Below are positions 1-36,864 of a stretch of DNA of 36,864 nucleotides, in pieces. This DNA comes from a virus: positions 1 through 36,864 of the IMG/VR virus record IMGVR_UViG_3300023284_001918. One strand, 5' to 3'. The translations under genes and the position numbers were made by a program. Position 1 is the first letter of the stretch, and each line of letters starts with the position of its first letter. The notes beneath the pieces were generated by a model. That model ran no database searches. It saw only the letters and a program-made list of their open reading frames with translations, and was not told where the DNA came from.

Positions 1-59
1 GACATGTGTTACGATGTGTTGCGTTAGTGATAAACGATGTAAAAGGCGAAAAATAATAT

Positions 60-88
60 TTGACTGTGTAAATTTTTTTGAGTAGTTT
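60..88 (+). promoter_or_regulatory. Putative sigma70-type promoter for the leader RNA/tRNA
   Basis: A TTGACT -35 box (60-65) is followed after 17 bp by a weak -10 box TAGTTT (83-88). Transcription would start near 95, just before a run of hairpins that ends in a terminator at 248-282. The -10 box matches the consensus at only three positions, so the call rests on the -35 box, the spacing and the RNA-like sequence downstream. Confidence 0.3.
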
Positions 89-94
89 GGTGAA

Positions 95-282
95 GTTGGC
101 ACCGTACCATAACCGGTGTACTGTTGGTTCCTGAAGCAAGCAGAGCTTATTAAGCATTCTCTCTGCGAGTGGGTAAGGCCGCAGTCGTTATCCTGACGAA
201 CGTTGAATCTTTTATGGAGCTTGAGGCGAGACCCTGGATAATGGATTAGGACCAAGGAGGTATAGCTCTAAGGTCCTTTTTT
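95..282 (+). ncRNA. Candidate structured non-coding RNA, family unknown
   Basis: This stretch has no convincing reading frame but has several stems. CACCG (100-104) pairs with CGGTG (114-118), and GCAGAG (140-145) pairs with CTCTGC (161-166). A possible long-range GGGT/ACCC pairing encloses the second half, and a terminator hairpin with a T-run closes the region at 248-282. A putative promoter lies just upstream. The predicted transcript of about 190 nt could be a phage small RNA or a leader for the tRNA and terminase transcript. I compared it by eye with tmRNA, 6S, RNase P and SRP RNA and recognised none of them. Confidence 0.3.
248..282 (+). terminator. Intrinsic terminator upstream of the tRNA
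   Basis: AGGACC (248-253) pairs with GGTCCT (272-277), and a weaker inner GGAG/CTCT pairing sits inside the loop. A run of T follows at 277-282. It would end transcripts from the left before the tRNA-Tyr gene or define the 3' end of the candidate RNA at 95-282. Confidence 0.6.
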
Positions 283-285
283 ATT

Positions 286-371
286 GGGTTGTTGGCTGAA
301 TGGCAAGGCGTCGGACTGTAACTCCGTAGCAGGGAATACCCTTCGAGGTTCGAGTCCTCGGCACCCCACCA
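286..371 (+). tRNA. tRNA-Tyr (anticodon GTA)
   Basis: The sequence folds as a class II tRNA. The acceptor stem is GGGTTGT with GCACCCC (one T-C mismatch at pair 4-69). The D-arm is GCT/GGC with a GG in its loop. The anticodon loop CTGTAAC gives anticodon GTA. A long variable arm contains GGG-aata-CCC, and the T-arm CGAGG/CCTCG encloses TTCGAGT. The 3' ACCA is encoded. The long variable arm is what bacterial tRNA-Tyr has, so the anticodon and the shape agree. The outermost anticodon-stem pair is a T-T mismatch. A single tRNA next to the terminase genes is common in phages. Confidence 0.85.
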
Positions 372-380
372 TTTTCCACC

Positions 381-409
381 TTGACACTCCTTTACATCTG
401 TAACAATCT
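381..409 (+). promoter_or_regulatory. Putative promoter before the small terminase gene
   Basis: A perfect TTGACA -35 box (381-386) is followed after 17 bp by a poor -10 box CAATCT (404-409). The predicted start of transcription falls within a few bases of the ATG at 419, so the mRNA would be leaderless or nearly so. This fits the lack of a good Shine-Dalgarno sequence there. The weak -10 box makes this tentative. Confidence 0.3.
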
Positions 410-418
410 GAGATCACT

Positions 419-1162
419 ATGCAGTTCCCTCAAGCTTCTAAGCCTCCGTTTCCCGTACCTCCGTCCTCACAGGAACAAGTTGCAGTATCCTGCGACAAGA
501 CTGTAACCGCTGGTCGAGGTGCGGGATCTTTAGATTTGGATGAGTCGACCTTTATCCTGAAGGACTGCTTGACAGCTTCACACTACGCTGACGTTCGATT
601 CATTAAGTTCATACAGAGCTTCCTAATTTGCAGGAACGCTCCACAGGCGGGACGTGATGCTGGTGTTAGTTACGGTACGGCAAAGGCATGGCGCTTAATG
701 CCTGACGTAGCCATGGCTATCGAGAAGTTGACTGCGAAGTCGGTTATTAAGTACGGCTTTGATGCCTCGGATGTTATTGAGCGAGTCAAGGAGATGGTTG
801 AGGTAGATCCGATTGTTTTCGAGAGAGCTGACGGATCGTATGTTGAACGGTTGAGTGAGTTGCCACCGGAAGTGCGTCGAGTGATCAAGAAGTTTAAAGC
901 TAAGAATATTTACGAAGATGATCCGAATGGTATACCTCGAGTCGTTGGCAAGTTAATGGAGTATGAGTTGTATGATAAACAGAAGGCTGCAGACATGCTT
1001 GGCAAAGAGAAAGAACTATTTAAGAATACAACTCGAGTTGAACATGATATTACCAAGAACATGAGCGACGTTTTGTTGGCAAGTGCCAATCGAGCAGCTG
1101 ATCGTATCGAAGGTACTCCAGAGTTGAAAGATGTAATTGATGTAACTAAGAAGGTAGAGTGA
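419..1162 (+). CDS. terS: Terminase small subunit
   Basis: This 247-residue protein is the DNA-recognition subunit of the packaging motor and would hand concatemeric phage DNA to the large subunit at 2767. Residues ~60-95 read like the N-terminal helix-turn-helix of XtmA/Terminase_2 proteins (KFIQSFLICRNAPQAGRDAG, then a YGTAKAWRL segment). Residues ~120-205 follow the usual layout: a region on D/E.LPPEVR, a basic stretch, and a KLMEYELYDKQKAADMLGKE segment equivalent to the family's K...LE.LGKHLGMF. The first ~50 residues are Pro/Ser-rich and not conserved. The next in-frame ATG is far inside the domain, so 419 is the best start despite a weak ribosome site. It begins the rightward structural transcript. 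Confidence 0.85.
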   Translation: MQFPQASKPPFPVPPSSQEQVAVSCDKTVTAGRGAGSLDLDESTFILKDCLTASHYADVRFIKFIQSFLICRNAPQAGRDAGVSYGTAKAWRLMPDVAMAIEKLTAKSVIKYGFDASDVIERVKEMVEVDPIVFERADGSYVERLSELPPEVRRVIKKFKAKNIYEDDPNGIPRVVGKLMEYELYDKQKAADMLGKEKELFKNTTRVEHDITKNMSDVLLASANRAADRIEGTPELKDVIDVTKKVE

Positions 1163-1539
1163 TGAGCAGAATGACAAGAGAAGAAACTGAGACGATAACT
1201 ATGATAAATATGTCTGAGCAAATCGTCAAGTTGGCAAAAGAAAGCCTTGAATTTGCTAATGAGAGAAATGAACTTGAAGAGAAATTACAGGTTGAACGAA
1301 AAGAATTAGTTGATACCTGTCGAACATTAGGTCGATTCAGAGATGAAGTGTCAGAACTGTGTGCTGAACGTCGAAAGCTCAGAGAAGACAATGACGTTTT
1401 GACGGATAAAATTTTTAATCTTAAGAAGTGCAACGATGATTTAGCAGATATCGTTTTAAAACTCAGAGAGGAGTTGAAAATGCCATCACATCCCGGTAAA
1501 CCAAGAAAACCCAGAAAACCAAAACCAGTCAAGCGTTAA
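1162..1539 (+). CDS. Coiled-coil protein with basic Pro-Lys tail
   Basis: No family is recognised. The 125 residues are almost entirely charged helix with heptad-like spacing of Leu/Ile (residues ~15-110), consistent with a long coiled coil. A short basic tail built from repeated KPRKP units follows, which could contact DNA or RNA. The ATG at 1162 shares one base with the terS stop (TGATG), with AAGGT upstream. A GTG at 1159 would add one residue. The overlap implies translational coupling to terS, so a structural or packaging-accessory role is possible but unproven. Confidence 0.65.
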   Translation: MSRMTREETETITMINMSEQIVKLAKESLEFANERNELEEKLQVERKELVDTCRTLGRFRDEVSELCAERRKLREDNDVLTDKIFNLKKCNDDLADIVLKLREELKMPSHPGKPRKPRKPKPVKR

Positions 1540-1546
1540 GTGATTC

Positions 1547-1720
1547 GTGCGCGACTGTTCCTTATCTGACATTAAGAAACTTGCCTTGCAACTTCAGCAG
1601 CAAAAAGGTATTAAATTTTACATAGCTCTCGATCTTGCGTCGAGGGATTATGGTTATTTGAATTGGTGTCATTATTTAAAAAACTTAGAGAGAAGGTTAG
1701 AGGTGAGTAATGGATTCTGA
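1547..1720 (+). CDS. Small protein with a GY.NW motif
   Basis: A 57-codon frame opens at GTG 1547 and ends at TGA 1718-1720, overlapping the ATG of the next gene (1710) by 11 bp. It holds the pattern L..LALQLQQQKGIKFYIALD followed by LASRDYGYLNWCHYL. This matches a short helical motif (..A..L....GI....ALD.IA...GF.NW..L) seen in many small phage and toxin-associated proteins, though its function is not known to me. The N-terminus is uncertain, since no strong ribosome site is visible. The overlap and the recognisable motif argue for a real gene. Confidence 0.5.
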   Translation: MRDCSLSDIKKLALQLQQQKGIKFYIALDLASRDYGYLNWCHYLKNLERRLEVSNGF

Positions 1721-2249
1721 AGGTATCATACCTGAGAAGAGTGATGAGATTTGTTTCTATTGTGAAAGTGGTAATACTCCGATTCAAGAGTGCACGGGCT
1801 TAGGCGAATCGATATGTTCAAATTGTAATAAGATGAGTACTGAACAATTGATTGCAATTCGTCATAGAAAACTTCCACAAGATCCGAGTGTCAGAAGATG
1901 TCACTGTGGACGCGCCAGTATCCATCAAGAGGAAATTTACCTCAATTCATGTATAATTCATGCAAGTGCTGATATGAAAAAGAATAACGGCGTTAGACCT
2001 AAAACGGAAGAATCAACCTTCGCTTCACTCAGAGATAAAGAAAACCCTCTGAAGAAGCAAGTCGGAGGTGGTCATTATAAAGAGCTGCCGATTCAGCCTG
2101 TAGAGTATTGTCAAAAAAACGGTTTACTATATTGTGAATCGATTGCAATAAGATATATCTCTCGTCACAGGTATAAAGGTGGCTTGCAAGATATAAAGAA
2201 AGCGATTCATTGCTTAGAACTTCTCATCCAATTGGAGTACACACCGTGA
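1710..2249 (+). CDS. DUF3310 protein with N-terminal zinc-finger-like cysteines
   Basis: Residues ~115-177 form a complete DUF3310 domain: VGGGHYKELPIQPVEYC, then IAIRYISRHRYKGGLQDIKKA, then HCLELLI. T7 gene 1.7 (nucleotide kinase) belongs to the wider DUF3310 group, so a role in nucleotide metabolism is possible, but catalysis cannot be read from this sequence. The N-terminal half is separate, with two CxxC pairs (CFYC near 16-19, CSNC near 36-39) and a further CHC. These suggest one or two zinc-binding knuckles fused to the domain. The last codons overlap the GTG start of the next gene (GTGA), so the two are probably translated together. Confidence 0.75.
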   Translation: MDSEGIIPEKSDEICFYCESGNTPIQECTGLGESICSNCNKMSTEQLIAIRHRKLPQDPSVRRCHCGRASIHQEEIYLNSCIIHASADMKKNNGVRPKTEESTFASLRDKENPLKKQVGGGHYKELPIQPVEYCQKNGLLYCESIAIRYISRHRYKGGLQDIKKAIHCLELLIQLEYTP

Positions 2250-2470
2250 AAAAGAAGATCATGATCGTGATTGAAGATACGGACGGCGACGGTTTTGATA
2301 TTCGTTTCGAAGGTGATACAAAGCGAACCAGTAATGGAACTCCTGAAAATGATTTAACAGCTGCAGAGTTTTGGGCAAAGACTCTATTTGAATTCTGTGA
2401 AGATGTTTTACAAGAAGCCGATATTATTCGCAAGAATCATAACGAGAAGCTTAGGGTGTTGGACTCGTGA
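2246..2470 (+). CDS. Small acidic hypothetical protein
   Basis: This 74-residue protein has no recognised domain. It opens with a beta-like stretch (KKKIMIVIEDTDGDGFDIRF) and ends in an acidic helix. The GTG at 2246 is chosen because GGAG lies 8 bp upstream and the GTG overlaps the stop of the DUF3310 gene. An upstream in-frame ATG at 2210 would lie inside that gene without a ribosome site. Its own stop overlaps the GTG of the following frame at 2467, continuing a chain of stop/start overlaps. Confidence 0.6.
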   Translation: MKKKIMIVIEDTDGDGFDIRFEGDTKRTSNGTPENDLTAAEFWAKTLFEFCEDVLQEADIIRKNHNEKLRVLDS

Positions 2471-2770
2471 AGCATCTCGATAAGTTTTACTATGGTATTA
2501 TAAAAATACTCATAAAATTATTTTACTATCCACAAATTTATTATTACACAATCAGAATAAAGTTTTGGGGTTACATGATATGGATCACTATTCGTTTAAG
2601 AAGACACTGTTGTTCATGAACTTTGCCATTGTCACACTGAAGAACTGTATATATTAATACACGACATGTGGAGTGATAAGTTCATCACATCGGAACAAGG
2701 ACGAGTGGCTAGAGAAAGAACCACTCAAAGAATTGCAAACATCGCGTTAAAGCAAAGGTTGATAAAATGA
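2467..2770 (+). pseudogene. Frameshifted HExxH metallopeptidase-like gene
   Basis: GTG 2467 overlaps the preceding stop and opens a 50-codon frame ending at 2619. A different frame, open from 2600 to 2770, contains DTVVHELCHCHTEEL, a clear HExxH zinc-metallopeptidase motif. It is followed by ERTTQRIANIAL, where phage HExxH proteins usually have the third ligand Glu. That second frame has no ATG, GTG or TTG upstream of the motif, so it can only be made by a shift near 2596-2600. Joining the frames would give about 100 residues. The stop overlaps the terL start (ATGA), as expected for an intact operon member. A sequencing indel, real decay and programmed +1 frameshifting are all possible, and the upstream frame may carry a further shift. 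Confidence 0.5.
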
Positions 2771-4353
2771 GTGCACCGACTGCAAAAGATTTAAAACTGT
2801 TCACAGAACTGCTAGAGAGGCATCGGTTTAATCTTTGCAAACTTGTCTATATCATTTTCCCTTTCGGTGAAAAAGGTCATGCACTTGAACACATGGCTCC
2901 ATACGATTGGCAAATGGAAGAGTGGGCGAAACTATCTCGTCACTTGATGAATCCTGAAACTCGCTATGAAACTTACCGGTTGATAATCTCCTCCGGTAAC
3001 GGCGCAGCCAAGACCGCGTTCGGCGCAATGACTGTAATGATGATCCTGTACACTCATAAGTTGCGCGGCAGAATTACAGCCAACACAGATCCTCAGATGA
3101 CTTCTATCGTTTGGCCTGAATATGATATTTGGTTTCGTCACTCTAGATACCATGAGCATTTCTTTCAAAAGTTTGGCACAAGTATCAAGGCCAAGAATGA
3201 AGAACTCGCAGAGACTTGGCGTTTTGATCGAATAACCTGGAACGAACAAACACCGGCAGCGATGTCCGGTCTTCATAACTACGGTCATGCGATCATCTAC
3301 GTTTTTGAAGAAGGTCCCGGTATTCCAGCGAACATCTGGAAATACGCATCAGGTGCTTACACTGAGAAAGATACTATCAAATTGTTTTTCGCTTTCGGTA
3401 ACTCGGATGATCCTGAAAGTAAGTTTGAACAAAACATGACTTCCCCGATATGGAACGCCAAACGGATTGACACCAGAGAGCTGGGTCACATCGATCCGAA
3501 ACAAATTGAAGACTGGTTACTTGAAGTCGGCGGTGATGAAGACCATGACGATTTCAGAGTACGTGTTCGCGGGCTGCCTCGTAAGTCATCCAAAGATTCA
3601 ATCATAAGTTTCGAAATTATAAAAGCCGCTCTCGAACGTAGGAAAAAGTTTGATACAACAAGTGTTCGAGAGTTGCCGGTTATTCTCACTTGTGATCCGG
3701 CCTGGACCGGTGGTGATGAAACTACGATCGCATATCATCAAGGTAATTATTCCTGTCTGCTTGAGAGATATAAATTGGATAAAGCAGACGGTGACACTCA
3801 CATGATCACTTATAACTTGTTGAAGAAATGGGAGAAACATTTAGGAGCCGATGCGGTTTTTATAGATCAAGGTGAAGGTACAGGAATTTACACACTTGCA
3901 ATGAATGATCAAAAGACTTCATGGTATTTAATATCATTCGCTTCGAATCCAAATGATAATCCGATCCCTAAAGACAGCGAATATAAAAATATCAGAGCGC
4001 AAATGTATTACGAGTATAAGAAGTTTCTTCAGAAGGGTGGAATACTCGACGCTAGAAAACCTGAATGGATTCCTGATATTCAGCGACAACTCGCATGGAC
4101 AAAAGGTACTCGTCATAAAATCACTCTTCAGAAACTAGCTGAACCGAAAGCTGATATCAAAGATCGAGTAGGGCAGTCGCCGGATATTGCTGACGTGTTC
4201 ATATTGCGCGGAGCTCTGCCTGTGACGGAACGTTTGCCGGAAAACGACCCTCATGGCGGCGGAGCTCTAGAAGCCGGTCAAGGAGCTATCAGTATGCCAG
4301 ATCATAATCTACCTTATGGAGACAGTGATGAAGCAGACGACTTATACAATTAA
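2767..4353 (+). CDS. terL: Terminase large subunit (ATPase and nuclease)
   Basis: This 528-residue motor protein pumps DNA into the prohead through the portal and cuts concatemers. The ATPase domain has a Walker A-type loop SGNGAAKT (~76-83; Ala where Gly is usual) and a Walker B segment AIIYVFEEG (~175-183). The RNase H-like nuclease domain begins with LTCDPAWTGGDE (Asp310). Further acidic positions lie in AVFIDQGEGTG and in SPDIADVF near the C-terminus. Length and order match complete phage terminases. Start 2767 overlaps the previous frame by ATGA. Its 3' end overlaps the GNAT-like gene. Confidence 0.95.
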   Translation: MSAPTAKDLKLFTELLERHRFNLCKLVYIIFPFGEKGHALEHMAPYDWQMEEWAKLSRHLMNPETRYETYRLIISSGNGAAKTAFGAMTVMMILYTHKLRGRITANTDPQMTSIVWPEYDIWFRHSRYHEHFFQKFGTSIKAKNEELAETWRFDRITWNEQTPAAMSGLHNYGHAIIYVFEEGPGIPANIWKYASGAYTEKDTIKLFFAFGNSDDPESKFEQNMTSPIWNAKRIDTRELGHIDPKQIEDWLLEVGGDEDHDDFRVRVRGLPRKSSKDSIISFEIIKAALERRKKFDTTSVRELPVILTCDPAWTGGDETTIAYHQGNYSCLLERYKLDKADGDTHMITYNLLKKWEKHLGADAVFIDQGEGTGIYTLAMNDQKTSWYLISFASNPNDNPIPKDSEYKNIRAQMYYEYKKFLQKGGILDARKPEWIPDIQRQLAWTKGTRHKITLQKLAEPKADIKDRVGQSPDIADVFILRGALPVTERLPENDPHGGGALEAGQGAISMPDHNLPYGDSDEADDLYN

Positions 4354-4777
4354 AAAAATCAGAGATGCAGCAGACGTTGATCGAAATCTTTTATTATTCA
4401 TAGTCAACGCTATCGAAAACTCCGGCGAACTTTACGATGACCATTTTAATTTTAAAAACTTCGACATAGGAACCTACATAAAACGCGGACTGTTTTGGGT
4501 ATGTTATAAAAATGATGCAGTACAAGGAGTTATGCTGGGTAGAATTTATAAGGCTCTATTCGATCCTAAAGTCAAGATTTTGAAACAAGAGCTGCTGTAT
4601 GTCAAAAGTCCTGGTCATCGAGCAGCTTATTTGCTATTGAAAGAATTTATTGACTTCGGTAAATCTAATGCGAATGATATTATTACAATGATTGGTGAAA
4701 AAACCAATATTAAAGGTAAATCTTTGGAAAGACTAGGCTTTAAAAAGCTTGAAGTAATCTATCGAATGGAAGTGTGA
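4328..4777 (+). CDS. GNAT-like acetyltransferase fold protein
   Basis: The ~149 residues follow the GNAT pattern. A long N-terminal helix is followed by FWVCYKNDAVQGVMLGRIY as the central strands. ELLYVKSPGHRAAYLLLKEF is the strand and acetyl-CoA-binding helix region (the usual R/Q..G.G/A is degenerate here). LERLGFKKLEVIYRMEV is the C-terminal strand pair. GNAT-like proteins occur between terminase and portal genes in several podoviruses, with unknown substrate. ATG 4328 is preferred because GGAG lies 6 bp upstream; ATG 4316 would put that site inside the gene. Both starts lie in the terL 3' end, so translation is coupled. The weak acetyl-CoA loop leaves activity uncertain. Confidence 0.7.
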   Translation: MKQTTYTIKKIRDAADVDRNLLLFIVNAIENSGELYDDHFNFKNFDIGTYIKRGLFWVCYKNDAVQGVMLGRIYKALFDPKVKILKQELLYVKSPGHRAAYLLLKEFIDFGKSNANDIITMIGEKTNIKGKSLERLGFKKLEVIYRMEV

Positions 4778-4779
4778 CT

Positions 4780-5097
4780 ATGGGTGGAATTGGAGAAGCA
4801 TTTGAAGAAGCAGCTGCCTTTACTTTCGGCGGCGAAGGTCCAAGTTCCCGAAGAGAAACTCAAGCAAAACGTACCGCATTATTCAGAGAGCGAGCGGCTG
4901 CCGAACAAGAAGTTGAAGAAACTAACCTGCAAAGATTTCGATCAGCAGTTGAAAGATCTCTAGCGGCTCAACAATCAACTGGTACTGATTTTCTGCAGCC
5001 TGCAAGATCACCTGCGGCGACCACTAATAGAGATAAACTTCCTGCCAACAGAACTGAACGTTTAGGATCGCCCGAAAAGGATTTTCTAGGATTATGA
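4780..5097 (+). CDS. Small Ala/Glu-rich protein upstream of portal
   Basis: The 105 residues have a Gly-rich N-terminus (MGGIGEAFEEAAAFTFGG), a charged helical middle (~25-70) and a polar tail ending KDFLGL. No domain is recognised. ATG 4780 is chosen because GGAAG sits 7 bp upstream; a GTG at 4774 would be too close to that site. The end overlaps the portal start (ATGA, 5094), so it belongs to the packaging/portal operon. A minor virion or portal-assembly role is a guess from position only. Confidence 0.65.
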   Translation: MGGIGEAFEEAAAFTFGGEGPSSRRETQAKRTALFRERAAAEQEVEETNLQRFRSAVERSLAAQQSTGTDFLQPARSPAATTNRDKLPANRTERLGSPEKDFLGL

Positions 5098-6803
5098 AAC
5101 ACGTTGCCAAACGACATCTTGAATTTATAAGAACTCAGGCAAGACAACGGTTCGATAAAGTTCGAACGACTTGGCTTGATGTCGGAAGGTGGGCGCTGCC
5201 TCATAGAATCAAATGGATGCTTTCACAAACTGAAGGTGAAAGAAACAATCAGCACATTGTCGACAATACTCATACTCTCGCGCTCCGATCATATGTTGCC
5301 GGTTTCTCTGAAGGTAATACTTCTCCAACGAGACCCTGGTTTAGAATTGGCACAGATGATACTGAATTAAATCAATTCCCTGCAAATAAAGAATGGTTAC
5401 AAAAATTTACTGAACGATGCATGAAGATATTGAATGGTAGTAATTTCTATCACGAGGCTGGTGCGTTTTATTTTGACTATGGAACTTTCAATACCGGAGC
5501 ACATTACATTGACGAAATAAACGGAAGTTTGTTTTTTCATACTCTGACTCCAGGTTCTTACTATGTGTTGAATAACGGAAAAAATGTACCCATTGTTTTG
5601 ATCAGAGAATTTTCTCTCACTATAAAAGCTCTAGTAACTGAGTATGGTAAAAAAGACGACAACGGTAATTGGGTTTGGTCCAACTTTACCAAAGGTGTCA
5701 GGAAAATGTACGAGGATAGCAACTACACTCAGATGGTAGATGTTGTTCACTGTGTAAAAGAGAACGAAGACTTTAATCCTTCGAAGCCAATGGCAATGTT
5801 GAATAAGCCGTGGATCTCTTACACTTACGAAGTCGGCGGAGAGAGTACTGAGTTTATGGCCGAAGGAAGCTTTGGTGCCGCCGGTTTAAATCACGACAAT
5901 GATGACGATTTATATTTGAACATCTCGGCCAGTAAGAGAAAACCTTTCATTGTCGGCAAGTCGCAAACATCGAATAACTTTGAGTATGGTGAAAAAGGTC
6001 CAACACTTGATGCTTTAGGCTTGATAAAATCTCTGAATAAAAAAGCCATTGGCAAAGATATGGCTCTTGAGCAAATGCTCAAACCTGCGCTCCAGGGACC
6101 TGCTAATCTGAAGAAGTCTTATATCACTACTCAACCAAATAAATTCATCCCTCTCGACGCAACCGCTCTTTCGGGTAAAGGTTTGCGACCAGTCTTTGAG
6201 ATAAATCCAGGAATCGGTTCATTGATTCAAGACGTGGACGATCTAAGAAAACAAGTCGATAAATTATACTATGCCGACTTTTTACTTTTCCTGAGCAACA
6301 ACCCAAAAACCAGAACAGCGACCGAGGCTTCTGCCATTATTCAGGAACAGCAGTTGGTTATTGGTCCAAACTTGCAAAGTTTGAATCAGACGTATAATAT
6401 ACCAATCGTTGACTTTCTGATGGATTTTGTTTTATTTGAAGATCCGCTCCTGCCACCACCACCTGAAAGTCTAGCTGGCAGAACCTTAAATCCAGAATTT
6501 ATTTCAGTTTTTGCTCAAGCTCAAAAAGCTGCAGATCTTCCGTCAATTGATAGATATATAGCAATGATTGGGGCTGTCGCACCGCTTGATCCGTCAATAT
6601 TGGATAAAGCTAATCTTGACAAACTGGCTGATCTTTATGAAGATAGGCTTTTCCTTCCTGCAGGTTTAAATAATCCGCAAGGTAAAGTGGATGCGATGAG
6701 AAGGCAAGCTGAAGAACAAGCTCGGCGACAGCAACAATTGACTGAAACTTTACCAGCAGTTGCTAGCGCGGCGAAAGATGTAGGAATTAAAGTTAACCAA
6801 TAA
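5094..6803 (+). CDS. Portal protein (T7 gp8-like head-tail connector)
   Basis: This 569-residue protein would form the dodecameric portal at one capsid vertex, binding the terminase during packaging and the tail tube afterwards. The N-terminus follows the podovirus connector pattern: WLDVGRWALPHR near residues 25-36, THTLALRSYVAGFSEGNTSP, then RPWFRI near 80-86. A middle region has YYVLNNGKNVPIVLIREF. A helical stem and crown include TRTATEASAIIQEQQ (~405-420). The C-terminus is Gln/Ala-rich and probably flexible. Length is normal for the family. The gene order terL, GNAT, small protein, portal is compact with overlapping starts. Confidence 0.92.
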   Translation: MKHVAKRHLEFIRTQARQRFDKVRTTWLDVGRWALPHRIKWMLSQTEGERNNQHIVDNTHTLALRSYVAGFSEGNTSPTRPWFRIGTDDTELNQFPANKEWLQKFTERCMKILNGSNFYHEAGAFYFDYGTFNTGAHYIDEINGSLFFHTLTPGSYYVLNNGKNVPIVLIREFSLTIKALVTEYGKKDDNGNWVWSNFTKGVRKMYEDSNYTQMVDVVHCVKENEDFNPSKPMAMLNKPWISYTYEVGGESTEFMAEGSFGAAGLNHDNDDDLYLNISASKRKPFIVGKSQTSNNFEYGEKGPTLDALGLIKSLNKKAIGKDMALEQMLKPALQGPANLKKSYITTQPNKFIPLDATALSGKGLRPVFEINPGIGSLIQDVDDLRKQVDKLYYADFLLFLSNNPKTRTATEASAIIQEQQLVIGPNLQSLNQTYNIPIVDFLMDFVLFEDPLLPPPPESLAGRTLNPEFISVFAQAQKAADLPSIDRYIAMIGAVAPLDPSILDKANLDKLADLYEDRLFLPAGLNNPQGKVDAMRRQAEEQARRQQQLTETLPAVASAAKDVGIKVNQ

Positions 6804-6815
6804 AGGGGTTTTGAT

Positions 6816-7610
6816 ATGAAATTTTTATTTTTTGTGTATTTGTTATTTGCGATAGTGTTTGTGCCATTTCCTTCTTTTGCGGGTTTTGAAGGCATTAACG
6901 GAACGACGAGTTTAGGCATTATGAATCGTGTCAAGTGTAGCACAGGTACCACTTGCACCAGAGAAAATAAAGGTGTACTTGTCATTACCGCTTCGCCATC
7001 CGCTTTGACAAGCCCTGTGGTTATAGGCGATGGGACAGCCGCTGACGCAGAGATTAATTACGACGGAAATGCACAAGATTACAATATTTCCTTAGATGAC
7101 TCAACTGATGATTTGGTGATAGGCTTAGGTACAGTACCGGGAACAACCGATTCGATAAGGATCGATGAGAATCAGGATGCTACTTTTGTTCAAGACATTC
7201 TACCTTTGAGTACAATCACTGGTGATGGTGGCGCCGTTATAGTAGGAATGTTAGAAAATGTAATACAGTCTTCTACCGTTAGTACTCTGACGATTGCTCA
7301 GTGTGGCTCGACTGTTTTTGCTGATCAAGCCGATGTAGTTGTATTGCCTGAAGCTTCCACAGCTAAAGGTTGTAGATATACTTTCGTATGCGGAACCACT
7401 AGTGATCTTGATATAGATCCTGCCGATGCTACTGACTTTTTCACTATCACAGGATCTATCACAGGTGCTAATACCACTACTGTCTTAGCACCTTCTGCAG
7501 GTGACGCTTTACGATGCACAGATATTGGGGCAGGTTTTAGTATATTGGCTGTTGCTAACGATGTATGGGCTGTGACAAGCACTAACGGTATTATCACTGA
7601 CGTAAACTAG
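6816..7610 (+). CDS. Secreted-type beta-rich structural protein
   Basis: The 264 residues begin with a clear signal peptide (MKFLFFVYLLFAIVFVPFPS, cleavage likely after SFA at ~22). The region at ~65-115 has the motif GNAQDYNISLDDSTDDLVIG followed by GTTDSIRIDEN. I recognise this from beta-rich fibre or decoration proteins of environmental phages. The C-terminal part is Thr/Ser/Gly-rich and cysteine-containing (FVCGTTSDLDIDPAD), as expected for an extracellular beta-structure. It lies between the portal and the Bbp19-like gene, where cytoplasmic head proteins are expected, so an export signal here is odd. It may decorate the virion or act outside the cytoplasm; which of these is unknown. Confidence 0.6.
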   Translation: MKFLFFVYLLFAIVFVPFPSFAGFEGINGTTSLGIMNRVKCSTGTTCTRENKGVLVITASPSALTSPVVIGDGTAADAEINYDGNAQDYNISLDDSTDDLVIGLGTVPGTTDSIRIDENQDATFVQDILPLSTITGDGGAVIVGMLENVIQSSTVSTLTIAQCGSTVFADQADVVVLPEASTAKGCRYTFVCGTTSDLDIDPADATDFFTITGSITGANTTTVLAPSAGDALRCTDIGAGFSILAVANDVWAVTSTNGIITDVN

Positions 7611-7611
7611 A

Positions 7612-7944
7612 ATGGATTCGCAAGAAGAAACTCAACAAGCTGAAGATAATAGAATAGCTTTAGAACATCGAAAAGTCCTCAATGACATTAGAGCGATCAT
7701 CACTACTAATCCAGGTCGGGACTTTTTCAAATATTTATTCAAAACATTAGACGTGACTGGCCATCCAGAGCCAGGTTTACCTAGAGATGAATTGCTAGAT
7801 AGACTTGGTTGCTTGAGAGCTGGTCGATCAATTTTTAACATAGTATCGCAGGCCAATCCTGAGATTGCCGGTGCTTTAATCGCAGAAAACGAAAAGGAAT
7901 ATCATGCTCAAATTTTATATGAAAATGCTGTTGGACAAGATTAA
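7612..7944 (+). CDS. Bbp19-like phage protein
   Basis: The 110 residues follow the Bbp19 family pattern: DIRAIITTNPGRDFFKYLFK (~25-44; the family has D...L.T..GRR..W.LL), a spacer, then LRAGRSIFNIVSQ (the family's GRR..G..L) and an ENEKE tail. In Bordetella phage BPP-1 the homologue sits in the head gene cluster, and its function is not established to my knowledge. The position between portal and scaffold agrees with that. It starts right after the previous stop and overlaps the scaffold start by 41 bp. No clear Shine-Dalgarno is seen, so translation may depend on coupling. Confidence 0.65.
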   Translation: MDSQEETQQAEDNRIALEHRKVLNDIRAIITTNPGRDFFKYLFKTLDVTGHPEPGLPRDELLDRLGCLRAGRSIFNIVSQANPEIAGALIAENEKEYHAQILYENAVGQD

Positions 7945-8743
7945 TGAAAGTGGTGGAGCTGGAGGAAGCGGATATTCTGCTACTGATGACGGAAAAGGGT
8001 CGGAAGAAACAGCGACTGATAAAACGGATACTCCGTCTGATAAAGAGTCAGAAGACAATCTTGACGAACATGGATATGAAATTCCTAAAGAGGAAGTCAA
8101 AGACGGAGAAGATGACAAGGGAAAAAAAGAAACCGCAGATAAGAAACCCGAAGAAAAATCAGATAAGGAAGTTGAAGATCCCGCTACTGGATACGGTGAA
8201 GAACCGCTTAAGGTAACTGAGAAAAAACCGGATGAGAAGACTGACGATAAAGCCGCTGCAGATGATAAATCTGAAATCGTTTTAGATCTGAAAGGTTTTT
8301 CTGAAGATCAAGCCACTGGCATCAATGAGTTCGTTAAAAATAACAAACTTTCCAAGGAACAATCTGAGGCTTTTGTCGAGTTGCGTAAAAAAGAAATCCA
8401 AGATGCTGAAGCTTTTGCCACAAAAGTCGATGAAGATGCTGTCGAAAACAGCAAGAATATTAGAGCTGGTTGGGATAAAGATTTAAGAAATGACGCAGAC
8501 TTTGGTGGAGATAAGTTTGCCTACAATATTAAGCAAAGCGAAAAGGTTTTGGCTGAGTTTCTTCCTAATACCAAGAAAGCTTTAACAGAATCTAAAGGAA
8601 TGTTACCGCCTTATGTCATGAAAGATCTTGCTACATTAGCTAAAGAACTTTATGGATCTAAAGAGTTGACAAGCGGCGATCCTACAGGAAACAATAAAAC
8701 AGAATCTGAAGGTGATGATGAACTAGACTTTTATAAAATGTAA
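7904..8743 (+). CDS. Scaffolding protein
   Basis: This 279-residue, highly acidic and Lys/Glu/Asp-rich protein lies directly before the major capsid gene, the usual place for the scaffold that guides prohead assembly and is then lost. Residues ~15-120 are low-complexity, with repeated D/E-K blocks. Residues ~125-245 are helical (EIVLDLKGFSEDQATGINEF, then EQSEAFVELRKKEIQDAEAF), and YVMKDLATLAKELYG comes near the end. Podovirus scaffolds share this acidic N-terminal and helical C-terminal composition. ATG 7904 has an AAGGA site; ATGs at 7919 and 7925 are alternatives that would lose up to seven residues. Confidence 0.8.
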   Translation: MLKFYMKMLLDKINESGGAGGSGYSATDDGKGSEETATDKTDTPSDKESEDNLDEHGYEIPKEEVKDGEDDKGKKETADKKPEEKSDKEVEDPATGYGEEPLKVTEKKPDEKTDDKAAADDKSEIVLDLKGFSEDQATGINEFVKNNKLSKEQSEAFVELRKKEIQDAEAFATKVDEDAVENSKNIRAGWDKDLRNDADFGGDKFAYNIKQSEKVLAEFLPNTKKALTESKGMLPPYVMKDLATLAKELYGSKELTSGDPTGNNKTESEGDDELDFYKM

Positions 8744-8790
8744 ACTCATTATCATTGATTATAGTTTGATTTTAAATCTTGGAGGTTTAA

Positions 8791-9816
8791 ATGGCAGCAC
8801 TCGGGACGAAACTCGTTACCTTGGCAGATGTGGCTAAGAGTAAGAATAAAATGATTGGTAAAGTTGCGGAGGTTCTTGTTGAAGAAAATCCAATGCTTAA
8901 TGATATTCCTTATATGGAGATGAATGAAAAGACTATCCATAAAGAGGATATCCGTTCTGCGCTTCCTGCGATTTTTTATCGTAAAGCTAACCAGGCGATA
9001 CCTGCATCTAAAACCACTACTGAAGAACGCACCTTTCAGGCTGCGCACTTTGAGTCTAAATCGCAGATCGACACTCAGGTCGCAATGCGCGGTGGAAAAG
9101 ATCGAATCGCCTATAACAGATGGAATCAGGCACAAGGTCATATCCAAGCTCAGGCTTTGGAACATGCCGATTTGATTATCTACGGATCACCCACAACTTC
9201 AACCTTGAAGACTTCTGGGCTTTTCGATATTTATTCAACTTTAAATACAAGTGAAGAGACATCAAAGCAAATCATTGATGGTGGCGGAACTGGTTCTGAC
9301 AATACTTCACTGCTTCTTATCAATTGGGGCTTTCGTGCAATCTTTGGCGTTTATCCTGCAGGAACTCAAATGGGTCTTAAACGGATCGATCGTTCAAGAG
9401 GGAATACAGAAGTTCAAATCACTGCACTTGATAGTAACGGCGATGCTGGTACTTTCTACGGTTTTGAAGAGCAATTCGAAATCGATCATGGCTTGGTTGT
9501 AAAAGACTTTCGCCAAGGTGTACGGGTTGCAAATATTGATGTTAGCAATCTTCAAACTGGAGCAGGAGCTGCTGATCTTATCGATCTGATGATTTCTGGT
9601 CATTATAAGATTCACAACCCTTCAAACGGTAAAGGTGTTTGGTATGTCAACCGAACGATTGAAGCCTTCTTGCATAAGCAAGCTTTGACTCAGGTCGGAG
9701 CCGGTGCAGGTTTGAGATATGATAACTTTGAAGGTAAGAAAATTCTTATGTTCTTGGGAATCCCTGTTCGACGATCAGATGCATTGTTGAACAACGAATC
9801 ACAAGTAACAACTTAA
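8791..9816 (+). CDS. Major capsid protein (Bbp17-like)
   Basis: This 341-residue shell protein is of the type used by BPP-1-like podoviruses, whose capsid has an HK97-type fold. Recognisable segments are the N-terminal VLVEENPMLNDIPYMEMNE (~28-46), TTEERTFQAAHFESKSQID (~75-94), QALEHADLIIYG near 118-130, and the late KGVWYVNRTIEAFLHKQA and GIPVRRSDALLNNE. The start has a strong GGAGG. A terminator hairpin directly follows the stop. That fits separate, high expression of the capsid gene, though no promoter was clear in the 47 bp before it. Confidence 0.9.
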   Translation: MAALGTKLVTLADVAKSKNKMIGKVAEVLVEENPMLNDIPYMEMNEKTIHKEDIRSALPAIFYRKANQAIPASKTTTEERTFQAAHFESKSQIDTQVAMRGGKDRIAYNRWNQAQGHIQAQALEHADLIIYGSPTTSTLKTSGLFDIYSTLNTSEETSKQIIDGGGTGSDNTSLLLINWGFRAIFGVYPAGTQMGLKRIDRSRGNTEVQITALDSNGDAGTFYGFEEQFEIDHGLVVKDFRQGVRVANIDVSNLQTGAGAADLIDLMISGHYKIHNPSNGKGVWYVNRTIEAFLHKQALTQVGAGAGLRYDNFEGKKILMFLGIPVRRSDALLNNESQVTT

Positions 9817-9820
9817 TTTG

Positions 9821-9854
9821 AAAGGAGGGAAGCTTCATGGCTGCCTCCTTTTTT
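9821..9854 (+). terminator. Intrinsic terminator after the capsid gene
   Basis: AAAGGAGG (9821-9828) pairs perfectly with CCTCCTTT (9844-9851), with extra inner pairing GAAGC/GCT, and a T-run follows. It lies 5 bp after the capsid stop and would reduce read-through into the cement-protein gene. The left arm resembles a Shine-Dalgarno sequence, but no reading frame follows it. Confidence 0.8.
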
Positions 9855-9902
9855 ACAGTTTTATTTTTACGCAAGATTTAAATTTTATTTGGAGGATCTA
9901 CT

Positions 9903-10340
9903 ATGAGATTTGATATTGAAAACCAACTTTCTGTCGAGCAAGCCTTTACAGGTGCAGCGACAGTTTCAACAAACTCTTACCAAAAACAGAGTGCGGTTCA
10001 GGATCTCAGTATCGGTCGTCGAATGGCTCTGTACCTTACACCAACCGTTGCTGCAGGTGCCGGATCAACTCACACCATGGAAGCTATTCAAGCGGATAAC
10101 ACCGCCTTGACTACCAACCTGGAAGTGCTTGCGACAATCACTCTGCTTGCCGCAGCGTTGACCAAGGGTAGTGTTCATGAAATTCCTTACCCTCAAGGGA
10201 CCATGGATCGATTGCATCTTGGATTTCGAAACAGTTCAGCTGGTGGAACCACGACTGTCACTTTGGATGTCTATCTTGTTCCTCAAGATGAGATCGCCGA
10301 ATTCAAATCGTTCCCTAAAGTTGTAGACGCTGACGTATAA
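9903..10340 (+). CDS. Capsid cement/decoration protein (Bbp16-like)
   Basis: The 145 residues match the Bbp16 layout: N-terminal D.EN.LS..QA (DIENQLSVEQAFTG), a central region with Ala-rich strands, IPYPQGTMDRLHLGFRNSS (the family has LP.GTLRYLRL.Y) and a closing VTLDVYLVPQDE. Bbp16 in BPP-1 is the cement protein that sits on the capsid exterior. Its place directly after the major capsid gene agrees. A strong GGAGG precedes ATG 9903. The stop lies within an inverted repeat at 10332-10359. Confidence 0.78.
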   Translation: MRFDIENQLSVEQAFTGAATVSTNSYQKQSAVQDLSIGRRMALYLTPTVAAGAGSTHTMEAIQADNTALTTNLEVLATITLLAAALTKGSVHEIPYPQGTMDRLHLGFRNSSAGGTTTVTLDVYLVPQDEIAEFKSFPKVVDADV

Positions 10341-10370
10341 GTTTAATACCCTATACGTCAAATAGTTTTT
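10332..10370 (+). terminator. Weak terminator-like hairpin over the cement-gene stop
   Basis: GACGTATA (10332-10339) pairs perfectly with TATACGTC (10352-10359) around a 12-nt loop. TTTTTT follows after six bases (10366-10371). The TAA stop overlaps the left arm. Low stem GC and the offset T-run make full termination doubtful, so attenuation or RNA processing is an alternative. Confidence 0.45.
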
Positions 10371-10397
10371 TGGTAGAAATATTTTCCAGGAGATAAA

Positions 10398-10820
10398 ATG
10401 AATAATGATTTTCCATCGGCACAAGGAGTTCCATCAGCTCCTATAGTGCCTCAAGCTGTTGTGCAACCACCTCAACCTACTGTACAAAGTCCCGTCCCCG
10501 TTATACAAGAACAACCAACTCTTATGCAAAGAGTTGTAGATAAGTTGACTCCTCATCAAGGTTTGCCCGCTCAACCGATTGCTTCCAATCAACAACGTGT
10601 GGCTCCAGTAAAGAGTCCATCAATGATTCAGGTTGTTGCTTTGGAAAAAGGGTTTTATAATCAACAAAGAATCAATCCAGGCGAGAAGTTTTTGGTTAAA
10701 GACATGAAGGGCTTGGGCAAGTGGATGAGATGTGTTAATCCTGAGATCCAAAAAGTTCATGAAGAAGCCATGAAGATAAAAAGAGAAAACATAGTAAAGT
10801 CAGCGAAGATTCTTAAATAG
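10398..10820 (+). CDS. Pro/Gln-rich head-module protein with a conserved C-terminal domain
   Basis: The 140 residues split in two. Positions 1-70 are low complexity, rich in Pro, Gln and Val. Positions ~75-115 form a compact domain: MIQVVALEKGFYNQQRINPG, then EKFLVKDMKGLGKWMRCVNP. A similar domain (V...A...GFY....R.PG..F.V......G.WM) recurs in phages just downstream of capsid genes; I do not know its function. AGGAG lies upstream of the ATG. Position between the cement and tail-tube genes suggests a minor head or head-tail joining role. Confidence 0.65.
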   Translation: MNNDFPSAQGVPSAPIVPQAVVQPPQPTVQSPVPVIQEQPTLMQRVVDKLTPHQGLPAQPIASNQQRVAPVKSPSMIQVVALEKGFYNQQRINPGEKFLVKDMKGLGKWMRCVNPEIQKVHEEAMKIKRENIVKSAKILK

Positions 10821-10844
10821 TCTCGCTGAAGATAGGCGGGAAAA

Positions 10845-11459
10845 GTGTACTCAAAAGAAAAGATTTTCAATATTGCCTTGAGTGCACTTTTGTTGAATCG
10901 TCAAGTCACCAGTGCTCAGACCGATCAGTCAAATGAATCGAAAGTTTTACTCCAACATTATGATATAGCTTTCAATTCAACGTTGACTGATATGGAACTT
11001 GACTCTACCTCTGAGTGTCTTATTTTAGCTCTTATTGAAGCGGACCCTAATGATAAATGGCTTTACTCTTATGAGTATCCTGTTAGGTGCGCTCACCTTC
11101 GTAGAATTGATTCCGGCGCAAAAATCGACGATAGGTCTACTCACATTTCTAAAATCGTGACACAAAATAAAGGTAGAAAAGTAATCTTCACTGATGAAGT
11201 GGATGCTGTCGCCGATTGTGTAGTGAACGATTTTCCTTTAAATAGTCTGAGCGCGAATGCTGGTTTGGCAATTGCTTATCGTCTTGCAATTTTGTCATCT
11301 TCTTTAATAACCGGTAAAGGTGCGAAAAAGTTAAAAGAGAAAATTGAGCGAGACTATGTGATTGCTAAAACTGAAGCTCAGGAAAAAGATCGACTTGAAA
11401 ATTTCAATTACGTGGACGAAGAGACAGAATCTGAGTTTGTGCAAGAAAGACTTTCATAA
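10845..11459 (+). CDS. Tail tubular protein A-like (T7 gp11-type adaptor)
   Basis: This 204-residue protein probably forms the ring joining portal and tail nozzle. It follows the gp11-type pattern: an N-terminal helix with IFNIALSALL, a middle with LLQHYDIAFNSTLTDMEL, then the hallmark KWLYSYEYPVRCAHLRRI near residues ~70-90 (the family has W.YAY.YP.DCLR.RR), strands, and a final helix with AYRLAILSSSLITGKG. The start is GTG with a G-rich ribosome site inside a short hairpin (10822-10839). Its stop overlaps the next start. Order portal, capsid, adaptor, nozzle is standard. Confidence 0.75.
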   Translation: MYSKEKIFNIALSALLLNRQVTSAQTDQSNESKVLLQHYDIAFNSTLTDMELDSTSECLILALIEADPNDKWLYSYEYPVRCAHLRRIDSGAKIDDRSTHISKIVTQNKGRKVIFTDEVDAVADCVVNDFPLNSLSANAGLAIAYRLAILSSSLITGKGAKKLKEKIERDYVIAKTEAQEKDRLENFNYVDEETESEFVQERLS

Positions 11460-13903
11460 TGGGATTAAAAACTCATTCAGCCTTTTCTACTGGTGAATTA
11501 GATACTCGACTACAAGAGAGAGTCACTCTACAAAAATATGCTTTAGGTTTAAAAACAGGTAGAAATATATCGATCACAAAAGCCGGTACTGTAATTGACA
11601 GACCTGCAACAAAGAATATTGTTCAAACCAAATTAAGCAATCGTGAAGTTTTGGTTTATGCGACAAAAGATACTGATAATTTCATAGAGTTAGGTAATTT
11701 GTATTGTAGACTTTACGCTGAAGACGGCACTCTGTTGGATGATCAAGTTACCGTTATTGCCGAAGCTGATTTACCAAATATTCAATTCGTTCCTGATGGT
11801 GGTAATGTCTTTATATTGAATGGCGGCTCCCCTCTTATAAAAATAACCATTGACGGAGTTTTGCTGAATATAGTTACAGCTTTAAATTTCTATAGGACTT
11901 ACACAGGAGTTCAAACTACAACTGTTGTTGGAGTCGGTACACCTACTGGTTATAATGTAGAATATAAAAGCTCTGTTTTTAAGCCAACGACTTTGGATGC
12001 CCTTGACGGTGGAGAGTCTTTACCAACTAACCCCTCAACTAGTGTTCCTTTACCGATACTTGCTGGTGAGAGCAACACTGTCACAGCAACTCGCCCTGGA
12101 GGTGAAGACGACGCCACTGAAGCGCGTATATATAGAAGACCCACTGCAGGTGGAGCTTTTGGTTTAATTGGTACTACTACTAAATTTACAATTGGTGGCG
12201 GCGGTGAACAAATTTTCACTTTTGATGACGTAGGTGGAGAGGCAGATTTTAGTAATCAGCCAATAGAGCCAGCAGTTGATTTTATATTAGGTTTTCCATC
12301 TCACCCTGAAGATTTAGATCCTTCAACTGGTGTTATGTATCAACAACGTTTTATTCACAACAGCACTCTCACTGACGATTTTTCTTTATATGCATCAAGA
12401 ACAGCTTTGATTAATAATTTCTTTAGAGATATTCCTTTAACTCCCGATTCCTCTTTGAGATTCAAGCCAAGTGTGACGTCTGGTGGTAAAATATTACGAC
12501 TTTTAATTGCTGACGGTTTGATAGCTTTCACCAAGGATGGGATATTTGTACACTCAGGGACTTTAGATACTAGTAATTTGTCGATGATAAAAAGAGGAGG
12601 GTTTGTCATCAAAGAATCATTAGCTCCTCTTATTATTGCTGACTCTATATTCTTTGTAGACAGATTTAACATTGTAAGAAAATTAACTTTCTCTGACGAA
12701 TTGCGAACTTATCGATCAGAGGATATAACTATCTTTAGTGATCAACTGTTTCGTAACAAAGTGATAACTTCTTGGGGTTTTCAAGACGGAACATTACCTC
12801 TGCTTTGGGTAGTGTTTGACGACGGTACAGGCGCATCTCTTACTTACGATCGCGAACATGAGATGAGAGCTTGGACAAGACATGATAGACATACTGTCAG
12901 TTACGAAAGTGTAACAGAGACCGGTTCTGATTATGTTTTGTTTGTTGTAAAAAACGGAACTGATCGTTTCATAGAACGATCTATCTCTCGTGAGTCGTTG
13001 GCTTCAGAAATAGTAACTAATCGTGAAATTGATAAAGGACCGTCGATCGCAGCTATGGATTCCATAGTTTCTTTTGATACCAGATTCACTCTTGCCGGTA
13101 GTGATGTATTTTTGATCGTACCTGTCACCCCTACAGTATTTGATGGACCTTTAACTTTGACATGTGGAACATCTGCACTTTTCCCAGATCCAGGCGCAGG
13201 AGAAGTTGGTAAAATTTATAGATATTTCGGACCAAATGGAGCGGCTGTAGATTTAACGGTTACAGCGAGAGCTAGTGATAACGAAGTCACTGTATCACCT
13301 TCCGCCACTTTTCCGTCGACTGACCTCACAGGTTTTAATTTATTTTTACCAATAGGAACTTTCACAGGACTTGCTCATTTGAACGGCGAATCTGTATCAG
13401 TAATAGTTGACGGTTTTATACACTCTTCACCTTTAAATGATATAGTGGATTATCCTGTTTCAACACCTTCAGGTGGAAGTTTAACTTTAGCTGACGGAAG
13501 ACTTGGAGCCCTTGTTCATATTGGTCGACCTATTATAAGTGATACAGAAACTTTAGATATCAATACAGTTGAGCAGTCGCCAACTCTCATCGAGTCTAAG
13601 ACGATCGATATATTGTATATTAAAATTCACGAGAGTCGCACTCTTTTTATCGGTGCTGAATTTCCGGCTGACGATAAAGTAAAAGGAATGGAGCCTTTGA
13701 ATAAAATTAATTATGATCATAGTTCGTCTCAACCCATCATCGGTAATAGATATTTACCTCCTAGAACAGTAAGAGAGGAATTGACCCTTCCGGGCAATTA
13801 TGATACACAGGGAAGAGTTGCTATAAGACAGGTTGACCCTTTACATTTTGAAATTCTTTCGGTTATCCCAGACGTAGAAGTTTTAAAGAGGAGCGATAGA
13901 TAA
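11459..13903 (+). CDS. Tail tubular protein B-like (T7 gp12-type nozzle)
   Basis: The 814 residues match podovirus nozzle proteins. The N-terminus FSTGELDTRLQERVTLQKYA (~9-28) is the family's G.LSP.L.GR.D...Y, followed by AGTVIDRPATKN (usually GG...RPGT). Downstream are many beta-propeller-like repeats and an RFIHNSTLTDDFSLYASRT segment. A domain at ~560-640 is Ig-like or carbohydrate-binding in character. The hexameric nozzle closes the tail and carries the fibres. Overlapping ATGs join it to genes on both sides (TAATG at 11459 and 13903). Confidence 0.85.
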   Translation: MGLKTHSAFSTGELDTRLQERVTLQKYALGLKTGRNISITKAGTVIDRPATKNIVQTKLSNREVLVYATKDTDNFIELGNLYCRLYAEDGTLLDDQVTVIAEADLPNIQFVPDGGNVFILNGGSPLIKITIDGVLLNIVTALNFYRTYTGVQTTTVVGVGTPTGYNVEYKSSVFKPTTLDALDGGESLPTNPSTSVPLPILAGESNTVTATRPGGEDDATEARIYRRPTAGGAFGLIGTTTKFTIGGGGEQIFTFDDVGGEADFSNQPIEPAVDFILGFPSHPEDLDPSTGVMYQQRFIHNSTLTDDFSLYASRTALINNFFRDIPLTPDSSLRFKPSVTSGGKILRLLIADGLIAFTKDGIFVHSGTLDTSNLSMIKRGGFVIKESLAPLIIADSIFFVDRFNIVRKLTFSDELRTYRSEDITIFSDQLFRNKVITSWGFQDGTLPLLWVVFDDGTGASLTYDREHEMRAWTRHDRHTVSYESVTETGSDYVLFVVKNGTDRFIERSISRESLASEIVTNREIDKGPSIAAMDSIVSFDTRFTLAGSDVFLIVPVTPTVFDGPLTLTCGTSALFPDPGAGEVGKIYRYFGPNGAAVDLTVTARASDNEVTVSPSATFPSTDLTGFNLFLPIGTFTGLAHLNGESVSVIVDGFIHSSPLNDIVDYPVSTPSGGSLTLADGRLGALVHIGRPIISDTETLDINTVEQSPTLIESKTIDILYIKIHESRTLFIGAEFPADDKVKGMEPLNKINYDHSSSQPIIGNRYLPPRTVREELTLPGNYDTQGRVAIRQVDPLHFEILSVIPDVEVLKRSDR

Positions 13904-14406
13904 TGGCACTTAAAGTCGCAAGCTTAGCAGCTTTACAATTTCTTTCCTCAGTTAGACAAGGCGAGAACGTTCGTCGTAATGCAAAGTTCGGTGAAGAATT
14001 CAATGAAATAAATGCTCAGTTTGCTGAGGTAGATGCGATTGAAGCAGAGAAGTTTGGATTTACTCAGATAGCTCGATATCAAACTGTCATCGATAAAACT
14101 TTAGGTGCTCAAAAAGTCGGTTTCGCTGCACAAGGAGTCGATGTAGGTTTTGGAACCGCTGCTATAATTCAAAAAGAAGCTCGCATAACAGGAACTTTAA
14201 ATAAAATTGACATTGAACAACAAGCTCGAGAGAGGTCCCTTGGTTTCAAACGTGAGGCGAGATCTTTACGTCTTCGTGGTGCATTAGGCGTAGGAGTAGC
14301 TGAGTCAAGAGCAGGTGCTATAAGAACTCAGGGAGCCATAGCAGCTATTACAACTGGTATCAGTGGTTATAATAGGTCTTCGTCAAATACTACAGAGGAG
14401 ACTTAA
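13903..14406 (+). CDS. Internal virion protein B-like (T7 gp14-type)
   Basis: The 167 residues are Ala/Gly-rich and helical, with an N-terminal AALQFLSSVRQGENVRRNAK and a middle containing AAQGVDVGFGTAAIIQKEAR. These resemble gp14-like internal core proteins, which have G..A..G..FG.GS...V in this position. In T7, gp14 is ejected first and forms the outer-membrane part of the DNA channel. The assignment rests on composition, length and above all its place before two longer ejection-type proteins, as in T7 (14, 15, 16). Confidence 0.6.
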   Translation: MALKVASLAALQFLSSVRQGENVRRNAKFGEEFNEINAQFAEVDAIEAEKFGFTQIARYQTVIDKTLGAQKVGFAAQGVDVGFGTAAIIQKEARITGTLNKIDIEQQARERSLGFKREARSLRLRGALGVGVAESRAGAIRTQGAIAAITTGISGYNRSSSNTTEET

Positions 14407-14408
14407 TC

Positions 14409-16223
14409 ATGCCGGTCAAAATACCAGAACTTCAAAGAATATCTCCTCAACTTCCTGTATCAGCCGGACGCAGTCAGCTTGATGTAAGGCAAACTGGCGC
14501 CCAAGCAGTCACTGGATTAAGTCAAGCTTTAGTTGGACTGGGTGCAGAAGGTATAAAATCTGTCGAACGTATTGAGAAATTTGAAGCCGATACTGAGGCC
14601 ACCAATAGAGCTACTGAATATGAGCTTGCTCGAAGAGAGTTAATATCTGGCCCGGACGGTATAAAATTTAAAGAAGGCAATCCAACTGCATTATATAAAA
14701 CAGCGCAAGAAGCAGGCGATGAAGTTTTTAAAAGACTCAGCAATTTTGAAGACTCAAATATATCTGAACGAACACAAAGAGAAGTTGTAAAAAATCTCAA
14801 TCGAGTCCGGTCGAAACTCGACTTACAAGACACCAGTGAATACGGTGCTCAATTATCCAAATATGAAGATAGAACAAAAGCGGCATCTACTCAACTTGAG
14901 CAGAATAGACTTTCAACTACTGCCTCTTATGTCGAACCGAATAAACCTGAGACGATTGAAGAATACGATAAAAGTGTTCGTAAAATAATTGATTTAAATA
15001 TTCAAAGAGGTTTGAAATTAGGAACTGTTGTACCTGATGAAAAAGGTCGATTTTCCTACGTCGATCAAGATGGCGAAACTGTAAAAGTCTCCATGGATCA
15101 ATCTAGTCAGTTGGAACTAACTAAAGATTTAAGTGACGGTGTTTACAATTCAATTAATAACTTGGTCAAGAGTGGATCTCTCCAGGCGGCAGAACTTTTA
15201 AATAAGACATATGGCCCGTTAATAGATCCTGTGAATGCTGCGAAATTGACAAAAGCATTTGAGGAAGAGTCTGTTGAAAGGCAGGCTTTGACTGCAGTTG
15301 GCAAGGCTGAAGGTAAAACTGCTACAGAGCAAAAAGCAATATTCAATAAATTAGAGCCTGAAGCCAAACAGCTGGCGTTCAAACAATTGGATGATTTACA
15401 AAGGCGAAAAGTTAATATAGAAAAAAGAAGTTCCACTCGTAACTATAACGATATGAGTGACTATATTCAAGGCAAAATGAATTCGAGCGATCCCTTTAAT
15501 GGCACCGCTGATTTACAGAGGGATATTGTATACAAACTTAGAATAGATAGAATCACTGATCCGAAACAGAAAAAAGCATTAATCGATATGGTTCTGCAAC
15601 CTAAAGACAGTAGTCAAGAATCAGTCAACAATATGCAAAACCTTTTCTTCGGCGAAGATCCTAACTTTGTCAGTATTAAAGATGTTAGCCCTGAACAATT
15701 CAATATGTTTCTCTCAGGTTTAAGTAAAGCGGATAGATCGTTTTGGAGTAAAAAGTATCAATTGTTCCAAACTGAAACTGGAGCTGAACAAAACGCACGT
15801 TATAAATCAGCTGGTAGAGAATTGACAGATCAATTACTTGCGACCAAATATATAAAAAGAAATAGATTTGGTAAATTAAGCCCAAAAGATGAAATTAAAA
15901 TGATCGATGCCAGAAATCAATTTACTGACTGGCTTGACGCCAACGTTAATCGACCAATGACGCCGAAGGAAATTAAAGACTTTACGAGAGACTTTGCTAT
16001 TAGTAAAAAGAAAGACGAAATTTTCAATCCTGTTGTTCGACCTAGATTTCAAGGCGGATCTACAAGAAAGAGAGTACCTGTCGATTTGTCTAATGCTCCA
16101 GGGTCTATGGTAGTCAATGGTAAATCATTGCTTCAATGGGGTAAAGACTTTAGAAAAATTAATGGTCGTTGGCCTGATCCAAAAACTGATGAATTTAAAA
16201 ACTTTATTAAAAAAGGTGAATAA
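14409..16223 (+). CDS. Internal virion protein C-like (T7 gp15-type)
   Basis: The 604 residues are mostly charged helix with no clear enzymatic motif. The N-terminus (SAGRSQLDVRQTGAQAVTGL) resembles the start of many podovirus internal or ejection proteins. The middle has long coiled segments. The C-terminus NGKSLLQWGKDFRKINGRWP looks like a short folded tail domain. In T7 the equivalent forms the periplasmic tunnel with gp16. Position between the gp14-like and the giant transglycosylase gene supports this. The stop overlaps the next ATG (TAATG). Confidence 0.6.
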   Translation: MPVKIPELQRISPQLPVSAGRSQLDVRQTGAQAVTGLSQALVGLGAEGIKSVERIEKFEADTEATNRATEYELARRELISGPDGIKFKEGNPTALYKTAQEAGDEVFKRLSNFEDSNISERTQREVVKNLNRVRSKLDLQDTSEYGAQLSKYEDRTKAASTQLEQNRLSTTASYVEPNKPETIEEYDKSVRKIIDLNIQRGLKLGTVVPDEKGRFSYVDQDGETVKVSMDQSSQLELTKDLSDGVYNSINNLVKSGSLQAAELLNKTYGPLIDPVNAAKLTKAFEEESVERQALTAVGKAEGKTATEQKAIFNKLEPEAKQLAFKQLDDLQRRKVNIEKRSSTRNYNDMSDYIQGKMNSSDPFNGTADLQRDIVYKLRIDRITDPKQKKALIDMVLQPKDSSQESVNNMQNLFFGEDPNFVSIKDVSPEQFNMFLSGLSKADRSFWSKKYQLFQTETGAEQNARYKSAGRELTDQLLATKYIKRNRFGKLSPKDEIKMIDARNQFTDWLDANVNRPMTPKEIKDFTRDFAISKKKDEIFNPVVRPRFQGGSTRKRVPVDLSNAPGSMVVNGKSLLQWGKDFRKINGRWPDPKTDEFKNFIKKGE

Positions 16224-19200
16224 TGCCTAACGTTGATGAACTTGTCGATTTATCGACTTCGACACCTGAAGATGCTGCGAAAAACATTGATAATTCGAAC
16301 GTCTTTAATATGCAACCGGATGAATATAAAAACTACAGCGAAGATCTTGACGTCGAAGCTCAAAAACTTACTGTAGAATCAGAAGTCCAACCGGTTGTTA
16401 AAGATTACATGGCTCAATCAACTGAACACAGTTCTCTCTCAATTCCTGATCTAGACAGTATGTCTTACATCGAACGGCAGATAAAACTTATACATGATCA
16501 TGTTTTCGATCGTCCAACTATTGAACGAGATATCATTGAATTAAATTTGAGAAAAATGGATAACCCTGAAGCATTTGGTTCAGAAGATGAAATGACTTTG
16601 GGTCGTTTGAATGATGAACGTCAAAGTTTAGCAGAAAGAAACTATGGACTTGATGGTCCCATTGAACAACTTCCTGCTCAGGTCGCCGGTCAAGTGGTGG
16701 AGTTTGGAAAAGGCTTAGCAAGAAATGCTGACATCATTGCAGCGTTCACAGGCGCGGGTGCAGTTGCCGGTGCTTTCGCAGGTTCAATCTTTCCAGGAGT
16801 GGGGACACTTGTTGGAGCGACAGCAGTTGGTACGCAAGGTTTGATTGCTGGTGTAACTGCCGCAAGTTTTAAAGATGGTTACGACGCTATGGTCGGATCA
16901 ACTTACAATGAGCTTTCAAACATTACAGATGATGACGGTAATCCTATAGAAATCGATAATGAGACCAAAGCTAATATATCTCGTGGAGTTGGTGTTGTCT
17001 CTGGTGTGATGACTGCACTTGTTGGTAGAACCATTGCAAAGACTACTCCATTCTTAAGTAAATTAATATCACCGCGACTAGCAAAACAAATCGTCCTAAG
17101 CCCTACAACTGAAGCTATTAAAGTTACTTTGAACGGTATCGGCAAAGCTGTTGCTGCCGGTGGACTTGCAGGTGGGTCGATAGAAGTTTCTCGTATATTG
17201 GCTGAAGAGATGGGTCGAACCTACGACGGCACTGAGGCAAGTTTCTTAAACGCTCTCGCATCTGCTTCTACAAAAATAGATCAATATGCAGAACGTGTAG
17301 CGACGGCTGCAGTCGTCAGCGGTCTTGCTGCTGGTACTATCGCCACCACAACCGGAGCTATTGGATTTAAGGCTACTAAGAGCCGTTTTAAGTCCGCTCA
17401 TGACGAAGCCGTGAGAGGTGCCAGAGATGTCACACCGGAAACACCTTTGGCTCTCACAGAGCAAGGCGGAGTACCTGAAGGCAGACTCGTCAATACGGAT
17501 CTTATACAATCAGGTCAGACTCCTATTGGTCAATCAGTCAAAGTTCTCCAATTCCAAGATGCGATGATGAATGTCAGCAAAGTATCTAAAGCAACCAATA
17601 TGAACAATATCGCTCCTGCACAATTAACCTCATTTAAACAAATGGTATTCGCCGCAACTGGATTGAAAAATATATGGGTCAATGTTGAAGATTTGAGAAA
17701 GTTTGCGACTGATGAAACTAGAGGCGCAGCTGCTAGAAATATTATCGACGAGTCAGGTGTTGCAGCTTCTCAGTTCAATGCGCCGGTTAAAATACCTTCT
17801 CATCAATTTATGGAATTGATTCGAGAGTTCCCGGATGCCAGTGACGTTATGAAACTTAGCCCTGAAGGTCCAAACAGCGATCAGGCGAGAGCGTATCTCG
17901 AAAGTCTCAAAGGTGCTGCCGATCAACGTCGAGAGATCCTGGCTAAATTAGGAGCCGGTGAAATAACCCGCGCTGAATCTGTTGCACAACAAAAAGCTTT
18001 AGCACCTGTAGAATTAGAGACGGATGTTTTCAACGAACCTGAATATTTATTACAACCTACATTTACAGAAGCTATTGAAAGTGTAATATCTGGTAAAGAA
18101 GTTGAGAAATTTAATAACGCTCAACTTGATGCTAGACAGAGAGTTGTTGACTCTATTGATGAAGCTGCAAGATTTGAAATGGATCAGGTACGCAGTGTTG
18201 TAGCCGAAGCCGCAACAGAATCTCAGGTTGAAATTGAAACTCAAAGAATAGTTGACGATCCTTTTGTAGAATATGTTGATCGTTTTACAATCCCTGAGAA
18301 AGCGCAATTCATTCCCTCAGATCGCCGACCTGTTCAAGATCCTGATAGTATGGCAGCAGACTTGACCGCTCCTCATCATAAGAAAGGTTTTTCACCTTTT
18401 GCGATCGATCCTAGAACACTACCTCCGAAGCTGAAAAAGTTTGAGAAGAATGCGCAATTGAAAAAGCATAAAGTTTTCGTTAAAGGTGGTATCACTGCAG
18501 ATGAATCGGCAAGACTTATCGGAAGTAACTCAGGCGAGAATCTGTTAAAACTTTTATCGACTACTCCGTCACGTCAAGAAATCATCGACGGTCAAGTAAC
18601 ACTTCGAACTAAAGAGGTTAATGATCTTGCGAAAGCAAATGTAGATCTAAATCAAACTTCGCTTGCAAAAGCTTACAACGACAATACTGCGAATCACATA
18701 AAAGAAATGAGGTTCATGCGTGAGAAGAGTTGGCCCGCAACCAAGACCGGCATCAAACGTATTGCTCTACCTTTACCAAAGATCAACGACCTGAGAGTAC
18801 GCGCAACTGCAGGTATAGCTCAAACATTAGTTGGTGAACTGAATGTGAATCAATTTAAAGTTGGCGAGCGTAAATCGCAGAGGATGGCTATAAACAATAT
18901 TCTTAAGAATGAAGTTGAACAAGCTTTCATGAACAAAGAAGCTGCAGCTTTAAATTCAGAATTTGCAAAGCAAACTCACATAGCGATCGGTCGTGTGAAT
19001 AAGGTTATCAAGTTTGCAAAGAGATTCAATAAACCTGCAGTGATCCAGGAACTGAAAGATGCCGGTAAATCTTATACAAAAGCTGTAAATGAAATCTTAG
19101 ATGTCTTCAATTTAAATCCATCTAGAAAAGGTTTATCTGAAGTAGAGTCTTATGAAAAATATGTAAGAGCAAGAATCGCAGAAGGTGAAGCGAATTTCGA

Positions 19201-22200
19201 AATACCAGATCGCATGTCTGGTATTACTCAGTCTGTCAATGATATGACTACTGAAGCGGTTATTCTAATCGGCGATCGTTTGAAAGCTGTGTTGCATCAG
19301 GCTAGATTTAAAAACAAACTGCATCGTAAATTCAAAGAAAAAGAATTGATCCAAACAGAAGAAGCGATCGCGCAGGCGGGACATGAGCTTGCAGTTCAAC
19401 ATCCAGATTATGATCCAAATAGAATTCCATCTACGCAAGTAGAGAGGGATGTTCCGAGGCAAGTAACAGGTATCATATCAACAATGCAAAGTCTCCTCAA
19501 CAACATGGAACACATCGTTTTAACTTTGGATAAAGAAGAACTTGGTGGTTTCTGGCACGAGTTGATAGTCAAGCCAATCAAAGGTGACGGCGAATTCAAC
19601 AAAGTGTATGGAGAGTCAAATGTCACCGAAGATGTATCTGCTCTGAAAAAGTTCTTCGAGAAAAATATAGAAGCTTACGGTAAAAAAGATTATTTAAAAT
19701 TAGAAAATACAGTAGTTGTTGTTCCAGAGTTTGACGGGATCAAAGCACTTAACGGAGGTAGACTGAGTAAAGGTGATCTCTTAGTGATGATGGCTTACGG
19801 TGGAGATCCAGACGGGTTTACTCGAAGACTCAATTTCGGCGTATCCAATGAAGTGATCAACAAGGTACTTGAACGAGAACTCGAAGTCAGAGACGCAGTC
19901 TTTGTTCAAAACTTTATGTTGAACGGTATCAACTCCTATAAAGAGAGAACGCAGAAGTTGCAGAGAGACACTACTGGTCAAGATGTAGATTTCATTGAGC
20001 CTAAATCTTTCACTCACCGAGGTAAGGTTTATCCTGGTGGTTACTTCCCTCTTGCTTATAAAGTTGATCTGGATCTTGAAACAATCAACTCCACCCTTAA
20101 ATCTATCAATCAAAAGACGGCTGCAGTTTTCGGTGGAGCAGATGCTGAGATTTTCACAAGACAATACGCTGCAGAAATGACTAAGCAAGGTCGACTCGAA
20201 GAACGAACAGGAAGCGACAAACCTCTCGATCTATCTATGCTCAGAATCACAAGATCATATGAAGAGATTATTCATGATTTAAACTTTAGAATACCTGTAA
20301 GAGATGGTTTAAAACTTTTACGTAATCCGACAATCAAGGCAGATATCACTTCTATGATTGGTCCTGAAAAATATGGAGTTATAGTTAACACCTATATTGA
20401 AACCGCTAATCGAGTCGCAGCTGAGAATGCAAATTACTTCTCTGATCAAAATAGATTCATAAAAGCTACCTTTGGTAATCTACAATCAGGTTTTGCCGTC
20501 AGTGTTCTTGGTGCGAATCTTACTAGTACAGGTGTACAATTTGTTTCACTTGCTCAAGCAGTGCAGAAAATGGGAATAGTCAACGGCAGTAAACATATGC
20601 TTAATGCTCTTAGAAAGATTTCAGGCAATATGCATTCATTAAAAGAGTTTTATGATTTTGCTGCTGAAATCAACCCTTCTATTAAAAACGTTATGGAAGG
20701 TGTCGACGCTAATATAACCTCAACCATTCATGATCTTTTACCAAGTAGAAATATACATCCTGCTTTGGCACCTGTCGAACGAGCTAGAAAAATGATGGTA
20801 ACTGCAACTATGTCTCCACTTGTATATGCTGATCAAATCATAAAAGTATTAACAGCAAATGCTGCTTATGAACAATTTATCTCCGGTGATGTAAAGAATT
20901 TTCCAACTGTAAAGTTGGTAAAGATGTCAGAAAATGAACGTCACCAAAAAGCCATAGATTATGCTAGACAGATTTCAAGAACAACTCTCACTCATACAAC
21001 CAAGGGTGATAAAGCACCAATTCAAAAACTACCGCTTGCTAGTCTCTTTGTAAATTTCTGGAATGATTTAAGAAATGTTTTCAACGGAATTTTATCTCAA
21101 GGTAGACAGACTAAATGGAAAGCAAAAGCTTCTTACGAAGATATGAGAAATGGTAACTTCAAAGGTGCGGCAAGTAATGCGGCTGGTTCAACTTCAGCGC
21201 TGATGACAATGGTGATCGTGTCGACTCTTAGTAAAGTATATATCGATCTTCTCAGAGGTAAAGATATACCTTCGCCGGATGATTTTGATTTTACAACACA
21301 AGAAGGTCAGCAGGAAGCTGCAGGAGAATTTGCAAAGTATATGCTGACTTCTACTCCTGAGATTTTTGCAGAAACGATTCCTGGTGTACGTGATATCAAA
21401 TTTGCCGCTGATAGAGAATCGGCTCGTGATGTTCGGAACGTTCAGATCCCTATTGTAAAACAACTTTCAGATTTCTCCACATCATACGCAGCTCTTAAAG
21501 ACTTACTGGAATTTGATAGTGATAAGGAGTTAACGAAACAGCAATTGAAGGCTCTTTTATTTTCTTCAGCATATTTGACAGGTGGATGGCCGGTGAACGC
21601 TAGTTTCAAAGCTAAACGATTCGCTGAAGATAATGAGGTAGTTCAAGACTTTATTGGCAAAGGTACAGCTCTCTTGCTGAGTGATCAAATCAATGAGTAT
21701 GTCGAGCAAAAGGCTGGCTCCAATGTACCTGAAGATTTCCTCAAGCAGCTGAAGGATATAGAGACTGAGTTGAGGCCCTCAGATCCCGACAGTGTGAATA
21801 AATTAATTCCTGAAGATACCACAGCTATTATCAAAATGATCGAGTCAGGTGGTAATCAGTGGGCTAAAAACCCCAATTCTACAGCAGCTGGTCTATATCA
21901 ATTCCTTGAATCCACTTGGGCAGACATTATGGCGCGGGCTCCAGACTTAGGATTGACGGTAAATGGTCGAGTTTCTGGTGATACAGCCCAGCAAGAAAAG
22001 GCTATGAATTGGTTTACAGAGAATAACGCATCGCAATTGATAGAAAATAAAGTTCCAATTGTTGATGAAACACTATATGGAGCTCACTTTTTCGGCGCTG
22101 AACAATACATTGAGATACACAATTCTAATCGAAATGTGAAGCTTAAGACCATTCTGCCAGCGAAGGTCTTAAAGGCGAATCCTCAGCTTTCAGGTCTTAA

Positions 22201-22282
22201 AACAGTTGGTGCAGTAAAGGATTTTTTAGTTAAAAAAGTAGCTCAAGGTCGTAAATTACTTGAGGAGTCTGAGGGTAATTGA
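16223..22282 (+). CDS. Giant internal virion protein with C-terminal transglycosylase
   Basis: This 2019-residue protein is probably the T7 gp16 counterpart, ejected to span the envelope and open peptidoglycan. Residues ~170-230 hold a Gly/Ala-rich hydrophobic region (IIAAFTGAGAVAGAFAG and on), with a second near 305-325, fit for membrane insertion. The middle is helical. Residues ~1865-2000 form a lytic-transglycosylase-like domain: IIKMIESGGNQWA with catalytic Glu1874 expected, then STAAGLYQFLESTWADI. In T7 gp16 the transglycosylase is N-terminal; here it is at the C-terminal end. The long helical regions resemble polyvalent phage virion proteins. It is by far the largest gene and takes about a sixth of the window. 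Confidence 0.8.
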   Translation: MPNVDELVDLSTSTPEDAAKNIDNSNVFNMQPDEYKNYSEDLDVEAQKLTVESEVQPVVKDYMAQSTEHSSLSIPDLDSMSYIERQIKLIHDHVFDRPTIERDIIELNLRKMDNPEAFGSEDEMTLGRLNDERQSLAERNYGLDGPIEQLPAQVAGQVVEFGKGLARNADIIAAFTGAGAVAGAFAGSIFPGVGTLVGATAVGTQGLIAGVTAASFKDGYDAMVGSTYNELSNITDDDGNPIEIDNETKANISRGVGVVSGVMTALVGRTIAKTTPFLSKLISPRLAKQIVLSPTTEAIKVTLNGIGKAVAAGGLAGGSIEVSRILAEEMGRTYDGTEASFLNALASASTKIDQYAERVATAAVVSGLAAGTIATTTGAIGFKATKSRFKSAHDEAVRGARDVTPETPLALTEQGGVPEGRLVNTDLIQSGQTPIGQSVKVLQFQDAMMNVSKVSKATNMNNIAPAQLTSFKQMVFAATGLKNIWVNVEDLRKFATDETRGAAARNIIDESGVAASQFNAPVKIPSHQFMELIREFPDASDVMKLSPEGPNSDQARAYLESLKGAADQRREILAKLGAGEITRAESVAQQKALAPVELETDVFNEPEYLLQPTFTEAIESVISGKEVEKFNNAQLDARQRVVDSIDEAARFEMDQVRSVVAEAATESQVEIETQRIVDDPFVEYVDRFTIPEKAQFIPSDRRPVQDPDSMAADLTAPHHKKGFSPFAIDPRTLPPKLKKFEKNAQLKKHKVFVKGGITADESARLIGSNSGENLLKLLSTTPSRQEIIDGQVTLRTKEVNDLAKANVDLNQTSLAKAYNDNTANHIKEMRFMREKSWPATKTGIKRIALPLPKINDLRVRATAGIAQTLVGELNVNQFKVGERKSQRMAINNILKNEVEQAFMNKEAAALNSEFAKQTHIAIGRVNKVIKFAKRFNKPAVIQELKDAGKSYTKAVNEILDVFNLNPSRKGLSEVESYEKYVRARIAEGEANFEIPDRMSGITQSVNDMTTEAVILIGDRLKAVLHQARFKNKLHRKFKEKELIQTEEAIAQAGHELAVQHPDYDPNRIPSTQVERDVPRQVTGIISTMQSLLNNMEHIVLTLDKEELGGFWHELIVKPIKGDGEFNKVYGESNVTEDVSALKKFFEKNIEAYGKKDYLKLENTVVVVPEFDGIKALNGGRLSKGDLLVMMAYGGDPDGFTRRLNFGVSNEVINKVLERELEVRDAVFVQNFMLNGINSYKERTQKLQRDTTGQDVDFIEPKSFTHRGKVYPGGYFPLAYKVDLDLETINSTLKSINQKTAAVFGGADAEIFTRQYAAEMTKQGRLEERTGSDKPLDLSMLRITRSYEEIIHDLNFRIPVRDGLKLLRNPTIKADITSMIGPEKYGVIVNTYIETANRVAAENANYFSDQNRFIKATFGNLQSGFAVSVLGANLTSTGVQFVSLAQAVQKMGIVNGSKHMLNALRKISGNMHSLKEFYDFAAEINPSIKNVMEGVDANITSTIHDLLPSRNIHPALAPVERARKMMVTATMSPLVYADQIIKVLTANAAYEQFISGDVKNFPTVKLVKMSENERHQKAIDYARQISRTTLTHTTKGDKAPIQKLPLASLFVNFWNDLRNVFNGILSQGRQTKWKAKASYEDMRNGNFKGAASNAAGSTSALMTMVIVSTLSKVYIDLLRGKDIPSPDDFDFTTQEGQQEAAGEFAKYMLTSTPEIFAETIPGVRDIKFAADRESARDVRNVQIPIVKQLSDFSTSYAALKDLLEFDSDKELTKQQLKALLFSSAYLTGGWPVNASFKAKRFAEDNEVVQDFIGKGTALLLSDQINEYVEQKAGSNVPEDFLKQLKDIETELRPSDPDSVNKLIPEDTTAIIKMIESGGNQWAKNPNSTAAGLYQFLESTWADIMARAPDLGLTVNGRVSGDTAQQEKAMNWFTENNASQLIENKVPIVDETLYGAHFFGAEQYIEIHNSNRNVKLKTILPAKVLKANPQLSGLKTVGAVKDFLVKKVAQGRKLLEESEGN

Positions 22283-22319
22283 AGTTGACAAATAATGCAA
22301 GACCAAGAAGGATAAAAGT

Positions 22320-23549
22320 ATGTCTCGTTCAACGTTCGCACCTGTACATAAGTTCACCGGCACTGGTTCGCTGGATACCTATGTATTTGCGTTTAAGATA
22401 GAAGAATTAAAACAACTCTTAGTCATTGAATATGACATTGCAGGAGTTGAAACACAACGTGTTCGTGGAACAGATATCACCTATTTAAGCGGTGTTGTAT
22501 TCGACGCTGTAGATGGTGGCGGAACTGTTACTCTGGCTGCTAACTTAGTACTTAATCGAACTCTTTACCTCATTCTGGCAAACGATGAACCTACGCAGCC
22601 AAATCTGTTCAAAGAGCATTTTGACTTCACTTTGGAGAAAATAGAACTTGCTTTGGATCAGGTCAGCGGAGCCACCCAAAGTTTACAATTCTACATGATT
22701 CGCACGATTAAACTCGACGAAAATGATGATGAAACAGCTTTCAATATGAATATGCCGATAGATGCGGCTGGCAATCCTGACGCTACTCTCGCAATTAATG
22801 ACGCTGGTACTGGGTTTAAGTTTGGTCCCACAGGAGCTTCGATTGCCGCTAATACGGCAGCAGCGGCGGCAAGTGCGGCAGCAGCGGCAATCAGTGAGAC
22901 CAATGCAGGAGCTAGTGAGAACGCTGCATCAGCAAGCGAGACGGCGGCTGGAGTTAGTGAGAATAACGCAGCAACCAGTGAGACCAATGCGGCAACCAGT
23001 GAGACCAATGCGGCAACCAGTGAGACCAATGCTGGAGTTAGTGAGAATAACGCAGCAACCAGTGAGACCAATGCTGGAGCTAGTGAGAATAACGCTGCAA
23101 CCAGTGCAGCAGCAGCTCTCGTCAGTGAAAATGCGGCAGCGGCAAGTGCAGCAGCAGCGGCGTTAGATGTTACACCTTTGACTAAGCTTACATTCACTCA
23201 TACTCAGTTTCAGGCAGCGGCATTAACCAAAGAGATAGTAGCCTTCGCCTTACCAATGTTAACATCACTTGAAAAGTTAGTATTGGTAGTTGATACACAA
23301 TTTGTCATCGGTGGCGGTGGCACTTCATATAAAATTCATGTAGGTATTAGCGGCGATAATAAAAAATATGTTTCTCAATTCGACGCGCTTCAAGTTGACG
23401 GATCGTTTGAACCATTCACCATGTCAGAAATAGAATCTTTAACTGGTGCAGTGAATGTTGAAATTCAAGCTGAGTCGGATGTAAATTTAGATAATTCATC
23501 GGCAGGTAGTATTGACCTGCATCACGGGACAATTTTACTAGGAAGTTAA
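22320..23549 (+). CDS. Tail fibre protein with T7-gp17-type base and heptad shaft
   Basis: Residues 1-145 resemble the T7 gp17 N-terminal tail-attachment domain (FTGTGSLDTYVFAFKIEELK, then ITYLSGVVFDAVDGGGTVTL, and RTLYLILANDEP). Residues ~175-285 are an Ala/Ser/Asn shaft of heptads (SETNAAT, SENNAAT types) that would make a trimeric coiled coil; it is encoded by 21-bp tandem repeats. The C-terminal ~125 residues are a beta-rich knob with VEIQAESDVNLDNSS and IDLHHGTILLG. This knob is short and unlike the following S74 fibre, so receptor binding may be shared between proteins. AAGGA precedes the ATG. Confidence 0.82.
   Translation: MSRSTFAPVHKFTGTGSLDTYVFAFKIEELKQLLVIEYDIAGVETQRVRGTDITYLSGVVFDAVDGGGTVTLAANLVLNRTLYLILANDEPTQPNLFKEHFDFTLEKIELALDQVSGATQSLQFYMIRTIKLDENDDETAFNMNMPIDAAGNPDATLAINDAGTGFKFGPTGASIAANTAAAAASAAAAAISETNAGASENAASASETAAGVSENNAATSETNAATSETNAATSETNAGVSENNAATSETNAGASENNAATSAAAALVSENAAAASAAAAALDVTPLTKLTFTHTQFQAAALTKEIVAFALPMLTSLEKLVLVVDTQFVIGGGGTSYKIHVGISGDNKKYVSQFDALQVDGSFEPFTMSEIESLTGAVNVEIQAESDVNLDNSSAGSIDLHHGTILLGS
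22929..23117 (+). repeat. 21-bp tandem repeats coding the fibre shaft
   Basis: Units of 21 bp run in frame as seven-residue blocks. One type begins GCAACCAGTGAGACC and is identical over its full length at 22971 and 22992, with one final-base change at 23013 and 23055. The other begins GGAG(T/C)TAGTGAGAATAA and is found at 22950, 23034 and 23076. The two types alternate after three copies of the first. Near-identical DNA, including synonymous positions, points to recent copying or recombination that could change shaft length. Confidence 0.85.
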
Positions 23550-23550
23550 T

Positions 23551-25344
23551 ATGAAATTTTTAATTCTATCATTATTTTTACTTACTCAAATAGTATCGGC
23601 ATCAACGTCCGGTCCTTATGATCGTTTAGTTCTTAGACCTAGTACACCTCCTACTAGTTGTCGAGACGGTCTATTTGTTGTTGATTCAGGTGACAGTAAT
23701 AAATTTAAGAAATGTCAATCTGGTGTATTTGCGACAATCGGTGAATCTGGCATAATATCAGAAACAGGTAGTCCAACTTTAAATTTTATAGATTTAGATA
23801 CTACCGACGATGACGTATCAGCAAAGATAATTGTAAATTGTACGGATCTCGGAAGTGGAACTGAAGATTGCGATCTAAATATAACCCATCAGGTTGCTGG
23901 TTCTGATGTTATCAAGCTAACTTTTGATGCCTCAGAGAATCTAAGTATTTTCAATGATGTGTCTGGAGCTAAAGTAACGTTTCCAACAGAGAATCAGGCG
24001 ATAGTGTTTGGTACAACTAACTTAGTAAGTGGTATAGGTTCTACCGATGGTGAAACAATTAAGGTTTATTCATCTGGCGGCAATAAATTTCAAGCCACAC
24101 CAAACGGGACTCAATTCTTAGATTCCATACAGGCTATAGTTACAGGGACAACCAGTAACGTATCAATCGCTATTGGTAGAGCTAACACCAATGATAATGA
24201 CAATGGATTCATGTCAAGCGCAATCAATGAAATTCAACTCATAAACGGCGGCAGTGAGACCGTAGAGTTTGACTCTACGTCTGTAGATTTTACTGTTCCA
24301 ATAATAGCTCCTGCAGGTTTAGTCGGAACACCTTCAATTTCTTTTGTATCAGATACTAATACTGGGATATTCAACAACAGTGCAGGGATGATTCAGTTCA
24401 CATCAGACGGGACAGAAGCGTTTAGAATACTCTCCACGCAGATTACACCTCTTAAAACAGTTAGAGGTATAGTTGGTACTAAAACGATTCCAACCTATAG
24501 TTTCGACGGAGACACCGACACCGGAATTTACAATAACGGCGCAGGACAGCTGAGATTCACTTCAAATGATACGAGCACTCTTGATATAAACAGTGTTAGT
24601 GTATTACCAAGAGTTGTTGTCAGAGGTGTAGCTGGAGCACAAGCAGCTCCAGCATATAGTTTCGACACCGATACTGATAGCGGTATGTGGAGCGAAGGCG
24701 CAAATGCGGTAGCAATAGGAGCAGGTAATACCCGAGCTGTAACAATGAACAGCACCGCGTTTATACCGAGACTTCCCGTTAGAGGTACGGCAGGGACAGT
24801 AAGTCTACCAGCATATAGTTTCGATACCGACACCGACACAGGTATATTTTCTGATACAGCCGATCAATTAGAACTCGCCACAGGTGGAACAACAGTTGCG
24901 TTTATCGATGCCAGTCAAGACTTTTTCTTGCCAGTGATATCAAACACCACAGCACAAATTAATCTACAGATTGATGCATCAACCGGATTGGTAACTAAAC
25001 TGACATCAAGTGCGAGATATAAAAAGAACATTAAAGACTCAACAATTGACAGTTCAAGGATTTATAATTTAAGAGTTGTGGAATATGATTATAGAAGTGA
25101 TGGCAGTCATGACTTTGGCTTGATCGCTGAAGAGGTGATTGTTGAAGTCCCTGAATTAGTTATAAAAGCTGACGATCCAGAGACCGAGAGCAAAGAACTT
25201 GTACCGGAAGCTGTCAAGTACGGTCAGCTTCCTTTACTTATCCTTCAGGAGTTAAAGAAAATAAGAAAAAGAGTTGAACATTTAGAAAAAGAAAACATAG
25301 AATTAAAAAATATAATTGATTATCAACACGCGGAAGGTTTTTAA
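23551..25344 (+). CDS. Fibre-like protein with signal peptide and S74 chaperone
   Basis: The 597 residues start with a signal peptide (MKFLILSLFLLTQIVSA, cleavage near 17) and a cysteine-bearing N-terminal region (SCRDGLFVVDSGDSNKFKKC). Four copies of a ~50-53-residue repeat follow (residues ~257-465), each with a YSFDTDTDTGIF-type core. At ~490-560 is an intramolecular chaperone of endosialidase (peptidase S74) domain: SSARYKKNIKDS, then RVVEYDYRSDGSHDFGLIAE, then VPEAVKYGQLPLLILQELKK. A coiled coil ends it. S74 domains trimerise the fibre and then cut themselves off; the Ser after the TKLTS run is the expected cleavage site. An export signal on a phage fibre is unusual. Confidence 0.85.
   Translation: MKFLILSLFLLTQIVSASTSGPYDRLVLRPSTPPTSCRDGLFVVDSGDSNKFKKCQSGVFATIGESGIISETGSPTLNFIDLDTTDDDVSAKIIVNCTDLGSGTEDCDLNITHQVAGSDVIKLTFDASENLSIFNDVSGAKVTFPTENQAIVFGTTNLVSGIGSTDGETIKVYSSGGNKFQATPNGTQFLDSIQAIVTGTTSNVSIAIGRANTNDNDNGFMSSAINEIQLINGGSETVEFDSTSVDFTVPIIAPAGLVGTPSISFVSDTNTGIFNNSAGMIQFTSDGTEAFRILSTQITPLKTVRGIVGTKTIPTYSFDGDTDTGIYNNGAGQLRFTSNDTSTLDINSVSVLPRVVVRGVAGAQAAPAYSFDTDTDSGMWSEGANAVAIGAGNTRAVTMNSTAFIPRLPVRGTAGTVSLPAYSFDTDTDTGIFSDTADQLELATGGTTVAFIDASQDFFLPVISNTTAQINLQIDASTGLVTKLTSSARYKKNIKDSTIDSSRIYNLRVVEYDYRSDGSHDFGLIAEEVIVEVPELVIKADDPETESKELVPEAVKYGQLPLLILQELKKIRKRVEHLEKENIELKNIIDYQHAEGF
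24319..24945 (+). repeat. Four 50-53-residue repeats in the S74 fibre
   Basis: Four consecutive units (50, 53, 53 and 53 residues) share G(T/A)...P.YSF..DTDTGI....A..L.......T....................VRG. Units two to four keep 159-nt spacing and strong DNA similarity around the YSFDTDTD core. This is a beta-rich fibre-shaft repeat; copy number may vary between relatives. Confidence 0.75.
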
Positions 25345-25345
25345 A

Positions 25346-25678
25346 ATGAAATTATTATTAGTATTTGTAATGTTTATGTTTTGTGCTCCTGTTCACTCTG
25401 CTCTGCAGATGTCACACGAATCCAAGCAAAGGGTTACAGCATCTTATTGGGTAATTGGTGAGGTTGTTTTAAGCCCTAAGAAAAAAGAGATGCAAGTACA
25501 AATGTGTCTTTACGTTGATGAGGCGGCAATGAATTCAGGAGCTGAACATTTAAAATGTAAATGGCAAATATTTGGTGAAACAGCATTCAACACTATATCG
25601 GGTTTAATTTTTCCAGGTATTGAAACGAGAATTAAAAACCATGCTTCGAAGTTTTTTGAAAATGCAACCAGTCCTTAA
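25346..25678 (+). CDS. Small exported protein, unknown function
   Basis: The 110 residues have a signal peptide (MKLLLVFVMFMFCAPVHSA, cleavage around 18-19). The mature part contains two Cys (QMCLYVDEAAM and LKCKWQIFGE) that could form a disulfide, and a C-terminal amphipathic helix. No family is recognised. The ATG at 25346 has GGAAGG 8 bp upstream and lies two bases after the fibre stop; an in-frame upstream ATG would overlap the fibre gene and mask the signal peptide. Periplasmic function in lysis or at the virion surface is possible. Confidence 0.6.
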   Translation: MKLLLVFVMFMFCAPVHSALQMSHESKQRVTASYWVIGEVVLSPKKKEMQVQMCLYVDEAAMNSGAEHLKCKWQIFGETAFNTISGLIFPGIETRIKNHASKFFENATSP

Positions 25679-25688
25679 AGGATGAGAA

Positions 25689-25988
25689 ATGAAGGCGAAA
25701 GCTGTTGAGATATCTAAGAAGTTTTGGAGAGAGGCAGTAGTTTCTCTTTTTGGCATTGGTTTAACCGCTTTCATTGCTAACGCTAATAATAATCTAGCAA
25801 CTAAAATCGAAGGCAATCATAAATTAGCAATGTCAGAGATCGACAACAAGGTTGCACTACTTCAGCAGCAAAATATTATGCAAGCCAAAATAGTACAGAT
25901 CCAAAATAAAAATACTCAGGTTCACATGTTACGTCTTGTGAAAATGATAGATACGCTCGAACAGCGATTTAACAAAAGAGAAAACTAA
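25689..25988 (+). CDS. Single-TM coiled-coil protein, spanin- or holin-like
   Basis: The 99 residues have a basic N-terminus, one hydrophobic segment (AVVSLFGIGLTAFIANA, ~16-32) and a long C-terminal coiled coil (~40-95). That is the topology of an inner-membrane spanin (Rz-like), with the coiled coil in the periplasm. A holin-type or antiholin role cannot be excluded. A partner outer-membrane lipoprotein with a proper lipobox is not obvious nearby; the small exported proteins at 25346 and 27009 are weak candidates. An AAGGATGAG site precedes the ATG. Confidence 0.5.
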   Translation: MKAKAVEISKKFWREAVVSLFGIGLTAFIANANNNLATKIEGNHKLAMSEIDNKVALLQQQNIMQAKIVQIQNKNTQVHMLRLVKMIDTLEQRFNKREN

Positions 25989-25998
25989 GGAGGTCAAT

Positions 25999-26994
25999 AT
26001 GAGACATATAATCCTTATAATAATTTTAACATTTATGCAATTTGCCTCAGCACAATCATTGATTGAGGCTGCAAAAAGAGGAAAACCTACCTTCATCGAG
26101 AATCATACTCGAAAAATATATACTGAAACTATAGGTAATAACATATTCATAGGCGAAGTGGTTGATCAATTATCTTTAGAGACCGACTCGGTTTGGCGAC
26201 TGAAAAGAAAGAATACTGCCGGACCACTCGTGATTGAAGAATACGCCGACTCTGGAAAATTTAATCAACAGTGGTCAAATAGGGGTAGCGCATTTCCACC
26301 TGTCCCTTTTGCAAATCATTTTTCTGTCATATTCGATGGTATCAATGACTTTGTAGATATTACTAATGATTCAAGTTTAGATTTTGGTACATTGGTTGCC
26401 TTCTCGTTGAACGTTTGGGTCAAGTCAACAAGTACGAATCAAACTTATATAGAAAAACAAGTTGCCGGTGTAGGCTGGGAATTTCGAACAATAAGTAATA
26501 AATTAAGATTTGAACATGTAGGTGCTGGCGGAGCATTGCGAGTAGATTCAACTTCAGACGTTGGTCAAAACGACGGTAGTTGGCACATGGTTAGTGCAAC
26601 ATATGATGGCTCAGGTAATGCAAGTGGGGCTATTCTTTATTTTGACGGAGCAGCTGTTGCCAAGACTACAATAGACGACAGTCTGTCTGGTTCTACTTTA
26701 ACAGCTGGTGATATAGCAATAGGTTCATCGACTGATGGGGCCGCCACTAATTTTACAGGTAATATAGATGAAGTGTCAGTATGGAGTAGAGACTTGACAG
26801 CAGGTGAAATAACAACCATTTATAATAGCGGTACTCCCGCTGACGTTAATATTCAAGTGACGACAAATTTAGTTTCTTTTTGGCGAATGGGAGATCAAGA
26901 TGCTTTCCCTGCGCTGTTAGATAATAAAGGTAGTAATGACGGTACCATGACCAATATGGTCGCTGGTGACATAGTTCTAGATACCGCTCCATAA
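25999..26994 (+). CDS. Exported LamG/concanavalin-like protein
   Basis: The 331 residues start with a signal peptide (MRHIILIIILTFMQFASA). An N-terminal region of ~90 residues is followed by a laminin-G/concanavalin A-like jelly roll at ~105-325: YSV-type strand HFSVIFDGINDFVDI, FSLNVWVKSTS, SWHMVSATYDGSG, ILYFDGAAVA, then FTGNIDEVSVWSRDLTAGEI and the late LVSFWRMGD. All core signatures of the LamG_3 family are present. Such domains bind glycans, so a host-surface adhesin or fibre-tip role is likely. AAGGAGG gives a very strong ribosome site. Confidence 0.8.
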   Translation: MRHIILIIILTFMQFASAQSLIEAAKRGKPTFIENHTRKIYTETIGNNIFIGEVVDQLSLETDSVWRLKRKNTAGPLVIEEYADSGKFNQQWSNRGSAFPPVPFANHFSVIFDGINDFVDITNDSSLDFGTLVAFSLNVWVKSTSTNQTYIEKQVAGVGWEFRTISNKLRFEHVGAGGALRVDSTSDVGQNDGSWHMVSATYDGSGNASGAILYFDGAAVAKTTIDDSLSGSTLTAGDIAIGSSTDGAATNFTGNIDEVSVWSRDLTAGEITTIYNSGTPADVNIQVTTNLVSFWRMGDQDAFPALLDNKGSNDGTMTNMVAGDIVLDTAP

Positions 26995-27008
26995 AAAGGA
27001 AATTAACG

Positions 27009-27299
27009 ATGAAGACTATAGTAATTCTATTTTGCATTCTATTCTGTACCTGTGCCAACTCTTCAATACATCATGGAAAATTCCCTGACCGCACAGTTTT
27101 TATGCTGATCCAGGATGCCAGCGTTACGCAGGCGATGGTCAATCATAGTACATCATTAAGTAAAGCAGCGATGCCATTAAATAGTAGCACTGATGATAGA
27201 ATGTTGGAGACCGGCGTACCTGTGGATTCTATTTATGACGCATATACTTGGTTGACTTTAAAAGAAGCACGAGCAGAATTATTAAATGTTGGATGGTAA
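27009..27299 (+). CDS. Small exported protein, unknown function
   Basis: The 96 residues begin with a signal peptide (MKTIVILFCILFCTCANSS). The Cys residues near its end are not in a convincing lipobox, so lipoprotein processing is doubtful. The mature part is short, with VPVDSIYDAYTWLTLKEARA near the C-terminus. That resembles a short phage motif (P.SI..Y...T..EA...L....W), seen in other phages without known function. An AAAAGGA site precedes the ATG. It is co-directional with the LamG gene, 14 bp apart. Confidence 0.5.
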   Translation: MKTIVILFCILFCTCANSSIHHGKFPDRTVFMLIQDASVTQAMVNHSTSLSKAAMPLNSSTDDRMLETGVPVDSIYDAYTWLTLKEARAELLNVGW

Positions 27300-27318
27300 A
27301 ATTTCACAAGGAGTAAAG

Positions 27319-28158
27319 ATGAAAAAGTTTAGCGCAATTTTAATTAGTATTTTAATAGGAGTCATCATTCCTAAAGTTTCTTTTGCGGAACTTTACGATA
27401 GTGTAAACAGTATTGTAAATAAAATAGAAGAAGAACGTTTCAAAGGCAGTGTTGTCTATGTTCACATTCATGGCAAGAATCCTGATGTTGATGCGGCTGA
27501 AGATCTTATACCTGCTGGAGGCAATTATGTAGGCTTTCCTGGCGGTAGCGGTGAACTCTTTGAAGTGTTTTCTTCTGATGCTGCCGATGCTTCGGCTGGT
27601 ACTGGTGTTCAAACTATTCGGGTTTTCTACTGTGACGATGACAAAGTTTGTTTTGATAGTTCGGGTAATTTTTTAAGTTTTGATATTACAATGAATGGGG
27701 TCACTGGTGTTGATTCACTTGTATCAGGCCGTAGAGTTTGGCATGTTGAATGCTTAACCACTGGTTCCGGCACTGTGAACGCTGGCACCATTACAGTTAG
27801 AAATAAAACCACTACCGCAAATATTTTTTCAGTCATGCAAATTGGTAAATGTGTTTCACAAGAAGCCGTTTTCACAATACCTTCTGGTTATAAGGGTTAT
27901 TTAGAAAAGCTGACAGCATCGATGACAGACACTAGTGCTAACCGAGCTGTTCTTGCTTTCACAGAACAGCTCGACAACGGTACTGTGAAAACAGATGAAG
28001 AATTAACTGTCGGTACAGGATTTTCTAATCATCCTCCCAGGTATGGAGGTTTCATGTTTGCATCAAAGTCTGATATAAAAATAAGAGCTTTAGAAGTCAC
28101 AAACGCCAACGGAGTTATTCACGCCTCTTACAGAGTTAGACTGGTAAAGCAACCATAA
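27319..28158 (+). CDS. Exported beta-rich protein of the fibre cluster
   Basis: The ~279 residues begin with a signal peptide (MKKFSAILISILIGVIIPKV, cleavage after SFA). The mature protein is beta-rich with several Cys. The C-terminal half has FTIPSGYKGYLEKLTASMTD and a strand series ending ASYRVRLVKQP. The IP.GY.GY pattern is common in jelly-roll proteins beside phage fibre genes, for which I know no proven function. ATG 27319 is chosen because AAGGAG lies 5 bp upstream and because it exposes the signal peptide; an earlier ATG at 27286 adds residues that would bury it. Confidence 0.65.
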   Translation: MKKFSAILISILIGVIIPKVSFAELYDSVNSIVNKIEEERFKGSVVYVHIHGKNPDVDAAEDLIPAGGNYVGFPGGSGELFEVFSSDAADASAGTGVQTIRVFYCDDDKVCFDSSGNFLSFDITMNGVTGVDSLVSGRRVWHVECLTTGSGTVNAGTITVRNKTTTANIFSVMQIGKCVSQEAVFTIPSGYKGYLEKLTASMTDTSANRAVLAFTEQLDNGTVKTDEELTVGTGFSNHPPRYGGFMFASKSDIKIRALEVTNANGVIHASYRVRLVKQP

Positions 28159-28174
28159 GCTTAGAGGAGCGCAA

Positions 28175-28246
28175 ATGAAAAAGTTTGGTGCGATTGTAAT
28201 CGGGGTTTGTCTAATACTTATAATATTAACAATTGTATACTCTTAA
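28175..28246 (+). CDS. 23-residue single-membrane-span peptide
   Basis: ATG 28175 to TAA 28246 encodes MKKFGAIVIGVCLILIILTI plus three residues, almost wholly a transmembrane helix. GAGGAG lies 5 bp upstream, and the next gene starts 10 bp after the stop. The strong ribosome site and the place just before the lysis genes suggest a small lysis regulator or pinholin-like peptide. It is too short for similarity to prove anything. Confidence 0.5.
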   Translation: MKKFGAIVIGVCLILIILTIVYS

Positions 28247-28256
28247 AGGAGATGAA

Positions 28257-28442
28257 ATGGGAAACTTATTTAACAAGAAAATGCTGAAATCTAAAACTTT
28301 CTGGTTGGCACTTATACCTATTCTCGGACCATTGTTTCCGGCGTTTGCTCCGTTACTGCAAGAGCCTATTCTAACTGCCATATTTGGAGCCGTAATGGTT
28401 GGTGTAAGAGCCGCAACTACCAAGCCAGTGTCTGAAAAATAA
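28257..28442 (+). CDS. Small membrane protein, candidate holin
   Basis: The 61 residues have a basic N-terminus and two hydrophobic stretches, FWLALIPILGPLFPAFAPLL (~18-37) and ILTAIFGAVMVGVRAA (~41-56), then a polar basic tail. Two short spans and a place immediately before the endolysin (stop and start share TAATG) fit a class II holin, which would release or activate the endolysin. AAAGGAG precedes ATG 28257. An ATG at 28233 in frame would extend it without a site. Function is inferred from topology and context. Confidence 0.55.
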   Translation: MGNLFNKKMLKSKTFWLALIPILGPLFPAFAPLLQEPILTAIFGAVMVGVRAATTKPVSEK

Positions 28443-28858
28443 TGACTCAAAGAGTTAAAGATCTTATTGATTACGCTAAACGGTTCACAGCTATTCCGTA
28501 CAAGTGGAGCGGTAATCATCCTTGCGAAGGCTTGGACTGTTCTGGGTTCATGTGCATCCTGCTACGGCGTGAAGGGATCTTAAGTTGGAACGAAGATCTT
28601 TCATCCAGGGCAATTTTTCAACGTCTGAGAGAGGAGCATGGTACGTCAGAGGTAAAGCCAGGATCATTCTTATTCTTTGGTAGAGATCGCATCACTCATA
28701 TAGCTATGGCTGTATCAGAGACTCATATGATCGAGGCTGGTGGCGGCGGCAAAGATACTGTGACTTTAAAGAGAGCTGTCGAGCGTAGAGCATTTATCAG
28801 AGAAATGCCAATAGCCTCTCGGTCAGACTTCCGAGAGGCTTGTTTCGTTTTGGATTAA
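28442..28858 (+). CDS. Endolysin, NlpC/P60 family peptidase
   Basis: This 138-residue single-domain enzyme would cleave peptide bonds in peptidoglycan at lysis. The catalytic Cys is in GLDCSGF (Cys33), the His in ITHIAMAV (His86), and the third residue is expected around ETHMIEAG (~93-100). There is no signal peptide or SAR segment, so it depends on a holin; the candidate lies directly upstream. The last ~15 codons form a perfect terminator stem. It ends at the convergence point with the leftward operon, overlapping the final gene there by 4 bp. Confidence 0.88.
   Translation: MTQRVKDLIDYAKRFTAIPYKWSGNHPCEGLDCSGFMCILLRREGILSWNEDLSSRAIFQRLREEHGTSEVKPGSFLFFGRDRITHIAMAVSETHMIEAGGGGKDTVTLKRAVERRAFIREMPIASRSDFREACFVLD
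28813..28851 (+). terminator. Strong terminator inside the endolysin 3' coding region
   Basis: AGCCTCTCGG (28813-28822) and CCGAGAGGCT (28831-28840) form a perfect 10-bp GC-rich stem with an 8-nt loop, followed by TGTTTCGTTTT. It ends the rightward late transcript where it meets the leftward operon. It lies wholly within codons for the last residues of the endolysin, so the protein sequence is constrained by the hairpin. Confidence 0.85.
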
Positions 28859-29235
28859 GCTTTATTAAAACCTTCGACGCCACGTTTTGTGCGATCAAGT
28901 TTTCTGTTATTTAATTCTAATAGAGCGTTTCTTAAATGTGCGATCGCTAGATTATTCTCAGCGCATGGAAAGTTTTTATTAAGTCCCATTATAATTTCGT
29001 GAGCAGCATGAATCAGTGTATCAACCTGACAACCGTTTACACCGTTCTGTTTTACTGGTCCGTTTTGAATTCTGAACGAAATCATATTGACTTCATGATC
29101 TACATAAATAGGTGCGTCTTTTCTCTGTTCATCAAATTTCTTCCAATCAACCTCGCCATTTTCTAGCTTTGGTCTTTCTGCCAAAACTTTAAAGTCGCCG
29201 AATTGTTCTATGCCTTTTAGCGTTTCTAATGCCAA
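28855..29235 (-). CDS. Acb2/Tad1-hairpin-like small phage protein
   Basis: The 126 residues resemble a widespread phage family. The signatures are QNGPVKQNGVNGCQVDTLIH (~58-77), NKNFPCAENNLAIAHLRNAL (~86-105; the family has FPCRENA.AI..L.EAL), and DRTKRGVEGFNKA at the end. I associate this C-terminal helical hairpin with the Acb2/Tad1 group, sponge proteins that bind nucleotide signals of CBASS and Thoeris defences; this is from memory and not tested. The start is TTG with GGAGG 5 bp upstream. It is the last gene of the leftward operon and follows a DHH phosphoesterase. Sponge activity is a hypothesis only. Confidence 0.5.
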   Translation of the reverse strand: MALETLKGIEQFGDFKVLAERPKLENGEVDWKKFDEQRKDAPIYVDHEVNMISFRIQNGPVKQNGVNGCQVDTLIHAAHEIIMGLNKNFPCAENNLAIAHLRNALLELNNRKLDRTKRGVEGFNKA

Positions 29236-29267
29236 TCTTACCTCCTATGGTATTTGTTATTTAATAA

Positions 29268-30065
29268 TTAGAATCTTACAGTCTTAAAACCAGCTGCATT
29301 TTTGTGACCACCTCCACCGAACTTTTTAGCTATAGCAGAACAGTCAAATTCCGGCTTAGATCTTAAAGACCACATGACTTGATCATTGAAAACCGTAAAC
29401 GATGCTACGAAATCAGCGCTAGGGTTTCTTCGCAAAAGTTCTTCTCCAACCTCAGACCATGCGACTGAAGTATTCACCATTGGTATTCTACAATCATCAA
29501 TATTACCAAGGAACGACGAGTTACAGATATTAGTTACCAATTGACTATACAGTCTCTCGCACGTCTTACCTTCACTAATAAGTTCTTCGATTCTAAACGA
29601 GTCCCATAACTTAAAATCCATCGGAAAGGAAACTAAAGCTTTATGTATTGTTCTAGAATGTTCCATCTCGAAGCGCCACAGGTCACGGTCCGAAATATGT
29701 CTGATTAGATCCGGCGCCGCTACGTCATGAAAATAGTTCCATGTGATCAATGCCCCCGATCGATCCATATCGAAAATTATTTCTAGATTTTCATGGACGT
29801 CAATCAAAGGTTCAAGTTCTTCTTTGGCTGTTTTATGGTGATCTAAAACAATTACCTTTTTGTGTCGATTGAGTAGTTCTAGAAGTTCACCTTTCTTATA
29901 AGAAAAATCAACGATATATAAATTATCGGCTTCAACTTTTGGCGCAGGGTAACCGTAGCCTACAGGTTTATATATTGTATTCTCATCTCCGAGTTTTTTC
30001 CAAGCTGCAAAAGCTGCTCCGAATCCATCATAACATTTACTGTGATAAAAAACCGCATTGCTCAT
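29268..30065 (-). CDS. DHH-family phosphoesterase
   Basis: The 265 residues have the full DHH/DHHA1 set. There is an N-terminal HSKCYDGFGAAFAAW (~8-22; Asp in CYDG), then IVDFSYKKGE (~51-60), then LDHHKTA with the DHH triad (~75-77), and DRSGALITW (~105). A C-terminal DHHA1 motif GGGGHKNAAGF ends it (~252-262). These enzymes use two metal ions to cut phosphodiester bonds in short RNAs, pAp or cyclic (di)nucleotides. The 'CxDGFGAA' type is common in phages and is often annotated as oligoribonuclease NrnB- or cyclic-nucleotide phosphodiesterase-like. Substrate cannot be read from sequence. All metal ligands appear intact. GGAGG precedes the ATG. Confidence 0.85.
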   Translation of the reverse strand: MSNAVFYHSKCYDGFGAAFAAWKKLGDENTIYKPVGYGYPAPKVEADNLYIVDFSYKKGELLELLNRHKKVIVLDHHKTAKEELEPLIDVHENLEIIFDMDRSGALITWNYFHDVAAPDLIRHISDRDLWRFEMEHSRTIHKALVSFPMDFKLWDSFRIEELISEGKTCERLYSQLVTNICNSSFLGNIDDCRIPMVNTSVAWSEVGEELLRRNPSADFVASFTVFNDQVMWSLRSKPEFDCSAIAKKFGGGGHKNAAGFKTVRF

Positions 30066-30072
30066 AACTAAT

Positions 30073-30327
30073 TTACCTCCCAGGCATTATTATTAAATTA
30101 CTTTTCTTCTTCTGCAGTTCCTCTAACTTTTTGTATTCAGTCACCACAGTATGAAACATCATATCCACTTCTTTGCAGAAATCATCAAGTTCAAAAGGGA
30201 ACTCAATATGTTTCTCTTTCTTAAACTTGTTCTTACTCTTCTCAGTGAAGTGCTTTCGTATCAGATCGAGAGTTGGACTTTCATAACTTACCACTTCTTT
30301 TATATCGTCAACGTTTTTGATATTCAT
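30073..30327 (-). CDS. Small charged hypothetical protein
   Basis: The 84 residues are helical and rich in Lys and Glu, including IRKHFTEKSKNKFKKEKHIE and a late YKKLEELQKKKSN. No domain is recognised. The ATG has GGAGG 6 bp upstream, and the gene is packed tightly between the DHH gene (7 bp away) and the gene at 30350, so it is very likely expressed with them. Confidence 0.55.
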   Translation of the reverse strand: MNIKNVDDIKEVVSYESPTLDLIRKHFTEKSKNKFKKEKHIEFPFELDDFCKEVDMMFHTVVTEYKKLEELQKKKSNLIIMPGR

Positions 30328-30349
30328 TTGAGTCCTCCGGGACTGTTAT

Positions 30350-30649
30350 TTAATACGGTATCAAACCGCCATGATCGTCGCAATATTTCTGCACATCATG
30401 ATCGACTTGGTTATTACATTTCGGATTCCAACACTTTTTAATCGATTCACCAGGAGGTTCAGGAATCACTACTTTTTGATAGTGAGTTGCGCCACCTTGC
30501 CTTTTGAAATCATAAATAAAAACGAGATCGTTACTTAAGTTTAACCGAGCAAGCCCCATACCGTAGGGCATCCTCAGATAGTTAGTCAGCGGATCAACTG
30601 TGAAAAAATCATTAGGATCTAAAGTTGAAACGCTTTCCCACTTACTCAC
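30350..30649 (-). CDS. Small protein with C-terminal Cys/His cluster
   Basis: The 99 residues begin at GTG with AAGG upstream and overlap the end of the previous gene by 8 bp. The first ~70 residues look like a small beta domain (LARLNLSNDLVFIYDFKRQG). The C-terminus CWNPKCNNQVDHDVQKYC followed by DDHGG could bind one zinc ion. No family is recognised; nucleic-acid binding is possible. Confidence 0.5.
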   Translation of the reverse strand: MSKWESVSTLDPNDFFTVDPLTNYLRMPYGMGLARLNLSNDLVFIYDFKRQGGATHYQKVVIPEPPGESIKKCWNPKCNNQVDHDVQKYCDDHGGLIPY

Positions 30650-30869
30650 ACTTCACCTTCTCGAAACAAAAGTTAGTCTTTTTACCTTGGATAACTGCTC
30701 GCCATAAATGACCATCTTTTGAAACCAAACCAGAGTCTGATTCTTTATCAAAAGTTATTTTCGCAGGTTTGCCTACAAACTTTTTCTCTAAGTAACCTAC
30801 ACCAAGTCCTGCTACAATTAAAACTAGTGCAATAATTAGAATCGCTTTCAAAGGGTGCATTATTTCCAT
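30642..30869 (-). CDS. Small single-TM protein
   Basis: The ~75 residues have one hydrophobic segment, LKAILIIALVLIVAGLGVGY (~7-26), and a polar part with DKESDSGLVSKDGHLWRAVI. Two adjacent ATGs (30872, 30869) follow a GGAGG. The second has the better spacing (6 bp) and is used here. A frame extending upstream to 30950 would run into the neighbouring gene and lacks a site. Unknown function; a membrane-located early phage protein. Confidence 0.5.
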   Translation of the reverse strand: MEIMHPLKAILIIALVLIVAGLGVGYLEKKFVGKPAKITFDKESDSGLVSKDGHLWRAVIQGKKTNFCFEKVKCE

Positions 30870-30894
30870 CATTAACCTCCAAGGTTGGTTGTTG

Positions 30895-31149
30895 TTACTT
30901 CTTGATTCTCCATACTGTTCGGCCAGCGCGACCGTTTCCTCTACCGTCAAAGGTCCACATTAAGCTAGGATAATATTCGCACTTTTTCTTAATGCGTCTT
31001 ATTACACTAGCTACGTAAACTCGCCCGTTGATCGGTATTAAAGAGTAGTCATAAAATGAATCAGTGATGTCACTAATAGTCATTTTTTTTCTACCAATTA
31101 TTTTTATAATTCTCTCTTCGTTTACACTGAAGAAAAGTGCTAAGTCCAT
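30895..31149 (-). CDS. Small winged-helix-like protein
   Basis: The 84 residues read like a compact winged helix-turn-helix: RKKMTISDITDSFYDY and NGRVYVASVIRRIKKKCEYY as helices, then WTFDGRGNGRAGRTVWRIKK as a basic wing. This suggests DNA binding, perhaps as an early regulator, but no family is recognised. ATG 31149 is chosen because GGAGG lies 5 bp upstream; an earlier ATG at 31164 overlaps that site. It overlaps nothing and starts within 2 bp of the polymerase stop. Confidence 0.5.
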   Translation of the reverse strand: MDLALFFSVNEERIIKIIGRKKMTISDITDSFYDYSLIPINGRVYVASVIRRIKKKCEYYPSLMWTFDGRGNGRAGRTVWRIKK

Positions 31150-31150
31150 G

Positions 31151-33100
31151 TCATCCTCCGACAATTAATTTTTCAACTTCTTTTATGTAAAAATCATAGT
31201 CAACATCTGCCCAATTAAAATCAGAAGCTTTGTTACATTGCTTTATGAGTCTATTAGATTGGATAGATGTTTCTGTTAAAGCGTATTTGGTTTTATTCTT
31301 AGTGTGGATATTCTCGTTCCAAGTTCCTGGAGGAGTCTGACTCAACACTTCGTCAAAGTATGCATCTGTCAATTTACTCTTACGTTTGTAGTCGCCGATT
31401 TTCCCTTTGGGCTGAGCGATCTTTTTCATTGGCTCACCGGCAGTCGATACGTAATAACGAGTCGTTTTCAACATCTGCTTATCACCGATATAAAGTTTCG
31501 CTGAACCTTGAGTAGTATATCGAAGCATGAAATCAAACGGATCGGTCTGTAACATCACAGCTGATTCAGCACTAAGACCTTGGACATGTAAAGCAGTGAT
31601 TCCTTTTTGTACAGCTAACATAGAGAAGTCTTTATTCCACCAACCCTCATAGTCTTTTTCTTTTTCAGGATACCAATACGCACCTTTGCGTTTGATCTTA
31701 TCCTTCATATCAACAGACATGTAATTGTTCACATCTCTGATCCACATCTTCTTATATTCAACGTGTTCTAAATTCAGTCCTGTAAGACCTTCCCAGTCGT
31801 CACACCAGAGTTTGAAAAGGTGCTCAACATCTCGAGGTACATATGCAGTGATACCATCAGTGTTGGCTTGAATCATCTCGATACCTGGAATCATAGCAAG
31901 TACTTCAAGCAGTTGGAGCAATTGCAACTGACCGTTAATCGTCACACTATAGAGATATTTGGGATCGTAGAAAGGTGAGTATATACTATTGGCTTTTCCA
32001 AACACTCCGTTACCGGCAAGTTTCAACAAAGCATTCATACTTGTACCTTTTTCATATTGTGCTCGATCAGCTTTTATCTGCTTATAGGCTGTAAGGAAAT
32101 CTTGACCCAAGTGTTCAGGTCCGAAACCATTAGCGATCGCCAAAGAAACATACATACCAGTTACATCAACGTCGATTATTTTATGAGTATTATTCGTTTC
32201 ATAAACCTTCTTAGTAACAGACGCGTGTATTCCTCCGAGTCCGAAGTCACAATTCATACCGCCAATTCTAGTTTTCAGCTTTAATTCTTTAACACCTTTG
32301 ATTCCAATATAAACAATCTGTTCTTTAAACCAATTATGTACTGCTTCGCAGTCAGCATTTCGGAAGAATAGCTTTGGTAATATTACATTTTTTAAATGAA
32401 CTTCATGTCTGATAGAAACTTTAGCTTTACTACCAGAGTAACATTTGCCACGTCCTATTTTTTGAATTAGATATTGCTCACCGATTTTAACATCAGAGTA
32501 ATTTAATACATCGCCTTTTAGATTACCACCGTCTATGAGTTCTTGTCGCATCTCGATTAGGTTTTTACACTTCTTGAAAAAGCATTCAGTTTCAGTTACA
32601 TCATGACGACCATACGATCGCAGCCCATCCATTTGTTCAAATGTCGCATCTTGAGTTGGATCGTAAGGGAGGTCTTCAACTGAAGCAGATCGCATAGCAA
32701 ATTGTAAAGCTTTTAAACTTGTCTTCTTTGATCCATTATCAAAATGGTTGATTTTTAATAAATCGATTTGAGGCAATGCGCGATCGCTCATTCTTATAGA
32801 TGAAAAGCCGAATTTTGTTTTGTCGAAAATCTCACGGGATTTTAAATAAGCCATACGAAAATCAAACTTGTAAGGATTATTTAACAGCTCGTGAATGATA
32901 GGATAATCGTAACCGTTGTTATTGAAGCCAACCATGTGAACTTCTAGATTCTGTAAGTATGAAAGGAAGTTCAACAATTCTGTACGATGGTTGACTCTTT
33001 CAGATATTTCAAACTCATGAAACTGTGGATCATCTTCAAACTTGCCGCAGTAATAAAAAAAGTTAGGATAGGCTTCTAAATCGTAGATATGGAATTTCAT
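31151..33100 (-). CDS. DNA polymerase, family B
   Basis: This ~649-residue replicative polymerase has an N-terminal proofreading exonuclease and a palm domain. Exo I is FHIYDLEAYPN (Asp7/Glu9), Exo II is VGFNNNGYDYPIIHELL (~60-76) and Exo III is YGRHDVTETE (~165-175). Motif A is IIDVDVTGMYVSLA, motif B is LKLAGNGVFGKANS and motif C is QANTDGITAYV, with catalytic Asp in A and C. It is shorter than T4-type family B enzymes. No TPR insertion was identified, so protein-primed replication is not supported. ATG 33100 overlaps the previous stop (ATGA) and exposes Exo I at the start; a longer form from 33127 would add nine residues. Confidence 0.88.
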   Translation of the reverse strand: MKFHIYDLEAYPNFFYYCGKFEDDPQFHEFEISERVNHRTELLNFLSYLQNLEVHMVGFNNNGYDYPIIHELLNNPYKFDFRMAYLKSREIFDKTKFGFSSIRMSDRALPQIDLLKINHFDNGSKKTSLKALQFAMRSASVEDLPYDPTQDATFEQMDGLRSYGRHDVTETECFFKKCKNLIEMRQELIDGGNLKGDVLNYSDVKIGEQYLIQKIGRGKCYSGSKAKVSIRHEVHLKNVILPKLFFRNADCEAVHNWFKEQIVYIGIKGVKELKLKTRIGGMNCDFGLGGIHASVTKKVYETNNTHKIIDVDVTGMYVSLAIANGFGPEHLGQDFLTAYKQIKADRAQYEKGTSMNALLKLAGNGVFGKANSIYSPFYDPKYLYSVTINGQLQLLQLLEVLAMIPGIEMIQANTDGITAYVPRDVEHLFKLWCDDWEGLTGLNLEHVEYKKMWIRDVNNYMSVDMKDKIKRKGAYWYPEKEKDYEGWWNKDFSMLAVQKGITALHVQGLSAESAVMLQTDPFDFMLRYTTQGSAKLYIGDKQMLKTTRYYVSTAGEPMKKIAQPKGKIGDYKRKSKLTDAYFDEVLSQTPPGTWNENIHTKNKTKYALTETSIQSNRLIKQCNKASDFNWADVDYDFYIKEVEKLIVGG

Positions 33101-33375
33101 ACCTTGCGCCTGTACCAATAATACCAACCACGCTTTGTTGTGTAAGCTGGCGTCATATACACTTCACGTTGCACAAGTTCGGACTGTTGTGTTTCGTAAT
33201 TAATAATTCTTTCTGTAATACGGATTGTACGACAAGAAGTCTGACCAAACTTTTTATGATGGTCACGAGGATGAATTGCACCTTGGTCTTTCAGCTGTTG
33301 CGGATCGTCCCAACGAAAATCATTGTAAATAATATCTTCAACATGTGTCGTTAGTTCGGTATTAATGTCTTTCAT
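33097..33375 (-). CDS. Small hypothetical protein before the polymerase
   Basis: The 92 residues contain AIHPRDHHKKFGQTSC and a basic, aromatic C-terminus (KRGWYYWYRRKV). The His/Cys content recalls zinc-binding or HNH fragments, but the spacing does not match either. Its stop overlaps the polymerase ATG, so the two are translationally coupled. It follows a terminator, so its expression depends on read-through or on a promoter I could not identify. Confidence 0.5.
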   Translation of the reverse strand: MKDINTELTTHVEDIIYNDFRWDDPQQLKDQGAIHPRDHHKKFGQTSCRTIRITERIINYETQQSELVQREVYMTPAYTTKRGWYYWYRRKV

Positions 33376-33389
33376 CTCTTATCGCCTTT

Positions 33390-33418
33390 GTAAAAACCAC
33401 CGCCCCACTACAGGGCGG
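33390..33418 (-). terminator. Intrinsic terminator between ssDNA-binding protein and polymerase genes
   Basis: Read leftward, CCGCCC (33418-33413) pairs with GGGCGG (33405-33400) around a 7-nt loop, followed by TGGTTTTT. It lies in the only real gap of the leftward operon. It would allow much more ssDNA-binding protein than polymerase to be made. Confidence 0.7.
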
Positions 33419-33438
33419 CAGCACTCGAATATAACCTA

Positions 33439-34413
33439 TTACTGCGGGACACCTGGCATCTGCGGAATACCTTGAGGAACAGGAGCTAAGCTTGGAGCAG
33501 AAGCTACCTGTCCAGGTATCTGCGGCATAACCGGAGCCTGAGCGATAGGGGGTTGAACAGCTACAGCCGGAGTTGCTGGCACACTTGGTATAGCAGGCAT
33601 GGCAGGTTGCGCGACGGCAGCTGGTTGATGTGTTTGAGGAATAACCTGATAGTTTGGTACTACGGGTGGTGGAACCTGAGCGACAGGAGCCGGTGCTGCA
33701 ATAGGTGGATGAGTTGCCGGAGTCGGCATAGCTGCAGTCGGAGCCGGTGCACCTGGAGGCGGTGTAGTCATTCCTGTCGTTGGTGGTGCAAGCGGTGTTG
33801 CTGAGGCTCCTGAGACCAATGGTGGCGCAGTATTACCAAAGATAGCATCACCTGACGGCGCACTAATAATTTCTTTACCATATCCAACAAATTGAACAGC
33901 ATTGGGATTTAAATAGAGTCCTGGCTTACCTTGGCCTACTGGCCCGTGAGGTACGATATTCAATTGAACGTTCACATAATCACCACACTTAATACCTTCG
34001 TTGATGATTTCATTTTTGTTCAATGCGGCATCAAATTTGAAAAACTTGATCGGCATACTCATTGTACAAGCTAATACCAAATGTCCAGCGTAACCTTCAC
34101 GAAGATCATAAGGTTGACCTTTATCATCGATATTACTAGTACCACCACCGTTTTTATATTTCATAGCGAAACCAGGAGGTAATACTTGACTTGGATGTAA
34201 AGTATAAGCCTGCTCGTGTAGTGATTGCCACACCTCTGCGATATTTGCAAAAGGAACAGCGAGACCAAAACCGTATTCTCTCGATTGTTCACCGGCAGCG
34301 TTTAGTTTAGGCTGGGTGGTCCCGTATATAACTTTACCTCTACCTTTAAAAAGTTCGCCACAAGTCCAAATGATTCGACCCATGACCATTAATGTTTTAC
34401 CTACGTCTTGCAT
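33439..34413 (-). CDS. Single-stranded DNA-binding protein (DUF2815/gp2.5-like)
   Basis: Residues ~10-180 form an OB-fold-type domain of the DUF2815 group: GRIIWTCGELFKGRGKVIYG, YGFGLAVPFANIAEVWQSLH, MKYKNGGGTSNIDDKGQPYD, then GDYVNVQLNIV and GLYLNPNAVQFVGYGKEI. DUF2815 and T7 gp2.5 are ssDNA-binding replication proteins. Residues ~185-324 are a very long Pro/Ala/Val-rich linker that ends in MPGVPQ. It lacks the acidic tip that gp2.5 and SSB use to recruit partners. Gene order DUF2800, DUF2815, polymerase is a known phage replication block. AGGAG lies about 10 bp upstream of the ATG. Confidence 0.78.
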   Translation of the reverse strand: MQDVGKTLMVMGRIIWTCGELFKGRGKVIYGTTQPKLNAAGEQSREYGFGLAVPFANIAEVWQSLHEQAYTLHPSQVLPPGFAMKYKNGGGTSNIDDKGQPYDLREGYAGHLVLACTMSMPIKFFKFDAALNKNEIINEGIKCGDYVNVQLNIVPHGPVGQGKPGLYLNPNAVQFVGYGKEIISAPSGDAIFGNTAPPLVSGASATPLAPPTTGMTTPPPGAPAPTAAMPTPATHPPIAAPAPVAQVPPPVVPNYQVIPQTHQPAAVAQPAMPAIPSVPATPAVAVQPPIAQAPVMPQIPGQVASAPSLAPVPQGIPQMPGVPQ

Positions 34414-34415
34414 AA

Positions 34416-35516
34416 TTATTTTACTCCTGTTGATGGATTATTTGTTCCAAATATTGAATCGCCAAGATCCGATGCATCTTTTTTCACTAGGTTATTCCCC
34501 TTGTACTTTTTCTCAACGAGCCCAGCGATTAAAGTTTTCGGTACTCCCAACTTCTCAGCTTTGGCGGGAGAGAGAAGCTTTGCAGGTTCTGATATGTTTT
34601 TACCTGTTAATGCTAAAATATTATCAGCATTTACACAACCTTTCCAAGATCTATTACCGTAACTTTTCTCAGTCATATAACCTGGAACGATTTTGCCACC
34701 CTTGATTCTAGATATTGCGAGCTGTTCCAAAGAGTCAGTTTTAATCTTGATTATTTCTTTGGCTGTCTTGGCAAGATTAAGTTGCTGCGCTACTTCCTCA
34801 TCAGTGATCATGTCTTGAGTGAAACTTTCTGTAAAATCCAACGCAGCATAAAAAGAACGGTTGAAAGCAGTACATGCTTCTGCAGCACCTTTGCAATATT
34901 TACAAGCTGAACTTGTAGTTAAAGTTTTGTCACCGTCAACAATCTGCTGCATTCTTTTTTCAATACGATCTTTATACTGAAGTAACTCAGGGTACGTGAT
35001 TCTCCACTCTCTGACAGAACCGTGCTCGTGATGCGGTCTCGGTTGGTGTATTCGCAGAGCTACATCCAACGGTTGCTGTCTTCTGATAACTTCACCTATA
35101 GCGTATGCTATCAGTTGCCAATTTTCAGTTACATCGACTATCCCGTACCCATATTTATAGTCGTCGACGTAAAGTAAACCAGGCGTAAGAAATGAAGCGT
35201 CATATCTGCAAGAGATCTTGACACCAGCTTGAGTCATCCAACTTACCTTACCTTCAGCTGTAACTTCTGCACCATTCGCTTTGTCAAAGATGTCTTTAGC
35301 TGTCGCACTACCGTACAGTTTCATATCATCATCAAAGTAGATGCCGTTTTTTGCCTGAAGGGGTGGAGTGGTTTTATTCAATAGGTGTTCAAGATATTCA
35401 CCAGCAGCAGTACCTTCCGGCGCTGCTGGATGAAGTTCGGTGTCGTGCAGATCTTTAAAAAATAAATGACCTGAACACACCATTGCTCTTGCTAGACTTG
35501 ACGCATGTATTTTCAT
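34416..35516 (-). CDS. DUF2800-type PD-(D/E)XK nuclease
   Basis: The 366 residues match DUF2800 phage nucleases (RecB/Cas4-like fold). An N-terminal helix IHASSLARAMVCSGHLFF is followed by EGTAAGEYLEHLL, with Glu at the first conserved position. Next come SCRYDASF (Asp) and LYVDDYKYGYG (the D-x-K catalytic core, ~118-128), then NWQLIAYAIG and RIHQPRPHH. Near ~205-218 is ACKYCKGAAEAC; together with the Cys near the N-terminus it could hold an iron-sulfur cluster as in Cas4/AddB proteins. Recombination or DNA processing with the adjacent ssDNA-binding protein is likely. Its ATG overlaps the preceding stop (TAATG). Confidence 0.8.
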   Translation of the reverse strand: MKIHASSLARAMVCSGHLFFKDLHDTELHPAAPEGTAAGEYLEHLLNKTTPPLQAKNGIYFDDDMKLYGSATAKDIFDKANGAEVTAEGKVSWMTQAGVKISCRYDASFLTPGLLYVDDYKYGYGIVDVTENWQLIAYAIGEVIRRQQPLDVALRIHQPRPHHEHGSVREWRITYPELLQYKDRIEKRMQQIVDGDKTLTTSSACKYCKGAAEACTAFNRSFYAALDFTESFTQDMITDEEVAQQLNLAKTAKEIIKIKTDSLEQLAISRIKGGKIVPGYMTEKSYGNRSWKGCVNADNILALTGKNISEPAKLLSPAKAEKLGVPKTLIAGLVEKKYKGNNLVKKDASDLGDSIFGTNNPSTGVK

Positions 35517-36376
35517 TACATAGCCCTTACAATGAAGCCTTGAGTTACAAAGTTCTCAAACATATCTGCGGATTGTTGAGGGTTTAAGTTCCAGATCTCG
35601 TCAACTTGAAAATAGTCCTTAAGTGAACGGATATAATCTGGAGTCAACTTGTTTTCCGCCATCAGCTTAGTGATAACTTCAGGTAAGTTGTCGGTGAATG
35701 TTTGGACACTGTGACAGTTTGACATTGGAACGGTTGGTTGAGGTATTGTTACAGGCGGTACTACAGGTGCAGCAATAGGTTGAGGAACTGGTGTCAACGT
35801 TGGCGCCGGAGCTGTAACAGGCGGAAACAAAGGCTCAGGAACATTGATAGGACGTGTTGCAATTGGAGCCGGTGGGACTTCAACAGGTGGTAACGCAACT
35901 CTAGCTCTCAATTCAGCTTCAACCTGTGCGATCAATGCTGGCTCAGTGCCTCGTTTGTTCTTCCAGGTGCCACATTTCTTTTTAGTCCCGGCAGCGTTGT
36001 GGATTCGCGCATCATACGGAAGTCCTGAACTATCACAATCTGTACCGTTACTTAGAGCCGGTGAAGGTACTGTTTGCATTGGTGCGACAGGTGGTGTAAT
36101 TTTTTCATGCGGAGCCGATGGAGCATGAACGCCTGCATCATGATGAGGCTCTGTAAAAGTTTCAGCGATTAGTGGTCCTACTGTCTCTGATTGAACAGTC
36201 ATGTCAAAATGCGGCATAGGTTGAGGATCAGTTGGATCGTTTTGTACTAATTTCTCAGTACCTTGACTTGGTTGATCTGATCTGACATCTTTACCGATCT
36301 CAAGACAATTTAATAAATCTGCTATGTTTTGTTCAAGTTTTAGGATTGTTTCACCCGTTATAGTTATTTCAAACAT
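35516..36376 (-). CDS. Pro-rich phage protein with GLPYDARIH motif
   Basis: The 286 residues contain DSSGLPYDARIHNAAGTKKK, then GTWKNKRGTEPALIAQVEAE (~115-155). This is close to a phage motif (D..GLPWDARIH....K...G.W..KRGVD...V..V.AEL) found beside replication genes, function unknown. The middle (~165-220) is a Pro/Val/Ala linker. The C-terminus, FTDNLPEVITKLMAENKLTP and on, is a short helical domain that often accompanies the motif. It is the first gene of the leftward operon, with AGAAGGAG before the ATG, so it is probably expressed early. Confidence 0.6.
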   Translation of the reverse strand: MFEITITGETILKLEQNIADLLNCLEIGKDVRSDQPSQGTEKLVQNDPTDPQPMPHFDMTVQSETVGPLIAETFTEPHHDAGVHAPSAPHEKITPPVAPMQTVPSPALSNGTDCDSSGLPYDARIHNAAGTKKKCGTWKNKRGTEPALIAQVEAELRARVALPPVEVPPAPIATRPINVPEPLFPPVTAPAPTLTPVPQPIAAPVVPPVTIPQPTVPMSNCHSVQTFTDNLPEVITKLMAENKLTPDYIRSLKDYFQVDEIWNLNPQQSADMFENFVTQGFIVRAM

Positions 36377-36400
36377 TGTTTATCTCCTTCTAGATTTTTA

Positions 36401-36429
36401 AAGCTACACTAAAGAAATAAATAAATCAA
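36401..36429 (-). promoter_or_regulatory. Putative promoter for the leftward early operon
   Basis: On the minus strand TTGATT (36429-36424) and TAGCTT (36406-36401) are 17 bp apart, and the start of transcription would lie ~20 bp before the AGAAGGAG site of the gene ending at 36376. The -10 box is weak. No better candidate was seen in the AT-rich region of repeated TAAA units between the divergent genes. Confidence 0.3.
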
Positions 36430-36433
36430 ACAA

Positions 36434-36508
36434 ATAAATAAATAATTTTAAAATTGACCATTATCTACGTTTAATTCATACTTAAGACCATGATTAACCT
36501 ACGACCAT
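36434..36508. repeat. Left arm of a perfect 75-bp inverted repeat
   Basis: This arm is the exact reverse complement of 36790-36864. It holds the TAAA-rich tract, the helicase promoter (36454-36482) and the first codons of the helicase. Because those codons fit the helicase family (MINLRPYQ), this arm is in its native place and the right arm is the copy. Confidence 0.95.
36454..36482 (+). promoter_or_regulatory. Putative promoter for a leaderless helicase mRNA
   Basis: TTGACC (36454-36459) and CATACT (36477-36482) are 17 bp apart and together match consensus at nine of twelve positions. The -10 box ends 7 bp before the ATG at 36490, so transcription would begin at or next to the A of the start codon. 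No ribosome site exists between them. That predicts a leaderless transcript. Confidence 0.5.
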
Positions 36509-36804
36509 ATCAAGCTGAGATCAAACGCAAGGTATATGAAGCCTGGAACGCAGGACATAAAAACGTCTTGATGGTTATGCCAACAGGCGGCGGAAAAACT
36601 AAAACTTTCTGCGACATATCTATAGACAAGGCGATTGTCCCTTTAATTGGTAACTTGCCAACAGTGATCATGGTTCATCGAAAAGAACTAGTACAGCAAA
36701 TATCTATTACTCTAGCTGAGGAAGGTATCACTCATAATATCATCGCTCCACGTAACGTCATTAATGGGATCATCGCAGCTCAACGTAGAATGGTCGTAGG
36801 TTAA
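36490..36804 (+). pseudogene. Superfamily 2 helicase, N-terminal fragment cut by the inverted repeat
   Basis: The ~104-codon frame begins as a DEAD/DEAH-type helicase. LRPYQAEIKRKVYEAW is the Q-motif-like region, MPTGGGKTKTF the Walker A (residues 31-37), and IMVHRKELVQQ motif Ia. INGIIAAQRR follows as in phage helicases. The DExH box, motif III and the whole second domain are missing. Residues 101-104 and the stop come from the right arm of the inverted repeat (from 36790), which is a backward copy of this gene's own start. The intact gene would be several times longer. Truncation is probably an assembly or amplification artefact. Confidence 0.75.
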
Positions 36805-36864
36805 TCATGGTCTTAAGTATGAATTAAACGTAGATAATGGTCAATTTTAAAATTATTTATTTAT
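36790..36864. repeat. Right arm of the 75-bp inverted repeat, at the window edge
   Basis: This arm copies 36434-36508 in reverse without a mismatch over 75 bp and is still matching at the last base of the window, so it may be longer. It carries the helicase promoter pointing left and an ATG on the minus strand (36808-36806) followed by only 12 codons before a stop. Confidence 0.95.

Follow-up and report, generated by a model that had tools for sequence, protein, structure and literature searches.

Export of a receptor-binding fibre and of a protein of the head module through the Sec pathway is strongly supported by sequence features in a group of BPP-1-type podoviruses. We analysed an IMG/VR virus contig of 36,864 bases, called the window, together with its relatives. 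In the best explanation, which we consider somewhat probable, the periplasm is where the fibre and a head spike mature, and both are added to the virion when the cell lyses. What we regard as new here is an export signal, conserved and yet switchable, on phage fibres that are otherwise ordinary. The literature, in the part covered, yielded no report of signal-peptide-bearing receptor-binding fibres in tailed phages, which is a weak negative. If true, such a signal on a receptor-binding fibre means a second assembly compartment, with consequences for fibre folding, for the exchange of receptor specificity and for the laboratory production of such fibres.

Signal-peptide genes of the window

The window carries, in order, a terminase, a GNAT gene, a portal (PHROG 332), a scaffold, a capsid (PHROG 212), a Bbp16-like protein, tail and ejection proteins and a tail-fibre adaptor. 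Its portal, capsid, tail and ejection genes are homologous to those of BPP-1 and stand in the same order. An earlier note had listed six open reading frames with typical signal peptides; their coordinates and classical Sec signal peptides (SP) are confirmed (Table 1). All six have an ATG start with a ribosome-binding-like sequence upstream. By our own rule they appear to fit the pattern of Sec and SPase I substrates, with a positive n-region, a hydrophobic core and small residues at -3 and -1. The rule-based caller accepted five of the six at the annotated start. The SP of 27319 fails the strict rule through a lysine in its c-region and is classical by eye.

Table 1. Signal-peptide genes of the window and neighbouring genes (a slash separates the SP from the mature start)
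Feature	Coordinates	Strand	SP	N-terminus	Remarks
Head-module SP gene, 264 aa, between portal and scaffold	6816..7610	+	6816-6881 (22 aa)	MKFLFFVYLLFAIVFVPFPSFA / GFEG	Mature start GFEGINGTT; three cysteine pairs
Tail-fibre adaptor, 409 aa, bbp9 position	22320..23549	+	without SP		
S74 fibre, 597 aa, position of BPP-1 Mtd	23551..25344	+	23551-23601 (17 aa)	MKFLILSLFLLTQIVSA / STSG	PF13884, PHROG tail fibre matches, BPP-1 synteny
Small SP protein, 110 aa	25346..25678	+	25346-25399	MKLLLVFVMFMFCAPVHS / ALQM	Weak PHROG 5084 match
99-aa protein, N-terminal hydrophobic stretch and coiled-coil-like tail	25689..25988	+			Sequence only
LamG-domain protein, 331 aa	25999..26994	+	25999-26052 (18 aa)	MRHIILIIILTFMQFASA / QSLI	PF13385, E 1e-19
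Small SP protein, 96 aa	27009..27299	+	27009-27062	MKTIVILFCILFCTCANS / SIHH	
PHROG 8198 family protein, 279 aa	27319..28158	+	27319-27387 (23 aa)	MKKFSAILISILIGVIIPKVSFA / ELYD	
NlpC/P60 protein, probable endolysin	28442..28858	+			PF00877

The structural features that had been ascribed to four of the proteins hold in part. Pfam supports the S74 domain of 23551 and the LamG domain of 25999, and 6816 ends in a phage spike fold. The jelly-roll of 27319 is not upheld: its model reaches a pLDDT of 56, and the protein belongs to PHROG 8198. Homologues in this family occur with and without SP (the window gene, L044:1751-2605, L041:8101-8793 and L048:14379-15089). The products of 25346, 25999 and 27009 need not be virion members. 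The 99-aa protein, with no significant family match in PHROG or Pfam, is by its sequence a possible inner-membrane lysis protein.

The S74 fibre 23551 matches PF13884 with 40.6 bits against a cut-off of 22, and with 36.3 bits in a second search. At the S74 catalytic motif SDxxxK it reads SARYKK by eye, so that the serine and lysine are kept and the aspartate is replaced by alanine. By synteny with BPP-1, its place directly after a bbp9-type adaptor is the Mtd position. Mtd, the receptor-binding protein of BPP-1, is encoded immediately downstream of the adaptor bbp9 and is marked by a C-type-lectin fold and a diversity-generating retroelement. At the same position, 23551 carries an S74 domain instead. 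No close relatives of 23551 and 27319 were confirmed among viral contigs, and no named phage was found to match 23551, the expanded head protein described below or the adaptor. A PDB sequence search gave no match for 23551 and none that was convincing for the head gene.

The C-terminal domain of 6816 (residues 144-259) resembles the capsid spike of Pseudomonas phage Pa223 (9ny6; Z 10.8, 2.4 A over 96 residues, 15% identity) and also matches phage tailspike and baseplate domains. This fold is compatible with a part of the virion, but it is a common phage spike domain that occurs too in tailspikes and in T4 gp9. In one relative, the head SP protein has grown to 651 aa (L009:5220-7175). The shaft segment of the window protein matches this long version several times, so the shaft is apparently internally repeated.

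Conservation of the export signal among relatives

Relatives were collected by a capsid scan (26 viral contigs) and an adaptor scan (21 contigs). SPs were called by a fixed rule of our own, based on charge, hydrophobic core and the -3/-1 site, and not by SignalP; the rule detected 15 of 19 textbook signal peptides. On four related control phages (BPP-1, epsilon15, DC33 and MW202640), it called 6 of 187 CDS. All six were short (49-160 aa), and no virion structural protein was among them. The record of one control, Limnohabitans phage DC33 (L095, PQ492659.1), gives Inoviridae, and its gene content is that of a BPP-1-type podovirus.

Among the relatives, an SP was called on the head gene in 24/24 cases, on the gene directly after the adaptor in 17/20 and on the adaptor itself in 0/20. 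Ten other virion and packaging families gave 2 calls in 204, both borderline and of the bbp14 type. The contrast between the head and fibre genes and the control families is very large; since the homologues are related, the counts are not independent events and the p-values are optimistic. Among the phages whose contigs were readable at both ends, 15 have the SP head gene together with the SP fibre, and two (G009 and G011) have neither.

The head gene shows how this signal has been maintained. About 25 contigs carry, between the portal and the next head gene, an SP followed by the conserved mature start GF.G.NGTT.L...N.I.CSTGLTC, and G041 keeps a shortened version of the gene. The SP letters have a mean identity of 33%, as against 48% for the first 30 mature residues, and the SP is kept throughout. 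It is 18-23 aa long. Alanine stands at -1 in 24/24 sequences, with a small or aliphatic residue at -3. The junction was found by an alanine-based pattern, so the -1 alanine is partly there by construction; yet an alanine lies at the domain boundary in every sequence. An SP that diverges yet is kept, together with alanine at the junction, is the pattern that a functional, cleaved signal would leave.

The cysteines of the mature head protein point to the compartment in which it may fold. Their number is 6, 4 or 2 in 24/24 homologues and is never odd. In the alignment, no homologue has just one cysteine of the pair FVCGT/RCTD: both are there or both are missing. A second pair behaves likewise, save in the poorly aligned row L091. 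Cysteines that appear and vanish two at a time would most simply form disulphides, which would require an oxidising compartment. The capsid, scaffold, adaptor and large ejection proteins of the window have no cysteine. Because the cysteine counts of the fibres are not always even, the case for disulphides is drawn from the head gene.

Probable fibre attachment and a proposed model of assembly

The relatives include fibres that share one N-terminal domain, GIPL.TNF.V..ALPI.DR, with and without an export signal. The domain lies behind an SP in G041 and G043, and it starts at the initiator methionine in G009 and G011. The SP is exactly prepended, as the mature starts align with the SP-less homologues, and the type of the adaptor C-terminal domain is identical in all four phages. 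The domain is homologous to gp60/gp61 of Cellulophaga phage phi18:1, which are structural by MS/MS according to the record; unlike the SP fibres of the group, gp60/gp61 have no SP and belong to a different phage type. The SP-less fibre of G009 is nested in the SP clade (100/100). Together with the tail proteins of Bdellovibrio phage phi1402, which are annotated as such and have no SP, this fibre indicates that export is not obligatory. In L054, L101 and L102 (CALMFT010000023.1), which represent a complete phage of the group, one SP-less GIPL fibre is followed by one SP fibre.

Across 19 adaptor-fibre pairs, the C-terminus of the adaptor co-varies with the mature N-terminus of the fibre (Mantel r 0.77, p 5e-5, a value that kinship makes optimistic), whereas the adaptor N-terminus does not co-vary with the fibre (r 0.11, p 0.09). 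Linkage of adjacent DNA may contribute partly to this matching, and adaptor and fibre types are mismatched in G044. The adaptor and fibre ends of the window match no other pair, so their link would rest on position and analogy. A tandem of two adaptor and SP-fibre pairs with differing domain types is found at L048:5281-10232 (G007). From the GIPL domain with and without SP and from the co-variation with the adaptor, we infer that the exported fibre is probably a part of the virion.

In the textbook account, tailed phages assemble wholly in the cytoplasm. In our model, the capsid, tail and adaptor fibres would be built there as usual, and the distal receptor-binding fibre and the head-spike-like protein would enter the Sec pathway. 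The signal peptide would be removed after export, disulphides would form in the periplasm, as the paired cysteines of the head gene suggest, and the exported proteins would presumably trimerise there. Once lysis breaches the inner membrane, the fibre would bind the adaptor's C-terminal domain by its mature N-terminus, and the spike would attach to the virion. The likely gains would be disulphide formation and receptor-binding ends kept away from cytoplasmic glycans. The model draws on the SPs, their exact prepending to a virion fibre domain, the adaptor-fibre matching and the paired cysteines; SP cleavage, docking at lysis and the benefit are the parts that we infer. The meeting of periplasmic fibres and virions within a short lysis window is a difficulty that the model leaves unexplained. 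The options of the earlier note included attachment to the virion beyond the inner membrane as the cell lyses, and this is the best supported of them, the mature N-terminus of the relatives' exported fibre being a virion-attachment domain matched to the adaptor.

A less likely but still serious reading is that the proteins are exported and never join the virion, and that they serve receptor masking, phage exclusion or adhesion from within the periplasm or at the infected cell's surface. It gains from the adhesive MAT fibres of Bdellovibrio, which are exported, S74-bearing and surface-displayed (PMC10769870). The window is also predicted to export a LamG protein and others, and fibre tips of the relatives gave a match to C1q and a weak one to a CBM. 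Such an envelope role explains the SP but not the matching of the mature fibre N-terminus to the adaptor, nor does it account for virion proteins in which the same domain lacks an SP. By eye, the C-termini have no common outer-membrane anchor, and the genes lie in the late structural module, with the fibre at the receptor-binding position.

It is improbable that the hydrophobic N-termini stay uncleaved and hold the fibre to a membrane or within the particle. The length of some hydrophobic stretches would suit an anchor, and the earlier note had allowed for one in the particle. This option is disfavoured by the alanine at -1 and the small or aliphatic residue at -3 in all 24 head genes, by an SP length of 18-23 aa and by mature starts that align with SP-less versions of the fibre domain. 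We give almost no credence to chance, misassigned start codons or a mobile accessory module in one phage as the source of the signals. In the control families a few borderline sequences were indeed called, the two of the bbp14 type, but the trait occurs in dozens of contigs, with an SD mostly at the SP start, and these families lie far below the head and fibre genes in their rate of calls. Maturation in the periplasm followed by docking at lysis remains our preferred explanation.

Hosts and comparison with known systems

The host of the group is likely to be a diderm. The NlpC/P60 gene of the window gives no host signal. Capsid relatives are present in two MAG contigs. A patescibacterial host was considered from L054 (a MAG of ~1.3 Mb; the 16S of its relatives looked patescibacterial by our own reading) and is not supported: the whole contig is phage and therefore carries no host evidence. 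G009 encodes a 259-aa SP protein, lysozyme-like by eye (L043:10470-11249, IMGVR_UViG_3300019758_000010), which among 50,697 phage records matches only the Bdellovibrio phages phi1422, phi1402 and MAC3UK. It is absent from 11/11 other relatives tested and is a possible host marker.

The cultured Bdellovibrio phage phi1422 (NC_019525) has the same arrangement, in which the tail fibre gp67 without SP is followed by gp68 (614 aa) with SP. Its gp75 is a 170-aa SP protein, and 0/55 of the upstream CDS checked were called. Weak similarity connects gp67 to adaptors of the group, with the best match in the C-terminal part of one of them; gp68 is likewise weakly similar to the group's SP fibres. Unlike the window, phi1422 is a myovirus of another group, and its gp68 is annotated as hypothetical. 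The annotated tail-fibre genes of three sister phages of phi1422, from Aeromonas, Pectobacterium and Vibrio (the Vibrio record read to base 43,000), have no SP. The SP-less tail proteins of phi1402 count against a strict host rule. The earlier note had raised a predatory host as an idea. The phi1422 arrangement and the G009 gene common only to Bdellovibrio phages give it circumstantial support for the group, for whose host the Bdellovibrio lineage offers the best lead, and a good one; for the window's own host it is a lead at most. The idea is testable now, because phi1422 is in culture and has the pattern.

The genome plan of the window is that of BPP-1 (Rauchvirus, bbp26-bbp8), from terminase, GNAT, portal, scaffold and capsid through bbp16, tail and ejection genes to the bbp9 adaptor and the receptor-binding gene. 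Unlike in the window, no virion gene of BPP-1 received an SP call, and the stretch from portal to scaffold lacks an SP gene. We tentatively suggest that a tailed-phage lineage, probably of Bdellovibrio-like predators, may divide its assembly between two compartments. Receptor-binding fibres and head spikes would be exported, become oxidised in the periplasm and reach the particle no sooner than at lysis. On this view the MAT fibres could be domesticated copies of such secreted fibres. This would offer predatory bacteria a simple route to secreted phage-like fibres.

The MAT fibres of Bdellovibrio bacteriovorus are phage-like proteins displayed on the surface after export, with S74 or other adhesive tips, and they share a conserved beta-rich domain of ~130 aa right after the SP (PMC10769870). 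The likeness of 23551 to them covers two features, a signal peptide and a fibre with an adhesive tip. MAT fibres are Bdellovibrio's own, whereas the window fibre is phage-encoded and occupies the receptor-binding slot after an adaptor.
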